Source: an uncultured Clostridia bacterium
Lineage (GTDB): Bacteria; Bacillota; Clostridia; Christensenellales; Borkfalkiaceae
Length of the DNA stretch: 64,000 nucleotides
Assembly: GCA_944368155.1 (NCBI GenBank)
Contig: CALVWW010000002.1
Coordinates: 62,001 to 126,000 of the forward strand
Direction: 5' to 3'
Shown here: positions 1 through 64,000 of the stretch, one piece after another
Layout: each line of letters begins with the position of its first letter
How positions within the stretch are numbered: position 1 is the stretch's first letter
Notes under the pieces: model-generated
Seen by the model: only the letters and a program-made list of their open reading frames with translations
The model's database searches: none
Told to the model about the DNA's origin: nothing
Translations under genes and position numbers: made by a program

Positions 1-98
1 GAATCCAAATAATTTTCAATCATAGCCTGCTCTTCGTCGCCGATTAAAAGCAGCGGCATGAGCGCCCGCCTGTCGCCGCAGAATTCTTTGATTTCCAT
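1..98 (-). CDS. GNAT-like acetyltransferase, N-terminal fragment (cut by window edge)
   Basis: Reading the minus strand from an ATG at 98 gives 32 codons that run off the window. The start (MEIKEFCGDRRALMPLL, then an acidic helix ending MIENYLD) resembles the first helix of small clostridial GNAT N-acetyltransferases. The acetyl-CoA-binding core lies outside the window, so the family call rests only on this N-terminal pattern. An A+T-rich gap separates it from the divergent XRE gene. Confidence 0.45.
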   Translation of the reverse strand, partial: MEIKEFCGDRRALMPLLLIGDEEQAMIENYLD

Positions 99-226
99 AT
101 AATCTGATTATACAGCCTTACTGCGATAAATGCAACGCAGTTTTACAAATTTTTATAAATTTTGCAAAACCGCGTAAAATTCCTTCATTGCAGGAGTCAT
201 TCCTTCACTATGCGGAGTGATTTTAA

Positions 227-254
227 TTGACGGTAAGGCGGAATCGGATATAAT
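227..254 (+). promoter_or_regulatory. Sigma-70-type promoter of the XRE membrane regulator
   Basis: TTGACG (227-232), a 16-nt spacer and a perfect TATAAT (249-254) lie about 70 nt before the ATG at 326. Start would be near 261, leaving a leader of about 65 nt. Confidence 0.6.
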
Positions 255-325
255 TAAAAGTGCAACGGGGCAAACAGCTTGCCTCTTGCAGGCGCGCTTA
301 ATTTATTTTGCGAGGTTAAACTTCT

Positions 326-1366
326 ATGGAAAAGAAAACAATAGGGAAATTTATTTCCGCATTGCGGCGGGCGAAGGGGCTCACGCAGAGGGAGCTCGGC
401 GACATGCTGTATGTTACAGACAAAACTGTGAGCCGCTGGGAAAATGACGAGTGTACGCCCGATTTAAATTTAATTCCCGCCATCGCCGACATATTCGGCG
501 TCACATGCGACGAGCTTTTGCGCGGCGAAAGGCGGCAACATGGCGGCGAACAGCCCGCGGGTGAAAGCGCGCCCTCCGAGCGCGGCAAAAAACAGCTTGA
601 AGCAATTCTGCGGAGGAAATACTCGACATTCCGCAACTTAACGTTCATTCCATTCGGACTGGCGCTCTTGGGACTGATAGTGGCGATAATATGCGTACTG
701 TGCGGAAAAGAAGACAATGTAACGTGGCTTGGCTTTTTACTTCCTGCATTTCTGGCAGTTACCGCCATAATATGCGAGGTCCTCTTTGCCATTAACGGCA
801 CAGTAAAACCTGAGGAACAGCTTGAGGAACACGCCAGAATTATTTGCACACACAATGCCAAGGTGATGCGCCTTACCATTGCCGCAATAATTACTAATGC
901 ATTTATCTTCGGACTATGCATGCCGTTTGTATTGGCATTATCGGAATTTTCCTCTTTATTGAACATATGGAATATAGAGCAACTTTTCCGGCCGGGCACA
1001 GGGCTCGGGTGCATTCTTGCACTGGCGGCATACGGAATTTATTTTAAAGTTATACGGCCACGCATGGTTGCAGACGGCACATTGAAATTTACAAATGACC
1101 ATGATGCAGCCATTGCGGCCGACAATAAACTGCTGTTAAAAATTTCATTGATATTTGGAATAATTTATATTATTCTCGTAATTTTTTCGCTCGTTGTAAT
1201 CGAAAATCCGAACCTGTTTTATTTTGAGAGCGGAACGGCGGGCGCAGATTACAGCTATACAGCGCTTACGTACGCATATTTACTTATGCCTGTCGATTGC
1301 GCCATAGGAGCAATAATATATTTTGCAGTGCGCGCTTCAAGAAATAAAAAGAGAAAAAAATACTAA
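326..1366 (+). CDS. XRE-family regulator with multi-pass membrane C-terminus
   Basis: 346 residues. Residues 1-68 form an HTH_3 DNA-binding domain: RRAKGLTQRELGDMLYVTDK is followed by VSRWENDECTPDL, and the domain ends in DELLRGER. From about residue 105 the protein is strongly hydrophobic, with about six predicted membrane segments (roughly 105-127, 133-155, 178-205, 225-245, 270-295 and 310-335) and a basic end. This architecture is common in Clostridia: a cytoplasmic HTH tethered to a sensor-like membrane domain. The inducing signal and target genes are unknown. It is transcribed alone and is followed by a strong hairpin. ATG 326 is chosen because the HTH begins immediately after it. Confidence 0.85.
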   Translation: MEKKTIGKFISALRRAKGLTQRELGDMLYVTDKTVSRWENDECTPDLNLIPAIADIFGVTCDELLRGERRQHGGEQPAGESAPSERGKKQLEAILRRKYSTFRNLTFIPFGLALLGLIVAIICVLCGKEDNVTWLGFLLPAFLAVTAIICEVLFAINGTVKPEEQLEEHARIICTHNAKVMRLTIAAIITNAFIFGLCMPFVLALSEFSSLLNIWNIEQLFRPGTGLGCILALAAYGIYFKVIRPRMVADGTLKFTNDHDAAIAADNKLLLKISLIFGIIYIILVIFSLVVIENPNLFYFESGTAGADYSYTALTYAYLLMPVDCAIGAIIYFAVRASRNKKRKKY

Positions 1367-1422
1367 AAATTAAATTATTTATTTAATAATAATTATATTA
1401 TTTGTAAGCTGAAATTAAAACG

Positions 1423-1455
1423 GCAGGCGCTTTAAAAAAAAGCGCCTGCTGCTTT
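1423..1455. terminator. Intrinsic terminator after the XRE regulator
   Basis: Perfect 10-bp stem GCAGGCGCTT (1423-1432) / AAGCGCCTGC (1440-1449), then TGCTTTT. An A-run on the 5' side could let it work on the other strand too. Confidence 0.7.
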
Positions 1456-1753
1456 TAATTCCTCATTACAACCTCGCCGGAAAAAATTTTTCGGCGATTT
1501 TTAAAATAATTTCCGTGCGAAAACGTATTTATGCAGCAGAATGCAGCGCGGCGGTCCGCGCGTTAAACATTCTGCGGCATTTTAAATTACTTTAACCTTA
1601 TTTATAAATTAATTTAAAATTAATTACGTTCGGAAAAAGAGCAGGCAAATTTAGTTCGCCGATACCTCTTTTTCACGACAATTCACCTCACGGAAAAAGA
1701 TTTTGACAACGGCAAAAGATTTTTCGTGAACTTCTAAAATAATAATTGTGCGC

Positions 1754-1847
1754 AAGCAGGGTTTCCCTGCGTTAGCGCGACACAATTTGCTGCGGCAGCA
1801 GGCTCACTGGGTGAGCGCGCACAATTATATTTTAAGAGAGCCCCTAA
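1754..1847 (+). repeat. Dispersed intergenic repeat, family A, copy 1
   Basis: Three blocks in order: AAGCAGGGTTTCCCTGCG (1754-1771, itself palindromic), a TTTGCTGCGG...AGCAGGCTC block (1786-1805) and ATTATAT...GAGAGCCCCTAA (1824-1847). The same blocks, order and similar spacing occur on the minus strand at 42069-42165. The rest of the 1367-1924 gap holds no gene that I recognise. Confidence 0.6.
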
Positions 1848-1884
1848 AATTGTGCGCGCGAGGGCAAAGCCCTCAAGTCACGAA

Positions 1885-1913
1885 GATTTCCGCACATCAC
1901 CTGTGCGGAAATC
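1885..1913 (-). terminator. Hairpin downstream of the M18 aminopeptidase gene
   Basis: Perfect 12-bp stem GATTTCCGCACA (1885-1896) / TGTGCGGAAATC (1902-1913) with a 5-nt loop, 12 nt past the minus-strand stop. No clear U-run follows, so it may be a processing or stability hairpin rather than a terminator. Confidence 0.45.
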
Positions 1914-1924
1914 TGTGAGCACCT

Positions 1925-3325
1925 TTATTTCATGAAAGCAACAAAAGCCCTGTAATTGCTGTATAAGTCAGCTTTGGATATAAGCTCCCACGGCGCGTGC
2001 ATTGAAATTACCGGCACACCTAAATCTACCGTGTCGATATTAAGGTTAGCGACATATTTTGCCACCGTGCCGCCACCGCCGGCATCCACCTTGCCGAGCT
2101 CGGCGGTCTGCCACACAACCCCCTCATTTTCAAACATTGCGCGGACCTCACCCACAAACTCGGCGTTGGCGTCGTTGGAACCGCTCTTGCCGCGGGCGCC
2201 GGTAAACTTATTCATGCAGGTGCCGCAGGCGATAATTGCTGAATTCATGCGCTCGTAAACGCTTGCAAAGTTGGGGTCGAATGCTGCGGTTACATCGGAA
2301 GAGAGGCATTTGGAAACGGCCCGCACTTTGCGGTAATTTGCACCCATAGCCTCGCAGATATCCTCCATTAAATCGGAATATATCCTGCTCTGCATGCCGG
2401 TGTTTCCCTCGCTCCCTATCTCCTCTTTATCGACAAGCATGGCAAGCACCGTGTGCTCGCTCCCGTTGTCCAGAACGGCCGTCAATGCGGGGTATGCACA
2501 AACTCTGTCGTCATGGCCGTATGCGCCTATCAGCGCCCTGTCGAAGCCGACATCGCGCGCAGGGTATGCGGGCACGGCCGAAAGCTCCGCCGAAAGAAAG
2601 TCCTCTTCGCACATGCCGTATTTTTCGTTGAGAATGTTCAGAACGGTGAGCTTAATCTTCTTCTCCACCTTTTCATCATTGTAGGGCATGCTGCCGACAA
2701 CTATATTGAGCTGCTCGCCCTCGATTATCTTGGCGCCTCCCTTTGCCATCTGCTCAGCGCCGAGGTGGGGCAGTAGGTCGTCTATATAGAATACGGGGTC
2801 GCCCGCGTCCTCGCCCACCTTTATTTCAACCTTGGTGCCGTCTTTCAAAACCACTACGCCGTGCAGCGCAAGGGGAATTGTCGTCCACTGATATTTCTTT
2901 ATTCCGCCGTAATAGTGCGTCTTTAAAAAGCACAGCCCTGCCTCTTCATAGAGGGGGTTCTGCTTTATGTCCACTCTGGGAGCGTCGATATGGGATACAA
3001 TTATCCTCATGCCGTCCTCTTCCAGATTTTTGCTTCCAACGCGGAATGCGACTATGCTCTTGCCGCGGTTTACAAAATATTTTTTGTCGCCCGCGTTAAG
3101 TTTGTCGCCGAAACGATATTCGGAAAAGCCTGCCTTTTTTGCCATCTCCACGGCAACGGCGCACGCCTCGCGCTCGGTCTTGGCGGCGTCGAGGAAGGAC
3201 TTATAACCCTCGGCATAGTCAAACATGGCCTTTTTCTCCTCTTCGGAGGCCGTTAAAAAGTAGTTCTTCTTCTCATAGGCAAGCTCTTCATAGCGCGCTT
3301 GCCCTTCGGTCTTTTTTTCAGACAT
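1925..3325 (-). CDS. M18 family zinc aminopeptidase
   Basis: 466 residues from ATG 3325; an in-frame GTG at 3334 would overlap the Shine-Dalgarno TAAGGAG (3340-3334), which is ideally spaced for the ATG. Cytosolic dinuclear-zinc exopeptidase of the M18 (aspartyl aminopeptidase-like) family. Visible family landmarks are VSHIDAPRVD (first metal ligands), YIDDLLPHLG, the DKEEIGSEG motif (catalytic and metal-binding acids) and C-terminal ISMHAPWEL with the last metal histidine. Length matches the family. It removes N-terminal residues, classically acidic ones, from peptides in protein turnover. No signal peptide. Monocistronic, with its own RBS and a downstream hairpin. Confidence 0.92.
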   Translation of the reverse strand: MSEKKTEGQARYEELAYEKKNYFLTASEEEKKAMFDYAEGYKSFLDAAKTEREACAVAVEMAKKAGFSEYRFGDKLNAGDKKYFVNRGKSIVAFRVGSKNLEEDGMRIIVSHIDAPRVDIKQNPLYEEAGLCFLKTHYYGGIKKYQWTTIPLALHGVVVLKDGTKVEIKVGEDAGDPVFYIDDLLPHLGAEQMAKGGAKIIEGEQLNIVVGSMPYNDEKVEKKIKLTVLNILNEKYGMCEEDFLSAELSAVPAYPARDVGFDRALIGAYGHDDRVCAYPALTAVLDNGSEHTVLAMLVDKEEIGSEGNTGMQSRIYSDLMEDICEAMGANYRKVRAVSKCLSSDVTAAFDPNFASVYERMNSAIIACGTCMNKFTGARGKSGSNDANAEFVGEVRAMFENEGVVWQTAELGKVDAGGGGTVAKYVANLNIDTVDLGVPVISMHAPWELISKADLYSNYRAFVAFMK

Positions 3326-3452
3326 AAAAAACACTCCTTAAATGATAATTTCAATCCGTGCATATTATAGCACCGCGGGAGGCTAAAAAGCAATTTTTTA
3401 TACGTCAAAAAAGCGCCCTATAAGACATATTTTTTGTCTCTGCGAAGCTTGC

Positions 3453-4133
3453 CTATTCCTGTCCGTCATCCAGGGCAGACCCGCGCTTTACCGGCCCGAA
3501 GCCGCTGAAACCGCACAGTCTGCGGCACACTTTATAGCCGCAGAACTTATCTGCCAGAAGGGCAATAAAGAACAAAGCGCTGCCCGCGACGGCTATCATT
3601 ATATCTTCCATGGTATCGGCCAAGGGAGATTTTCCGAGAGCTATCGATTCAGCCACGCGCTGGGAGTCGGCGCCGGTAATACTGTCGGCAATGTACTCCC
3701 ATATCTCCCAGATTGCAGCTATTCCGAGCGTTGCAAGCAGCACAATCAGCACACAGCCCAACACATTTGCCTTCCCGCTCCTACCCCGCACACAGAAAAT
3801 AAATATGGCAAGGCTTGCGATAAAGGCAAACGCGCCGTGCATTATCCAGTCCCAGCACAAAAATTTATCGTAAAACTCCAGTCCGCTGCCGAGGAAGGAG
3901 GCGCAGAATACAAATACGGCGGCAAGCACGGAGAGCACCGCCGTCAGCGGCTGTTTTGTGACGAGCGTATACAGAGGTACGGCAAACGGCAACAATGACG
4001 ACGCCAGAAGCTGTAGATACATGGTTACGTCGCTTCCGCCGCAAACTCCGTAGGCGATGCAGAACCCCGCCGCAACGGCAACGGTTATTACCCCGGGAAG
4101 CCACGGAATTAATTTTGAAACTTTTGAGTTCAT
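3453..4133 (-). CDS. Multi-pass membrane protein, YjdF/DUF2238-like
   Basis: About 226 residues from ATG 4133, chosen over an upstream start because AAAGGA lies 8-9 nt before it. Six or seven hydrophobic segments. The conserved-looking core DWIMHG...AIWEIWEYIADS...DTMEDIMIAVAGS (polar residues between helices) matches the pattern of the YjdF/DUF2238 inner-membrane family, whose function is not settled. The C-terminal tail is short and basic. It is separated by about 120 nt from the ABC operon upstream and has its own RBS. Family assignment is by motif memory only. Confidence 0.6.
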   Translation of the reverse strand: MNSKVSKLIPWLPGVITVAVAAGFCIAYGVCGGSDVTMYLQLLASSLLPFAVPLYTLVTKQPLTAVLSVLAAVFVFCASFLGSGLEFYDKFLCWDWIMHGAFAFIASLAIFIFCVRGRSGKANVLGCVLIVLLATLGIAAIWEIWEYIADSITGADSQRVAESIALGKSPLADTMEDIMIAVAGSALFFIALLADKFCGYKVCRRLCGFSGFGPVKRGSALDDGQE

Positions 4134-4294
4134 ATTTTCAATCCTTTGCCCTGTTAAAAGACAACGGCGCGCAAAATGCATTTGCCGCCCGTTTATTTCA
4201 GCTTACCGCATTTTTGTAAACAGGGTATAAACGAATAATAAAAACAGGGGCAAGCAAACAATTGCGCCCCTGTATTTAAGTATATACCCGATTT

Positions 4295-5098
4295 TCAGTT
4301 CAAAACCATTCTGTCATTAATTTCGCCGCCCGACTCGCGGAACTTATCCAAAAGGTCTTTTACATTCAGAGCCTTCTTTTCATCCCCGCTTACGTCATAA
4401 ATAATTCTGCCCTCCTGCATCATTATCAGCCTGTTGCCGCAGCGGATTGCATCGAGCATATTGTGCGTTATCATTACCGTAGTGAGGTTATTTTCCGCCG
4501 CTATTTCTTCGGTGAAATCGAGCACCCTCGCCGCAGTTTTCGGGTCGAGCGCCGCGGTGTGTTCGTCTAAAAGAAGCAGTTCAGGCTTGTTTAAAGAGGC
4601 CATCAAGAGGGTGAGCGACTGCCTCTGTCCGCCCGACAGAAGCCCTACCTTTGCCGTCATGCGCTCCTCGAGCCCGAGGCCGAGGCGGGCGAGCTGTTCG
4701 CGGTAGAACGCCTTCTCGCTCTTGCGTATCCCCGGCATCAGCGAGCGCACCTTGCCGCGGCGGGCGGCGAGCGCCAGATTTTCCTGTATCTCCATATTGG
4801 GAGTCGTGCCCATCATCGGGTCCTGAAACACTCTGCCGAGGTACTTTGCACGCTTATATTCAGAGAGCCTGGTGACATCGCGCCCTCCCAGCACTATTCT
4901 GCCTTCATCCACGCGGAAGGTGCCGCATATGGCGTTCAAAAGCGTGCTTTTACCCGCGCCGTTGCCGCCTATGACCGTTATAAAATCGCCCTCGCTTACC
5001 GTGAGGTCTACGCCCTGCAGAGCCTTCTTTTCGTTTACGGAACCGCGGTTGAATGTTTTGCAGATATTTTCCAGTTGCAAAATTACCTTTTTACACAT
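4295..5098 (-). CDS. ABC importer ATP-binding subunit (TrpXYZ-type)
   Basis: 267 residues with a complete ABC ATPase set: Walker A GGNGAGKST near residue 44, Q-loop GRVFQDP, signature LSGGQRQSL, Walker B LLLLDEHTAALDP and the H-loop in MITHN. The His after the Walker B glutamate (DEHTAALD) is typical of ATPases paired with PF04392 substrate-binding proteins. It overlaps the permease gene by 8 nt and is the last gene of the operon at 7073-4295. It powers uptake of a small organic solute. Homologous systems have been linked to aromatic amino acids, but the substrate here is not shown. Confidence 0.9.
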   Translation of the reverse strand: MCKKVILQLENICKTFNRGSVNEKKALQGVDLTVSEGDFITVIGGNGAGKSTLLNAICGTFRVDEGRIVLGGRDVTRLSEYKRAKYLGRVFQDPMMGTTPNMEIQENLALAARRGKVRSLMPGIRKSEKAFYREQLARLGLGLEERMTAKVGLLSGGQRQSLTLLMASLNKPELLLLDEHTAALDPKTAARVLDFTEEIAAENNLTTVMITHNMLDAIRCGNRLIMMQEGRIIYDVSGDEKKALNVKDLLDKFRESGGEINDRMVLN

Positions 5099-6059
5099 TT
5101 TTATCCGCCTCCCCGCTCCGAGCTGATTGAGCGTCCTTTTTACGCCTGAGCGTGCCGCCGTTTGACGGACCGCCGCGCCGCTTGAGGTTGCTGAAATATT
5201 TATCCTTCATATACGGCACGGCGAGGAAGATTGCAACGACTATCGCGGCGAACATCTTGAGATATTCTGTATCTATGTTCAGCCAGATGACAAACTGGTA
5301 CACAATGTAGTAAATCACGCTGCCTATAACAACGCCCACAAGCTGCACGGCAAAGTTGCGCGATATGCGCGTAACTATTGCCTCGCCTATGATAACCGCG
5401 GCAAGGCCTATTACTATAGCGCCGCGGCCCATATTTATATCGGCAAACCCCTGATACTGTACAAGCAGCGCACCTGCAAGCGCGACAAGCGCGTTAGATA
5501 TCATGAGGCCTATTATCTTGTTAAGATTTACATTTATGCCCTGCGCGCGGCTCATGCTGGGATTGTTGCCGGTGGCGCGTATTCCGCAACCCATTTCCGT
5601 TCCGAAGAACCAGTACAAAAGGCCGACTATAACGGCAATAAAGGCAAAAAGAATGAGTATTGACCATGCCGTATCCGCAGCGGAAGTAGCGCTGATTATT
5701 ACATACTGTCCGCGCGTATCCACAGCGGTATTCGACTGGCCCATTATCTTTAAATTTACCGACCAGAGTATGAGCTGTGTAAGAATTCCCGAAAGTATTG
5801 CCGGTATGCCCATCAGCGTGTGGAATATACCCGTTATAAGCCCCGCCAGCGCGCCGGCAATCACCGCCACAAGCACAGCCAGCCATGCGTTTACTCCGGC
5901 CGCCATAAGCACGGCCGCTACAGCGCCGCCGGTGCAGATAGAGCCGTCGACCGTAAGGTCGGCGAAGTCGAGCACCTTGTAGGTGATGTATACGCCTATA
6001 GCCATTATTCCCCATATGAACCCGAGCGCAACGGCTCCGGGAAGTGCGTCCCAAAACAT
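5091..6059 (-). CDS. ABC importer permease, branched-chain-type fold
   Basis: 322 residues with about nine hydrophobic segments. The N-terminal GFIWGIMAIGVYITYKVLDF followed by LTVDGS is characteristic of the permease of TrpXYZ/PF04392 systems, related to LivH/PF02653. A TGNNPSMSRAQGIN loop, a likely coupling region, lies in the middle. The last 30 residues are polar and basic. The start codon lies 27 nt after the substrate-binding protein stop, and the stop overlaps the ATPase start, so translation is probably coupled. It forms the transmembrane channel and likely works as a homodimer with two ATPases. Confidence 0.88.
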   Translation of the reverse strand: MFWDALPGAVALGFIWGIMAIGVYITYKVLDFADLTVDGSICTGGAVAAVLMAAGVNAWLAVLVAVIAGALAGLITGIFHTLMGIPAILSGILTQLILWSVNLKIMGQSNTAVDTRGQYVIISATSAADTAWSILILFAFIAVIVGLLYWFFGTEMGCGIRATGNNPSMSRAQGINVNLNKIIGLMISNALVALAGALLVQYQGFADINMGRGAIVIGLAAVIIGEAIVTRISRNFAVQLVGVVIGSVIYYIVYQFVIWLNIDTEYLKMFAAIVVAIFLAVPYMKDKYFSNLKRRGGPSNGGTLRRKKDAQSARSGEADKNV

Positions 6060-6086
6060 AAAATTACTCTCTCCTGTTTTTTATCT

Positions 6087-7073
6087 CTATATGGCCTCGT
6101 AGTAATCGGGAATTTCTATCCCGAGTTCACTGCATATTTCGGCGTTATATTTACGGACGGGATTCTCGTCGTAGCGCACGGGCATAGACGATACGTCGGC
6201 TCCCTCTAAAAGTATTTCTGCCGCCATTTCGGCGGTTATCACCCCGAGATTGTAGTAGCTTATGGAAAGCGTGGCAATCCCGCATCCGCCGCATATACCC
6301 TCTTCACCCGCAATTATAGGTATTCCGAGAGGGCGGCACACATTATCTATGAGCGAAGTGTTTGACGCGACGGTGTTATCTGTAGGCAGATATATAGCCT
6401 CGCTCTCGGCAGCCATGCGCTGAACGACGCTCTGCAAATCGTTTGAATCGGAAAATGAGTAGAGCGTACACTCATAGCCCATATCCAGCGCCTCCAACGC
6501 CTTCACCATCTCATCCACCTGAAAGCGTGAATTGGGTTCTGCAGAACAATATAAAAGGCCGATTTTACGCGCTTCGGGGACGAGTTCGCCGAACATGAGT
6601 GCCTGTTCCTCGAGCGGGGCAAGGTCGCTCGTGCCGGAAACGTTTGTGAGCGTGCCGTCTTCCGCAACATAGTTGTCAAGTCCCAGCGCCACGTCGTACA
6701 CGGTGACTGAAGTGCCGAGTATCGGTATATCCTCGGTGGAATTATATGCCGCCTGCAAAGCCGTTGTGGCATTCGACATGATAAGGTCATAATCTTTCGC
6801 CACAAAATTGTTTGCAATTACCGAACAGTTTACCGTATCGTTCTGTGCGTTCTGATAATCTATTCTGACGGTCTTGCCCTCTTCCTCAATCAGCTCTGTA
6901 AGCCTTTGCGTAAAGCCTTCGGTCGCAGCGTCGAGCGCGTCATGACGGACAAGCTGAATTATACCTACGGCATAGTCATAGCCCGCCGCCTGTGACGGCA
7001 CGAAGCCTATTGCCGTTACACAGACGCCCAGCACGGCAACTGTGACGGCAAGGTTGAGAATTGCTCTCTTCAT
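6087..7073 (-). CDS. ABC importer substrate-binding protein, PF04392-like
   Basis: 328 residues. An N-terminal hydrophobic signal (residues 4-28, ending SQAAG) is followed by the periplasmic-binding fold: YAVGIIQLVRHDALDAATEGF, then IDYQNAQND, an IMSNATTALQAA ligand loop and GLLYCSAEPNSRFQV. Members of this family bind aromatic amino acids or related compounds. Oddity: Gram-positive binding proteins are usually lipid-anchored, but the only early Cys (LGVC) does not fit the lipobox rule (needs small residues at -1 and -2), so this copy may be secreted or held by an uncleaved signal anchor. First gene of the operon. Confidence 0.88.
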   Translation of the reverse strand: MKRAILNLAVTVAVLGVCVTAIGFVPSQAAGYDYAVGIIQLVRHDALDAATEGFTQRLTELIEEEGKTVRIDYQNAQNDTVNCSVIANNFVAKDYDLIMSNATTALQAAYNSTEDIPILGTSVTVYDVALGLDNYVAEDGTLTNVSGTSDLAPLEEQALMFGELVPEARKIGLLYCSAEPNSRFQVDEMVKALEALDMGYECTLYSFSDSNDLQSVVQRMAAESEAIYLPTDNTVASNTSLIDNVCRPLGIPIIAGEEGICGGCGIATLSISYYNLGVITAEMAAEILLEGADVSSMPVRYDENPVRKYNAEICSELGIEIPDYYEAI

Positions 7074-7207
7074 AGCTCTGTCACCATAAAAAATAATTTA
7101 ATAAATAATAGCACATGCAGGCGCGGTATGTCAATGCACTTTATTAAAATAAAGCATATGAATATTTATTTTGTCATAAGGCAGACTTGGACGGCACACC
7201 TTTTGAG

Positions 7208-7236
7208 TTGACAAATCGGCGTAACCCGTTTAAAAT
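7208..7236 (+). promoter_or_regulatory. Consensus promoter of the interrupted host tRNA-Leu
   Basis: TTGACA (7208-7213), exactly 17 nt, then TAAAAT (7231-7236). Transcription from about 7243 would pass the 37-bp repeats and the 5' tRNA half, then continue into the intact element-borne tRNA-Leu and stop at the terminator at 7552-7584. Confidence 0.8.
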
Positions 7237-7257
7237 ATACGGGAGTGCTGATTTAAT

Positions 7258-7368
7258 GCGGGCGGACGCGCCGTATATTTAATGCGGATATGGCGCGGGC
7301 GGACGCGCCGTATATTTAATGCGGATATGGCGCGGGCGGACGCGCCGTATATTTAATGCGGATATGGC
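7258..7368 (+). repeat. Tandem 37-bp repeat, three copies, carrying the tRNA 5' end
   Basis: Copies at 7258-7294, 7295-7331 and 7332-7368 look identical by eye. Each unit ends in GCGGATATGGC, the first 11 nt of the host tRNA-Leu; the third copy's end is the tRNA itself. Each unit also holds a GGCGCG...CGCGCC-type dyad. There are no spacers, so this is not CRISPR. Confidence 0.9.
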
Positions 7369-7400
7369 GGAATTGGCAGACGCGCGGGACTTAGAATCCT
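7358..7400 (+). pseudogene. 5' half of host tRNA-Leu(UAG), split by the element
   Basis: Acceptor 5' strand GCGGATA, D-arm GCGGAATTGGCAGACGCG and anticodon 5' stem plus loop CGGGA-CTTAGAA are present, and the tRNA is then lost. The missing part (TCCCG, variable arm, T-arm, TATCCGC-A-CCA) is found at 26062-26112; joined, the two halves form a perfect cloverleaf. As it stands this half cannot yield a tRNA. Confidence 0.93.
7390..7399 (+). other. attL core
   Basis: CTTAGAATCC, the anticodon loop and 3' stem start of tRNA-Leu(UAG), is repeated exactly at 26062-26071. Strict element ends are therefore 7390 and 26071. The same 10-mer also occurs in the intact tRNA at 7493-7502, leaving a second possible left junction. 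Confidence 0.85.
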
Positions 7401-7460
7401 ATTGCGTAACAAATTAACATAATTTTTAACAAAAAAACTGAAAACTTCACAAAAACCACG

Positions 7461-7543
7461 CTGACATGGCGGAATTGGCAGACGCGCAGGACTTAGAATC
7501 CTGTGATAATCTCGTGCAGGTTCAAGTCCTGTTGTCAGCACCA
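7461..7543 (+). tRNA. tRNA-Leu(UAG), complete, carried by the element
   Basis: Acceptor GCTGACA pairs with TGTCAGC, followed by discriminator A and encoded CCA. The anticodon arm is CAGGA-CTTAGAA-TCCTG (anticodon TAG), with a long class II variable arm and T-arm GCAGG-TTCAAGT-CCTGT. Its acceptor and variable arms differ from the split host gene, so it is not a simple copy. It lies 60 nt inside attL, downstream of the host tRNA promoter, and probably replaces the destroyed function. Confidence 0.95.
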
Positions 7544-7551
7544 ACAAATCT

Positions 7552-7584
7552 CGGGAGAAAATTCACAAATTTTCTCCCGTTTTT
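7552..7584 (+). terminator. Intrinsic terminator of the tRNA-Leu transcript
   Basis: 12-bp stem CGGGAGAAAATT (7552-7563) / AATTTTCTCCCG (7568-7579), loop CACA, then TTTTT. Confidence 0.9.
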
Positions 7585-7593
7585 GTTATCATT

Positions 7594-7612
7594 GGGAAGT
7601 TTTGGGAAGTTA
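7594..7612 (+). other. Candidate integrase arm-type sites, left end
   Basis: Two adjacent direct repeats, GGGAAGTTT (7594-7602) and GGGAAGTTA (7604-7612), lie just past the tRNA terminator and before the integrase stop. The same nonamer recurs near the right end. Confidence 0.5.
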
Positions 7613-7656
7613 AAATTTGTTTTGTTTAGCTAAAAATCGGTTGTTTTGTACTTAAA

Positions 7657-8895
7657 TCACAGTTTGTAGTCGAATTTGTTAATTTCTTTCAACATAAACT
7701 CTTGTGAATAATCGGTGTAGCCTCTGTCAACGCGACTGGTTTTAACATCCGAATCGTACTCATGACCGACCCATTTCATCACGACTTCGCCCGAAATGCC
7801 ACATTCCTTTGCCCTTGTTATAAAGGTATACCTCAGTTCGTGGACGTGCCTTTCGGGGAAAAGATTTTTCATAGCCGACCTAAGACCGTAGCGTTGAACG
7901 GCTCTCGCCTTGTCAAAGTCGATAAGGTGCAGTACTCGTTTGAGCATTGGAGAAACGGGTATTTTCCTTATGACCTCGGCGTGACCTTTTCTCGTCTTTT
8001 CGGAGCGGCAGCTTATGTATGTGCCGTCGTATTCAAGGGTAGTCAGTTCGCCCACTCGCATACCCGTATAGAGCAATACGAGCAGGGCGGAGACGGAATA
8101 CTTGTCGCTGTTGCTCGAGCAGAAGTCGATTAGCTGCTTTTCCTCGGTTAAGGTAAGCGCCTTGCCTTTCTTGACTTCGTAGTGGGCAAGCACGACTTTG
8201 TTCATCGGCGACTTGATGTTGTAGTCGTCGTGTATGACGTCAAAGATTGCAGAGAGCATCTGTTTGAGCTTCTGAGCCGTTCTGTTGTTGCCTTTTTCAG
8301 TCTTCTCGAACAGGAAGTTCTGAATGTGCTGGCGCGTAATTTCGTTTACTCGCATTTTGCCAAACCTCGGCAGCAGGTGCTTTACGGTCATCATCTCATA
8401 GCTTGAATAGGTAGTCTCTTTGATCGTCTGCTTTTTGACTTTTAACCAGTCCTGAACGAAATCAGAGAAGAGGGGGTACTTGTTGTTTTCCCTTTCACTA
8501 ACCGCCTCGGCAAACTTTGCTAAAAATCTTCGTTTCATTGTCTCAAAGTCCTTTGCGGCAACCTCTATGCGGTAGCCGTCGCTGCGGTATCTCGCCTGAT
8601 AGTATCCGTCCTGAGTAATTCGGTATGTAACCAGCTTGTCGTTTATCGTAAATAATCTTTTAATGCTTTCCGGCATTGCGTTAATCTCCTTTCTTGTAAA
8701 TTCGATATAACGACCGTCGCCGTTGCTATTTGCTTGTGCCTTCCTTTCTTCCTTGGCTGTAAGAGTTTTTAACCTCTCCAGCGTTATGCTCTCCGACGCG
8801 GCTTTAAGAATAAGGCTTGTAACCTCGTCTCTCTCGCGTTCGTCGGGAACGTACTTAATTGCGTCTAAAATTCTCTTTAATTCGTTGTCTGTCAT
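7657..8895 (-). CDS. Tyrosine site-specific recombinase (phage-type integrase)
   Basis: 412 residues from ATG 8895; a TTG at 8916 is the alternative, and neither has a good Shine-Dalgarno. The middle holds an SAM-like core-binding domain (about residues 140-225, with KHLLPRFGKMRVNEITRQHIQNF), followed by the catalytic domain. Catalytic residues seen are Arg in TGMRVGEL, His and Arg in HELRYTF, His in WVGHEYD and the Tyr in GYTDYSQEF. It catalyses integration and excision at the tRNA-Leu core CTTAGAATCC. It sits at the left end pointing outward to attL, as is usual for tRNA-targeting elements. The N-terminal 130 residues include a basic arm-binding-like region. Confidence 0.93.
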   Translation of the reverse strand: MTDNELKRILDAIKYVPDERERDEVTSLILKAASESITLERLKTLTAKEERKAQANSNGDGRYIEFTRKEINAMPESIKRLFTINDKLVTYRITQDGYYQARYRSDGYRIEVAAKDFETMKRRFLAKFAEAVSERENNKYPLFSDFVQDWLKVKKQTIKETTYSSYEMMTVKHLLPRFGKMRVNEITRQHIQNFLFEKTEKGNNRTAQKLKQMLSAIFDVIHDDYNIKSPMNKVVLAHYEVKKGKALTLTEEKQLIDFCSSNSDKYSVSALLVLLYTGMRVGELTTLEYDGTYISCRSEKTRKGHAEVIRKIPVSPMLKRVLHLIDFDKARAVQRYGLRSAMKNLFPERHVHELRYTFITRAKECGISGEVVMKWVGHEYDSDVKTSRVDRGYTDYSQEFMLKEINKFDYKL

Positions 8896-9155
8896 TCGGT
8901 ATGCAGCGGTATGCAAACAGAGGGAGTTATTAGCTCGTCCCCGTCATTGCTTGTGCGTACCAGCAAACTGTCTTGCAGTTTGCCAGATCCCGAAGAGTAC
9001 CATTTTTAATTAACTCTATCACAAAATCCTCCTTGTTATTTCCGCAGGGTGGGACTAGGGCAATCGTAAGCCGTGGTGTCAGTCGCTCGGTCACCTTCTC
9101 TCCTTTTCCCGAAAAATCTTGCTGTGCAATCTTTTTCGGGATATGCTGTGGAACT

Positions 9156-9186
9156 GATACAAACCACTTTTGAAGTGGTTTGTATC
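9156..9186. other. Perfect 14-bp hairpin between integrase and relaxase genes
   Basis: GATACAAACCACTT (9156-9169) and AAGTGGTTTGTATC (9173-9186) with a 3-nt loop. No U-run follows on either strand. It lies 40 nt after the relaxase stop, so it may be a 3' processing hairpin, a regulator site or part of the element's recombination region. Nothing else is recognised in 8896-9226. Confidence 0.6.
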
Positions 9187-9226
9187 CTACCATAAAATCT
9201 TTTGAAAAGCAATAGGATTTGGAAAG

Positions 9227-10483
9227 TTATTTGCTCCAACCGTTGCCTGAACTCTTGAAGGGAGTGGAGCGCTTTTCAGTTTTACGCTGCTCGGCTGTTG
9301 CAATCGCCTCTTTCAGCTTGTCCGGCGCTTGCTGTCGTAACTCTCGCAAAGTCTTGGCGTCTTTTTCGAAAGCTTGCCGCTCACGCTCTGCTTTCTGGTA
9401 TAGCTCAAAGACGTCGTGCTGGTCCTTGGTGCTGTATTCAAGCTCTTGCCTTAACCTTGCGTTTTCGGCAGCGAGAACAGGCACGTCGCGCTTGTCGGGC
9501 TTTTTCTTGCCGCCTAAGTATTCTTTTGCAACGTCGGCGGCAGCCTGAAGGGGAGCAACCTCGCGCTGTAATTGCTCTTGTCTTTGTTCAAGCCTTTGCG
9601 CCTCTCTTTCAGCGTGGGCTTGTCTGGCTTCCGCAATGTCCGCCATAAACTTTGTCTGTGTCAGCCTGTCTTCGGCTTCTGCAATATAGATTTTATTGCT
9701 CTTTAATTTGTCGTCTGCTTCGGCAAGTTCGGCTTGCCGTTGCTTCATCTGCCAATCATACTTTGTAGTATGCTTTCTGTTGGAACCGACCTCGCCGCGT
9801 TCCAGCCCATACCGCACGCTTACTCGGTCGTAAAACTCGTCCTGCATATTTCCGTAAGAGTGCTGCCCTCCGCGTTCCGCCCAGAAATCAGAACTGCATA
9901 GCTTTGGCTGCTCTAATTTGACATACTCATAGACTGACTTTCCGTCCTTGTCTTTCAGCTGTATGGGAGAGCCTTTCTCATTTCGTGCAACCTTGCCATC
10001 CTTCATGGCGTAGACCTTCTTTTTAGCTGTGTCAACTAACGGAAGGTAGTAGAGCTGCAAGTGCGGAGTGGTTTCGTCATAGTGAACAACGGCGGAAAGT
10101 ATGTTGGCATCCGTGCCGTGGTAACCTATGCAGTACAGAGCAAATTTGTACGCACTCTCAAAGAAGTCTTTGACCTCCGGCGGCGGAGGGAGACCTGGAA
10201 CATAACCAAGCCGCTCAAAAAACGCGCTGTCGCTGGTTATAATCATTCCCTCGAATGCGACCGAGTTTCCCTTTTCCTTGAACGTTGCGTTCATGGTCTT
10301 CATTGTCCTTTTCCATTGAGCCGTAAGTCCGCCGTCTGACTTTTTGAAATAGAAGTTCAGCGGTGTTCTCTCGCTGTCAATGTTTTCGTTGCGGTTGTTC
10401 TTTGCGGTGCGTTCCGTCTCCCGACCAATGCCGCCCAAATCGCTCTTTTGAAATGATTGTATTCGTACGACTTGATAGCTTAT
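9227..10483 (-). CDS. MobV-family relaxase (Pre/Mob), apparent AUA start
   Basis: 419 residues if read from the non-standard codon ATA at 10483. The family N-terminus (SYQVVRIQSFQKSDLGGIGRE...ERTPLNFYF) is fully in frame from there, with AGGAGG 8 nt upstream. The first standard start, TTG at 10438, would drop 15 conserved residues and has no RBS. The relaxase core holds the metal-binding signature HYDETTPHLQ near residue 133. The second half (about 235-390) is a long charged coiled coil rich in Glu, Gln and Arg. It nicks one strand at oriT and pilots it into a recipient using a co-resident conjugation machine. Confidence 0.9.
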   Translation of the reverse strand: MSYQVVRIQSFQKSDLGGIGRETERTAKNNRNENIDSERTPLNFYFKKSDGGLTAQWKRTMKTMNATFKEKGNSVAFEGMIITSDSAFFERLGYVPGLPPPPEVKDFFESAYKFALYCIGYHGTDANILSAVVHYDETTPHLQLYYLPLVDTAKKKVYAMKDGKVARNEKGSPIQLKDKDGKSVYEYVKLEQPKLCSSDFWAERGGQHSYGNMQDEFYDRVSVRYGLERGEVGSNRKHTTKYDWQMKQRQAELAEADDKLKSNKIYIAEAEDRLTQTKFMADIAEARQAHAEREAQRLEQRQEQLQREVAPLQAAADVAKEYLGGKKKPDKRDVPVLAAENARLRQELEYSTKDQHDVFELYQKAERERQAFEKDAKTLRELRQQAPDKLKEAIATAEQRKTEKRSTPFKSSGNGWSK

Positions 10484-10520
10484 ATTGTGTACCTCCTGAA
10501 ACTTAAAATCTTGTAATTCC

Positions 10521-10600
10521 TATGGCTTAGCGGCTTTGCCCGCATAGCCATATCTCACTAGGCTACAAGTAGCCCAGTTCGCCCTTGCAGGGAGCATATT
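10521..10600 (-). other. Candidate oriT next to the relaxase gene
   Basis: On the minus strand the stem-loop GGCTAC-TT-GTAGCC (10574-10561) is followed at once by TAGTGAG (10560-10554) and then ATATGG. This resembles the MobV nick layout of pMV158, hairpin then TAGTGTG/TTA. A second dyad, TATGGCT (10521-10527) / AGCCATA (10546-10552), abuts it. Position upstream of mob and on the same strand also fits. Confidence 0.5.
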
Positions 10601-10652
10601 TGTTATTTGCTTGTAGTTTTGCTTGCGCAAAAAATTGAGTGGCATATATCCT

Positions 10653-11321
10653 TTAATTAACGGCGTTTTTATAACTTTCCACCGCCTTATAGAGCGATAA
10701 ATTTTGTATGTCTTTATGGGCTTTTACATAGTCATACAGCTTATTTAAATCAACGCCTTCAAGTATGGGATTTTCCGTACTTAAATTGCCCGTGCAGCCA
10801 AGTGCTTTAAGGTCTTCTATTGTTCGCTTAATCGGCTTTGATTTTGCCTTTGCTTTTCCGCCTTTGGAGCCTGCCTTTTTGCGTTCGAGAGATACGTCTA
10901 ACGTAAGCCTTGCAAGCGAATAAAACTTCTCTGCCTGCGGCGGTAAATCTTTTGCGATTTTACCTTCGAATGCCTGCTCGCATATAGCCTTGATATACTC
11001 TCCACCGTCGTTCAAATTCATAAGTTTCAACTTGTCATAGTAGCTTTTCTTAAAGGCAAAATGTCTCCATAATCTGTCGTACTTTGAAGCTTTCTTTCCG
11101 TTCAACTTCTCTTGACGTTGAAGGGAGAGTATGTCCTTTAAATCTGCCCAGATAACATTGAATTTTTGCTCGTCGAAACGGTTGTCTTTCCCCTCGAACA
11201 TATACTCGCAGATGTGGTGCAGCATGCAGGCAATGTCCTCGTTGTTCTCGTCTTTCAACACATTCCAAAACAGCTCATAAAAATTGAATTCTTCTATCGT
11301 CTTTATCTCCTCGGTTTTCAT
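10653..11321 (-). CDS. Element protein with two tandem DUF6291-like repeats
   Basis: 222 residues; function not known. An internal duplication is visible: residues about 12-80 (FYELFWNVLKDENNEDIACM...CEYMFEGK...) and about 90-160 (SYYDKLKLMNLNDGGEYIKA...CEQAFEGK...) share the pattern of aromatic start, acidic stretch, [I/C]C-x-x-x-FEGK, then a helix and a basic GKKASK or GSKGGKAK ending. This pattern recalls DUF6291, found near phage and plasmid replication genes. It lies about 170 nt upstream of the relaxase gene in the same direction, with the oriT candidate between. A role in replication or transfer is a guess. Confidence 0.6.
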   Translation of the reverse strand: MKTEEIKTIEEFNFYELFWNVLKDENNEDIACMLHHICEYMFEGKDNRFDEQKFNVIWADLKDILSLQRQEKLNGKKASKYDRLWRHFAFKKSYYDKLKLMNLNDGGEYIKAICEQAFEGKIAKDLPPQAEKFYSLARLTLDVSLERKKAGSKGGKAKAKSKPIKRTIEDLKALGCTGNLSTENPILEGVDLNKLYDYVKAHKDIQNLSLYKAVESYKNAVN

Positions 11322-11382
11322 AATTTTTTTGTTTTTTTGTGGGCTATCTTACAATCATATATCACATCACCTCCTTGTGGTT

Positions 11383-11606
11383 GCATACCGTTTTTAGATA
11401 GAAAAAGTCCATAGAAAGCTACCTTCCTATGGACTATGATTTTTGTATAAAAAATGTCCAAAAAACGGTATGCTTATAACGCTCTTGTCTATGCGATAGA
11501 ACGCATAGCAAAAGCAACGGTGGGAGTATAAAACTCCACCGCAAACGGCTGAAAAGCCGCTTATTATAAACAGTGATAACTGCCATCGGCTACTGAGCTT
11601 TCGCTC
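11383..11606. other. Hairpin-dense non-coding region
   Basis: Five dyads follow one another. A 13-bp perfect outer stem GCATACCGTTTTT (11383-11395) / AAAAACGGTATGC (11461-11473) encloses AGTCCATAG (11406-11414) / CTATGGACT (11427-11435). Then come CTATGCG...CGCATAG, an imperfect GGTGGGAGT/ACTCCACC, CGGCT-GAAA-AGCCG and CTGAGC-TTTC-GCTCAG. The 11322-12169 gap has no convincing ORF. Candidates are an element replication or transfer origin, or a structured RNA. A further dyad, ATTCTGT/ACAGAAT, lies at 11882-11903. Confidence 0.6.
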
Positions 11607-12093
11607 AGGTCACAGCGCAACAAACAAGTTATTCTTTTGAACCCATCTTCGCAAGCCTCGGCAACGCAAAAACTGCTTGCCGCCAGAACCATAAAAATAG
11701 TGTAGGGGTTTTATCGGAAACCAGACCGCTCGGGTACCGTTTTTTGTCCGCAGAATACCGCCTTTGCGACCGATAGTCGCCAGCCAATTTGTCCGTTAAA
11801 GCCATATAGCCGAACAGTCGCAAACTGCATAAGGCAATGGGAACAGACACATAATTCCTCGTTTCTTACACCGATACGGGCATTCTGTGCAGGCGAACAG
11901 AATTTCCTCCATTCGTCCTAAGCGCATTATAGCATAGCTAAAATGTCCTTGTCAAGCAAAATAGAAACAAATGTTTGTAGAATTAAAGTAAAACTTGTCG
12001 ATATAAGAGCAGCAACATTTCTTATGCTTAAGTAGATTATATGTTGCTGAATATTTTAGGAAATAAGGTTTGGCATTAATTTTTTATTGCGTA

Positions 12094-12122
12094 TAGACAA
12101 AAACAGCTAGCTATGCTAAAAT
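12094..12122 (+). promoter_or_regulatory. Promoter of the CoiA-like/nuclease gene pair
   Basis: TAGACA (12094-12099), 17-nt spacer, TAAAAT (12117-12122); the gene starts 48 nt later. Confidence 0.55.
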
Positions 12123-12169
12123 AAAAGTAAATAAAAGCAAGCTTTTCTTGCGTAATTAAGTGGTATTTT

Positions 12170-13282
12170 ATGGAATATGCTGTTTGGAATGAAAAAATGC
12201 TCTCGGCTACGGAAGTATCAGAAAAATTTGAGTTAGAACGCCAGATTCGATTATTAAGTGAAAGCAAGCAGTTGCGATGTCCTGATGCTGAATGTCAAAA
12301 CCCGATAGTGCGTTACTGCCATGGGGAGAAGAAAATAGCGTATTTTGCTCATTTAAGTAATTGTAGTTGTGATTATGAGCAATTTGACAGAAATAATAGT
12401 TTCGTTTTGCGTGGAGTTAGATTAAAGCTTATGAAATTATTTCAAAAAGCCGGTATTTATGTAAAAGCAGAACAGAAGGTCCTAGCCCATCATTACTGTC
12501 AGTTGTTAATTGGATTATCAGAAAATAACAAGGTTGCTGTTGAGTTTGGAACAGAAAAGACGGATGTTTCAAATATTGAAAATTTAGAAAAAGAGTACAA
12601 TGATAAGAATATAGAGGTAAAATGGATTTTTGTAGGCGATACTCATAACAGTTTAAGAGAGAAAAAACTCTATTATCTTAAGCGCCACTTGCTTAACTGC
12701 ACAGCCAATAAGCAATTTATTATTATAAGTCCAGATTGCGAAAAAGCTGCGCAATATCGTCTTGACGATAACTCATATTTATATTTAGGGGAAAAGGTGA
12801 AAATAACGCCGGACACTGATCTTTATTTCGAGATAAGCGACCTTGAAAATTTAGAATTCACCAATGGCGACTTTTCGTTAAAAGGTTTTAATGAAAGATT
12901 TGATGATTGGCTGCAAAAAAAGCAAGAAGCTTTTAATAAGAAAGTAGCCATTATAGAACAGCATAATAAAGAAGTAGAATCAAGGAAGAGGGAACAGGAA
13001 GAAAAAGAGATTCAGAGAATAAAAAAAGAGGCAAAACAAATTTCTTTTATCAAAAATGATTTTACTTCCGAAGAACGGGTTGATGCTATAAAATATTATT
13101 GTGAGGAGGAAATTCTTGAAAAAATAAATCAGCAAGATGTGCAGGTAAGAGATTCCCGTGGAAGACGATGGATTAGATGCGAGTGCTGTGGCAAAGTTGC
13201 GCCTGCTGATTATTTTAATTCTTACGGAGGACCCAATCGTCTTAATCTCGGTATTTGTGAGGATTGTGCTAAAAAAGGCTGA
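12170..13282 (+). CDS. CoiA-like nuclease with C-terminal zinc ribbon
   Basis: 370 residues. N-terminal region: LRCPDAECQNPIVRYCHGEK followed by KIAYFAHLSNCSC, a zinc-finger pattern typical of the CoiA family (CxxxC...G...FAH). Next comes a PD-(D/E)XK-like core (about 100-150: VKAEQKVLAHH...NNKVAVEFGTEKTD...YNDKNIEVKWIFVG, where E126 would be the acidic ligand). A charged coiled coil (about 255-305) and a final zinc ribbon (CECCG...CEDC) follow. CoiA acts in competence, but on mobile elements this fold is often a defence-type nuclease. It is A+T-rich and co-directional with the next gene 24 nt downstream. Confidence 0.7.
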   Translation: MEYAVWNEKMLSATEVSEKFELERQIRLLSESKQLRCPDAECQNPIVRYCHGEKKIAYFAHLSNCSCDYEQFDRNNSFVLRGVRLKLMKLFQKAGIYVKAEQKVLAHHYCQLLIGLSENNKVAVEFGTEKTDVSNIENLEKEYNDKNIEVKWIFVGDTHNSLREKKLYYLKRHLLNCTANKQFIIISPDCEKAAQYRLDDNSYLYLGEKVKITPDTDLYFEISDLENLEFTNGDFSLKGFNERFDDWLQKKQEAFNKKVAIIEQHNKEVESRKREQEEKEIQRIKKEAKQISFIKNDFTSEERVDAIKYYCEEEILEKINQQDVQVRDSRGRRWIRCECCGKVAPADYFNSYGGPNRLNLGICEDCAKKG

Positions 13283-13306
13283 AACGTGATTTAGGGATAT
13301 TATTTT

Positions 13307-14185
13307 ATGAGTATAGAAAATCCGATATATGATAAAATATACAGAAATTGCTTTAGTATCATAGAGAATTCTTCTGATCGGAACATAAAAAGGAAAAGAG
13401 AAAGATTAGATAGAGAGTATAAGAAATTATGCGAGACTGAAGACTACGAGCGTCAAGAATTTTACAGTATTGTTCATGAACTTCGTTTATACCAGTACAT
13501 CAAAGATTTAGGAATTACCATTATAGCTGCGAATGATAATAACGCAGGTCCTGATTTCGAAACGGGCATAGGGTATATTGAATGTGTGAGTACAACCAAA
13601 GGGGAGCCAGGAACTCCTGCAAGGTTATGCATAGACGAACGACTAAACCAATCGGTGAATCGGTATGTTTCTGCGTTGCCTAGATTGACTAACAGTATTT
13701 CTGAAAAGCTTGAAAGATATAAGTATTATTTAGATAGTAACAAGATTAATAAGAGTAAGCCTCGTATTATTGCGCTTTGCACATCGGTGTTTTCAAATGA
13801 ATTTCATAGCGACTTAAATTTAGACCTTGCACTTAAAATTTTATATGGGATAGATTGCAGAACAATGCGGTTTAATAAAGAAACAAATAGTTTCATTGAA
13901 GAAGCGGACGTGGAATTTCATGCATACAAAGATTTTGCAGTAAAACCACCTAAAAATGCTCCATTACCGCTATGTTATTTCTATAAAGATGAGTTTAAGT
14001 GCATTTCTGGAATAATAGTAAATAACAATGCTATAACAGAAGAATTAACTAAAGATTATTTCTGTCTTTTATTAAATCCATTAGCCGATATACCTATCGA
14101 TAAAACAAAGTTGGAATGTATCAAATACTTTGAACTTGATAGTGTGGACAATAATTATTCGACATTCTGTTGGCGTAACCAATAG
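13307..14185 (+). CDS. Putative PD-(D/E)XK nuclease-like protein
   Basis: 292 residues, no named family recognised. Residues 50-100 contain a restriction-endonuclease-like pattern: HELRLYQYIKDLG (possible helix Glu), AGPDFETG (Asp), YIECVSTTKGEPG (E-x-V with a Lys a few residues on). The remainder is mixed alpha/beta with no membrane segments. It directly follows the CoiA-like gene (24 nt), shares its A+T-rich composition and ends in a bidirectional terminator. The pair looks like a two-gene nuclease module. The nuclease call rests on motif spacing alone. Confidence 0.5.
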   Translation: MSIENPIYDKIYRNCFSIIENSSDRNIKRKRERLDREYKKLCETEDYERQEFYSIVHELRLYQYIKDLGITIIAANDNNAGPDFETGIGYIECVSTTKGEPGTPARLCIDERLNQSVNRYVSALPRLTNSISEKLERYKYYLDSNKINKSKPRIIALCTSVFSNEFHSDLNLDLALKILYGIDCRTMRFNKETNSFIEEADVEFHAYKDFAVKPPKNAPLPLCYFYKDEFKCISGIIVNNNAITEELTKDYFCLLLNPLADIPIDKTKLECIKYFELDSVDNNYSTFCWRNQ

Positions 14186-14203
14186 TGTTAATCAGGCAAA
14201 ATA

Positions 14204-14232
14204 AAAAGGGAGCGGTCAGCTCCCTTTTCTTT
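14204..14232. terminator. Bidirectional terminator between convergent operons
   Basis: AAAAGGGAGC (14204-14213) / GCTCCCTTTT (14219-14228) with a 5-nt loop; U-runs are possible on both strands. It ends the nuclease pair (+) and the helicase operon (-). Confidence 0.9.
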
Positions 14233-14241
14233 TATATATCA

Positions 14242-17160
14242 TTACTTTATCTTCAAAAACCCCATTTTGAAGGCGTTGTATAAACCGAAAGTCTTTTCGC
14301 CGACAGAGAAGGCAACGTGAATGTATGCGCTGCGCTTATCAATCTTTACAACTGTGCCTTCGCCAAATTTTGCGTGAATTACCTTTGTACCTACTGTTAC
14401 GTCGGATAGGTCAATATCTTCTTCGGCTTTATCGGTTGCCATCGTGTCTGTTGATGTCGCGCTGTTTGCAGTATTATTGATGGCAGAGGTGGAGACAACT
14501 TCTTCGTCTTCCATATCGTCGGAGGCGGCAATCTCGCTGTCGTCGAAAGGTGGGGTAAAGTTTTGCGGAATTGTATCCTGAATATCGGGCGCCGTCATTG
14601 TCGCCTGCTGGTTGTAGAACAGCTTTTCGTATTCTTCCTTGCGAATGGTGGTGTCCCAACCGCCGATTTCGTCAGAGTTGTGCTTGTCAATGCCCGTATA
14701 AGACAGGCTTGAATCTTCATATCTCTTGAACTTGAATATTGCGTCGTTCATCAGCGGGGCATTGAATACGCCGAGCGAACACAATAACTCAAAGTCTTTG
14801 ACGTCAAGTCCCGTAACCTTTTTGAAAAGCCCAGGCTCTAACTGTGTAATGACATCTTTGAGCGAGCGTTCGCGGTAGTCGGTAAGGTACATAAACACGG
14901 GCACGCGGGTGGCGAATTTTATCAGCTTTTCCTGTATCTCTTTCCGCTTTGACTTATATTCTTTCTCGGCTTCCGTAAGTTCTTTCTTTTCCTTGGGCGT
15001 AAGTTTTTCTTCGCCCTCTTTTTTTGCCTTTTTAACGCTTTCGGACTTATTGATAATCGTTTCAATGTCCTGATTTAAGGAGCGAAACCCCTCAATGCGC
15101 ATAAGGGCATCCAATGCATCCTGATTGCTCAGAAGCCTTGCAAGCGTTTCATTATCTACATTGACGAGCAGGGCAGATTCCCAGCGTTTGGCAAGCAGAG
15201 TTGCGCTCGTTCCAGCCATGGCAATGTCGAGTACGTCCTGAGCGTTAATCTGCTTCATCGTGCTGCCGTCGTATGCGAGTACGGGCAGAAAATGAATGAA
15301 CTCAGCAACCTTCTTTTCGGGGTTGCTTTCCTCCACATTGAGGCGGCAGGAGTAGTCTGAAATCTGCCTTAACGCCCTGTCGAGAGCAAAGTCAAACACA
15401 TAACATTCCTGCTTTATAATGCGCTTATCGCCGTTATCGTCGGTAACCTCCCACGGACTCTGTACGCGGAACGCCGCCTGAAAGTAAGTTTCGGGCGATT
15501 TTAAGTTGCGCAGCATGAATATGCCTGTCCAAGGTCTGATGGTGACGCCCGTAGTAAGTTTGCCGCAAGAGAGGGTAATCGTCTTTGTTTCAAGCGGATT
15601 GCCCATAGAAGCCTGTACGGGTCGAAGCGCGTCAAGTCCTATACCTGCCTCGGTGCCAGCGCAGACGTTGATTGTATAGTCGTGGTAAAAGGTGTTCTGC
15701 CGTTGCCTGAGTAGATTTGCCATTGCCTGGCAACTTGCAACATTTGGCAGGAACCAGAGCGTGTGGGTTAAAATATTTAATAGCCTTGTATCCGAATATG
15801 GCATGGGCGGACGTTTGTCCTGACCGAGTTTCAAGTCGTCCACGCTCGAAGGGAGGTAGGAGCCGCGTATCAGGTCAAGCCATTTCTGAACATAGTCCTC
15901 GTAAACGAAACGCGCGTTCTCGCCCTTGCCCGTGGCGGAGAAAAAGACATTTAAGTCGAACTCGTCAAACTCGCCCTGAACGGCAATCTGTCTTATGCTT
16001 TCGGGGATGCGGTAAGTCAGCATTACCATTCGAGGAAGTGAAAGGTAAGGGTTATCAGAGCCTATCCATTCGGCTTTTGCACGCTGTTCGTCCGAATATG
16101 TCCAGTTATAGATCTGGTCCTCGATAAATTCGCCGCTGTTTATTGCGCGGAAGGGAGTACCCGAAAGGTAGAGGTAGTAGCGCGTGGATATGGGCAGGAA
16201 AGTTTCGTTAAAGGCGTTGTCCGCCTCGTCGCGCTTGTACTTTTCCATATCGAAGTCGCTGTCGGCTTCTTCGTCGGGGTTATCGAAAAGTTTTTTTGCG
16301 TTCTCTCGCCAAGCTCCGAAGTGGTATTCGTCGAAGATTACAAGGTCCCAAGGTTCGGTGTGAATAAACTCGTTTTTAGCCTTTATTCCGCCGTTCTCGT
16401 TAGTGCCGAGAAGGTCCTGAAATGAACCGAAAACTACAATGGGGCGGGACTTGTCCGCAGAGGCGAACTGAGCGTCAATATTTATTTTATTGTCGTGCGC
16501 ATCCTTGTTGGAGACAAATTGCCAGCCTTCGAAATCGACGTGAGTTAAAAGGTCTTCGCGCCATGCCGATTCTACCGCAGGCTTGAAAGTCAGAACGAGT
16601 ATGCGCTTAAAGCCCATTTTTTTGGAAAGCTGATAGGCGGCGAAAGTCTTGCCGAAACGCATTTTTGCATTCCACAAAAATTTAGGCGCTTTCGTAGGCT
16701 CTTCGGCTTTTGCGGCGGAGTAGAATGCCATAGTTTTCTGTACGGCTATGGTCTGTTCGGGGCGCATTCTGAATGTCTTTGTGCGCAATTCGTCCGTAAC
16801 TATGCCGTATCTAAGCTCATTTATGGCCGAAATAATGTCAGTGGTAGTGCAGGCAAACCACTCGTTTTTGTCCGTACCTTCATTAAGGCGCAGTTTGCCC
16901 TTGCGCCTTAAAATGGTATGTACATCGCGGTCGGTAAAGCACGTTCCGTCTGGGCGCATTGCGCTCTCTTTAAGAATAATTTTATACGGCACGCCGCTTG
17001 TATGAAGTTGTTCTTTAACTCGCGTTTCAACGTCGCGGTCGGTAAAACCCACTTTAATATAGCCCTTGTGCGACGGCACATTTACAAGTTCGTAGGCATA
17101 TATAGTGGGGTTAATCTGCGGCCTTTGTATAAAAAATTCTTGTGGCATATTATTCTTCAT
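14242..17160 (-). CDS. T5orf172 (GIY-YIG-like) nuclease fused to a superfamily 2 helicase
   Basis: 972 residues. N-terminus about 18-90 matches T5orf172/GIY-YIG-like nucleases (TIYAYELVN...GYIKVGFTDRDVETRVKEQ). About 130-600 is an SF2 DEAD/DEAH helicase: Walker A-like MRFGKT (167-172), motif Ia LTFKPAVESAW, DEYH box (277-280), motif III LSGTPF and a later FRVQSPW. Next comes a charged coiled coil (about 700-760) and a C-terminal Tudor-like segment, VGTKVIHAKFGEGTVVKID, as in UvrD/PcrA tails. It is the last gene of the four-gene operon, 6 nt after the HEPN gene. Likely the DNA-translocating restriction subunit. Confidence 0.85.
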   Translation of the reverse strand: MKNNMPQEFFIQRPQINPTIYAYELVNVPSHKGYIKVGFTDRDVETRVKEQLHTSGVPYKIILKESAMRPDGTCFTDRDVHTILRRKGKLRLNEGTDKNEWFACTTTDIISAINELRYGIVTDELRTKTFRMRPEQTIAVQKTMAFYSAAKAEEPTKAPKFLWNAKMRFGKTFAAYQLSKKMGFKRILVLTFKPAVESAWREDLLTHVDFEGWQFVSNKDAHDNKINIDAQFASADKSRPIVVFGSFQDLLGTNENGGIKAKNEFIHTEPWDLVIFDEYHFGAWRENAKKLFDNPDEEADSDFDMEKYKRDEADNAFNETFLPISTRYYLYLSGTPFRAINSGEFIEDQIYNWTYSDEQRAKAEWIGSDNPYLSLPRMVMLTYRIPESIRQIAVQGEFDEFDLNVFFSATGKGENARFVYEDYVQKWLDLIRGSYLPSSVDDLKLGQDKRPPMPYSDTRLLNILTHTLWFLPNVASCQAMANLLRQRQNTFYHDYTINVCAGTEAGIGLDALRPVQASMGNPLETKTITLSCGKLTTGVTIRPWTGIFMLRNLKSPETYFQAAFRVQSPWEVTDDNGDKRIIKQECYVFDFALDRALRQISDYSCRLNVEESNPEKKVAEFIHFLPVLAYDGSTMKQINAQDVLDIAMAGTSATLLAKRWESALLVNVDNETLARLLSNQDALDALMRIEGFRSLNQDIETIINKSESVKKAKKEGEEKLTPKEKKELTEAEKEYKSKRKEIQEKLIKFATRVPVFMYLTDYRERSLKDVITQLEPGLFKKVTGLDVKDFELLCSLGVFNAPLMNDAIFKFKRYEDSSLSYTGIDKHNSDEIGGWDTTIRKEEYEKLFYNQQATMTAPDIQDTIPQNFTPPFDDSEIAASDDMEDEEVVSTSAINNTANSATSTDTMATDKAEEDIDLSDVTVGTKVIHAKFGEGTVVKIDKRSAYIHVAFSVGEKTFGLYNAFKMGFLKIK

Positions 17161-17166
17161 ATACTT

Positions 17167-18195
17167 TTATAAATTATAGTAATGTAAAATATCCCTTAAA
17201 ATTGTATTGCGTTTAAATCTTTGAGAAACATTTTTAGTTGGACATAACTCTTGTAACAAGATAACCCTAGAAAGAGTCATTAAAAATTCTCTTGCGTTGC
17301 TCATTTCTTCATTTGTAAAACATTCTCTATTTTTTGATTGACTTAAATAATGAGTAATGTTATTTCGTGTGTTTGCGCATTTTTCTGAAAAATTTCCTAT
17401 ATTGAAACTTTTTATCGTTTTTGTGTTAAATATAATTTCCCCTAAATTTATAGCATCTATAATTTTTTGCTGTAAAGTTACCCTTCTTATGGTTAGCTTA
17501 TTAAAATCTTTTTTAAGTTCGTCATTAACGCTATTTTTAAGTTTGTCAAATATAATTTTATTTTCTGTTTCTTTTTTTGTGTAATTTTCAGAATTTATAT
17601 ATGACATTAAACTTTCTATAGTAGTTACTGCGTTCAAGAAGTTCCATTCTAATGAGCCAACGAAATCTATATAATAAGTTGAGGCTAAATAATTGGGTAA
17701 TATTATTGAATTGATTATAGAATTATTTTCATAAAATAGTTTTTCTAAGATAGAAGGAAAAATATCTATCAAATCTTCAAAACCAAATTCCCAAAATTTT
17801 ACGTCCTTGAATGTGATATATTCTTTTGTTGTTTCAGTAGGGAAATTAAAAAAATTAGGATAAGTGATATTATCTATTTTAATCCATGGTTCATATTGCG
17901 CTATAGTTCCTATACAGAGAGAAATAAATGAAAGTAAAGAGTAAGCGTTTTTGTATATAATTTTTTTACTTATATTTTCAAAATATTCGATATGAATAAG
18001 ACCTTTATTATTAGCACAAAAACTATTTTGATTATTATTAAACCATAATTTAGGGCAAAATATGTCTTGTAATTTTTTATAAGTAGTTTGTATTTCCTCG
18101 ATACTTGTTTCGGTTTGATTAAATAAATTATTTTGGGTTTTTTTAGGGCATTTAAACCAATTTAGTCTACATTTTAGTTTGTACTCTACTATCAT
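17167..18195 (-). CDS. ApeA-like HEPN-domain protein (putative RNase)
   Basis: 342 residues, markedly A+T-rich. The C-terminal third (about 180-325) looks like an Apea-type HEPN: long helices (SLEWNFLNAVTTIESLMSYI), then CANTRNNITHYLS with the RNase motif R-x4-H (R277, H282), then AREFLMTLSRVILLQELC. The N-terminal half is beta-rich and unassigned. HEPN domains of this kind act as ribonucleases in abortive defence. The gene sits between the methylase and helicase genes with gaps of 3 and 6 nt, so it is probably co-translated with them. It could be a built-in suicide arm or a sensor. Confidence 0.7.
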   Translation of the reverse strand: MIVEYKLKCRLNWFKCPKKTQNNLFNQTETSIEEIQTTYKKLQDIFCPKLWFNNNQNSFCANNKGLIHIEYFENISKKIIYKNAYSLLSFISLCIGTIAQYEPWIKIDNITYPNFFNFPTETTKEYITFKDVKFWEFGFEDLIDIFPSILEKLFYENNSIINSIILPNYLASTYYIDFVGSLEWNFLNAVTTIESLMSYINSENYTKKETENKIIFDKLKNSVNDELKKDFNKLTIRRVTLQQKIIDAINLGEIIFNTKTIKSFNIGNFSEKCANTRNNITHYLSQSKNRECFTNEEMSNAREFLMTLSRVILLQELCPTKNVSQRFKRNTILRDILHYYNL

Positions 18196-18198
18196 AAA

Positions 18199-19710
18199 TT
18201 ACTCCATAGGTCTAATCATAGACTCAATAAAACTTATTTCCTCGTCGGATAAGTTATATTTACCATAGAGAAACTCATCTGTCAATGGTTTAGAGAAATC
18301 TTGCATAGGGACAAATGAAAATTTGTCTCTTGACAGATTTATAGAAGAAACACATTGCAGCAATAAAAATCTGACGAACTTTGTTTTTAAATATGCAAGT
18401 AAATTTTGTGCATAAATTAGCCTATCGAAATTGCCAATGATAAAGTATGAAAAGGTACAAACTTCTCCTGGTTTAAGTATCTCAATTTTAGAGAAAACTT
18501 TATATTGACCATTTTTATCAGCTTCGCTTGCGTGCTCGGATGTCACTTTGCTAACCATTATTTTATACGCGTTTAGCAAAGCTTTCCCTTGTTTTATCAT
18601 TATCTCTGGGAGATAACCTTTCCCTTGGCTAGAATAAACAGTTATATCTCCATTCGTCGGTGTTTTGTTGCCGCGAATTGATGAGTCTAATCCAAATGGA
18701 TTCAATGAGGATATAATTTCAGAAAGCGAATTTTCTCGCAAAGAACTAACTTTCCTGATTATTTCAATAGCTTCATTGTGTCTTACAAAAACAGGAAATT
18801 CATTGAGCTTTCGTTCCATTACATTAGTGTTTCTGTTATGTATATTTGTAACTTTGCAAATGCCAGGATTATCTCTATCCCAAAGAAAATAACATACTCC
18901 ACCGCCCAAGCTTACGCCTGAAAAACAGTCTTTTGAATTTGTATAATCTACTAAATAGCGGATTCTGTTATCGTTTAGCATTGAGGCTCTAAAAGAATCT
19001 AAGCCCATGCCGCCAGCGTACCATCTGGCAGGGATTATCATTGTTAAATATCGTGGAGATAATTTTTGTGCTTGCTCTACAAATTTATGATAAAGCGGTA
19101 TAGCTTGTGACTTCGTTCCGCCTGTATTTAACTGATAGGGAGGGTTGCCTATGATAACATCAAATTTCATATTAAAGATTTTCTCCGCATTGGTGATATG
19201 AATGAATTCGTATGCGTGCGTTTCAAGCTCTGTGCCGCGGTCATATTCCTTTTGGCTTGCTCCGCAGAATATGCACCGCCCGTCTTTCCATGTGTGGTTT
19301 ATGCGCTTAAATCTGATATTGCCTTCGGCATTTTCAAACTTGCTCACCGAAAACTCGCTGTTGGGGTATTTGCTGCAATATACGCCTCTGCGCGAAAGCA
19401 GGCTTGTCAGTTCGGTTATGGCTATGCCATAAAGTTGCTTGTGGAATATGTGGTCAATTCTCTCCTGCAAATCGGGGAACTGCCGCTCCAACCCTTTAAT
19501 AAGTCGCTTTGCAATTTCACGCAAAAATACGCCCGTCTTGCAGGCAGGATCTAAAAAGGTAGTGTCGGGGTTCTTGAAAAGTTCCTGCGGCAGCATATCA
19601 AGCATTGCATTGACTATCTCCGGCGGAGTGAATACTTCGTCGTTGGAAAGATTAGCAAGGCAGGAGAGGGCGTCGGGGTTATAAACTTTATTAAAAAGAC
19701 TTTCAGTCAT
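18199..19710 (-). CDS. Eco57I-like N6-adenine DNA methyltransferase
   Basis: 503 residues. Motif I is TTFLDPACKTGVFL (about 48-60), with Lys where the family usually has Gly. Motif IV, the catalytic NPPY, is present in FDVIIGNPPYQL (about 186-197). Other landmarks are FTPPEIVNAMLDMLP before motif I, a Cys pair CIFC (possible zinc site) and a C-terminal target-recognition-like region (about 300-490). It should methylate adenine in a specific DNA sequence. Its start overlaps the upstream methylase-like gene by 8 nt. Confidence 0.85.
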   Translation of the reverse strand: MTESLFNKVYNPDALSCLANLSNDEVFTPPEIVNAMLDMLPQELFKNPDTTFLDPACKTGVFLREIAKRLIKGLERQFPDLQERIDHIFHKQLYGIAITELTSLLSRRGVYCSKYPNSEFSVSKFENAEGNIRFKRINHTWKDGRCIFCGASQKEYDRGTELETHAYEFIHITNAEKIFNMKFDVIIGNPPYQLNTGGTKSQAIPLYHKFVEQAQKLSPRYLTMIIPARWYAGGMGLDSFRASMLNDNRIRYLVDYTNSKDCFSGVSLGGGVCYFLWDRDNPGICKVTNIHNRNTNVMERKLNEFPVFVRHNEAIEIIRKVSSLRENSLSEIISSLNPFGLDSSIRGNKTPTNGDITVYSSQGKGYLPEIMIKQGKALLNAYKIMVSKVTSEHASEADKNGQYKVFSKIEILKPGEVCTFSYFIIGNFDRLIYAQNLLAYLKTKFVRFLLLQCVSSINLSRDKFSFVPMQDFSKPLTDEFLYGKYNLSDEEISFIESMIRPME

Positions 19711-20371
19711 TTTCCTGCACTCTCCTGTAATGTGAAATGTATCTCTTCAAAAACTTGCCTTCTGGGTTTTTCTCCTGGTTAAATAAGGACTGCTGCCCGC
19801 CTTTGTCTGGTGCGTTATCTGCAAGCAATTCTTCAAAGGTATAGTCGCACCGCTGCATCGAACTGCCCGTAATGAACGACCATTCCGAAAATACTATTGG
19901 CTCGTCTGTGTCGTTGCCGTTCTCGTCAACGCATTTAAGGGTAAGGGCATTTCCGCATACTATGTTTCGGGAAAGAATAAAGCGCACGGCGTCTCTCGTT
20001 TGGTCGCTACATTCCTTTTTGCAGACGGCGGAGTACTCTTTATTCCAGATTTCAAACATTCTTTTTCGGCAGGCGTCCACATTGTCTTGTAGAATATCCA
20101 CGCCGTATATGCTGGATGCGGCAAGTACGGCATTCTTTTCATAGTCAAGCGGACTTTTGCCGTATTTTTTGCGGACAACTGCAAGTTTGCGAGTAAGTAT
20201 CTCCGCCAGAAAATTGCCGTCGCCACATGCAGGCTCCAAAAATCTGCTGTCTATGCGTTCGGTTTCGTCTTTCACAAGGTCGCACATGGCTTTAACTTCT
20301 CTTTCTGCAGTAAACACCTCGCCATGCTCGCGCACCCGCTCTTTAGATTTTGTCTGGCTTTTCCCTGTCAT
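19703..20371 (-). CDS. Methyltransferase-like subunit M lacking the NPPY catalytic motif
   Basis: 222 residues from ATG 20371; GGAG sits 8 nt upstream, whereas the longer reading frame would run through the operator palindromes. It has the N-terminal methylase hallmark REHGEVFTAEREVKAMCDLV and a good SAM-binding motif I, FLEPACGDGNFL, then YGVDILQDNVDACR. No NPPY/DPPY follows; that position reads IVFSEWSF. It therefore probably binds SAM or DNA without catalysing transfer alone, and may pair with the next gene's product, whose motif I is degenerate but NPPY intact. First gene of the operon. Confidence 0.75.
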   Translation of the reverse strand: MTGKSQTKSKERVREHGEVFTAEREVKAMCDLVKDETERIDSRFLEPACGDGNFLAEILTRKLAVVRKKYGKSPLDYEKNAVLAASSIYGVDILQDNVDACRKRMFEIWNKEYSAVCKKECSDQTRDAVRFILSRNIVCGNALTLKCVDENGNDTDEPIVFSEWSFITGSSMQRCDYTFEELLADNAPDKGGQQSLFNQEKNPEGKFLKRYISHYRRVQEND

Positions 20372-20399
20372 AAAATTTCTCCGTATGTTAATAATTATA

Positions 20400-20435
20400 T
20401 GTGCATTGCACATATTTGTCAATGTGCATTACACA
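20400..20435. promoter_or_regulatory. Two palindromic operators between divergent XRE gene and methylase operon
   Basis: TGTGCA-T-TGCACA (20400-20412, perfect) and TGTGCA-T-TACACA (20423-20435, one mismatch), with centres 23 bp apart (about two helical turns). They lie between the methylase-like start (20371) and the XRE start (20456), as expected for an autoregulating controller protein. Confidence 0.8.
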
Positions 20436-20455
20436 TTTTTGCTAAAATCACGTTG

Positions 20456-20801
20456 ATGGAATTTGGGAAATTTTTTAAGGAATGCCGAAAGCAGAGGGGG
20501 CTATCTCAGAAAGAGGTGGCAAAGCTATTGGACATTCATCAATCGAATATAAGCGACTGGGAGAATAATGTGTCTCGGCCATGTTATGAACTTTTAATTC
20601 AGCTCGCCGACATTTACGAAGTTACCCTATACGACCTTCTGGGGGTGGAGGAAAAAACCTTTCGTTGATGTTCAGGCAGATAGCGGCACAACAGAAAGTC
20701 AGTTAATCTCATTGACTGCCGAAGAGCGTAAATTGTTACAGTATTTCCGCCAACTTTCCCCTAAACAACAAAAAGCCTTAATAGATGTATTTGAAGAATA
20801 A
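20456..20801 (+). pseudogene. XRE-family controller gene with an A-run frameshift
   Basis: From ATG 20456, 70 codons encode a clean HTH (CRKQRGLSQKEVAKLLDIHQ, NISDWENNVSRP) and hit TGA at 20666-20668. In the next frame the coding continues to TAA 20801: FVDVQADSGTTESQLISLTA, then EERKLLQYFRQLSPKQQKAL, then IDVFEE, a usual tail for this family. Removing one A from the six-A run at 20652-20657 restores a single frame of about 114 residues. So the gene is either a truncated allele, a slippage-switched gene or contains a sequencing error. The HTH alone could still bind DNA. It is divergent from the methylase operon and likely controls it. Confidence 0.8.
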
Positions 20802-20804
20802 AAA

Positions 20805-20845
20805 ATTCCACAGGAACACTTTCGTTCCTGTGGAATTATTTTTTA
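20805..20845 (+). terminator. Terminator of the XRE controller gene
   Basis: 13-bp stem ATTCCACAGGAAC (20805-20817) / GTTCCTGTGGAAT (20824-20836), then TATTTTTT. Confidence 0.9.
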
Positions 20846-20892
20846 TAAAATACAATATTTTGTGTTTTTATGAAAAAATAAACCACTACATA

Positions 20893-20921
20893 TTGACAAA
20901 ACAATTAATATTGCGTATAAT
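20893..20921 (+). promoter_or_regulatory. Consensus promoter of the CBASS operon
   Basis: TTGACA (20893-20898), 17-nt spacer, TATAAT (20916-20921): an exact sigma-70 consensus, suggesting strong constitutive expression. The leader is about 38 nt, with AAGGAA before ATG 20965. Confidence 0.85.
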
Positions 20922-20964
20922 TAAAAATGACTATTGTTGTTGTGTTTAAAGTGAAGGAAATTTT

Positions 20965-22431
20965 ATGAGTAATGCAAGTATTGCGGCTAGGCAAAATGGT
21001 GACTATTATCAGGATTTAGTGTTTTGGAATTATGCGTTTCAACTGCTTTTACCAAATCCTGATATTGCTTATGTAAAATATGAAGTCGCTGAGGCAAGTC
21101 CTTGTGATGATGTCGTTGTTATTTACAATAGAAGAATGCGGGAAGAAGATGTAAGTTTTACTTATAGCGTGGATTATATTCAATGTAAGTTTAGAGCAGA
21201 CAGCAGACCGATAAGTTTCATGGATCTCATAGATCCAAATTGTTTTCACAACACAGAGTCTTTTTTGCAGAGAGCTTATAAATTTTATAAAGAACAAGAT
21301 AGTTCGGATTTAAGAATTGTTTTGGTTACATCTTCGCTAGCCGACAGTAAGGATCCTATTTTAAGTAAATTAAATGGGGTTAATAGTGCGTTACTCATTG
21401 ATAATTTATTTAATGTAAAACCAAGAAAATCAGTAGATACAATTTTAAAAGCTGTATTGGAACATCTCAGAATAACACTCGATGAGCTAAAAGATTTTCT
21501 TACTCGTTTGCGTTTTAGACTAGGAGAGAGCATAGAAAAAGTTAAGGCTAATATGAGAATTAACGCCAAAGCTGTAGGGGTTGATGCTGGAGGTGCTTCT
21601 TTGGGAGAAGAGCTGACATCAGTTCTCAGGCAATTTAATTACTCAAAGCAAACGGATTTTAATGCTCAAACTATTAAGCAGATTTGTACTAATTGCAATT
21701 GGTTCTTTAACAGTAAAAAAATAATAGGAGTAATAAATTTCAATAGGAAGGATGACAGGGCTAATAAAATATTGTCATTGGGAGATAATGCTTTAAATCT
21801 TATTTCATTTTTCAATGACAGAATAATAAAACCTGAATGTACTTGGGACGAAGTTAAACAAACTATATGTGATTTTGTGGATTTACATATTAAACATGGA
21901 GACCGGTATCTGTTTAGATTATCCGCAATTAACAGCGTGTGTTTTGCTTTTGGTAAAAAACTTGGTTTAAAAACGGCAAGTATTTCTTTTGAAAACCGTG
22001 AAGGTGTTTTTGCTGAAGAGTTCTGCGAAACCTCTGATACTATGGAAAGAATTACTGTTGAGGAATACGGCGATACTTTTCAGGCTGATAATGCTGTGGT
22101 AAGTGTATCATTTGCTGATAGTATTTTTGATGATGTGAATGAATATATGAAAGGACATTTTTCTTCTTATTCGTTGCTTAATTTTTATTGCAGTGATTCT
22201 CATGTGTCAAATAATAAATTCTGGGTTTATATTTCTGGGATGGCTAAAGATATAAAAAAATGGATAAAAAAAGTTAAACCAAATTGTGTACATATTTTTT
22301 ATCGTGGACCAGTAGAGGGCATTTTTGTCTTAGGACAATACGCTCCCGAATGGGGCAAATGTGTATGCTATGATTACAATTTTGGCGCAGAAATCCGTGA
22401 GCAGCGTTATATGTCAGGAATAGAATATTAA
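20965..22431 (+). CDS. cap4: CBASS effector: Cap4-like nuclease (DUF4297-type) with SAVED domain
   Basis: 488 residues. The N-terminal domain matches Cap4/DUF4297 dsDNA endonucleases: DYYQDLVFWNYAFQLL, VKYEVAEASPCDDVVV (D48/D49) and DYIQCKF (Q73-x-K75), a PD-(D/E)XK active site. The C-terminal region (about 330-488) has the SAVED signature ending CVHIFYRGPVEGIFVLGQYA then PEWGKCVCYDY, the fold that binds cyclic oligonucleotides. Known Cap4 proteins degrade DNA non-specifically when a cyclic trinucleotide binds SAVED. First gene of a four-gene operon, 20 nt ahead of the cyclase gene, which matches CBASS order. Very A+T-rich. Confidence 0.88.
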   Translation: MSNASIAARQNGDYYQDLVFWNYAFQLLLPNPDIAYVKYEVAEASPCDDVVVIYNRRMREEDVSFTYSVDYIQCKFRADSRPISFMDLIDPNCFHNTESFLQRAYKFYKEQDSSDLRIVLVTSSLADSKDPILSKLNGVNSALLIDNLFNVKPRKSVDTILKAVLEHLRITLDELKDFLTRLRFRLGESIEKVKANMRINAKAVGVDAGGASLGEELTSVLRQFNYSKQTDFNAQTIKQICTNCNWFFNSKKIIGVINFNRKDDRANKILSLGDNALNLISFFNDRIIKPECTWDEVKQTICDFVDLHIKHGDRYLFRLSAINSVCFAFGKKLGLKTASISFENREGVFAEEFCETSDTMERITVEEYGDTFQADNAVVSVSFADSIFDDVNEYMKGHFSSYSLLNFYCSDSHVSNNKFWVYISGMAKDIKKWIKKVKPNCVHIFYRGPVEGIFVLGQYAPEWGKCVCYDYNFGAEIREQRYMSGIEY

Positions 22432-22451
22432 AATTAAAAAGGAGTTCGTGT

Positions 22452-23531
22452 ATGGAATGTGTATCAGCTTTTAATGACTTTGTTAAAAATATAAGTTTAA
22501 CAGACGAAATGAGACAGATATTAAGTAGTGCGTATAAAAAATTAAAAATTGATTTAATGTCTGATCCCATAGGGAAACAAATAATAACTATGTTTTTACA
22601 AGGTAGTTATGCCCGGCATACGGGCGTGCGTCCTATTAACAACGATGATAAATTGGACGTGGATTTGATTGTCGTAACTAAATTTGATAGTAATAAGATG
22701 TCGCCAATTGAGGCGTTGAATGCCTTTAAGCCTTTTCTTGAAAATACATATAAAGGAAAATATGATTGCAGGATACAAGGCCGTTCTATTGGTATTGATT
22801 TTAAGAATTGTAAAGTTGATTTGGTTCCGACTGCGTTACCTACTCAATCTATGCAATTACTTTTAAATGAAGCTTTTTCTTCTGAAGAATATGCAGAAAA
22901 ATTTTATGATTCCCAAAAAACGATTGATACTATAAGAGCATATTTTAATAGAGGTGACGAGTGGAGAAGCAATCCGCTAAAAATACCAGATAAAGAGGCG
23001 AATAAATGGGAAGATACCCACCCTCTAGCGCAAATTGATTATGCTCAAAAGCGCAATGCTGAGAAAAATGGGAAGTTTTTACCGTTGGTGCGTATTTTGA
23101 AGTGGTGGAAGAAAAATGATTGTGCAGATATTGAAACAATTAAAAGTTACCCTTTAGAGCATTTTATAGGAGATTATTGCGGTGAAGGGGATAAAGTATC
23201 ACAATTGTTGGTATCGACATTGGAGAATATTGTTTCCAATGCTCCACCTATAAAACCTTATTTAATGGATAGAGGTGTCCATACGCATGATGTTTTTCAG
23301 CGAGTAACGCAGGAAGATTATACAAAATTTCTTGCACGTATTAAGAAGTTGCATGAATTATCAGATGATGCTCTCGCTGATCAAGATTATGTTAGCAGCA
23401 TGAAAAAATGGCATGAAATTTTTGGGGATAAATTCCCTGTTCCTGACGATGATGGGCATAGTGAACAAAACTCGCGGTTTACTCCTCGCACAAGTCCATC
23501 TGAACCCACAAAACCAACAAGGTATGCATAA
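22452..23531 (+). CDS. CD-NTase (cGAS/DncV-like nucleotidyltransferase)
   Basis: 359 residues. The nucleotidyltransferase core shows GSYARHTGVRP (51-61), the metal pair D69-V-D71 in KLDVDLIVV and the third acid D123 in CKVDLVP. A helical C-terminal domain follows (about 140-310). The last 30 residues are polar and end in PTRYA, a disordered tail plausibly used for conjugation by the neighbouring Cap2. The pattern is closest to clade D enzymes that work with Cap4, but clade is inferred. It makes a cyclic di- or trinucleotide on phage infection. GGAG precedes ATG 22452, and the stop abuts the cap2 start. Confidence 0.92.
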   Translation: MECVSAFNDFVKNISLTDEMRQILSSAYKKLKIDLMSDPIGKQIITMFLQGSYARHTGVRPINNDDKLDVDLIVVTKFDSNKMSPIEALNAFKPFLENTYKGKYDCRIQGRSIGIDFKNCKVDLVPTALPTQSMQLLLNEAFSSEEYAEKFYDSQKTIDTIRAYFNRGDEWRSNPLKIPDKEANKWEDTHPLAQIDYAQKRNAEKNGKFLPLVRILKWWKKNDCADIETIKSYPLEHFIGDYCGEGDKVSQLLVSTLENIVSNAPPIKPYLMDRGVHTHDVFQRVTQEDYTKFLARIKKLHELSDDALADQDYVSSMKKWHEIFGDKFPVPDDDGHSEQNSRFTPRTSPSEPTKPTRYA

Positions 23532-25283
23532 ATGCATGATATTGAAGAATTACAAAAAATCAGACGAATTATTGATGCTTTTAAAGAGTATGAATTAATT
23601 GAAGACCTTTATAAAATTGATAATAATTATTGCTTAAAGGTAAGGATAACTATAAACGGAGAAGGAAGTGTATATGTACCTAAGAGCAGTGACTGGTATA
23701 TTGTATTTGATGGAAATGATGTTGATTTTTATCCTTCAAATACAAATAGCATTACTGCTACATTCCAACATCAAGCATTAAATGAACTTAAGGAAAATTT
23801 GCCGTTTCGTTTAGGTAAGCCATGTTTGGATACTCCGTCAGATTCGTTGTATTTACCATCAAGCCATTATTCTGAGCCTTTGACTGGAAAAAAGTTTTAT
23901 TGGTATTTGCAGCGCATGTTAAAATGGCTTGATGATGCAGCACAAAACAAACTAGTTAAGGCTGGCGACCAATTTGAATTACCGGTAGTACCATATAATA
24001 TAAAGGAAATACTTTTATATAAAGAAGGGCAAATTTCAGACTGGAGTGATTTTAATGCTGACTGTGGATATGCTTACCTTAAGAATTTAACTTTAGCAAA
24101 TAGAAAATATTTAGTGCTGGATAAAATATTTGATAAAACAACAACCAAAACATGTAGTGCCCCTGAATGGGGAAGTTTAAAAGAAGATTTCAGGGGAAAG
24201 GTTCTTGCTGCATGGATTAAACTGAAAGATCTACCTGTTATTAAACCATGGCAGTATCCTAAAACATGGGAAGAACTTGTTGATGCTTGTCATAGGCAAA
24301 ATATTTCAATAGAAAGGAAAATGGCTGGTCTTTTAAATAAAAGGCTCGGAAAAATTTCTAACTTGCTATTAGTTGCTCCTATTCCAGAAAGAATTGGAGA
24401 CCAACCTAAATCATATTATTGGATGCAAATAATTTTACCTGCAATAAATTTTCCTTGTAAAGGATTTCGTAACAGTGTAGATGGACTATTACATTATTTG
24501 AAAGCTAGAGCGCTTAAAGGCCCATTATTAATTGGTGCTACACAGAATTGTGATGATGCTGCAATAAGAACAAGGGGGTCCGTGGATAAAGTCATCAAGG
24601 AATTAAATTTCTGTGTGATTGGATGTGGTGCTTTAGGATCTATGTTGTGTGAATCTTTAACAAGAATGGGTATAAAGAATTTGCATATTATAGATAGTGA
24701 TTGCGTAAATATTGGCAACCTTGCGAGGCACATTTCAACGCTTGACGATATTGGCGAATTTAAGACTGAATCATTAATTAAAAGGTTAGTAAAAATTAAT
24801 CCCTCAATTTTGCTTTCAAGTTCCGCAGAAGAATTATCGCAAAATAATGTTGATAAATTATCTGGTTATGATGTAATTATAGATTGTACAGGTAATAATT
24901 CTGTGGTATCAGTTTTACAAAAATGTACTTATAAAAGTAATAAAACTTTTTACATAGGGGCATTTACTTACGGTGCAAAAAAATTCTGTTATTACAGATG
25001 TGTGGGAAATACACTTGATGGTGAAGCGTATTTTAGGAAGACCTTAGAGTTTTTTAATAGCGCAGTTGAAGGATTAGGTGAAGGAGAAATGGCTTGGGAA
25101 GGAATAGGATGTTATCATCCAGTATTTCCAGCAATGTATTCAGACGTATCGGTTTGGGCGAATATTTTTGCTAATGAGATAATTAGTAATCTATTTAATA
25201 GCGAAGAAAAGCTTATTAAGTATTACAATAAAACGACTAATTCGGGTATAGAAGTTGTGGTTGACAATGATTTTTCGTTATAA
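23532..25283 (+). CDS. cap2: CBASS Cap2: E2-E1 fusion that conjugates the CD-NTase
   Basis: 583 residues. The N-terminal E2-like domain (about 1-155) includes the likely catalytic Cys98 (RLGKPCLDT), followed by YWYLQRMLKWLDDAA...FELP, as in prokaryotic E2 proteins. A linker leads to the E1/ThiF adenylation domain (about 355-583): nucleotide-binding VIGCGALGS (362-370), IIDSDCVNIGNLARH and DVIIDCTGN. Type II CBASS uses this enzyme to attach the CD-NTase C-terminus to targets, priming the cyclase. Its start directly follows the CD-NTase stop, and the Cap3 gene overlaps its end by 17 nt. Confidence 0.92.
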   Translation: MHDIEELQKIRRIIDAFKEYELIEDLYKIDNNYCLKVRITINGEGSVYVPKSSDWYIVFDGNDVDFYPSNTNSITATFQHQALNELKENLPFRLGKPCLDTPSDSLYLPSSHYSEPLTGKKFYWYLQRMLKWLDDAAQNKLVKAGDQFELPVVPYNIKEILLYKEGQISDWSDFNADCGYAYLKNLTLANRKYLVLDKIFDKTTTKTCSAPEWGSLKEDFRGKVLAAWIKLKDLPVIKPWQYPKTWEELVDACHRQNISIERKMAGLLNKRLGKISNLLLVAPIPERIGDQPKSYYWMQIILPAINFPCKGFRNSVDGLLHYLKARALKGPLLIGATQNCDDAAIRTRGSVDKVIKELNFCVIGCGALGSMLCESLTRMGIKNLHIIDSDCVNIGNLARHISTLDDIGEFKTESLIKRLVKINPSILLSSSAEELSQNNVDKLSGYDVIIDCTGNNSVVSVLQKCTYKSNKTFYIGAFTYGAKKFCYYRCVGNTLDGEAYFRKTLEFFNSAVEGLGEGEMAWEGIGCYHPVFPAMYSDVSVWANIFANEIISNLFNSEEKLIKYYNKTTNSGIEVVVDNDFSL

Positions 25284-25731
25284 AAATATATCAATTAGCT
25301 TAGATGAAGAATTATACAAAGATTATATTTCGAATCATTTAAAAACAAGTAATACTGAGACAGGGGGGATAATTTGTGGATATTACTCTTCAGATTTAAC
25401 TTCTGCTGTGGTTACAAAAATGTGTTTGCCGACTCCTGATTCAATATTAAAGCAAGCATCATTTCAAAGAGGCGTTCAAGGTTTAAAAAACTTCTTGAAA
25501 AACGAGTGGGATGATGGAAAATATTATTTAGGTGATTGGCATTTACATCCTAATGCATCACCTATTGCAAGTAAGCAAGATCTAATGCAGTTAGAAAATA
25601 ACGCAAAAGATAAGACATTAAAATGTCCAGAGCCTATAATGATTATTTTAGGTGGGAATAAAAATTGTATAACTGTAAATATTTATCTTTTTATTGATGG
25701 CGACATAAAAGTTTGTGAAAGAGATTTATAA
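25267..25731 (+). CDS. cap3: CBASS Cap3: JAB/JAMM deconjugating protease
   Basis: 154 residues from ATG 25267 (an in-frame TTG at 25255 is the alternative). JAMM zinc-protease signature is complete: E31 in NTETGG, then GDWHLHPNASPIASKQD with H92, H94, S102 and D105. In type II CBASS this enzyme removes the conjugated CD-NTase and so antagonises Cap2. It ends the operon, and the next 330 nt are the element's non-coding right end. Confidence 0.93.
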   Translation: MIFRYKNISISLDEELYKDYISNHLKTSNTETGGIICGYYSSDLTSAVVTKMCLPTPDSILKQASFQRGVQGLKNFLKNEWDDGKYYLGDWHLHPNASPIASKQDLMQLENNAKDKTLKCPEPIMIILGGNKNCITVNIYLFIDGDIKVCERDL

Positions 25732-25755
25732 GTAAAGTAAGAGCATTAAAATTTC

Positions 25756-25798
25756 AAGCATAGCGGCGCGGCGAGAGATTCGCCGCGCCGCTATGCTT
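25756..25798. terminator. 19-bp perfect GC-rich hairpin after the CBASS operon
   Basis: AAGCATAGCGGCGCGGCGA (25756-25774) / TCGCCGCGCCGCTATGCTT (25780-25798), loop GAGAT. It is far more GC-rich than the surrounding DNA and has no U-run, so it may terminate poorly. It may instead insulate the element end or stabilise the CBASS mRNA. Confidence 0.6.
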
Positions 25799-25820
25799 AT
25801 AATTCGGTAAAAATAACTTT

Positions 25821-25928
25821 GGGAAGTAATTGGAATTTTTTGTCAAAGATTTTTGCTTGTTTTTGAAAGGTTTTGGGAAGTTAAAGGAAGCGGGGGCACA
25901 AGCTGACAACAAACGGCGAGGGAAGTTA
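25821..25928 (+). other. Candidate integrase arm-type sites, right end
   Basis: GGGAAGTAA (25821-25829), GGGAAGTTA (25875-25883) and GGGAAGTTA (25920-25928), plus a weaker GGAAGTAG at about 25931. They share the nonamer found twice at 7594-7612 and have the same direct orientation. Confidence 0.5.
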
Positions 25929-26061
25929 TTGGAAGTAGTGTTTTAAACTACTGAGTTTTGAGCTGTTTCAGGCTGTTTTTACCTTGTTTTTGCCTGAAAT
26001 CAAGCAATTTTAATTTGCCTTGTCGTCCTGTTGGTGAGGACTGAATTTTCATAAATTATGC

Positions 26062-26112
26062 CTTAGAATCCCGTGGGCAACCGTGCAGGTTCAACTCCTG
26101 TTATCCGCACCA
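26062..26112 (+). pseudogene. attR core and 3' half of host tRNA-Leu(UAG)
   Basis: Core CTTAGAATCC (26062-26071) continues into CG (end of the anticodon stem), a variable arm, the T-arm GCAGG-TTCAACT-CCTGT, acceptor strand TATCCGC, discriminator A and CCA. These pair exactly with the 5' half at 7358-7400. The half has lost its promoter to the other side of the element. Confidence 0.93.
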
Positions 26113-26137
26113 AACATAACTACAGCATTTAAAATCT

Positions 26138-26719
26138 ATGGAAACAACAAACACTCCGACGCTTTTATCATCGCGGCTTATATTGAGAAAATTTACCGAA
26201 GCCGACATACAGGCACTCTTTTTATTGCTGAAAGACGAACAGGTAAATACTTACCTTCCGTGGTTTCCGGCAAAAACTTTATCAAACGCGCGCGCATTTT
26301 ATGAACAGCGGTTTGCAAAAACTTCTTGCAGCGCACAGGGCTATAAATATGCCGTATGTTTAAAGGAGGATAACATTCCTATAGGATATGTTCAGATGGA
26401 CGCAGGCGACGCTCACGACATCGGCTACGCCCTGCGCAAAGAATTCTGGCACAGAGGAATTATGCGTGAAGCCGTTGAAAGGCTCATTGTGCAACTCAGA
26501 AAAGACAAAATTCCATACATCACGGCTACGCACGACATCAATAATGTGCAGAGCGGCAGGGTAATGCAAGCTGTAGGCATGCAATATATGTACTCATACA
26601 AGGAACAATGGCAACCCAAAAATATACCGGTAATATTCAATATGTATCAGCTGAATCTTGACGGCGAAGACAGAATTTACACTAAATATAGGGAAAAATA
26701 CGGAGAATGCTTTATTTAA
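26138..26719 (+). CDS. GNAT acetyltransferase, RimJ/RimL-like
   Basis: 193 residues. Typical N-terminus TPTLLSSRLILRKFTEADIQ, acetyl-CoA region with DIGYALRKEFWHRGIMREA and a late TATHDINNVQSGRVMQAVGM segment, as in the RimJ/RimL ribosomal-protein or small-molecule N-acetyltransferases. The substrate cannot be told. The gene starts 25 nt after the tRNA 3' half with no visible promoter or Shine-Dalgarno. Before the insertion it may have been read from the tRNA promoter, now 18.7 kb away. A strong terminator follows. Confidence 0.85.
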   Translation: METTNTPTLLSSRLILRKFTEADIQALFLLLKDEQVNTYLPWFPAKTLSNARAFYEQRFAKTSCSAQGYKYAVCLKEDNIPIGYVQMDAGDAHDIGYALRKEFWHRGIMREAVERLIVQLRKDKIPYITATHDINNVQSGRVMQAVGMQYMYSYKEQWQPKNIPVIFNMYQLNLDGEDRIYTKYREKYGECFI

Positions 26720-26726
26720 ACATAAT

Positions 26727-26765
26727 AAACGCCGTGCGGCATTATTTGCCGCACGGCGTTTATTA
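26727..26765 (+). terminator. Intrinsic terminator after the GNAT gene
   Basis: 15-bp stem AAACGCCGTGCGGCA (26727-26741) / TGCCGCACGGCGTTT (26747-26761), then ATT. Confidence 0.88.
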
Positions 26766-26866
26766 TGCAAATTGATACGCATATATGCCGCAATCACTCA
26801 AATTACCCCTGATATATGCCTTAACTAATCGAATTAAAATAATCGCGTCATATGTGCGGGGCAATT

Positions 26867-27637
26867 TCATTTTGCCGCTTTTTTGAATATTGCCGTAAGC
26901 GGCAGAAAGAGCGTTGAAACACTAACAATCGCACAGACCGTCTGCGGCGCGAGCGCTAAAAATGAACCGTAGAAATACACTGCCCAACTTTCAGAAAACA
27001 GGCTGTAACCTAAAAACAGCGGAGCAATAAAATCGTCGAGCAAAGTAAAAATAATTGTGCATATTGCTGCGAGAGCGGCGGCAAGTATAGTTTTAACGGC
27101 ACCCGAACCGTTGATTTTGCCAAGCCGTGCAAGCACTGCGGCGATATCGAGAGCGAGAATGAGCGCAAAGCCAAGGGCAGCGATAACGGCGAGCAATGTT
27201 TTGACGAGCACAATCGAAAGCCGTGAGATTTTTAAAAAATCGGTCACAACGCAGTAAATTCCCGATGCGCAGACTGCGGCAAGCGTCACGTTTATGACAA
27301 TGAGCGACCATATGGGCAAATGAGCATATGCGGCGTCGCCTACCTTTCCCAAAAAGCCGAACAACAACGCAAACAGCGGATAATAGATTATATACAGCAC
27401 GAAGGCCGAAGGATAGAACCCCCACAGGGCACAGCGCAGAAAGCAAAAACAGATTGCAGACATCACACCTGCACGCGGACCGAAAGACCACGAAAAAGTG
27501 AGAAGAAGCACTGTTACTATCTCAACGCCCGCCACGGGATACAGAACGGCCTGTCCGCCTATCAGCAATGCGACCTCCACGGCTATAAACGCTATCTCTT
27601 TAGCGGGCGGGAGCTGTATATTATTAAATTTTTTCAT
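26867..27637 (-). CDS. ECF transporter S component-like membrane protein (probable cobalamin uptake)
   Basis: About 256 residues from ATG 27637 (GGGAGGG just upstream); an earlier frame start at 27691 lacks an RBS. It has about seven or eight hydrophobic segments, including VALLIGGQAVLYPVAGVEIV and FSWSFGPRAGVMSAICFCFL, a typical ECF S-component layout. It is the second gene after a cobalamin riboswitch and a DUF4430 lipoprotein, so vitamin B12 or a corrinoid is the likely ligand (inference from context). The shared ECF A/A'/T module is not in this window. Confidence 0.75.
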   Translation of the reverse strand: MKKFNNIQLPPAKEIAFIAVEVALLIGGQAVLYPVAGVEIVTVLLLTFSWSFGPRAGVMSAICFCFLRCALWGFYPSAFVLYIIYYPLFALLFGFLGKVGDAAYAHLPIWSLIVINVTLAAVCASGIYCVVTDFLKISRLSIVLVKTLLAVIAALGFALILALDIAAVLARLGKINGSGAVKTILAAALAAICTIIFTLLDDFIAPLFLGYSLFSESWAVYFYGSFLALAPQTVCAIVSVSTLFLPLTAIFKKAAK

Positions 27638-27735
27638 AATGTCCCTCCCGTAAGGCAAAGTTTGATTAAGATTGCGCGCGCCGCGCGCCAATTCGCACGC
27701 AATCGCTTTAAAAGCCGCCGAAATTTATAAAAGAA

Positions 27736-28269
27736 TCAGTAGCTCCACTCCATGTAAACCAGCGCGTATGTATAGTTTTCCACACAGGGCATATAAGAAA
27801 CACCGTACGAGGCGCTGGCAAGCGTGTTCCCGTTATAATCGTATGTGCCGTATGCGGGGTCGGCGTAAATCACACCGTTCTCATCAGTGAAATCGGTAAA
27901 CAACATCCACGAGTACCCGCCGGAAGCAGTCGACTGTTCCGCAAGACCGTTTATTTGCGTTATGAAGTAACCGTAGGCACTTTCATATCCTTCAAAGGCG
28001 ACAAGACCTCTTTCGGCGAGCACATCAAGATAATTTTTAACTGTCGTGCTAAGACTAAGTTGTAAAAGTTCTGACGATGCAGTGAAAACTATGGCGTCGT
28101 CGAACACCTCCACCCAATCGCCGGTATCTTCACCGCCTGTCACATCGCCGCCTTCTGTAGTTGTCCCGTCGTTGGTTTTATCGTCTGCGCCCTCCGCACA
28201 GCCGGCAAAAGCAAACAAGCAAACAACCGAGATGGCCGCGGCAAACAATGCAAAAATTGCCTTTTTCAT
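27736..28269 (-). CDS. DUF4430 lipoprotein (intrinsic-factor-like, probable corrinoid binder)
   Basis: 177 residues. Signal peptide MKKAIFALFAAAISVVCLFA followed by a lipobox (FAGC), so it is lipid-anchored on the outer face of the membrane. An acidic, Thr/Gly-rich linker (about 25-50) leads to a DUF4430-like domain with FTDENGVIYADPAYGTYDYN and YALVYMEW at the end. DUF4430 resembles the beta-domain of cobalamin carriers and often accompanies ECF transporters under B12 riboswitches. AAGGAG stands 7 nt before ATG 28269. It probably hands corrinoid to the S component encoded just downstream. Confidence 0.82.
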   Translation of the reverse strand: MKKAIFALFAAAISVVCLFAFAGCAEGADDKTNDGTTTEGGDVTGGEDTGDWVEVFDDAIVFTASSELLQLSLSTTVKNYLDVLAERGLVAFEGYESAYGYFITQINGLAEQSTASGGYSWMLFTDFTDENGVIYADPAYGTYDYNGNTLASASYGVSYMPCVENYTYALVYMEWSY

Positions 28270-28517
28270 AAAAATCTCCTTAAATTATTCGCGGATAGCC
28301 GGCGCCGATATCTGCAAATATAACAATGCAAAATCTATATTTTACCGCAAATTTTAACAATAAAACTTGTTATGCATTTTTTATTGCGTTGCGCGCGGTA
28401 ATACGGGCGGTAAAATAAAAAAGGCGCCTAATCTCCATCACCGAGGAAAAAAGCGCAACGAAAAACTTATCCGCAACCAAAGCTGACCCCGTCTTTCGGC
28501 ACCAAGCGTTGTAACGC

Positions 28518-28551
28518 AAAAAACCGAAGCAGAGAAATCTACATCTTTCGG
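28518..28551 (-). terminator. Riboswitch-associated terminator (expression platform candidate)
   Basis: On the minus strand CCGAAAG (28551-28545) can pair with CTTCGG (28529-28524), followed by TTTTTT (28523-28518). It lies about 50 nt past the aptamer and 250 nt before the lipoprotein gene, where B12-dependent termination would occur. Confidence 0.55.
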
Positions 28552-28602
28552 ATAAACAACCGCCTGCCTTTCCGCATCCCCTCGGAAATGCAAAACAAAA
28601 AG

Positions 28603-28784
28603 ACGCACGCGGCAGGTCTTCCGGCTTACAACAGCGGTTTAAGACCGAACGCCTTCCCATATACCGAAAACGGCATTAACAGTGGCAGACGGCGCCGCTG
28701 AAACGGCAGCGGGGGCTGCGGGGCAATTGGCCCTGACTTCCCTATTAAACGCCCCTATCATGTCAGGGCGTACCTGCGTGCGAC
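28603..28784 (-). ncRNA. Cobalamin (AdoCbl) riboswitch
   Basis: Minus strand shows the class landmarks in order: GCCACTG (around 28685), TATGGGAAGGCG (around 28660) and the B12 box AAGCCGGAAGACCTGCC (around 28633-28612). The closing P1 stem is formed by GCACGCAGGT (28781-28772) and ACCTGCC-GCGTGC (28617-28605). It sits upstream of the DUF4430/ECF pair, so it should repress B12 uptake when cobalamin is plentiful. Confidence 0.93.
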
Positions 28785-28935
28785 ATTAAGTTTTAATAGA
28801 ATTCTATAATTTTTATCAGATATATGTCAAGCAAAAGACGCGCAAACGGGCTTAATTGCCTGATTTGAGCATAAAATACTCAGTATGAAGGACTTTACAT
28901 CGGCGGATACATGCTTTAAAGCGCCGTTTTTATAT

Positions 28936-28964
28936 TTGACAGCTTTGCCGGCATATGGTAAAAT
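28936..28964 (+). promoter_or_regulatory. Promoter of the DUF368 gene
   Basis: TTGACA (28936-28941), 17-nt spacer, TAAAAT (28959-28964); the leader to ATG 29066 is about 95 nt. Confidence 0.7.
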
Positions 28965-29065
28965 TCAGTTAGGACAGAAAGGCTGACCTGAAACCCGCCG
29001 AGCTTACGAGTGCTACAGGGCGCACACGCGCCGTATTTTAGCGGTTTTACCGCAGGCTGGTATCT

Positions 29066-30115
29066 ATGAAAGATGAGAAAAACAGCAAAGATAACTTTGC
29101 TAAAATTCAACCGCACGGCATTGACGCCGAGGGCAAGGCCGAAGACGTCGCAGGAGCAGGTCCCGATTCAGGGGCTGACACCGCCGCAGTCGGCTTGAAC
29201 CTAAAATATGCAAGCGCCAGAGATATTGCAAAGGGCGGACTGCTCGGCGCGTTTATAGGGCTTGCCGTTATAATTCCCGGAGTGAGCGGTTCGGCCGTGG
29301 CAATTATATTGAAGTTGTACGAAAAGCTTTTATATGCCCTCGGCAATATTTTCAAAGAGTTCAAAAATTGCGTTCTTTTTCTGCTGCCCATAGTTCTTGG
29401 CGCCGCGGCAGGCCTTTTAGTCGGATTTTTCGGCGTAAAAATGCTGATTGACGCCATGATGTTTGCAGTAGTTGCGCTGTTTGCCGGACTTATGCTCGGA
29501 GCTTTTCCCGCCGTATGCGACGAAGTCCGCGGAGAACGCCACACCCCACTGCGCATAATTCTGTTTATAGCCGGCCTGCTTCTGCCGGCAGTGCTCTCAC
29601 TCATCGCCGTTTTTCTCGGCGACGGGGAGACGGAAATTGCCTCGCCGCAGGCATATGAATATGTAATATACCTTCTGCTCGGGTTTGCCGTGGCAATAAC
29701 CCAGCTGGTACCCGGCCTGAGCGCAACGGCGTTGCTTATGACAACAGGGCACTATGTGCCGCTCATCCAATCGGTGAGCCTTGACTACTGGCAGACAAAT
29801 CCCGAAGTATTTGCGGTATATGCCTGCCTGATTGCAGGTTTTGTGGCAGGACTTCTGTGCTCGGCAAAATTGTTAGGGCTGATACTCAAACGGCACAGGG
29901 CCGCGACCTTCCACGCTGTGGCGGGGCTGGCGCTCGGTTCGGTTTTCACAATGTTTTTCAACCCGGAGATTATGACCGAATACTCCGCATGGGCGGGAGG
30001 CGAGCGGTTCGGCCCCGAACTCGCGCTCGGCTCGCTACTGTTTATCGTCGGCATAGTTGTAGCCTATCTGTTTGTAAAATTGCAGCGCAGGAAAAATTTA
30101 CCGCTCAAAAATTGA
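29066..30115 (+). CDS. DUF368 membrane protein (PopT-type polyprenyl-phosphate transporter)
   Basis: 349 residues. A polar N-terminal stretch (1-50) precedes about nine membrane segments. Diagnostic motifs are the paired re-entrant-like loops IPGVSGSAVAIILKLYEKLL (about residues 72-91) and VPGLSATALLMTTGHY (about 216-231), the hallmark of DUF368. Family members recycle undecaprenyl phosphate, the lipid carrier of cell-wall synthesis, across the membrane. The long acidic, Gly/Ala-rich N-terminal extension is unusual for the family. Monocistronic, with its own promoter and a very strong terminator. Confidence 0.9.
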   Translation: MKDEKNSKDNFAKIQPHGIDAEGKAEDVAGAGPDSGADTAAVGLNLKYASARDIAKGGLLGAFIGLAVIIPGVSGSAVAIILKLYEKLLYALGNIFKEFKNCVLFLLPIVLGAAAGLLVGFFGVKMLIDAMMFAVVALFAGLMLGAFPAVCDEVRGERHTPLRIILFIAGLLLPAVLSLIAVFLGDGETEIASPQAYEYVIYLLLGFAVAITQLVPGLSATALLMTTGHYVPLIQSVSLDYWQTNPEVFAVYACLIAGFVAGLLCSAKLLGLILKRHRAATFHAVAGLALGSVFTMFFNPEIMTEYSAWAGGERFGPELALGSLLFIVGIVVAYLFVKLQRRKNLPLKN

Positions 30116-30143
30116 TTTTATATTTTTGGGATAACATATTTTT

Positions 30144-30190
30144 AAAAGGCGTGTGCGCGCCTGCCGAAAGCAGGCGCGCACACGCCTTTT
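30144..30190. terminator. 21-bp terminator between convergent DUF368 and rtcB genes
   Basis: Arms 30144-30164 and 30170-30190 pair perfectly (core GGCGTGTGCGCGCCTGC), with loop CGAAA. A/U-runs on both sides allow action on both strands. Confidence 0.95.
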
Positions 30191-30210
30191 TATATAAATC
30201 TCCCGAACTA

Positions 30211-31419
30211 TCACCACTTGCGGCTATCGCCCGCCTTAAAATTATATACCGGGCGAATGCGCTTCAATATTTTTACCGTCGGGGCTATGTTGCCGACGAT
30301 ATCCTCCATACTCTTGTATGCCATGGGGCTCTCGTCGAGCGTATCTTCGCCCACAGATGTGGTATATATGCCGCTCATCTCGCGCCTGAACTGCTCGAGC
30401 GTGAGACTTTTACGCGCCTCGCCGCGGCTCAACAGCCTGCCTGCGCCGTGCGGAGCAGAAAAATTCCAGTCGGAATTGCCCAGTCCCTCGCAGATGAGCG
30501 AACCGTCGCGCATATTTATGGGGATGAGCAACCGTTCCCCCTTGCGCGCCGAAACCGCGCCCTTGCGCAAAATCATATGCTCGGTGTCGATATAGTTGTG
30601 TATTGTAGTGAAGCCGCCCGCAGGCGTAAGTTTGAGCGCGCCGACGATGTCCGCAGCCATTGCACGCCTGTTGACCGCGGCATATTCCTGCATTATTTTC
30701 ATGTCGTGAATATAATTTTTCATTTCGACGCCCTCAAGATAGGCCATGTCGCGTGAGATATCGTACCGCCTGCGCACAGCCTCAATCGCGGCCACTATCT
30801 CCCCCGTTCTGCCTTCCTCCTTCAGGCGGGCGGCGGCCCGCCTGATTTGTGCCTCGCGCTCAGCGTGCAAAGCGTTGCAGGCGGCGTTCTGATAATATTC
30901 CGCCACCTCCAGCCCGGCGCGGCGGCTGCCGGAATGTATAACAAGATACAGTCTGCCGTCATCGTCCGCGTCAATCTCTATAAAATGATTGCCGCCGCCG
31001 AGCGTTCCCACACTGCGCAATGCCAGCCCTACGTTTATATTATCGCGGCACAAAAGCTCGTCTATGCGCGTTAATTCGGCCATAGTATGGGGGCAATTGC
31101 GTGCATTCATTCCTGCGGGGATATTTGCGCGTATAAAATCGTCGAGGACGGCAAAGTCGATTTTCCGCTCATTAAGTTCGATTATTTCCATTCCGCAGCC
31201 GATATCCACGCCAACCATATTCGGCACGACGGCACTGTTCAGCGTCATGGCAGTGCCTATCGTGCAGCCGGCGCCCGCGTGCACGTCGGGCATGATGCAA
31301 ATTTTGCTGTCCGAAAGAGGCGCAAAATCGCACATAGCTTTAATCTGCGCCACGGCGCTTTCATCTACGGTGTCTGTAAAGATTACAGCCTCATTATAAA
31401 TTCCCTTTATTTTCTTCAT
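30211..31419 (-). CDS. rtcB: RtcB-family RNA ligase
   Basis: 402 residues from ATG 31419; no strong Shine-Dalgarno is seen, and an ATG at 31431 is possible. RtcB signatures: MPDVHAGAGCTIG (about 43-55), NMVGVDIGCGM (Mn-binding Cys), GTLGGGNHFIEI, HSGSRRAG and the guanylylation-site region SAPHGAGRLLSR (His that carries GMP). It joins RNA 3'-phosphate or 2',3'-cyclic phosphate ends to 5'-OH ends using GTP and Mn2+, in RNA repair. The 330-nt gap upstream has no gene; on the minus strand it holds a GTGCGG...CCGCAC dyad of unknown role. Confidence 0.93.
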   Translation of the reverse strand: MKKIKGIYNEAVIFTDTVDESAVAQIKAMCDFAPLSDSKICIMPDVHAGAGCTIGTAMTLNSAVVPNMVGVDIGCGMEIIELNERKIDFAVLDDFIRANIPAGMNARNCPHTMAELTRIDELLCRDNINVGLALRSVGTLGGGNHFIEIDADDDGRLYLVIHSGSRRAGLEVAEYYQNAACNALHAEREAQIRRAAARLKEEGRTGEIVAAIEAVRRRYDISRDMAYLEGVEMKNYIHDMKIMQEYAAVNRRAMAADIVGALKLTPAGGFTTIHNYIDTEHMILRKGAVSARKGERLLIPINMRDGSLICEGLGNSDWNFSAPHGAGRLLSRGEARKSLTLEQFRREMSGIYTTSVGEDTLDESPMAYKSMEDIVGNIAPTVKILKRIRPVYNFKAGDSRKW

Positions 31420-31749
31420 TGAATGCACCATATGTCGCAGGCAATTGCCTCGGCAGAATAAAAAATGTGTGTGCGGATATAACCCCGTGTCTTGCGGCAC
31501 TCAAACATCCCCGCACGCCGCGGCAAACCGCGGTATGTTTTCGGCGGCAAATTGTTAACTAGTTTTTACTCCCATTCCAACATTGAACTGTACAGAAAAA
31601 CATACGCCGGTAAAAACAATAACTTTGACGCTGAACGCAGACAATTACCTGAACACAACCTTCATGTTCAAAATAATTTCGGGATTTGCACCCTGCAAAA
31701 TTGCCGCACGGGAAAATCATACAAAAAAATGCGGAACAGCGTGCGCCGG

Positions 31750-32232
31750 CTATACCTCGATAAAGGTATTGAGATTGGCCCTGTCGATTGCCAGCTGAAG
31801 GCCGTAAATTTTGGCGCGCAGCTCTTCGCGGTCAGATATTGCCACGCCCGGGTCATAGTTGCACACGGTGTATTCGAGCACGCCGTTTGCCGTTATCCTG
31901 CGGGTTAGCTTTTCATACATCGCAAGCCCTTCGAGGCGGGCGCTTTCGCCGTTGAGCTGAGCGAGATATATGAGCGCCTCGCCTATTGTAAGCCCGTCAT
32001 CGAGCTTGACCGTGCAGTTTGCAAGCGATATTCCGCACCTTATTGCGCGCACCTCCGCGTCGATACGCGCAATCTTTTCGCGCGTCTTTGTATAGTCATA
32101 GTCCACGGGCACGGGCTTTTCGCCCTCCCTGTAACTCGTGCGCATGCGGCTCTGTTCACTGAGAATGAGCGTCTCCTTGCGCTCGTTGAGCTCCTTTACC
32201 CTCTTCATGGCTTCGCTTAAACAAATCTTCAT
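31750..32232 (-). CDS. DIP1984/DUF6847-like coiled-coil protein
   Basis: 160 residues from ATG 32232, with GGAGG about 7 nt upstream. The N-terminal helix SEAMKRVKELNERKETLILS, the centre LANCTVKLDDGLTIGEALIY and the terminal AKIYGLQLAIDRANLNTFIEV follow the pattern of the DIP1984 family (two long helices around an N-x-T-x-x-DG-x-T-x-x-EAL core). Function is unknown; no membrane segments or signal peptide. It is divergent from the WYL regulator gene, with about 220 nt between. Confidence 0.55.
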   Translation of the reverse strand: MKICLSEAMKRVKELNERKETLILSEQSRMRTSYREGEKPVPVDYDYTKTREKIARIDAEVRAIRCGISLANCTVKLDDGLTIGEALIYLAQLNGESARLEGLAMYEKLTRRITANGVLEYTVCNYDPGVAISDREELRAKIYGLQLAIDRANLNTFIEV

Positions 32233-32416
32233 AATTATTCCTCCATTGCTTTGCAACTATTCAGATTTGAATTCCTGACTATATTGTATCACAGTCAAAT
32301 AGTAACTGTAAATGCGCAATTTTGTAAATTTTTCCGACCCCTTATGAATACACATATAAAATGGATATATACGTTATATAACTGAATAATATAACAGATA
32401 TTTTTAAATTCAGGTA

Positions 32417-32445
32417 TTGAAAACGACCCCTTTTTATGGTATAAT
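32417..32445 (+). promoter_or_regulatory. Promoter abutting the WYL gene (leaderless arrangement)
   Basis: TTGAAA (32417-32422), 17-nt spacer, TATAAT (32440-32445). ATG 32452 lies 6 nt downstream, where transcription would begin, and there is no Shine-Dalgarno. Confidence 0.8.
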
Positions 32446-32451
32446 TGAAGT

Positions 32452-33423
32452 ATGGATAAAATAAAAATCTATCTTCCTAAAAAGGTTGCGGAGATTATTG
32501 ACAAAGACGCCGAAGCATTTGAGTTTTTTAAAAAGGACGGCATGACGTTCAACAAGAACGCACTGCTCACCAACCTCATACTCAATTACGGCGAGACTTA
32601 CTCGCGTGAAAGGCAAAGATTTACGGGCATCGCGCTCTCCGCGCTGAAGGGCAGCAACGTCCGCCAAGACGCTATTGATGAACTATGCGAAAGGCTGGCC
32701 GAGGCCGCATATTTACGCGGAGACGGCGGAAAATTCGGAGCGACGGTATCGCTTAAGCCCACAAAGCAATCGGAAAGCGCCATAGAATACATAGAAAACT
32801 ACCTGCTTGCCGGCAGAAGTCTTTCGGAATATTTTCGTGCGATGATATCGTCATACGCCGCCCTGCCGCAGGACAGGCGCGAGGCGATAATATTCAAGCC
32901 GCAGTTTGATGCGATAAGCCGCGCGATTGCGCAAGGAAAACGGATATTTATCACCACCGCGGGCGGCAGAGGCAGGGGGTTTGAGCTGGCGCCCTATGCG
33001 GTTTCAAGCTCTAAAGAGGAGTTGCACTTGTATGTAATAGGCATGCGCGGCGCGGCCACCACCGTGAGGCTTTCGCGCATTACGGACGTAAGAGTGCTCG
33101 AGAGCAATGCACAGTTCACTCAAAAGCAGATTGAAACTGCGGAAAAGATGATAAAATACGGCCCGCAATTTTTTTACGGAGCAGAAGAGAGAGAAGTCTG
33201 CGTGCGGCTCACCGAACGCGGAATGGAAAAGTTTAAAAAAATATATGTACACCGCCCCATTCCCGACAGGCGAGAGGGGAACACAATGTGGTTCAACTGC
33301 TCGCACATACAGCTCGAGCAATATTTTCTGCGCTTCGGTGCCGACGCCGAGATTCTGTACCCGGAAAGCATGCGGAAGGAAATGTATGCCTTTCACTCCG
33401 CCGCCGCTAAAATTTATGAATAA
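32452..33423 (+). CDS. WYL-domain transcriptional regulator
   Basis: 323 residues. The N-terminal 130 residues hold two segments resembling ribbon-helix-helix or short DNA-binding units (MDKIKIYLPKKVAEIID and later GATVSLKPTKQSESAIEYIENYL, each a strand followed by helices). Residues about 145-320 form a WYL-type ligand/nucleic-acid-sensing domain: IFKPQFDAISRAIAQGKRIF, FELAPYAVSSSKEELHLYVIG, then TVRLSRITDVRVL. WYL proteins sense nucleic acids or nucleotides and regulate stress or defence genes. Target unknown. The mRNA appears leaderless. Confidence 0.8.
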   Translation: MDKIKIYLPKKVAEIIDKDAEAFEFFKKDGMTFNKNALLTNLILNYGETYSRERQRFTGIALSALKGSNVRQDAIDELCERLAEAAYLRGDGGKFGATVSLKPTKQSESAIEYIENYLLAGRSLSEYFRAMISSYAALPQDRREAIIFKPQFDAISRAIAQGKRIFITTAGGRGRGFELAPYAVSSSKEELHLYVIGMRGAATTVRLSRITDVRVLESNAQFTQKQIETAEKMIKYGPQFFYGAEEREVCVRLTERGMEKFKKIYVHRPIPDRREGNTMWFNCSHIQLEQYFLRFGADAEILYPESMRKEMYAFHSAAAKIYE

Positions 33424-33465
33424 AAAATTGCCGCGGCGCTGAAATTTCAGCGCCGCGGCAATTTT
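33424..33465. terminator. 42-bp perfect palindrome terminator
   Basis: Two 21-nt arms (AAAATTGCCGCGGCGCTGAA then A / T and the complement) form an uninterrupted palindrome directly after the WYL stop codon, with terminal A/T runs; it is probably bidirectional. Confidence 0.9.
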
Positions 33466-33518
33466 AATACAAAGTACTTATGACATATGTGCGAAGCAAT
33501 TTAAAATTGGGAATAAAA

Positions 33519-33863
33519 TCAACCGGCTTCACCCGTGAGCGAAGCAACGAGAATATCACAGCACCTGATAAGAATCTGAATGCACTCGGTCAGCGTCACT
33601 TTATCCTCGGAGGTAAGTTTACCCGTCTTAGCGGCGTCGTTTGCAATCAACGCGGCATAATTGAATGACGAATACAGATTCTTCAGATATTCTTCCTGCT
33701 TTGCAAAGGAGCTGTTTGCCGTCAGATGAAAGTTATAAATGTCCTGCAGCTTTGGCGAAGCCTCCTTAAGCTTGGAGAGCTTGCCGCTGTCGGCCACATC
33801 CACCATTACGGCCCTGAATTTTTTAATCAGGTCTGCCATTCTTAAATCTTCAAAACTGGGCAT
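33519..33863 (-). CDS. Small helical protein of unknown function
   Basis: 114 residues from ATG 33863, which has AAGGAA upstream; the longer frame to 33950 is unlikely. Mostly helical: a first helix (EDLRMADLIKKFRAVMVDVA), a middle with SSFAKQEEYLKNLYSSFNYA and a last hydrophobic helix CIQILIRCCDILVASL with two adjacent Cys. No family recognised. It lies between the WYL gene and the end of rpoC and has its own RBS. Length, codon use and RBS support a real gene. Confidence 0.65.
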   Translation of the reverse strand: MPSFEDLRMADLIKKFRAVMVDVADSGKLSKLKEASPKLQDIYNFHLTANSSFAKQEEYLKNLYSSFNYAALIANDAAKTGKLTSEDKVTLTECIQILIRCCDILVASLTGEAG

Positions 33864-34000
33864 ATGAATTGATTCCTTATTATGCGGTAAATGCGGTAAA
33901 TAGTGACTTAATAGTTGCAAACTGTGAATATCTCCGCCATGCTCATGCATGCCGCATCACTTTGGCAAGGAATGCAGCGCGTGCGGAATACAGCTTAGAA

Positions 34001-34027
34001 AATAAGGGGCGGGTATATCCCGCCCTT
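34001..34027 (-). terminator. rpoBC operon terminator
   Basis: GGGCGGG (34007-34013) / CCCGCCC (34019-34025), loop TATAT; on the minus strand it is followed by TTATTTT. Confidence 0.8.
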
Positions 34028-34033
34028 TATAAC

Positions 34034-37720
<3,687 letters not shown>

Positions 37721-37741
37721 AGTCTGTATGCTACCTCCCTT

Positions 37742-40700
37742 TTATTCCTCGTCTTTGTCGTCGTCATCGTTCTCATCGAAGAGGGAGAACTTATCGCCGA
37801 GGTCGTCTTCATCGTCGTCGAAGTCGTCATCGTCGCCGCCGAAGAGTTCCTTGCCTGCAAAGTCGTCCTCGTCGTCCGTTTCGAAAATGGAACCGAGGTC
37901 GATATCCTCTTCATCGTCGTCGCCTCCCGCGATGTCGTACTCCTCGACCGCCTCCTGCCTGTCGCGCTCTTCCGCGTCGCGTGCGGCAGCCGAAGGTATG
38001 GCCTCGTCGTCCTCGTCGAGCTCGCGGATGATGAGCTCGTCGTTGTTCTCCGTGAGCACTTTAACGTCGAGCGCGAGCGACTGCAGCTCCTTTAAGAGCA
38101 CTTTGAACGCTTCGGGAATGCCGGGTTCGGAGATATTGTTGCCCTTTACGATAGATTCGTAAGTTTTTACGCGGCCTACGATATCGTCGGACTTTACGGT
38201 GAGGATTTCCTGAAGGATATGCGCCGCGCCGTAAGCTTCGAGCGCCCACACTTCCATTTCGCCGAAACGCTGGCCGCCGAACTGCGCCTTGCCGCCGAGA
38301 GGCTGCTGGGTAACCAGACTGTAGGGGCCTATCGAACGTGCGTGAATCTTGTCGTCTACAAGGTGAATGAGCTTTATCATGTACTGCACGCCGACAGTTA
38401 CCCTGTTTTCGAAGGGCTCGCCGGTGCGGCCGTCGTACACCTGAATTTTACCGTCGACCTTGCCTTCGGGGTTGACGATATTGTTCTCTAAGAACAGCTG
38501 TTTTATATCCTGCTCGGTAGCGCCGTCGAATACGGGGGTGGCAATCTTCCAGCCGAGCTGTTTGCACACGAGGCCTAAGTGCACTTCGAGCACCTGGCCG
38601 ATGTTCATTCGGGAAGGCACGCCGAGGGGGTTTAAAACTATCTGCAAGGGAGTGCCGTCTGCAAGGAAGGGCATGTCGGCCTGAGGAAGCACGCGGGAAA
38701 TAACGCCCTTGTTGCCGTGACGGCCTGCCATCTTGTCGCCCACCTGAATCTTGCGTTTCTGCGCGATATATACGCGCACGAGCTTGTTTACGCCGGGGGC
38801 AAGTTCATCCTTGTTTTCGCGGGTGAACACCTTTACGTCTACGACTATGCCGCCCTCGCCGTGGGGAACTTTGAGGGAGGTATCCCTGACTTCCCTCGCC
38901 TTTTCGCCGAAGATTGCGCGCAGAAGGCGCTCTTCGGGCGTGAGTTCGGTTTCGCCCTTGGGGGTAACTTTACCGACGAGTATGTCGCCCGTCTGCACCT
39001 CGGCGCCCACGCGTATGATGCCGTTTTCGTCGAGGTCTTTGAGCGCGTCGTCTGAAACGTTGGGTATGTCGCGCGTGATTTCTTCTTCACCGAGCTTGGT
39101 GTCGCGCGCTTCCGTCTCGTGTTCCTCGATATGGATAGAGGTGAAAACGTCGTCCTGAACTATCTTTTCGGAGATGAGAATGGCGTCCTCGTAGTTGTAG
39201 CCCTCCCACTCCATGTAGCCTATGAGAATATTTTTGCCGAGCGCGAGTTCGCCGTTGTTGGTTGCGGGGCCGTCGGCAATTATCTCGCCGGCCTCCACCC
39301 TGTCGCCCGTGTTGATTATGGGGCGCTGGTTGAGGCAGGTGCCCTGGTTGGAGCGCTCGAATTTCTTTAATTTGTATTCGTCGATAAAGCCGCTGTCCGT
39401 CTTTATCTTTATGCAGTCGGATGAAACGCCCACGGCAACGCCGGCGTTCTTTGCGGTAACGAGCACACCCGAATCGCGGGCAATCGCACCCTCGATGCCG
39501 GTCGCAACTATCGCAGACTCAGTCTTCATGAGAGGCACTGCCTGGCGCTGCATGTTGGAGCCCATGAGCGCACGGTTGGTATCGTCGTTCTCAAGGAAAG
39601 GTATGAGCGCGGTCGCAACGGAGACGAGCTGCTTGGGAGAGACGTCCATATAGTCCATTCTCTCGGGGGGATACTGCGTGATGAGGTCCTGATGGCGGCA
39701 GCCCACGTGGCTGTTTACAAAGTGATTGTTCTCGTCGAGAGGTTCGTTTGCCTGCGCAACGATGTACTTGTCCTCCTCGTCCGCCGTGAGGTAGTCAACG
39801 TGGTCGGTTACGGTGGGTACGCCGTTCTCGTCCTTTATTACCTTGCGGTAAGGGCTCATGATGAAGCCGTATTCATTTACCTTTGCAAATGTGGCAAGCG
39901 AGGAGATAAGGCCTATGTTCTGGCCTTCAGGCGTCTCTATGGGGCACATTCTGCCGTAGTGCGAGTGGTGAACGTCGCGCACTTCGAAAGTTGCCCTGTC
40001 GCGGTTGAGGCCGCCGGGGCCGAGCGCCGAGAGCTTGCGTTTATGCGTAAGCTCGGCTGCGGGGTTGGTCTGGTCCATGAACTGCGAGAGCTGCGAAGAG
40101 CCGAAGAATTCACGTATCACCGCCGAAACGGGGCGCACGTTCACAAGGCCGGAAGGAGTTACTTCCATTGCGTCCTGAGTAGCCATGCGCTCTTTTATGA
40201 GTTTTTCAAGCCTGGCAATGCCTATGCGCAGCTGATTCTGCAGCAGCTCGCCAACAGAGCGTACGCGGCGGTTGCCGAGATGGTCGATGTTGTCTATTGT
40301 GCCAATGCCGTACTGAAGGTCTATATTGGTGGAAATAGACGCCACGATATCGTCCACCGTTATATGCTTGTGGTCAAGCTTTTCAACGATGGGTTTGATA
40401 GTCTTTTTCTCGTCGGCGTCAAGCTCGGTCTTATCCGATTCGAGGAGGGCGGCAAACAGCTTGCACGCAGCGACGAACTTGACGCGCGTATCCCTGCGCT
40501 TTTCCCTGTTCTTCTTCTCTTCGGGCTTTTCGTCCTCAGATTCGGGCACTTCCTGAACGTAGTAAATTGCGTTTATCTGGTCGATATATTTTTCAGCCAC
40601 CTGTTCAACCGTCTGAGTGCGGCACTCTTCGGCGAGCTTTTTCATGAACAGGAAGTTGGGATAGTATATGGCGGGCAGCAGGCCGAACATCTTGGGGGTC

Positions 40701-41767
40701 TTATCCGATACCGCGCTGAAGTTTACCGTGTTGTTGGCAATTATCTTGTGCCTGATTTCGCCGAGTTCGGGGTCGGAAACGAGCACATATGCAACGTTTA
40801 CGCCTGCGTCCTGAATGGCAACAGCCTGCTCCTCGGTCACAACGTCGCCGGCCTTTGCCATAATCTCGCCCGTTTCGGGATTGAAGATGTCGTCGGCGAG
40901 TTTGCAGCCGGGAAGGCGGTAAGCAAGGTTGAGCTTTTTGTTGAACTTATACCTGCCCACCTTTACCACGTCGTACCTTCTCGGGTCGAAGAAGAGATTG
41001 TTGAGGTGCTGGCGCACAGAGGCCTCGGTGGGAATTTCGCCGGGACGGAGCCTTCTGTAAAGCTCTATAAGGCCGTCCGATTCCGACTTGGTAGTATCCC
41101 TCTCAATCGTTGCCTTTATCATCTTGTCGTCGGCAAACAGGTCGAGAATAGACCTGTCGGAGCCGAAGCCCAGGGCACGCAGAAGCACGGTAGCGCAGAT
41201 TTTGCGCTTCCTGTCTACATGCACCCACAGAACGCCCTGCGCGTCCTGTTCAAACTCCAGCCATGCGCCGCGGTTGGGAATTACCGTGGTACCGAACATC
41301 TCCTTGCCCGTCTTGTCGCGGGTGGAGGCGTTGTATACGCCGGGCGAACGCACGAGCTGCGAAACAATTACGCGCTCGGCGCCGTTGATTATAAACGAGC
41401 CGCTGTCGGTCATGAGAGGGAATTCGCCCATGAACACGGGCTGGTCGATGACCTCGTCCTTGACTTTGTTTACAAGTCTCACCGTAACGTGCAGGGGAAG
41501 GGCGTAAGTCGCGTCGCGGTTCCTGCATTCCTTTTCGTCGTACTTGGGCTTTTCGTCGAACCAGTGGTTGAGGAAATAGAGCTCATAGTGGTCGGAATAG
41601 TCGGTGATTGGCGAGAAATCTTCAAAGACCTCGGCTATACCCTCGTTGATAAAGGAAGCATAGCTGGCCTTTTGGATTTCAACGAGGTCGGGGATATCGA
41701 TGACTTCGTTGATTTTGCCGAATTTTCTTCTTTCCGTTTTGCCGTACTTGTGAACAGGTAAATTCAT
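37742..41767 (-). CDS. rpoB: DNA-directed RNA polymerase subunit beta with acidic tail
   Basis: 1341 residues. Canonical features: the rifampicin-pocket region ([36 protein letters not shown]), [17 protein letters not shown], and near the end [20 protein letters not shown]. The body ends around residue 1245. A further roughly 95-residue tail is extremely acidic (runs of Asp/Glu such as [15 protein letters not shown]), longer than in most Bacillota. AAGGAG precedes ATG 41767. Unusually, rplJ-rplL are not directly upstream; about 900 nt of non-coding DNA separates rpoB from the divergent rqcP gene. Confidence 0.98.
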
Positions 41768-41887
41768 TGAAAGATAAATACTCCTTTTGGCTCACGCCTT
41801 TTTTTCGTCTATCACAAAGCGATTATCCGTATATATCTTTTCACCGGAAAAAATCGGAGGATTTGGGTTCACAAATTTTTCGCACTG

Positions 41888-42068
41888 GTGACGCACGAAA
41901 AATTTCGTGAGTTTTGGGGAACCAGCGTCTCGCGCGGCGTGCGGTATAGTACTACCGCCGCGCTCGGTCGCCGCAAACGCCTTACATTTGCGTTTGCTCA
42001 TCTCCCAACGCGCAAACAGCGCATATGTGCTGTTTGCAGAAATGCTTTGCTCGTCCCCCGCCCCGATA
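41888..42068 (-). other. Hairpin-rich non-coding leader upstream of rpoB
   Basis: Several dyads are stacked: ACGAAAAATTTCGT, GCGCGGC...GCCGCGC around a GGTA/TACC inner stem (about 41934-41965), and GCAAACAGC/GCTGTTTGC (about 42013-42037). It may be a structured 5' leader of rpoBC or another repeat element. No ribosomal-protein gene or ORF of quality is present in 41768-42674. Confidence 0.45.
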
Positions 42069-42165
42069 TTAGGGGCTCTCATTTTATATAATCGGGGCAA
42101 TTCCCCCTTTGGCGAGCCTGCTGACCGCAGCAAATGGGGGCTTTCTGCGCAGGGAAACCCTGCTT
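42069..42165 (-). repeat. Dispersed intergenic repeat, family A, copy 2
   Basis: On the minus strand AAGCAGGGTTTCCCTGCG (42165-42148), the TTTGCTGCGG...AGCAGGCTC block (42134-42114) and ATTATAT...GAGAGCCCCTAA (42092-42069) match 1754-1847 in order and approximate spacing. The copy lies in the rpoB upstream region. Confidence 0.6.
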
Positions 42166-42191
42166 GAAACGTGATCTGTTTAGAATATAAT
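42164..42191 (+). promoter_or_regulatory. Possible promoter toward rqcP
   Basis: TTGAAA (42164-42169), 16-nt spacer, TATAAT (42186-42191). The next gene on this strand starts at 42675, so the leader would be long, or this drives an unannotated RNA. Confidence 0.4.
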
Positions 42192-42674
42192 GGCAGCATA
42201 GCCGCCTTGCGCCATTATTTATTTTAGAAATTATTCCGCATTTCAGCCTCCCCTCCGAGGGGAGGAATTAAAGGAAGGGTTCATGCCTCCCCTCAAGGAC
42301 GGACTGTGCGTACCTTATAAAAGGGACGTAAGGTGCTTGAAACTGCGGCGGGACAAAAAATTTTTGCAAAAAAGCAAATATTTTGCGCCCGCACTTTACA
42401 AATGCGGCTTTTTGGTATATAATTGCCTTATCACACTAAAAAAACCTGCGCAGATTATGCACAATTTTGTTGTTTTTTGCCGTCAAAAAATTGCAAAAAG
42501 GGACAATACCGCATTCTAATACATTCTATCATTATAAACAAGATAAAAAATTAAGTCAAGCAATTTTCGCGCCTTTTCCTCAAATTATAATAAATTTAAC
42601 TGTAATATGGTGAAAATTGCCGCGGACGGGACACGCCGCGGCTTCCCGGCACGAAAATTTTGCGAGGTGTTTAC

Positions 42675-42917
42675 ATGCGGATAGACAAATTTTTAAAAGT
42701 TTCGAGAATTTTAAAGAGGCGCACCGTCGCCCAGGAAGCCTGCTCGGCCGGCAAAGTCGTGATAAACGGAAAAGAAGTCAAGCCCTCGCACGAGGTGAAG
42801 GCCGGAGACGTCGTGGAGATACTTTACTCCAGCGGCACGCTGAAATTCCGCGTGCTCGAAGTAAAAGAGGTAGTTAAAAAAGACGATGCGGGCAACCTGT
42901 ATGAAGTTATAAGCTGA
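42675..42917 (+). CDS. rqcP: RqcP (YabO) S4-domain RNA-binding protein
   Basis: 80 residues, full length. Starts with the S4 signature MRIDKFLKVSRILKRRTVAQ, continues with ACSAGKVVINGKEVKPSHEV and ends in a short acidic beta-strand. RqcP binds 23S rRNA/tRNA on stalled 50S subunits and works with RqcH to add alanine tails to stuck nascent chains (ribosome quality control). ATG 42675 is chosen for GAGG 6-7 nt upstream. The ispDF gene follows 23 nt downstream. Confidence 0.9.
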   Translation: MRIDKFLKVSRILKRRTVAQEACSAGKVVINGKEVKPSHEVKAGDVVEILYSSGTLKFRVLEVKEVVKKDDAGNLYEVIS

Positions 42918-42940
42918 ATTTTTTTACCAGAGGTTTTTTT

Positions 42941-44080
42941 ATGAAGATAAGCGCGATAATTTGTGCGGCAGGCACGGGCGAACGGGCCGGATTCGGCAGG
43001 AACAAGCTTCTTGTCACACTGTACGGCGCCCCCGCGCTGTACCATACATTGAGGGCCTTCGACATATCTGAGATAGACGAAGTAGTAGTTACCTCCTCGG
43101 CCGCCGACTATAAAGAAATTAAGACGCTGTGCACCCCCTTCGGGTTTGACACAATTCTCGGCGGCAAAACGAGGTTTGCCGGAGTCAAGAAAGCGCTGGA
43201 TAAAATTTCGGGCGATATCGTGATAATCCACGACGGCGCGCGCCCCTTTGTTACAAAGAAAATTATACGCGACTGCATTGAAACAGTCAAAACGTACGGC
43301 AGCGCCGTTTGCGCGACGCCCGTGACCGACACGATGGCTTCGGTATATTACGGCGTTATTACCGACGTGCCCAAGCGCGAAACGGTGTACGCCGTTCAAA
43401 CCCCGCAGGGCTTTATTGCGGCGGATATAAAAAAAGCATACGAAATAGCGGCTGACGACGGCATCCCATATACCGACGACAGCTCGGTTTACGCCAACTA
43501 TATAGGCCTGCCGCACATCTTCGAAGGCGACAGACACAACACAAAACTTACCTACCGCGAGGACTTTACCCGCGACGTTCCGATGATTTCGCCTGCAGAG
43601 GGGTGCCGCCTCGGCATAGGGGCCGACACGCACGCTTTCGGCGGGCTTGATAATTTTGTGACGCTTGCCGGCGTGAAAATCGAATGCGACTCCTCGCTCA
43701 TAGCACACAGCGACGGCGATGTCGTCCTTCATGCCGTTATGGACGCCATTCTCTCCGCCTGCGGACTTAAGGACATAGGCCACTACTTCCCCGATACCGA
43801 CAAAAAATATAAGGGCGCCGACAGCGCAAAACTGTTGCTTGAAGTGATTGATATGGCGAAGGCGGAAGGCTATGCCCCGGTCAACATCTCCGTTACCGTG
43901 CAGGCGGAGAAGCCGAGGCTTGCGCCGCATATCGATGACATGACGACCTCTCTTGCAAAGCTCTGCGCGCTCCCTGCCGACTGTGTGGCAATCGCCGCAG
44001 GCACGAGCGAACGGCTGGGCTTTGTGGGCGAGGGACTGGGAATTGTCGCGTATGCTTCGGTGCTCATGCGCAAAATTTAA
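42941..44080 (+). CDS. ispDF: IspDF bifunctional MEP-pathway enzyme
   Basis: 379 residues, a fusion. Residues 1-220 are IspD (cytidylyltransferase): nucleotide loop IICAAGTGERAGFGRNKL, HDGARPFV and AVQTPQGF. Residues 221-379 are IspF: GIGADTHAF (Asp and His zinc ligands), AHSDGDVVLHAVMDAI, GHYFPDTD and AGTSERLGFVGEG. It catalyses MEP to CDP-ME and CDP-MEP to MEcPP in isoprenoid precursor synthesis; IspE acts between and is not in the window. AGAGG precedes the start. It directly follows rqcP and is followed after 10 nt by a repeat element. Confidence 0.97.
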   Translation: MKISAIICAAGTGERAGFGRNKLLVTLYGAPALYHTLRAFDISEIDEVVVTSSAADYKEIKTLCTPFGFDTILGGKTRFAGVKKALDKISGDIVIIHDGARPFVTKKIIRDCIETVKTYGSAVCATPVTDTMASVYYGVITDVPKRETVYAVQTPQGFIAADIKKAYEIAADDGIPYTDDSSVYANYIGLPHIFEGDRHNTKLTYREDFTRDVPMISPAEGCRLGIGADTHAFGGLDNFVTLAGVKIECDSSLIAHSDGDVVLHAVMDAILSACGLKDIGHYFPDTDKKYKGADSAKLLLEVIDMAKAEGYAPVNISVTVQAEKPRLAPHIDDMTTSLAKLCALPADCVAIAAGTSERLGFVGEGLGIVAYASVLMRKI

Positions 44081-44090
44081 CAACGCCGCC

Positions 44091-44213
44091 CGGGCTTGTA
44101 TATGCTTCGCAATACTGTGTCGAACTTGCGTTTTGCCTTGGTCACTTACGCTTAAGTAAGCTCCCTGCGGTCAAATCCGCGTTCTCCTTGTCTTGCTCGC
44201 ATCTGCAAGCCCG
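44091..44213 (+). repeat. 3'-gene repeat element, family B, copy 1
   Basis: 123 bp starting 10 nt after the ispDF stop. Terminal inverted repeats are CGGGCTTG (44091-44098) / CAAGCCCG (44206-44213); the interior contains a CTTAC-GCTTAA-GTAAG dyad. It aligns along its whole length with the reverse complement of 63287-63406, with only scattered mismatches and small gaps. Confidence 0.85.
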
Positions 44214-44318
44214 CTAATTACATTGATTTATAAGGTTTTCCTCGCGCGCCGCGTTCTGCCCGCTTCTCTGAAGTTTCTGATTGGCCGAATATTTCAATAA
44301 GGTATAAATTTAATTTTT

Positions 44319-44350
44319 AATTGCCCCGCACCGGGGCAATTGCTTTAATA
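44319..44350 (+). terminator. Hairpin between ispDF repeat and radA
   Basis: AATTGCCCCG (44319-44328) / CGGGGCAATT (44332-44341), loop CAC, then GCTTTAAT. It sits 21 nt before the radA ATG, so it either ends the upstream transcript or lies in the radA leader. Confidence 0.6.
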
Positions 44351-44362
44351 TGGTACATATTT

Positions 44363-45727
44363 ATGGCTAAAACAAATACAATTTTTGTCTGCTCCGAGTG
44401 CGGAGCGACGAGCCCGCGGTGGCTAGGCAGGTGCCCCTCGTGCGGCAAATTCAATACCATGGCGGAAGAAATTGTTGCTCCGGCCGTTCCGTCGGCTAAA
44501 ACAGCGAAAAAAGCCGTTTACTCCGTCTCAAAGGCGCGGCCGCTGTCGCAGGTGGAGTTTCAGACCTATGAGCGCACTCCTTCGGGCATTTCGGAGTTTG
44601 ACAACGTAATCGGCGGAGGTATAGTAAAAGGTTCGCTCATACTTCTGGGCGGCGACCCCGGCATAGGCAAATCGACGCTTCTCACGCAGATTGCAGCCAA
44701 TCTTTCGCAAAGCCACAAAGTGCTCTACTTTTCAGCTGAGGAGAGCTGTTCGCAGGTTAAAATGCGCGCGGAACGGCTGGGGCTTGCATCTGAAAATCTG
44801 CTGATTCTGAACGAAACCTGCATAGACGGGCTGGAAAGCGAACTTGATGGAGTGGAATTCTGCATAATAGACTCAATACAGGCGGTATATACCGACGACC
44901 TCTCCTCCTCTTCAGGCTCTGTGGGTCAGGTGCGCGAATGCGCCTCGCGCATAATGAGAACTGCCAAGAGCCGCGGAATCACATTTTTTATAATCGGACA
45001 TGTAACAAAGGAAGGCGCGCTGGCGGGCCCCAAGGTGCTGGAGCACATAATGGACACCGTGCTCTACTTTGAAGGGGAAAACCAGGAGAACTACCGCATT
45101 CTGCGTTCGGTAAAGAACAGGTTCGGCAACGTTTCGGAAGTGGGCGTTTTTGAGATGACAGACCACGGAATAACTGCCGTTACCGACTACTCGGGTATAT
45201 TTCTCTCAGAAAGCCGCGGCGAGGAGGCGGGCGCCGTGGTGACGCCCGCGCGCACAGGAAACAGATGCATGAACGTTGAAGTGCAGACGCTCATTTCAAA
45301 AACCTCGTTCGGCCAGCCGCGCAGAATGCCTCTCGGCGTAGATTACAACAAACTCGTCCTTCTTCTGGCCGTGCTTGAAAAGCGTTGCGGCGTTAACCTC
45401 GGCGGCTTCGACGTGTATGTAAACGTAATGGGCGGAATACGCCTGAACGAACCATCGTCCGACCTTGCCGTATGCGCGGCGCTTGCCTCTTCGTTTTACG
45501 ACAAACCGATAGATAAATTTACGGCGGCGTTCGGCGAAGTCGGCCTGACGGGCGAAGTCCGCGCAGTGTCTTACGCCGAAAAGCGGGTTGCAGAGTGCGT
45601 TAAAATGGGGTTTAAAAAGGTATTGGTGCCCGCAAAAAATATGAAATCGATGACAAAATATATGGACAAAATAGACGTTGTGCCCGTGCTGTACGTCGGC
45701 ACAATGATTAAAAATCTTTTTAAATAG
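44363..45727 (+). CDS. radA: DNA repair protein RadA (Sms)
   Basis: 454 residues from ATG 44363 (MAKTNTIFVC); the upstream in-frame extension overlaps the hairpin. It begins with a four-Cys zinc finger, CSECGATSPRWLGRCPSCGK. Next is a RecA-like ATPase with Walker A GGDPGIGKST, Walker B EFCIIDSIQAVY and the RadA-specific KNRFG motif (VKNRFGNVSEVG), then a C-terminal Lon-like domain (LGGFDVYVNVMGGIRLNEPS). RadA is a hexameric branch-migration helicase assisting RecA in recombination repair. A good terminator follows. Confidence 0.97.
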   Translation: MAKTNTIFVCSECGATSPRWLGRCPSCGKFNTMAEEIVAPAVPSAKTAKKAVYSVSKARPLSQVEFQTYERTPSGISEFDNVIGGGIVKGSLILLGGDPGIGKSTLLTQIAANLSQSHKVLYFSAEESCSQVKMRAERLGLASENLLILNETCIDGLESELDGVEFCIIDSIQAVYTDDLSSSSGSVGQVRECASRIMRTAKSRGITFFIIGHVTKEGALAGPKVLEHIMDTVLYFEGENQENYRILRSVKNRFGNVSEVGVFEMTDHGITAVTDYSGIFLSESRGEEAGAVVTPARTGNRCMNVEVQTLISKTSFGQPRRMPLGVDYNKLVLLLAVLEKRCGVNLGGFDVYVNVMGGIRLNEPSSDLAVCAALASSFYDKPIDKFTAAFGEVGLTGEVRAVSYAEKRVAECVKMGFKKVLVPAKNMKSMTKYMDKIDVVPVLYVGTMIKNLFK

Positions 45728-45733
45728 AACGCC

Positions 45734-45761
45734 ATCCCGGCCTCTTTGCCGGGATTTTTTA
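45734..45761 (+). terminator. radA terminator
   Basis: ATCCCGGC (45734-45741) / GCCGGGAT (45748-45755), then a T6 run. Confidence 0.92.
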
Positions 45762-45818
45762 TTGGAATTCAAAATTTATTTAAATATTTATTAAATTTAT
45801 CCGCATGATAAAAAAATT

Positions 45819-45847
45819 TTGCCCGTTTGCCTCGGCAGTGGTATAAT
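45819..45847 (+). promoter_or_regulatory. Promoter abutting the MATE gene (leaderless arrangement)
   Basis: TTGCCC (45819-45824), 17-nt spacer, TATAAT (45842-45847). ATG 45854 is 6 nt downstream and no Shine-Dalgarno fits between. Confidence 0.75.
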
Positions 45848-45853
45848 TGAACC

Positions 45854-47251
45854 ATGAGAGAGCAAGCTTTGGGAAGCGAGAAGATATGGAAACTGTGCCT
45901 TACCATGGGCATACCGTGCGTTCTTGCGCAGGTAGTCAACCTGCTTTACAACATTGTTGACAGAATTTACATAGGCAATATGGAAGACATAGGCGCGGCG
46001 GCGCTGGGCGGGCTGGGGCTGTGCGCGCCCATAATAACCCTTATCGCCGCGTTTTCAGCCTTTGTTTCGGGCGGAGGGGCGCCGCTTGCGGCTAAAGCTC
46101 TGGGCGAGGGAAACGCGGAGCGTGCACGCAAAATATTGAACAACGGTTTTATTCTGCTTGCGTTCTTTTCGGTAACGCTGGGACTTATCGCATACTTTTT
46201 CGCAGAGCCTCTGCTCCGCCTCATCGGCGCGGGTGACAGCAACTTCGGCTACGCATACGACTACCTCACGGTATATCTAATAGGCACGCTGTTTGTTCAG
46301 CTCGCTACGGGGCTGAACACTTTCCTTACGGCGCAGGGCAGAAGCCTCATCGCCATGATTTCAGTAATTATAGGGGCCGCACTGAATATAGCGCTCGACC
46401 CGCTCTTTATTTTTGCATTCGATATGGGCGTAAAGGGCGCGGCTGTCGCAACCGTGATAAGCCAGTTTGCAAGCGCAATGTTCGTCGTGCTCGCCCTGTG
46501 CAGCAAAAAGCTCACTCTGCGGCTCACCTTCTCCTACATGAAGCCCGATTTTAAAATTATCGGTTCAGTCATGTCGCTCGGCGTGGCGTCGTTCGTAATG
46601 TCGGCCACAGAATCGGTGATAGGCTTTGTTCTTAACGGCAGGCTTAAGTATTACGGCGACATGACTGAAATCGGCGGCGACTACTATGTTTCGGTGCTCG
46701 CCGTGTTGCAGAGCGCCATGATGCTCATAACCACCCCGATTTCGGGCTTCACACAGGGCGTTACGCCTATACTTGCATTCAACTACGGCGCACGGCGCAA
46801 GGAAAGGCTCAAACGCTGTTACTTTTTTACCCTCGCCGTATGCTTCGGCTGGTGCGCGCTTCTGGGAATACTGATGATGAGCGCACCCACTCTGTTCGGC
46901 GCCATGTTCACGCAGGATGAGATTGTACTCTCGCTTACGCGCAGGTACATGCCGACTTTCGTATTCGGCATGCTCGTATTCGGCATACAGCGCGCCTGCC
47001 AGACGACGTTCGTTGCCACCACACAGGCAAAGATAAGCCTTTTTATCGCAATATTAAGAAAAATAATTCTGCTCGTTCCGCTTGCATACCTCCTTCCGCT
47101 GGCAATGGGCGTCGGAGGCGTATACCTTGCAGAGGGCATTGCCGACACTGCCGCCGCGCTCATATGCGGCACAATATTTTTCTTCCGTTTCCGCTCCATA
47201 CTGAAAAAGATGCCGAAAGATGAGAACGCGCCTGCCGGGCAGCAAGTTTAA
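45854..47251 (+). CDS. MATE-family multidrug/metabolite exporter
   Basis: 465 residues with about twelve membrane segments. Family marks: N-terminal MGIPCVLAQVVNLLYNIVDR then IYIGNM, FVSGGGAPLAAKALGEGN (first repeat loop) and the matching second-half loop TPISGFTQGVTPILAFNYGA. It exports cationic compounds by Na+ or H+ antiport; the substrate is unknown. The start is fixed by a promoter 6 nt upstream, suggesting a leaderless mRNA. A DUF1294 gene follows 47 nt later. Confidence 0.93.
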   Translation: MREQALGSEKIWKLCLTMGIPCVLAQVVNLLYNIVDRIYIGNMEDIGAAALGGLGLCAPIITLIAAFSAFVSGGGAPLAAKALGEGNAERARKILNNGFILLAFFSVTLGLIAYFFAEPLLRLIGAGDSNFGYAYDYLTVYLIGTLFVQLATGLNTFLTAQGRSLIAMISVIIGAALNIALDPLFIFAFDMGVKGAAVATVISQFASAMFVVLALCSKKLTLRLTFSYMKPDFKIIGSVMSLGVASFVMSATESVIGFVLNGRLKYYGDMTEIGGDYYVSVLAVLQSAMMLITTPISGFTQGVTPILAFNYGARRKERLKRCYFFTLAVCFGWCALLGILMMSAPTLFGAMFTQDEIVLSLTRRYMPTFVFGMLVFGIQRACQTTFVATTQAKISLFIAILRKIILLVPLAYLLPLAMGVGGVYLAEGIADTAAALICGTIFFFRFRSILKKMPKDENAPAGQQV

Positions 47252-47298
47252 CCCCGGCTGAAAATTCATTTTAATTAAAATTTATTTATCGAACAAAT

Positions 47299-47577
47299 AT
47301 GCTCTATTTTATAATCATCTGCACGGTAGTTGCAATCATCTCACTCATTACATTTATTTTATACGGCGCAGACAAGCGCCGCGCAATCAACGGCAAGTGG
47401 CGCATACCTGAAAAAACTCTTCTGATTTTCTCCTTTTTCGGCGGAGCTTCAGGCGGAACGCTCGGCATGATATTGTTCCGGCACAAGACGAGAAAGGCGG
47501 CGTTTATTCTGGTGAATGCAATCGGTCTTTTATGGCAGGCCGCGGCGATAATTTTTGCGGCAATTTATTTGATTTAA
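47299..47577 (+). CDS. DUF1294 small membrane protein
   Basis: 92 residues. Family pattern is complete: a first helix, then ILYGADKRRAINGKWRIPE, LLIFSFFGGASGGTLGMILF, RHKTRKAAF and a last helix. Three to four membrane segments. Function unknown; the Arg-rich RHKT loop is conserved in DUF1294. It probably shares the MATE transcript (47-nt gap). Confidence 0.88.
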   Translation: MLYFIIICTVVAIISLITFILYGADKRRAINGKWRIPEKTLLIFSFFGGASGGTLGMILFRHKTRKAAFILVNAIGLLWQAAAIIFAAIYLI

Positions 47578-47686
47578 ATAAAATTAAAACAATTTTTTCA
47601 GAAATTTTTAACTGAATTTTACGGCCGTCCGTATACTCGCAATAAAAAGCCTTGCCGCGCAAACGGCAAAATTAAATCTTTTACAT

Positions 47687-47720
47687 AAAAAGCGGGAGCG
47701 ACATGCTCCCGCTTTTTATT
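47687..47720. terminator. Intrinsic terminator after the MATE-DUF1294 pair
   Basis: 13-bp stem AAAAAGCGGGAGC (47687-47699) / GCTCCCGCTTTTT (47705-47717), loop GACAT. It also lies downstream of the convergent giant gene. Confidence 0.93.
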
Positions 47721-47837
47721 GCTTGCGCGCTTTTTAAATTACAATAAGCCTGCAATTTAATGAGTAAAACCACAAAGTATGTTGCTAATTCAGATTTTGC
47801 GCGCGGCAGAGCATAATGAGCCTGCCGCACGCTCTGT

Positions 47838-50800
47838 TTAAACCGCATCGCCGTCTGAATTATCCATTGTCACTGCGTCCGCCTTTGCCAAGTCGGCGTC
47901 TTCGCAAATTTCTTCGGAGTTCAGACCTTCGCTTGCGCCATTTTTAGCTTTTTTAAGTTTCACCGCAAGAACGATATCCGCCGCAATGACCGCAATGCAG
48001 GCGACACCAAGAGCCGCACATATCCAAATCTGTGTAACAGTGGAGATAAACGGTGAGGCCGCCATAAGCGCAAACGAATACATGCCTGCATTTTTGCCGG
48101 AAGAAGATTGCCCGTCTCCGCCGCCGTCGGACTTTCCGAGGCGCGTCCTTGCAAGCAGAACCCAAAGGATGATGAGCGCCGCAATTGCAAGAATGAAGAA
48201 CACAGAAAGCAAAATTATCAGCCAAAGCAGATTTGCGTGTATTTTAAACGTAAATATCACGGGGTCTGTCGTCCCGTCAGCCCATACATAGTTTTCGTCG
48301 GCAAGTGTTACTTCAACCACATATTCACCCGCCCCGAACTGAATGTTGCCGCTGATATTCATGAGCGCTTCATTAAATCCCTCGGGCATATATATGAGCA
48401 GTTCGCCGTTTTCAATAAATTGAGTATCGTCGGCGGTGGGCTTTTCCATAGCCGCACGGGCTATAGTCCACGTAAGCGTAACCGAGGCTGCACCCGACTG
48501 GAACACAAGGTCGGCTCCCTCTTTGAGGGTAAATGTAACCGTATATGTGCCCGCGTCTGTTGCCATAAGTCCTATTGAATCGCCGTCAAATACGATATAC
48601 TGCGACGATATATCCATTACGGACAGGTCTGCGCCGAGTATGGCGTTATACTGTGCGCTTCCGGTGTATACAGAGCTGCCGAAGTCAAGCTCGGGCACAC
48701 TGACGACTGCACGGATAATTTCAAAACGCACAATTTCTGATGCACAACCGGAGTAATTCAAAGTTGCGTCTACCATGGCGCGGACGTAATATGTGCCGGC
48801 TTCCGAAGGAGCCTGCGCCGAATACACGGCGAAATTCTCATCGGCTGAGAAAACATAATATACCGTTCCGTGGAGAGCCTCCGAGCCAGAGGGCTCAATT
48901 GCCGTTCCGTAATTATATATCTCCTCCACTTCGGGAGCAGTTACAAAATTATCTGCACGCAGTATGCTGAAATAAGTCACCGAAGTGCGTCCGCCCGTGC
49001 CGCTCCAGCAATAATTATAGGAGTCGGTGAGCGTAAGCGTAACGGGATATGTACCTGCATTTATCCAGTTTGCGCCCTGCGAAACGGTATACAGCGCGCT
49101 TGCGGCTATGTCTGCGGTGAGGGGCTCTCCCGTATAAGTTTTGGAACCTGCAGAAGGTTCGCTCACTTCCGCCCGGGAAATGAGCATGATAGCGGTATTT
49201 TCGCCCGCAAGCGAGTAGTTGGCATCGGCTATCGCAACGCGGACGGTGTAAGTGCCTGCCTGCGTGGGAACGGCCGTGCTGTTTACATACGCTGTGCCGT
49301 CATTGGCGGTGCCCGTGTAGGTTATGATAAACTCCAAATCGGCGCCCCCGCCGACAACTTGCGCGCTTGCGGCAGCTATTTCTCCGCCGTATACTCCGCC
49401 GCCGGGGGTTATTTCTATCTCCACCACGCGGCTTGTTATTTCAAAATCGACCTGTATGCTCCCGGGCGCGTTATAATTGGGACTTGCCGTTGTAAACGTT
49501 ACCGTGAGTTTATATTTGCCTGCTTCGGTCACACTCTCCACTGCGTATTCCAGAGTTATTCCGTCAAGCCCTTCGGGCAGGTTGCCCGCAACAGGCTTTT
49601 GCGGCAGACCGCTGTATTCCGCCACGGTATTGCTCCACGTTATCCCCGTCAGGTCGTATTCGGCAGGGAGTATTTCAAACTCCACATAGCCGGAGGTAAG
49701 GTAACCGTAGTTGCCGCTTGCCTCCACGCTTGCGACAACGTAGTATGTGCCGGCGGCCGTATACATATCGGGCGCATCTGTCTGCTGATACGCGCTGTTC
49801 ACATACTCATAGTACGTGAATTCCGCCTCTCCGTACAGGGCCTGAGCCTCTGGCTGCAGCGGCTGCCCGCCGTATGCCCAGTTCCCGATTGTTAGTTCTT
49901 TCTCCCAGCTGTTGGGCGCGGCGGTTATCTCCCATGTGAGCGTTACGACGTCTTCGCCGCCAGCCCATACATAGTTACCCGAATTTATAAGCGACAAAGT
50001 TATTTCGTATACACCGACATCCACAGCATACAGCTCCAGTCCGTCGGCAGTCTGAGCAGCCGCAAGCGAACCGAGATTTACCGTCATAGAAGCACCGTCG
50101 TATCCTGCTAAGAGATTAGTCTGAATGGCGCCGCTGTAAACAGAGCTTTCTTGCGAGAGGTAAGGCAGTGCAATCTCTGCGCGCACAATTTCGAACACAG
50201 CCGCATGCTCGGAAGTTGCACCGAAGTAATTCGCCGTGCCAGCAACCGCCGCGCGCACATAATACCTGCCCACCTCCGTGGGAACGGCAGAATTGTAATC
50301 TGTGCCGTTTTCATCCTTTGAATAAACGTAATATACAGTGCCGAAATCTGCAACCGACCCGCCCGGGGAAACGGTCTCGCCGTAAGTATATTCTGCTTTT
50401 ACAACAGGCGTCGTAACGTTGTTATCGGCGCGGGTAACTGCAAATATCGCAACGGCCGAGTTGCCGTCCGCACTCTCCCAGCGGTAATTGTTTGCGGCTG
50501 AGTCTGTGAGGGTGAATGTCACTTCATACTCCCCGACATCTATCCAGTCATCGCCCTGCGAAACGGTATACAGCACGCTTGCGGCTATGTCTGCGGTGAG
50601 GGGCTCTCCCTTAAACTGCTTTGAATCAAGTTCAGGCAATTCGACGTAGGCACGCGCAATTATCATTGTCGCGACGTCTGCCCCGGCAACAGAATAATTG
50701 GTATCGGCTATCGCAACGCGGACGGTGTAAGTGCCTGCCTGCGTGGGAACGGCCGTGCTGTTTACATATGCAGTGCCGTCATTGGCGGTGCCCGTGTAGG

Positions 50801-53800
50801 TTATGATAAACTCCAAATCGGCGCCCTCGCCGACAACTTGCGCGCTTGCGGCAGCTATTTCTCCGCCGTATACTCCGCCGCCGGGGATTATATCTATCTC
50901 CACCTCGCGGCCGGTTATCGTAAATACGCCCTGTGCAAAACTAACGCTATAGTTTTTGTTCGACGCGCTGCCGTCGATTATGTACGTACCTGCATTGACA
51001 GCTTCGCCGGAAGATATGGCGAGCGTTATTCCGAGGTCGTCTTCGCCATATACTTCACCGTAAGTTATTTCGTATGCGTCGTTGTTCAAAGTTAACGCCA
51101 GATTTTCACCCGTGTAACCTGCAGACTGGTCGGATATAGAAACCACCACTTCCGCCGCGCGCATGTGATACACCGCCGTGTTGTCTGCGGGGAGCTTATA
51201 GTTTGCCCCGTCGCCTGCGGCAAATGTTGCGGTGAAGACGTATCCCCCCTCTCTTACGGTTATAAATTCTCCCTCGGCAGTCACTACAAGCGCATGGCTG
51301 TCGCCATTTACGTCGGTGTAACTTGCAGTTATTTCGCCGCTGCGGTCTTCACCGTTGTAAGTGAAGTTATCCGCACTCCATGTTATCTCCACCACGCGGC
51401 TTGTTATTTCAAAATCGACCTGTATGCTCCCGGGCGCGTTATAATTGGGACTTGCCGTTGTAAACGTTACCGTGAGTTTATATTTGCCTGCTTCGGTCAC
51501 ACTCTCCACTGCGTATTCCAGAGTTATTCCGTCAAGCCCTTCGGGCAGGTTGCCCGCAACAGGCTTTTGCGGCAGACCGCTGTATTCCGCCACGGTATTG
51601 CTCCACGTTATCCCCGTCAGGTCGTATTCGGCAGGGAGTATTTCAAACTCCACATAGCCGGAGGTAAGGTAACCGTAGTTGCCGCTTGCCTCCACGCTTG
51701 CGACAACGTAGTATGTGCCGGCGGCCGTATACATATCGGGCGCATCTGTCTGCTGATACGCGCTGTTCACATACTCATAGTACGTGAATTCCGCCTCTCC
51801 GTACAGGGCCTGAGCCTCTGGCTGCAGCGGCTGCCCGCCGTATGTCCAGTTCCCGATTGTTAGTTCCTTTTCCCAGCTGTTGGGCGCGGCGGTTATTTCC
51901 CATGTGAGAGTTACGACGCCGTCTGTTGCTTCTGCGCTTTCAGCCCATTCATAGTTGGGGTTTGTGAGCACAATATCTATGCGGTAATTGTCCGCGTCTA
52001 CCGCGGAGAACACGCGGGACGGTCCGTCTGCCGAAGCGCTCAGCCCTGTGCTCATGGAGCTTATCGCCATAATCGTAAGGTCCAGTCCGTTGCCGGCGCC
52101 CAACGTAACGCTGAGCGGCCCGCCCGTATAAGTCCATGTGCCATGAGGCATGACGGGAGCATCTACAGACGCCTTATAAATTTCGAACGGTGCCGTTGCC
52201 CACAGTCCGGAATAGCTTGCCGACTGGCGCACCCTCGCCACTACCCAGTAGGTACCTGCGTCGGAAGGAACTATGCTCGTGAGCGAGGCCAAATCAGCCG
52301 CTGTCGGCGGATAGTCATCCGTTCTTTCAATATAATAGAATTCGACCGTGCCGTACAGTGCCGTTGCCGCAGGCAGATTTATGCTCTCGTCAAACTGGCC
52401 GTAAGTCCAGCTTACAATACTAATCGCCTCGCCGTCGCCGTTTAAAATCCATTGATTTTCCGCATCGGCGATAGACCACATTATGCCGAGCTCCCGCGAA
52501 TCTATGCCGTGCATATCGTTATATGCCCACTTGTAATTGTCGTCAATCAGTTCCATTACCACAATATATTCGCCGTTGAGCGAAGCCACCATGGTAATCA
52601 GACCGTCATTTTGCATGAACTCATACTCGCCGTCGCCGCTATGGCTCTTCACCCGCATAATCGACGTATCGAACGAGAGCGTATTTGTTTTAATGAGCCC
52701 GTCGTACGCGAACGAATCGTATTCCCAAGTTGCAGTGACGGTGTCCTGTTCGACTTCGAAGGAAATTATGGCAACAAGGTCGCCGAAGTCACTTCCGGCG
52801 GAGCCATAGTTTATTGTAGAGGCAACAGTTACTTTTGCATAATATATTCCCGCGTCCGTCCACCTCGTGAAAGGCTGGCTGCAGGGCGTTCGGCACTCTT
52901 CGTCGAGGAAGTATTCAACGGTTATGCCCGCTGCCGTGCCCTCATATCCGCTTTCGGTTATGGTATACCCGCTGTTTGTTGCAAGCGCCGCCATGGGGGA
53001 TATTCGGTTTTCTTCAAAGTCCTCATCGCCGTATATCCACGCGTAACTGCTGTTTCCGCTGTCAATCCACGCAAACTGAGTCTGCCAAACAAGGTCAGCC
53101 TTCTGCATATGGAATGTTGCACTGGTTGTTTCGGCTTTAAGAATATAGTTTGAGCTTAAAGCGTCGTTTCCGGCAAATGAAGCGGTGAATTCATACCCGT
53201 CTGCATTCACGTCTGTAAATTCACCTCCGCTGACCGCAAGAGCTACGGGAGAGGAACTGTCCGCCGCCAGCGGGGTGTAAGTTGCGTAAATTGCTCCGCT
53301 TTGGTCGCTGCCGTCATAAACAAAGTTATCTTCAGCCCACACGGCATCAACTTCATAAGGATTTATGGTCACGGTAAAGCTGCCGTAATAAATATCGTGG
53401 TTTTCGGCTGTGAGCCTGAAGAATACCGTATAGGCGACAACCGCTCCGCCGTCGCGGCACACATCGGTAAGGTCGACGGTCTCCGTGTAACCGCCTTCGG
53501 TACCTTCCGCTAAACTGAACGTCCACTCCGCGTCACAATTGTCAGCAGTCACCGCAGAGGCTCCCGCAACGACCGTATCAAAATATGAACTGCCGCTGTA
53601 CGTGTACCCAAAATTTTCCCCGTCAAGGGAAACATCGGTAATTTCGGCATTGGTTATAACAAACGCACTGTCCGACCCGATGAATGTTACGTCATAGTTG
53701 GCGTTGGCCCATGCAGGCTCGACGGCGTAACTGCCGGCGTTTACGGCTGAAACGGAAACTGTTACCGTAACGCCGAGGTCGTCGCCTTGGATAACGGCGC

Positions 53801-56800
53801 CGTTAATATCGGTGTATTCGGCGCTGAAGCTGTTGCCTGCAAAATCTCCGCCCGTATAAGTCCGGGAAACGGGAGTGAGCGTCACGGTTACTTCGGCGGG
53901 ACTTACGGCGTAATCGTCTTTAGTAAACGAACCGAGTTCGTAGTTGAAACTGCCTGTATCTCCCGCACTGAATGAAGCGGTAAAAGTTACAGTATCGCCC
54001 ACGTTTTTCAATACGCCCGAAGCGGACACGCTGAGTGCAATCTCTTCACCATTTGCGTTTACATAGTGTGCGAAAATTTCCCCGGCCTGGTCGGTGCCGT
54101 CGTACACAAGCTCCGGCACGTTCCAGACTGCGTCGACTGATATTCTGGTTATGGTAACTTCAAAAGAATTTTCGTATTGAGTGTGGTTTGGCGCGCTTAT
54201 GCGATAGTATACGGTGTATGCCGCAACTTCGCCGCCGGATATGTTTACGTCTTTAAGCATAACAGCAGCGTCTTCTATTTCGTAGTAATTGTTTCCGTCG
54301 AGGCTGAATGTCCATTCTGCTGTCTGATTGTTTACAGTTTCAACGCTGTATCCTGTCGCAACGTAATGATAATCCCCGTCATAGTCGCCCGCATACGGCG
54401 TAATATGCACGTTGTCCGCCGTAATAGCCGCCGGAGTTACATTAAAAGCAGTATCTACGAAATTAACGCTGTAATTGTTGTTGTTGGCGGTAACTTTGAG
54501 CAGATACCTGCCCGCATCCACGGGCGCGCCTTCGATAGCGCTTCCCAAAATATCGTTTTCATAGGTATAGTAAGTTTTTACTATATCGACATCATCCGGA
54601 AGTCCGACCGTGGTCACCGTAATATCGATATCCTTTTCGGTGCCGTCGTAAGTGAGGTTATCCGGCATGCTGTAAGTTACAGTAATTTCTGCCCTGCTCA
54701 CCGAATAGACGCCGTAAGTTTCACCGCTTTGGCCGACGAAAGTAATATCAAAGTTTGCCGCAATGCCTTCGTCAGAATCTTTGCCTATTATATAATATGT
54801 TCCCGCATCCAGCCCCGCGTAGCTGCCCGCGGCAATGAACTCGCCGTCCTGTGCCGCGGTGTACAGAGCGAGATAGTTCGTAAAGCCGGACACATCAATC
54901 CCTGTATAGCCGCCGCTGTATCCCGTGTAGCCCAAGGCGCCGGCATTGCCGTATACCACGCCCACGTCGGCAATGATGAGAGTGATTGCGCACTGCTTCA
55001 TCAGGTATCCGGCAGTATTATCTTCGGGGAGGGCATAGTTGCCGTATGTATTGTCGCCTGCGGCAAACGAAGCGGCAAAAGTATAACTGCCCGCATTCAT
55101 GAAGGGACTTTCATCTGAAGTTATTTCAATGTCGAGCGAAACAACCTCCGATTCAAAACTTTCATAATGCGCGGTAATGCTGCCCGTCTGGTCTTCGCCG
55201 TTGTAAGTAAAATCATCTTCCGCCCATTCGATTGTCACCGTGTGGGGATATACTGTGAATTCATAGGTAATATTTGCAATTTCCTTCCCTTCGGCATTGA
55301 CAATCTTATAATTTTGCCCCGAGAGTGTTACTGTTACGGTATAATCGCCTGCGTTGAGCACGGCCGAAAGACTTTCGCCGCTGTAACCGTTATGTCCCGT
55401 CCAATCGTAGCTTAAATCAAACCGGGGTTCGTGCCCTTCAACAGCGCCCGAAGCGGCATTTCCGTCCACTCCGCCGACCGACAGAGTTACCTGTTGTTCC
55501 CGCCCGCTGTACTCATCGGGTGCGGAACTTACAGAAACTGTTACAGGCCTAGCAGTTACAGTCCATGTGCCGTCATAGCCGGCGTTTACTTCATCGGCGT
55601 AGCCTTCAAATTCTTCGCCGTCAACACCGTTTACTGTGTAGTTTATGAGCGCCCCGTTTTCCGCGGAAATCCCTGAAATGTAGGTGCGGTAAGTACCCGC
55701 ATTGTAGGTACTTGCGGATTCGATTCCCGCGGAAACGGAAATGCCGTCCTCTGCGACAAACGTCGTTTCACTGTCTTCAGCGTACTGCCATTGCGGGTGT
55801 AGCTGTTCGCCGAAAACCGACGTGCCGTCCGCCGCTTCAATGAAGACGGCAAGACGCCCTATAATGTAATCTTGTGTGTGAGCTGTTATATTATAGTTGG
55901 CCGTATAATCGCTTATATCGGCTTCAAGCACGTAGCTGCCGGCATTGCAGAACGTTCCGCCGCCGGAAACAAAAACTGTGAGATTTGTATCTCCCCCGTC
56001 TGCGGCAAGCAGACTGACGGCGGCCGTCACCAAACTTATCTGATTTTCTCCGTTATAGGTGAATGTTTCCGGTGCGCTCCAGCCGACGGCAACGTCAAGG
56101 CGCGCAACCGACGCTGTAAACGTGCCGCTGAACTCTTTATGATTGGCAACGCCCGTTATGCGGAAGGTATATGTAATGCCTTGCGCTGCGTTTGTAATCT
56201 GCGGCATAGTTTCCGTCCAGCCGCCGTTCACATAAAACTCCAATTTATATTCCACGGCCGCAACCTGTTCTCCGCTGTCATTCACAGCATTAACAGATAT
56301 TCCATTCAAAACATCATGTGCCGCCGCATCATAAGTTCCGCTGTAACCGGTAGCCGTCACTGTGAGGGAGGCGGCCGTAATTTCAAACGGCGCGCTTGCG
56401 CTCACCGAGGCATAGTTCGTCGTTTCGGCAATGGTTGCGCGGACCACATAGTTGCCCACTTCGGCAGGGCGTCCTGCAAGAGGGTTTTCAAACGCCGTGT
56501 CGCCCTCAAGATAGTATTGATAAGTGACCTGCGCCTCCTTTATCTCTTGGGGAAGCGAATCGTAGTCCTTTATCGAGGGCGAATTTGAATCTTCGCTGAA
56601 TGTGCCGTACTCCCAGCCGCTTATCTGCACTTCAAACTCGTATTGGCTCCTGGTAATGCGGTACCACATCGTAAGCGTTGCGCCGTCTATACTGTCTCTG
56701 AGAGTTTCACCCGTATTGGCGCCTGCATTTGTATTCGTACTTTCGTCCCACTCGTAGTTTTCGGGATAGAGGAGCGTTACGATGACTGTGTAATTGCCGT

Positions 56801-59800
56801 AACCGCTTGAATTTTCAGTACCGAACTCAACAGAATATACGTCTTCGTCACTCTGTACGGTGGGGAAAAGCGGACTGCCGTTGTCGTATACAAAATAACG
56901 GCCTGCATCGTTATATCCGCCCGAAACAACCGGAACGGCAACGGGCAATTTATTTATGGTGAACGGTATTTCAGTCTGCGCGCCGATGTAATTATCATTG
57001 CCGTCAACAGAGATGACCACCCTGTAATTGCCTGCGTTTGCGGACGAAGCGAGGGAACTGCCGACAGTTGTTTCGCCGCTCCCCCAACCCGAGGTGAAGT
57101 ACTCAACTTGCGCAACGGCGGTAATATCGGTGTCGCCGACCGTCACAGTGAAGCTGAGAGCGTGAGGGACGTCGCCGTAAGTCCAGCCGGAAACGTTTTC
57201 AATTGCCGCGCCGCTGATAACCGCGCTGTTTTGCGTGATTGAAAAACTATAATATCTGTACGCCGCGTTGGTATTATCGCCTGCGGGAACTGTTACGCGC
57301 AGCACGTAATCCCCGACGTCTGTCGTAGCGGATATATCTATAGGGTTGCTGTAAGATGTATCAGCCTCGGCATAATAAGCAAATTCCGGCTTCAGATATT
57401 CATCGTCCAACCGCGCGGAAATATTCAGCGAATCGACAGATGTGGGCGTTTCTCCGAAGGCCCAGCCGGCAAAAGTGTCTTCTCCCAGGACTTCATTATC
57501 CGCCTTTTGTATAGTCCAGCCGAATTCAACAGGTTGCGCGTCCGCTCCGTCGGGTGCAGTTTCGCCGTCCGTCCATGTATAGTTATCGGTATCCGTCAGG
57601 CGGAATACTATAGTGTAACTTCCTGCATTGGTTGCCGTGAAAGTGACGGCAGAGCCGCTTACAGAATAAGTTATGCCGTCGCCCGATTCTGCCGCCGAGG
57701 CAGTAAAACTCATGAGCGAAGAATCGTAGCCTGCGGCCGTCACGCTCTGCGCCGAACCTGTATAAGTGCCGGCGGTTATATCCATGACGGGCTTATCTAC
57801 TGTTGCGCGGTTGATTATAAGTCCGTCGACGAGCGTAAAGTTCGCAGTATCGCCGCTTCCGCTCGCTCCCCAGCAGTAGTTGGCGTTCAACTCAAACTCC
57901 GCATCGTAAATCCCCGCATATGTCCGGGAACCGCTCACGACAGAGTACGGGGCAAAGCCATCTACAAGCACATAGTTGTAATACGTTTCGGGTTCATAGG
58001 TATATGACTGAACCCCGTTCGGTTTTTCAACACCTAAGCGGGAAATATTCCAAGTCAAATCATAAGCGACGGTCGTATCCTCTCTGTCAGCCGAATCTGT
58101 GCAATAGTTGGAGCCGAGAGTGACGGTTATCGTATATCGGCCGGCGACGACTCCGCCCGCGCCGACTGCGGTTATATTGCCGCCGCTAAAGCTGAGACCT
58201 TCACCTGAAAGCGCCGTGAAATACCTGTTGCCCGCACCGTCTGTGTCTGCAAAACCGACAACGGAATTTGTGTTGCCGTCGGGGCTGTACACCGAGGTCT
58301 GCGAAGAAAGTGCAGGCGCCGATATCTGCGCCCTGTACACAGTGAACGACACCGTCTGCGACTGAGCCGCGCTGAAATTGCCGTATCCGCTGTTATCTGC
58401 CGGATAGGCAGCGTACACCCTGTAATTACCTGCCTGCCATACATAACTGTCGTCAGGAATTATTTCGGTATAATCAGAACTGCCCCATGCAGAGTAAAAA
58501 TAGTGATATTCCGGCTGAACTCCCTCATTCGTAAATTTTATTACGGGCACTGGTTGGTTGCCCATTCCCGCGTAGGCGGTATATGTCCAGTCATCGACTG
58601 TCACGGAAATGCTATTCTCCGCCGTAGTTATTTCCCAATCGAGAGTGAAGGTATCTCCGTCCACATCTTCATCATCTGCCCATGAGTAGTTGGCTGAATT
58701 CAAAAGCCTGAAAGTGATTTTGTAAGTGCCGCGGTTTGTTGCGCCCGTATCTCCCGATACTTCATAGAGCGAACTCCACGACGGCACGTTGTGCGTTATT
58801 TCGGGAGCTATGACCGAGCCTGTGTATGTAAATGAATATTCCGCAAGCTCAGGCAGCTCCACCTCTGACGAAGTTATGGTGAAATACACCCATCCGCTTG
58901 CTCCGTCTTCATAGTTTGCCAGGCCGGAGAGTTTCAGGCGCACGCGGTATGCCCCTGCATCGGTAGGCATACCGCTGTACGTCGTTTCTCCGTCCGCAGA
59001 AGTGTACTCATAAGCCATGGTAACAGCGTTGCCACCCGTGCCGTATGTGTCGAAGTTTATTTCATCCCCGTCAACGCCCGTTGCCGAGGGATTTTCGGGC
59101 ATATGTCCCTCTGTGGTACCGTCATACGGCCACATGATGCTGTCGCCATTATAATCGGGCATTTCAAAGTTTATTTCCGAAAGTTCGGCCTGCTCTATCG
59201 TAAGCGTGAAAGTGAGGCTTCTGATAATACTTTCATCGCCCTCGCCTTCATAAGTTGCCTCCGCTCCCATGGGGATACTCTGGAAGGCAAAGCCGCTGTT
59301 AGCCGTGAATGTCACAGTATAGGTTCCGGCGGCCGTCGCGCTGAATGTCGCCGTATGTGCCGAATTGTCTATCCGGGAATCGAGAAGTTCGGAAGAAACT
59401 GTAAAAGATGAGTATACGGAATTATAATTTATAAACTCCCACCTTTGAACTTCGGTGTCGTACTCAACCGTAAAAGAACTTGCGGCGCTCAGCTCGGGAG
59501 GAATGACGGGTTCCTCGTTTATATCTATATACCAGTCTTCAAAGCTGACAAACTCTTCTATTGTCTCGTTGCCTTCGGTGTATACGATATAAACGCCGGT
59601 ATCGTTATACGAAATATCTTCGCCGTTCTGATAACGGTAAGTATATTCGCCTGCGCTTAAATCGCGGTCGCTGCCGTCGGCATACTCCACCCTCACGTCG
59701 AACGCGCCCGCTTCGATAGTCGTGCCTGCGGTCACCCAAAGCAAGCTTGTATCTGTTACGCTGAGGCTTTCGGGCTTAACCCATGTTACTTCTACGGTTA

Positions 59801-60461
59801 CGATATTTGACTTAACGGCAACTCCGTTCGATTGATACGAGACGAAAATTTCCCTTGTATACGCGGTACCGGCCGCAGCCTCCTGCGCCGTGGGCAAAAT
59901 GTCGGGTATGCTGTCACTGTAGCCTGCGCTGTCTTTATAGCTCGTCAACGGATAGCTGTTGCCGTCGCTGAAATATATCGCACCTCTTATAGCGCGCCTT
60001 ATCTGCGATTGAAGTGTCGTCGACGAAATGCCGTCCAACCGGTCGAGAGCTATGCGTGTGGGAACGATTGCGCCCTGCGACGGTTGCACGTTATTTACTG
60101 AAAAAGTTCCCGTCGCCGTGCCGCCGTTGAGAGTAACCACAACCGTATTGTCTGCGTTTGCGGTGAGCGTTCCTCCCTCTTCAAGGGAAAGAGTATAGTC
60201 CTCCGCACCGAGCAAAACACCGCCGCCGTCGCTATCGGAGGCGGTTACAGATATGTACTCTTTCAATTCGTCAAGTCCGCCTGCATAAATGTCTGCTCCG
60301 CTCAATGCAGAGGTATCCACAATCAGACTTTCATAATTTCCCGCATCCGAAATATCGGCGTCTGCCCTGCGCGCCTGCGGAACAACAGCGAGCCAAACGG
60401 CCGCACACACTGCGATTATTGTCGCACATAATGCGATGGACCACTTTTTTGAACGTAACAT
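47838..60461 (-). CDS. Giant MBG/Ig-like repeat surface protein (4207 residues)
   Basis: Signal peptide at 1-35 (SIALCATIIAVCAAVWLAVV core). An Ig-like N-terminal region precedes dozens of repeats of about 75-90 residues with the MBG-type pattern: YTG or YDG near the start, then NAGSYT or DAGTYTV, then a strand and NY-x-x, often closing with W-x-I-x-x-A. No LPXTG; instead the end has a strong membrane helix LLWLIILLSVFFILAIAALI, a Gly/Ser linker, a second hydrophobic segment and an acidic tail. GGAGG precedes ATG 60461. Likely a filamentous cell-surface adhesin or glycan-binding stalk. It contains near-identical internal DNA repeats. Confidence 0.9.
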   Translation of the reverse strand: MLRSKKWSIALCATIIAVCAAVWLAVVPQARRADADISDAGNYESLIVDTSALSGADIYAGGLDELKEYISVTASDSDGGGVLLGAEDYTLSLEEGGTLTANADNTVVVTLNGGTATGTFSVNNVQPSQGAIVPTRIALDRLDGISSTTLQSQIRRAIRGAIYFSDGNSYPLTSYKDSAGYSDSIPDILPTAQEAAAGTAYTREIFVSYQSNGVAVKSNIVTVEVTWVKPESLSVTDTSLLWVTAGTTIEAGAFDVRVEYADGSDRDLSAGEYTYRYQNGEDISYNDTGVYIVYTEGNETIEEFVSFEDWYIDINEEPVIPPELSAASSFTVEYDTEVQRWEFINYNSVYSSFTVSSELLDSRIDNSAHTATFSATAAGTYTVTFTANSGFAFQSIPMGAEATYEGEGDESIIRSLTFTLTIEQAELSEINFEMPDYNGDSIMWPYDGTTEGHMPENPSATGVDGDEINFDTYGTGGNAVTMAYEYTSADGETTYSGMPTDAGAYRVRLKLSGLANYEDGASGWVYFTITSSEVELPELAEYSFTYTGSVIAPEITHNVPSWSSLYEVSGDTGATNRGTYKITFRLLNSANYSWADDEDVDGDTFTLDWEITTAENSISVTVDDWTYTAYAGMGNQPVPVIKFTNEGVQPEYHYFYSAWGSSDYTEIIPDDSYVWQAGNYRVYAAYPADNSGYGNFSAAQSQTVSFTVYRAQISAPALSSQTSVYSPDGNTNSVVGFADTDGAGNRYFTALSGEGLSFSGGNITAVGAGGVVAGRYTITVTLGSNYCTDSADREDTTVAYDLTWNISRLGVEKPNGVQSYTYEPETYYNYVLVDGFAPYSVVSGSRTYAGIYDAEFELNANYCWGASGSGDTANFTLVDGLIINRATVDKPVMDITAGTYTGSAQSVTAAGYDSSLMSFTASAAESGDGITYSVSGSAVTFTATNAGSYTIVFRLTDTDNYTWTDGETAPDGADAQPVEFGWTIQKADNEVLGEDTFAGWAFGETPTSVDSLNISARLDDEYLKPEFAYYAEADTSYSNPIDISATTDVGDYVLRVTVPAGDNTNAAYRYYSFSITQNSAVISGAAIENVSGWTYGDVPHALSFTVTVGDTDITAVAQVEYFTSGWGSGETTVGSSLASSANAGNYRVVISVDGNDNYIGAQTEIPFTINKLPVAVPVVSGGYNDAGRYFVYDNGSPLFPTVQSDEDVYSVEFGTENSSGYGNYTVIVTLLYPENYEWDESTNTNAGANTGETLRDSIDGATLTMWYRITRSQYEFEVQISGWEYGTFSEDSNSPSIKDYDSLPQEIKEAQVTYQYYLEGDTAFENPLAGRPAEVGNYVVRATIAETTNYASVSASAPFEITAASLTVTATGYSGTYDAAAHDVLNGISVNAVNDSGEQVAAVEYKLEFYVNGGWTETMPQITNAAQGITYTFRITGVANHKEFSGTFTASVARLDVAVGWSAPETFTYNGENQISLVTAAVSLLAADGGDTNLTVFVSGGGTFCNAGSYVLEADISDYTANYNITAHTQDYIIGRLAVFIEAADGTSVFGEQLHPQWQYAEDSETTFVAEDGISVSAGIESASTYNAGTYRTYISGISAENGALINYTVNGVDGEEFEGYADEVNAGYDGTWTVTARPVTVSVSSAPDEYSGREQQVTLSVGGVDGNAASGAVEGHEPRFDLSYDWTGHNGYSGESLSAVLNAGDYTVTVTLSGQNYKIVNAEGKEIANITYEFTVYPHTVTIEWAEDDFTYNGEDQTGSITAHYESFESEVVSLDIEITSDESPFMNAGSYTFAASFAAGDNTYGNYALPEDNTAGYLMKQCAITLIIADVGVVYGNAGALGYTGYSGGYTGIDVSGFTNYLALYTAAQDGEFIAAGSYAGLDAGTYYIIGKDSDEGIAANFDITFVGQSGETYGVYSVSRAEITVTYSMPDNLTYDGTEKDIDITVTTVGLPDDVDIVKTYYTYENDILGSAIEGAPVDAGRYLLKVTANNNNYSVNFVDTAFNVTPAAITADNVHITPYAGDYDGDYHYVATGYSVETVNNQTAEWTFSLDGNNYYEIEDAAVMLKDVNISGGEVAAYTVYYRISAPNHTQYENSFEVTITRISVDAVWNVPELVYDGTDQAGEIFAHYVNANGEEIALSVSASGVLKNVGDTVTFTASFSAGDTGSFNYELGSFTKDDYAVSPAEVTVTLTPVSRTYTGGDFAGNSFSAEYTDINGAVIQGDDLGVTVTVSVSAVNAGSYAVEPAWANANYDVTFIGSDSAFVITNAEITDVSLDGENFGYTYSGSSYFDTVVAGASAVTADNCDAEWTFSLAEGTEGGYTETVDLTDVCRDGGAVVAYTVFFRLTAENHDIYYGSFTVTINPYEVDAVWAEDNFVYDGSDQSGAIYATYTPLAADSSSPVALAVSGGEFTDVNADGYEFTASFAGNDALSSNYILKAETTSATFHMQKADLVWQTQFAWIDSGNSSYAWIYGDEDFEENRISPMAALATNSGYTITESGYEGTAAGITVEYFLDEECRTPCSQPFTRWTDAGIYYAKVTVASTINYGSAGSDFGDLVAIISFEVEQDTVTATWEYDSFAYDGLIKTNTLSFDTSIMRVKSHSGDGEYEFMQNDGLITMVASLNGEYIVVMELIDDNYKWAYNDMHGIDSRELGIMWSIADAENQWILNGDGEAISIVSWTYGQFDESINLPAATALYGTVEFYYIERTDDYPPTAADLASLTSIVPSDAGTYWVVARVRQSASYSGLWATAPFEIYKASVDAPVMPHGTWTYTGGPLSVTLGAGNGLDLTIMAISSMSTGLSASADGPSRVFSAVDADNYRIDIVLTNPNYEWAESAEATDGVVTLTWEITAAPNSWEKELTIGNWTYGGQPLQPEAQALYGEAEFTYYEYVNSAYQQTDAPDMYTAAGTYYVVASVEASGNYGYLTSGYVEFEILPAEYDLTGITWSNTVAEYSGLPQKPVAGNLPEGLDGITLEYAVESVTEAGKYKLTVTFTTASPNYNAPGSIQVDFEITSRVVEITWSADNFTYNGEDRSGEITASYTDVNGDSHALVVTAEGEFITVREGGYVFTATFAAGDGANYKLPADNTAVYHMRAAEVVVSISDQSAGYTGENLALTLNNDAYEITYGEVYGEDDLGITLAISSGEAVNAGTYIIDGSASNKNYSVSFAQGVFTITGREVEIDIIPGGGVYGGEIAAASAQVVGEGADLEFIITYTGTANDGTAYVNSTAVPTQAGTYTVRVAIADTNYSVAGADVATMIIARAYVELPELDSKQFKGEPLTADIAASVLYTVSQGDDWIDVGEYEVTFTLTDSAANNYRWESADGNSAVAIFAVTRADNNVTTPVVKAEYTYGETVSPGGSVADFGTVYYVYSKDENGTDYNSAVPTEVGRYYVRAAVAGTANYFGATSEHAAVFEIVRAEIALPYLSQESSVYSGAIQTNLLAGYDGASMTVNLGSLAAAQTADGLELYAVDVGVYEITLSLINSGNYVWAGGEDVVTLTWEITAAPNSWEKELTIGNWAYGGQPLQPEAQALYGEAEFTYYEYVNSAYQQTDAPDMYTAAGTYYVVASVEASGNYGYLTSGYVEFEILPAEYDLTGITWSNTVAEYSGLPQKPVAGNLPEGLDGITLEYAVESVTEAGKYKLTVTFTTASPNYNAPGSIQVDFEITSRVVEIEITPGGGVYGGEIAAASAQVVGGGADLEFIITYTGTANDGTAYVNSTAVPTQAGTYTVRVAIADANYSLAGENTAIMLISRAEVSEPSAGSKTYTGEPLTADIAASALYTVSQGANWINAGTYPVTLTLTDSYNYCWSGTGGRTSVTYFSILRADNFVTAPEVEEIYNYGTAIEPSGSEALHGTVYYVFSADENFAVYSAQAPSEAGTYYVRAMVDATLNYSGCASEIVRFEIIRAVVSVPELDFGSSVYTGSAQYNAILGADLSVMDISSQYIVFDGDSIGLMATDAGTYTVTFTLKEGADLVFQSGAASVTLTWTIARAAMEKPTADDTQFIENGELLIYMPEGFNEALMNISGNIQFGAGEYVVEVTLADENYVWADGTTDPVIFTFKIHANLLWLIILLSVFFILAIAALIILWVLLARTRLGKSDGGGDGQSSSGKNAGMYSFALMAASPFISTVTQIWICAALGVACIAVIAADIVLAVKLKKAKNGASEGLNSEEICEDADLAKADAVTMDNSDGDAV
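49063..49440 (-). repeat. Internal duplication in the giant gene (pair 1, offset 1479 bp)
   Basis: Matches 50542-50919 closely in two blocks, about 49063-49137 and 49207-49435 (shared AAACGGTATACAGC at 49082 and 50561); the part between is diverged. Confidence 0.8.
49421..49946 (-). repeat. Internal duplication in the giant gene (pair 2, copy 1)
   Basis: About 525 bp nearly identical to 51389-51914 (offset 1968 bp). Identity looks complete over at least 440 bp and breaks down only near the ends. It encodes two successive MBG-like units. Confidence 0.9.
51389..51914 (-). repeat. Internal duplication in the giant gene (pair 2, copy 2)
   Basis: Partner of 49421-49946. Such identity within a protein whose other repeats are strongly diverged implies a recent duplication or gene conversion. 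Confidence 0.9.
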
Positions 60462-60485
60462 GTAATACCTCCGTTAAAACAACAC

Positions 60486-60507
60486 AAAGCCGCCTTGCGG
60501 CGGCTTT
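60486..60507 (-). promoter_or_regulatory. Hairpin in the giant gene 5' leader
   Basis: AAAGCCGCC (60486-60494) / GGCGGCTTT (60499-60507), loop TTGC, about 15 nt before the Shine-Dalgarno on the minus strand and followed there by a T-rich stretch. A possible attenuator of this very long gene. Confidence 0.45.
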
Positions 60508-60808
60508 TCAGGTAAAAACGAACAGCTGTAACCGCCCGCAGGCAATATTATATGATATTGCTGTTATATGTTTTAAAGTACACGATTTGCCCTGCAAAAT
60601 ATAGATTACGCGCGGTTTTTTACGATTTTTATCGTTTTTGCCACACATATTTCTACAGGCAGATAAAGCTGCGGCACATTCATTGGGGATTTTTTTATAA
60701 AAAAGTATAAATTTACAAATTTTGAAATTTATTAATTTATTTTTGTGAAACTATTGAATTATGTAAAAAATTGTGTTAGTATTATGTTGTATAAAATAGT
60801 TGCAACTC

Positions 60809-60836
60809 ATTCTGTAAATCTATACATTTACAGAAT
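60809..60836. other. 28-bp dyad upstream of the serine recombinase
   Basis: ATTCTGTAAAT (60809-60819) / ATTTACAGAAT (60826-60836) with a 6-bp centre. Size and symmetry resemble a resolvase/invertase crossover or binding site. No second copy was found in the window. Confidence 0.45.
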
Positions 60837-60846
60837 CCGTTTAAAC

Positions 60847-60882
60847 GTAGCGCCTTTCCGTCTACAGCGGAACGGCGTTTTT
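60847..60882 (+). terminator. Terminator in the recombinase leader
   Basis: CGCCTTTCCG pairs with CGGAACGGCG (one mismatch), then TTTTTT. It precedes the recombinase RBS (AAGGAG, about 60905). With the promoter-like TTGAAT-N17-TAGTAT upstream it would yield an RNA of about 95 nt, or act as an attenuator. Confidence 0.6.
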
Positions 60883-60918
60883 TCACAAATGAAAATAATT
60901 AATTAAGGAGATACAGCT

Positions 60919-61509
60919 ATGATATACGGATATGCGCGCGTTTCATCGCGCGACCAGAATCTCGCACGCCAGCTTGAAGCGTTTGCTTCCTTCGGAATAG
61001 ACAACAACCATATCTTTTGCGACAGAAAGAGCGGCAAAGACTTTGAACGGCGCAACTATTTAAAACTGATAAAAAAACTGAAGTGCGGCGACTTGCTGGT
61101 TATAAAATCTATCGACCGCCTCGGCAGAAACTACAGCATGATAATGGACGAGTGGGGCAGAATCACAAAGAATATTCAGGCCGACGTGCTTGTACTGGAT
61201 ATGCCGCTTTTGGACACGCGTGAAAAGAGCGACACGCTCGTAGGGAAATTTATCGCCGATATAGTGTTACAGATACTGTCGTTCGTAGCCGAAAACGAAC
61301 GTGAAAATATTCGCGCAAGGCAGGCTGAAGGCATTGCCGCAGCCAAAAAAAACGGGGTAGTTTTCGGCAGGCCTAAAAAGGTCTATACTCCCGAATTTAT
61401 TCAGACGGCAAATGACTTTCAGCAAAAAAAGATAACCCTTTCGCAGGCGCTCGGCGAAACAAATATGACTGCGGGAAATTTTTATTATCACCTGCACAAA
61501 GTTACCTGA
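60919..61509 (+). CDS. Serine recombinase (resolvase/invertase family)
   Basis: 196 residues. The N-terminal catalytic domain begins MIYGYARVSSRDQNLARQLE with the nucleophile Ser9 or Ser10; IKSIDRLGRNYSMIMDEW holds the conserved Arg residues, and the long E-helix is ADIVLQILSFVAENERENIR. The C-terminal HTH (about 150-196) has ITLSQALGETNMTAGNFYYH. Length matches small resolvases/invertases. It is divergent from the giant surface gene (458 bp apart), so it may control an inversion or be a transposon remnant; no transposase is nearby. Confidence 0.92.
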   Translation: MIYGYARVSSRDQNLARQLEAFASFGIDNNHIFCDRKSGKDFERRNYLKLIKKLKCGDLLVIKSIDRLGRNYSMIMDEWGRITKNIQADVLVLDMPLLDTREKSDTLVGKFIADIVLQILSFVAENERENIRARQAEGIAAAKKNGVVFGRPKKVYTPEFIQTANDFQQKKITLSQALGETNMTAGNFYYHLHKVT

Positions 61510-61572
61510 ACGCGGCGTTTCAGAAGTTTAACGGCAAACGCCTGTACGTCGCCGTATCATATCAAAAAAATA

Positions 61573-61615
61573 AAAAGCCCGGGCGGCGAAGAAACTTCGC
61601 CGCCCGGGCTTTTCT
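61573..61615. terminator. Bidirectional terminator between recombinase and membrane protein genes
   Basis: 19-bp stem AAAAGCCCGGGCGGCGAAG (61573-61591) / its complement (61595-61613), loop AAA. Confidence 0.95.
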
Positions 61616-61644
61616 AAATTATACACTTGCTACTGCATTATTAA

Positions 61645-62055
61645 TTATTCTCTGTCGTCTTTAAATCTGTCGATATTATCTGCCACATTGCATGCCACAG
61701 ACGAAATCTCCGCTATGGCAAGGCAGATAAACATCGCAACCATAAAAATATCGTTGAACATTCCGCCCTCCGACTCGGCATTAAACCCTATCACCATAAA
61801 ATAGAGCGTGAGCGCCACGGCAATGAGCGCCATGTCGAAGGCAAAAGAAATGCACATAAAAGTGGCGGCATATTTTTTATCCATAGGAATAAACAGCGCG
61901 GCAAGCTTAAGAACTCCGAAAAGAAACAGCAGCCAGCCTATCACCACGAGCGCTACGCGGCTGCCAACGTCTTCGCCTATTGTCCAAACGAGCGCCACGA
62001 TGAAAAAGAATACCGTCTCTATCGCTGAAATGGGCTTAATTCCCCTCTTATCCAT
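61645..62055 (-). CDS. Small four-helix membrane protein of unknown function
   Basis: 136 residues from ATG 62055, with AAGGAG 7-8 nt upstream; the longer reading frame overlaps the divergent rubrerythrin start. Four hydrophobic helices: AIETVFFFIVALVWTIG, VALVVIGWLLFLFGVLKLAA, FMCISFAFDMALIAVALTLY and IFMVAMFICLAIAEISSVAC. A short charged tail ends RFKDDRE. No family recognised. Confidence 0.7.
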   Translation of the reverse strand: MDKRGIKPISAIETVFFFIVALVWTIGEDVGSRVALVVIGWLLFLFGVLKLAALFIPMDKKYAATFMCISFAFDMALIAVALTLYFMVIGFNAESEGGMFNDIFMVAMFICLAIAEISSVACNVADNIDRFKDDRE

Positions 62056-62221
62056 AAATTGCTCCTTGATTATCTTGATTGCAGCGCGCCGCTTTCGGCC
62101 GCCTGCCTTTACCATTATAATATAAACAGGCGCATGTTTCAAGCATAATGCAAAAATTGGAATAAAAAAACTGAATATAGGCAAAAATACTGCCCACAAT
62201 ACTTTTGACGGAGGCAGGTAT

Positions 62222-62818
62222 ATGCAATTTGAAGACACCAAGACTTACGTAAACCTTGCGCGCAGTTTTGCAGGCGAGGCGCAGGCCGGCATGAGATATC
62301 AGCTTGCGGCAAGGCTTGCAACCCAGCAGGGCTATGTAACGCTCGCGGATACCATTCGCACTCTCGCTAAAAATGAAACGGTGCACGCAAGAAGATTTTT
62401 CGAGGAACTTTCCAAGCGTGGCAAAAAGCTCGATAATATCGACCTGAATGCCGGCTACCCCTTTCACGGCGGAGATATTGAGGAGTGCCTGCGCGTTGCG
62501 GCAATGGACGAGCGCGCGGAACACAGCAGAATATACCCCGCATTTGCGGAGGACGCCGAAGACGAAGGCTTTAAAGAAGTTGCCGCTCTATTCAGGCTGG
62601 TTGCAAACGTTGAAAAAAGACACGAAATGATTTTTAATTATCTGTACGAGGCGTTTAAATCGGGTACTTTATTTTCCAACGAGACGCCCATGGTGTACGT
62701 ATGCAGCGAATGCGGATACATGCACACAGCCACTAAGGCATGGGACGTCTGTCCTTTGTGCAAGGCTTCGCAGGGGTATATTGAATTGCACCTTCCGTTT
62801 AACAAGGAGAGAATATGA
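62222..62818 (+). CDS. Rubrerythrin
   Basis: 198 residues. Ferritin-like diiron domain (1-140) with the ligand motifs GEAQAGMRY and NETVHARRF, then DERAEHSRIY and NVEKRHEMIF. The C-terminal rubredoxin-like domain has CSECGYMH and CPLCKA, the Fe(Cys)4 site. It reduces hydrogen peroxide in anaerobes, using electrons via rubredoxin-type carriers. GGAGG precedes ATG 62222. Its TGA overlaps the ATG of a mini-gene (ATGA), implying translational coupling. Confidence 0.93.
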   Translation: MQFEDTKTYVNLARSFAGEAQAGMRYQLAARLATQQGYVTLADTIRTLAKNETVHARRFFEELSKRGKKLDNIDLNAGYPFHGGDIEECLRVAAMDERAEHSRIYPAFAEDAEDEGFKEVAALFRLVANVEKRHEMIFNYLYEAFKSGTLFSNETPMVYVCSECGYMHTATKAWDVCPLCKASQGYIELHLPFNKERI

Positions 62819-62989
62819 AAAAGACCAATGAAACTCAGAACAACAAGACTAAAAACTGCGGTTCAAAGAGCTCAGGCACAAAAAACTGCAGGTAAAAACA
62901 ATTTTTTCAGCCCCGACGACCCGAACGGGAGTTATACGGGGGTGCCGTCGGACGGCGGCAAACCCGTGCAGGATGCGGACGATTTATAA
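62815..62989 (+). CDS. Frameshifted mini-gene coupled to rubrerythrin
   Basis: ATG 62815 overlaps the rubrerythrin stop and has AAGGAG 6-7 nt upstream. Frame 1 reads KKTNETQNNKTKNCGSKSSG then TKNCR and stops at TAA 62895. In the +1 frame the text continues GKNNFFSPDDPNGSYTGVPS, DGGKPVQDADDL and stops at 62989. The tail pattern GSYTGVP...PVQDADDL looks like that of small clostridial proteins, so one protein of about 57 residues is likely intended. One extra base near TGC-A-GGT breaks it. It may be a mutation, a sequencing error or +1 frameshifting at AGG-TAA. The N-terminal part is Lys/Asn/Cys-rich. Confidence 0.65.
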
Positions 62990-63148
62990 TAATTATTGAT
63001 TGATTTTTATTTAATCGGGCATTTATAATATCCTGTTTATTCTGTCGGAATTTGTTCTGAAGCCGCAAAAAATATTCAGGCAATAACAGTTTTATTTTTA
63101 ATTTAAATAAAAAAATTATTGCTGTTTAAAATATTTATTTGCTGCAAA

Positions 63149-63185
63149 AAATGCGGTCGGCGCATGTTGCGCCGACCGCATTTAC
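63149..63185 (+). terminator. Hairpin terminator after the rubrerythrin operon
   Basis: 16-bp stem AAATGCGGTCGGCGCA (63149-63164) / TGCGCCGACCGCATTT (63168-63183), loop TGT. Confidence 0.85.
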
Positions 63186-63224
63186 ATTTATAAGTAAAAC
63201 AGCTGTGCTATAGAGTCAAACAAA

Positions 63225-63242
63225 GAACCCCTCCTTTAATTC
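63225..63242 (-). repeat. Short dispersed repeat, family C
   Basis: The minus strand reads GAATTAAAGGAGGGGTTC; 42265-42282 (+) reads GAATTAAAGGAAGGGTTC, 17 of 18 identical. Both sit in intergenic DNA beside other repeat modules. Confidence 0.5.
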
Positions 63243-63286
63243 TTTCCTATAAGGGGAGTCTCTTCACCGCGACTTCCAGCCCGTAA

Positions 63287-63406
63287 TGGCCTAAAAGATG
63301 CGAGCGAGACAAGGAAAACGCGGATTTGGCAGGGAGCTTACTTAAGCGTAAGTGGCCAAGGCAAACCGCAAGTTCGACAAAGTATCGCGACGCATATATG
63401 AGGCCA
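63287..63406 (-). repeat. 3'-gene repeat element, family B, copy 2
   Basis: 120 bp starting 10 nt after the acetyltransferase stop, on that gene's strand. Terminal inverted repeat TGGCCT (63287-63292) / AGGCCA (63401-63406). It is homologous to 44091-44213 throughout, including the CTTACGCTTAAGTAAG dyad, but the terminal stems have different sequences. Confidence 0.85.
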
Positions 63407-63416
63407 AACGGGGCAA

Positions 63417-63965
63417 TTATAATTTTTTGATAACCCTTGCGGGGTTGCCGGCTATCACCACATTTGATGGAAAACTCTTGGTTACCACGGAGCCTGCACC
63501 CACGACCACGTTGTCGCCGAGGGTCACTCCGGGCAAAATGGAAGCATGGCCGCCTATCCAGCAGTCGTTGCCGATAGTTATCGGCTTGCCCATCTCCAGT
63601 CCGCTCACGCGCACGTCGCGCTCAAGCGGATGACAGGCGGTATATATTCCCGCCTGCGGAGCGATGAGGCAGTTATCGCCTATCTTCACCTTGCAGACGT
63701 CCAAAATTACCACGCCGTAATTGACATAAAAATTTTCGCCGACTTGGATATTTTCGCCGTAGTCGCACCAGAATCCGCGCCCGAGCACCACTTTCTTCCC
63801 GCACTTACCAAGGAGCTGTTTTGCAACCTCGCTCCTCTCCTCTTCGGAAAGGCCGCCGAAATTGAGTTTTTGGCACAAAGCGACAGCTCGCGCATGGGCG
63901 GCGGCAAGCTCCTTGTCATCGGCCCTGTATAGTTCACCCGCGAGCATCTTTTGCTTTTCAGTCAT
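63417..63965 (-). CDS. Maltose/galactoside O-acetyltransferase-like hexapeptide protein
   Basis: 182 residues. An N-terminal MAC-type cap (MTEKQKMLAGELYRADDKEL) is followed by left-handed beta-helix hexapeptide repeats (about 60-182). The catalytic-loop motif is IYTACHPLERDVR, with the His used for acyl transfer. IGNDCWIGGHASILPGVTLG and GAGSVVTKSFPSNVVIAGNP complete the acetyl-CoA-binding end. It is a cytoplasmic trimer that acetylates sugars or related acceptors. GAGG lies upstream of ATG 63965. Confidence 0.93.
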   Translation of the reverse strand: MTEKQKMLAGELYRADDKELAAAHARAVALCQKLNFGGLSEEERSEVAKQLLGKCGKKVVLGRGFWCDYGENIQVGENFYVNYGVVILDVCKVKIGDNCLIAPQAGIYTACHPLERDVRVSGLEMGKPITIGNDCWIGGHASILPGVTLGDNVVVGAGSVVTKSFPSNVVIAGNPARVIKKL

Positions 63966-64000
63966 AAAAATTATTCCTCATAAAAAATTCCGCTTTTTAT

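Follow-up and report, generated by a model that had tools for sequence, protein, structure and literature searches.

Loss of a host tRNA gene on phage integration, offset by a tRNA that the phage carries, has been described as tRNA-dependent lysogeny in actinobacteriophages (Fionnbharth, cluster L and Gaia; Guerrero-Bustamante and Hatfull 2024, PMC10865867). In that account, a tyrosine integrase acts at an attB inside a host tRNA gene, the 8–17 bp cores do not rebuild the tRNA, and the need for the carried tRNA of the same isotype is experimental. In Fionnbharth the tRNA is on the opposite strand, overlapping gene 37, and its promoter has been tested; entry of a second copy into the carried tRNA is offered as speculation. 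The same text says of the Lactobacillus johnsonii prophage Lj965 that it does not rebuild its tRNA and encodes a cognate one. Conventional tRNA-gene islands (Islander, PMC4383910) likewise pair a tyrosine integrase with a tRNA target and leave a displaced fragment at the far end; one of their junctions rebuilds the host gene.

Here we describe a 64,000-nucleotide stretch of DNA (the window) from a gut bacterium, in which a tRNA-Leu(UAG) gene is cut at a 10-bp core and its halves lie 18,672 bp apart. The element in between resembles the actinophages in its tyrosine integrase, its attB inside the host tRNA gene, its carried tRNA of the same isotype and a short core from which the tRNA is not rebuilt. 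Unlike them, it is a non-phage, mobilizable element with a relaxase, found in Clostridia, and its tRNA, part of the attachment arm, starts 60 nt past the core with no visible promoter; a need for this tRNA is here only putative. With Lj965, as described there, it shares a Bacillota host, a non-rebuilt tRNA and a cognate tRNA of its own, but Lj965 is a prophage. Where conventional islands rebuild the host gene, this element brings a separate whole gene instead. We consider it probable that a mobilizable element has split tRNA-Leu and supplied a whole replacement that captures the host promoter. The features are as follows.

7208-7236, + strand: host tRNA promoter-like site, TTGACA-17-TAAAAT, 11/12 match; probably now drives the element tRNA
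7358-7399, + strand: 5′ half of the host tRNA-Leu(UAG), with the core at its end
7390-7399, + strand: left core CTTAGAATCC (attL), the anticodon loop plus three bases
7400-7459, + strand: element spacer, AT-rich, with TTAACA/TTCACA-like repeats; sigma-70 match at most 5/12
7460-7543, + strand: complete replacement tRNA-Leu(UAG) (ARAGORN; Rfam tRNA, 60.1 bits)
7552-7579, + strand: intrinsic terminator downstream of the replacement tRNA
7657-8916, − strand: tyrosine integrase, 419 aa (Pfam Phage_int_SAM_3, Phage_int_M, Phage_integrase)
9227-10438, − strand: Mob_Pre/MobV-like relaxase (Pfam above cut-off; NCBIfam MobV 89 bits, under its cut-off of 100)
14242-20422, − strand: restriction-modification-like genes (T5orf172/ResIII protein, HEPN_Apea protein, Eco57I-type and MmeI-type methyltransferases)
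20965-25731, + strand: CBASS-like operon (SAVED effector, SMODS cyclase, E1/E2 (ThiF), JAB)
26062-26112, + strand: right core CTTAGAATCC (attR, 26062-26071), then the 3′ half of the host tRNA-Leu(UAG)

The original prediction held that the host gene is truly split, with halves 18.7 kb apart, and that a full tRNA-Leu(UAG) of different sequence stands 60 nt inside the element; both parts stand. Joining 7358-7389 to 26062-26112 gives a single tRNA-Leu(tag) in ARAGORN, paired 7/7 in the acceptor stem and 5/5 in the anticodon stem. Across the 1.73-Mb assembly the core 10-mer occurs at three places only: the two cores and the element tRNA. The replacement, on the same strand as the host 5′ half, shares 72 of 84 aligned positions with the host tRNA. 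A scan for further tRNA-Leu(UAG) found no other complete gene among the 33 tRNA genes of the 31-contig draft; since the draft is 94.9% complete, a second may sit in an assembly gap.

The tRNA is rebuilt at neither junction and, because the core is too short to rebuild it, integration destroys the host tRNA. Under conventional 3′ restoration attL would hold an intact tRNA, its 5′ part the host's and its 3′ part the element's. This is hardly credible for the present element: no tRNA 3′ half follows the left core, where ARAGORN calls no tRNA, and the true 3′ half lies at the far end (26062-26112). What speaks for it comes from relatives. At 21/21 loci where a related integrase adjoins tRNA-Gln(CUG), the 5′-half motif occurs once (a second Gln 5′ motif in none of the 21), and at locus L092 a complete Leu(UAA) stands with no half gene, so restoring relatives of the element probably exist.

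The layout recurs. A half tRNA, a 41–104-nt spacer and a complete tRNA with the same anticodon form 42 units, spread over 35 loci in 29 of the 93 genus genomes; 37 loci were listed, two without a unit (G060:C10 at a contig end, G010:C205 outside the pattern), and G100:C2 and G100:C7, identical over the tRNA region, may be one locus counted twice. Of 301 family genomes, 41 (in 6 of 18 genera) matched a stricter sequence pattern, against 0 matches for a reversed-pattern control. Targets are Leu UAG, Leu UAA and, at one locus, Leu CAA, and the first-position tRNA is complete in none of the 49 units read. Among 391 class genomes, a sample with five others of the window's own family and 13 of its own order, the layout appeared in the window's own genome only, using a pattern limited to Leu UAG/UAA and certain spacings. 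Judged by eye, neither of the two pattern matches in viral_contigs shows this layout: the genes in L264 are intact and form a phage tRNA cluster, and L263 has its first core outside any tRNA half. The first copy is decayed (edit distance at least 4) in 8/49 units and the second in 0/49, a comparison that is biased because the pattern demanded GGCAGAC in the second copy only, and that is not counted as evidence. Among the eight decayed copies, G466 resembles an attP junction; some others, G959 and G104:C13 among them, are unrecognisable as tRNA halves. The integrase tree includes 53 of the 54 integrases, L217 being too short.

Host 5′ and element 3′ acceptor strands would pair 7/7 in just 11 of 39 units (three of the 42 are cut by contig ends), against 39/39 for the replacement's own strands. 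Five local anticodon-stem pairs are still possible in 16/39 split halves, G-U counted, and no T-arm or 3′ acceptor follows.

The same element was found in another host. In the relative G103 both its ends lie in another host tRNA, and the split is thus not chance; the integrase is 97% identical, similarity to the window starts at 7358 and stops at 26116, and the main blocks are 90–95% identical. The element tRNAs agree at 83/84 positions and the host tRNAs at 73/83. We infer transfer of the element from this pair. A search for relatives with the empty site found two, one of them G002, each holding one intact tRNA, and the two genes do not stand side by side in either. An assembly artefact, or a tandem tRNA duplication followed by deletion, is accordingly a most improbable source of the layout, even though the half and full genes share about 30 nt that might mislead an assembler working on a draft in 31 contigs: the family-wide matches with their empty control, the placing of the host 3′ half at the element's far end in each of two hosts, and single genes at both empty sites all oppose it, and G103 refutes it. 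Together the empty sites, the two hosts and the recurrence make replacement, rather than restoration, of the host tRNA well supported.

With an integrase, a relaxase and no secretion-system families in a Pfam scan of 15 element ORFs, the element is by its domain content an integrative mobilizable element without a secretion system of its own. The same scan found no phage structural families; given the relaxase, the carrier is, on its annotated genes, not the temperate phage of tRNA-dependent lysogeny. A viral origin was rejected: the integrase peptides have no matching stretch in viral_contigs (a search that reaches close relatives only), and the best phage-record match is an inovirus integrase at 35%, with no tRNA adjoining it. 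Plasmid matches to the integrase are every one below 60% identity.

We next consider expression. The claim that the element tRNA has no visible promoter of its own agrees with a consensus scan of 7080-7680, whose + strand matches are the site at 7208-7236 and the terminator at 7552-7579 only. That the host promoter is hijacked fits the sequence evidence, with the qualification that the promoter-like site is not significant by itself, because two sites were seen against 1.7 expected in shuffles. In G002 the intact orthologous tRNA has a similar site, TTGACA-17-TATAAA, upstream. Sigma-70 matches of at least 10/12 occur in 12 of 32 upstream regions (3 of the 35 loci lack upstream sequence) and in 0 of 42 spacers; several of the 20 regions with none inside 160 nt lie behind other tRNA genes. 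Mean spacer score is 6.98, against 7.05 for shuffles. The replacement could instead use its own promoter in the spacer or element, as in Fionnbharth with its tested promoter (PMC10865867), leaving the host promoter unneeded. Six of the 42 spacers do score 9/12 in a scan that covered the sigma-70 type only, but none reaches 10/12, the mean is that of shuffles, the window spacer scores 5/12 and the terminal 160 nt on the right of the element reach 7/12 at best, making this reading unlikely. Promoter capture is most likely the best reading of element tRNA expression. The TTAACA/TTCACA-like spacer repeats are, as a guess, integrase arm sites.

The description of the replaced tRNA as essential survives in part. 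Leu(AAG) and Leu(CAG) genes are also present, and Leu(AAG) could read CUA if A34 becomes inosine; CUN decoding is possibly redundant, so Leu(UAG) may not be needed. Leu(UAA), which related elements replace, in this genome too, is essential by decoding rules, since these leave it the sole UUA reader among the tRNAs found. The carried tRNA might then be a passenger, loss of Leu(UAG) being harmless, that aids element translation or resists tRNA-cutting defences. Besides the two CUN readers, codon use agrees with this: CTA makes up 6/609 Leu codons in 14 host ORFs, against 22/372 in the element's own genes. We judge it a rather improbable account, as carried and split genes have one and the same anticodon in 42/42 units (though both contain the core), the same layout replaces Leu(UAA), and the Leu(UAG) loop 11-mer persists in 22 of the 24 genus mates sampled.

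Later elements can enter the replacement gene because it still contains the core. In relatives, later elements have inserted in the spare tRNAs of earlier ones, producing stacks of half genes; in G918 a single contig spans both junctions of such a nested insertion. This genome, too, appears to have stacked half genes, at Leu(UAA), as read from two separate contigs (C10 and C4). Entry into the carried tRNA, speculated for actinophages (PMC10865867), is thus seen in these Clostridia elements.

We propose that the tyrosine integrase recombines at the 10-bp core in the tRNA-Leu anticodon loop; sequence comparison shows that integration ruins the host tRNA. The attachment arm brings in the complete same-anticodon, same-strand tRNA, and integration would place this apparently promoterless gene downstream of the host tRNA promoter. 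Host half, spacer and new tRNA would most likely be co-transcribed up to the element terminator, and RNase P would free the new tRNA. To judge by the pairing counts, bringing a whole gene instead of a 3′ half may open hosts with different acceptor stems, and the core kept in the replacement lets a next element insert there, as relatives show. Taken further, and somewhat more tentatively favoured, this becomes a tRNA relay: elements destroy a resident Leu tRNA gene and seize its promoter with a promoterless replacement activated only upon integration, which is the next target. Half-tRNA arrays would then record past integrations, and the chromosome's sole readers of some Leu codons would become mobile DNA; here both Leu(UAG) and Leu(UAA) appear to be such.

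The principle is already known as tRNA-dependent lysogeny (PMC10865867). New are the mobilizable non-phage carrier, the promoterless tRNA in the attachment arm and the serial stacking, which extend the actinophage principle to mobile elements that are not phages, in uncultured Clostridia. Capturing the host promoter would add a gate on expression, and a suggested reason for carrying a whole tRNA is that a host acceptor-stem match is no longer needed. They also supply natural examples of tRNA genes interrupted at the anticodon loop, close to the split point of some archaeal tRNA genes. In genome annotation, half tRNA genes next to complete ones are to be expected. The elements show a route for horizontal turnover of chromosomal tRNA genes.

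The host tRNA-Leu(UAG) is truly cut, with its halves 18.7 kb apart as predicted: two 10-bp cores lie 18,672 bp from each other, and the halves, rejoined by script, are read by ARAGORN as a single tRNA with 7/7 acceptor and 5/5 anticodon-stem pairs. A complete tRNA-Leu(UAG) of different sequence, also foreseen, stands 60 nt inside the element; aligned with the host tRNA, it has the same base at 72 of 84 positions.

Features of the split host tRNA and the replacement tRNA (window positions).
7208–7236, + strand: promoter-like site preceding the host half, with no other on the + strand in a scan of 7080–7680
From 7358, upstream of the left core: 5′ half of the host tRNA-Leu(UAG)
7390–7399: left core CTTAGAATCC (10 bp), the element's left boundary
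7460–7543: complete replacement tRNA-Leu(UAG), 60 nt past the left core
7552–7579, + strand: terminator after the replacement tRNA, the only + strand one in the 7080–7680 scan
26062–26071: right core CTTAGAATCC (10 bp), the element's right boundary
Right core to 26112: 3′ half of the host tRNA-Leu(UAG)

The core 10-mer occurs at only three places in the 1.73-Mb draft, namely both boundary cores and the replacement tRNA. Scanning for another tRNA-Leu(UAG) leaves the replacement as the sole complete gene among the 33 tRNA genes found; a second may sit in an assembly gap, because the draft is 94.9% complete and some amino acids are without a tRNA. The Leu(UAG) loop 11-mer is present in 22 of 24 sampled genus mates (single copy in 21). 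A 37-bp repeat fills the stretch from the host promoter to the tRNA half in three exact copies (7258–7369), each of which includes the opening bases of the tRNA gene.

The element (39.0% G+C, against 50.6% outside) encodes a tyrosine integrase and a Mob_Pre relaxase, MobV by NCBIfam at a score under the cut-off, with a CBASS-like operon and methyltransferase/restriction-like genes as cargo. Pfam finds no phage structural or secretion-system families among the 15 element ORFs scanned, and the most fitting term for the element is integrative mobilizable element. Elsewhere, the window holds a 4207-aa reading frame (47838–60461, minus strand).

Relatives with the empty site were sought and found in G002 and G015, two genomes of the same genus, each with one intact tRNA-Leu(UAG) adjoining the same ABC-transporter gene. 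The G002 tRNA and the rejoined host gene are alike except at positions 3 and 77, a compensated acceptor pair. A third genome, G103, holds a close copy of the element (both ends read, integrase 97% identical). Similarity starts at 7358 and stops at 26116, with main blocks at 90–95%; cargo at 11977–14104 is unshared, as is 17152–19020 except for one 113-nt stretch. The two host tRNAs match at 73/83 positions but the element tRNAs at 83/84, so the complete tRNA moves together with the element. Loci L312 (G104:C6) and L206 (G102:C4) have a carried tRNA and spacer nearly the same as the window's. A relaxase-like reading frame comparable to the window's lies past the tRNA in L206 and past the host 3′ half in L312; no integrase of this family is among the matches listed beside the tRNA in either.

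The layout recurs across the genus. A 5′-half pattern, run on 93 genus genomes in two parts with slightly different patterns, gave close pairs; of 37 loci selected from these, 35 (from 29 genomes) yielded 42 units of half gene, spacer and next tRNA copy. These loci end in a complete tRNA-Leu with the half gene's anticodon (UAG or UAA, with CAA at one locus truncated by a contig end). Spacers measure 41–104 nt and are of several kinds, mutually dissimilar in look. A stricter pattern matches 41 of the 301 genomes of the family, spread over 6 of 18 genera; read backwards as a control, it matches none of the 301. From its 51 matches 49 units were read: none has a complete tRNA at the first position and 43 have one at the second; the remaining six either stop at a contig end or stand inside a stack (several half genes in a row). 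When 391 genomes sampled evenly from the class are scanned with a narrow pattern, the window's own genome is the sole match. At five loci of another genus of the family (L235, L238–L241), the 5′ half before the first core is decayed or unrecognisable and the next copy intact. L260 (G466:C4) runs from right end through core and spacer to a complete tRNA without a 5′ half, resembling an attP site.

The promoter-like site upstream of the host half and the terminator past the replacement tRNA both lie where the original prediction had placed them, and its claim that the internal tRNA has no visible promoter of its own agrees with a sigma-70-type scan across loci. The best match reaches at least 10/12 in 12 of 32 upstream regions versus 0 of 42 spacers (9/12 in six), and spacers score as shuffled sequence does (6.98 versus 7.05). 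The other 20 upstream regions have no 10/12 match within 160 nt; at the right end of the element, the final 160 nt give 7/12 at best. Because promoter-like sites lie upstream of the half gene at some loci and spacers score as shuffles, we infer that the host promoter would be captured upon integration.

Acceptor pairing bears on why a whole tRNA is carried. The host 5′ acceptor makes 7/7 pairs with the element's 3′ strand in only 11 of 39 units, the replacement's own acceptor in all 39; host and replacement acceptors are identical in nine. A half gene carried alone would thus often leave a defective hybrid tRNA.

Three successive 5′ ends, of which the last belongs to a complete tRNA and the others to half genes, occur at G000:C10 (the window's own genome, Leu UAA), G100, G099 (twice), G069 and G108. 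Entry of a later element into an earlier one's replacement tRNA would put the lost 3′ half at the far end of the later element, ahead of the terminator and integrase of the earlier one. This predicted order is found. In G918:C2, an element with complete tRNA and integrase (288 kb) follows a 5′ half from a GCCACTG tRNA; its 3′ counterpart (CAGTGGC) lies at 308 kb, and then comes another integrase. The own genome has a second set of such elements at tRNA-Leu(UAA), with half genes stacked (G000:C10:32367–34148, G000:C4:127678). At C4:127678 an orphan 3′ half precedes terminator sequence of the element type, and an integrase remnant lies at C4:127238–127405. Joined to the first half gene in the C10 stack, this 3′ half gives 7/7 and 5/5 pairs. 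We infer that it belongs to that stack, a link that stays indirect because the two contigs are unjoined in the assembly. The G093 locus has one 3′ half at 19 kb, with a fragment of another integrase after it, and a second 14 kb beyond, which reads as an element inside a tRNA that another already occupied. G100:C2 keeps two half genes, but only one 3′ half was found; later loss of one of two like elements by recombination would fit.

In a 53-row integrase tree, the rows of Leu elements that replace the split tRNA are not shown to be one group. A supported 25-row group holds elements adjoining tRNA-Gln(CUG), none replacing; one Gln row, L219, falls outside it, and all 21 Gln loci lack a second 5′ motif. 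L084 and L085, a pair that targets UAG, have UAA-targeting rows as their sister (97/91). L098, also at UAG, groups elsewhere with UAA rows, at weak support (84/83). In both cases, target and carried tRNA change together. L092 appears to restore the host tRNA, yet is placed within a replacing group. The integrase gene is broken at about codon 365 in all four relatives read (L183, L184, L196, L197). A second element seems to target it, because the neighbouring gene is a large serine recombinase (Pfam, both loci checked: L201 10296–11993, L203 3191–4393). Among phage records, the best-covering integrase match is the inovirus genome L208 (PQ006185.1, bajarodino virus 12; 35% identical), a hint of filamentous phages with related integrases.

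Guerrero-Bustamante and Hatfull 2024 (PMC10865867) describe tRNA-dependent lysogeny, in which cores are short, the host tRNA is not rebuilt and the phage must supply a tRNA of matching isotype; the tRNA of phage Fionnbharth has its own promoter, and tandem entry into a carried tRNA is raised there as speculation. The window element works in the same way but is not a phage, has a different layout and is probably expressed differently. A search of titles and abstract starts, covering few subscription papers, found no such system in mobilizable elements or Clostridia.

That an essential tRNA is replaced was also proposed, and here the two isoacceptors part. Leu(UAG) might be dispensable: CUN codons could be covered in its place by Leu(AAG), which with inosine could help to read them, together with Leu(CAG), and across 14 host ORFs CTA accounts for 6 of 609 Leu codons. 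The own genome has A34 in Leu(AAG) and Pro(AGG) alongside Arg(ACG), which suggests wide inosine decoding. Leu(UAA), which other elements of this kind replace, is a different case. Decoding rules make this tRNA needed where no other reads UUA, and its single complete copy in the own genome is the end of the C10 stack; because no other UUA reader is among the tRNAs found there, Leu(UAA) is, by those rules, essential.
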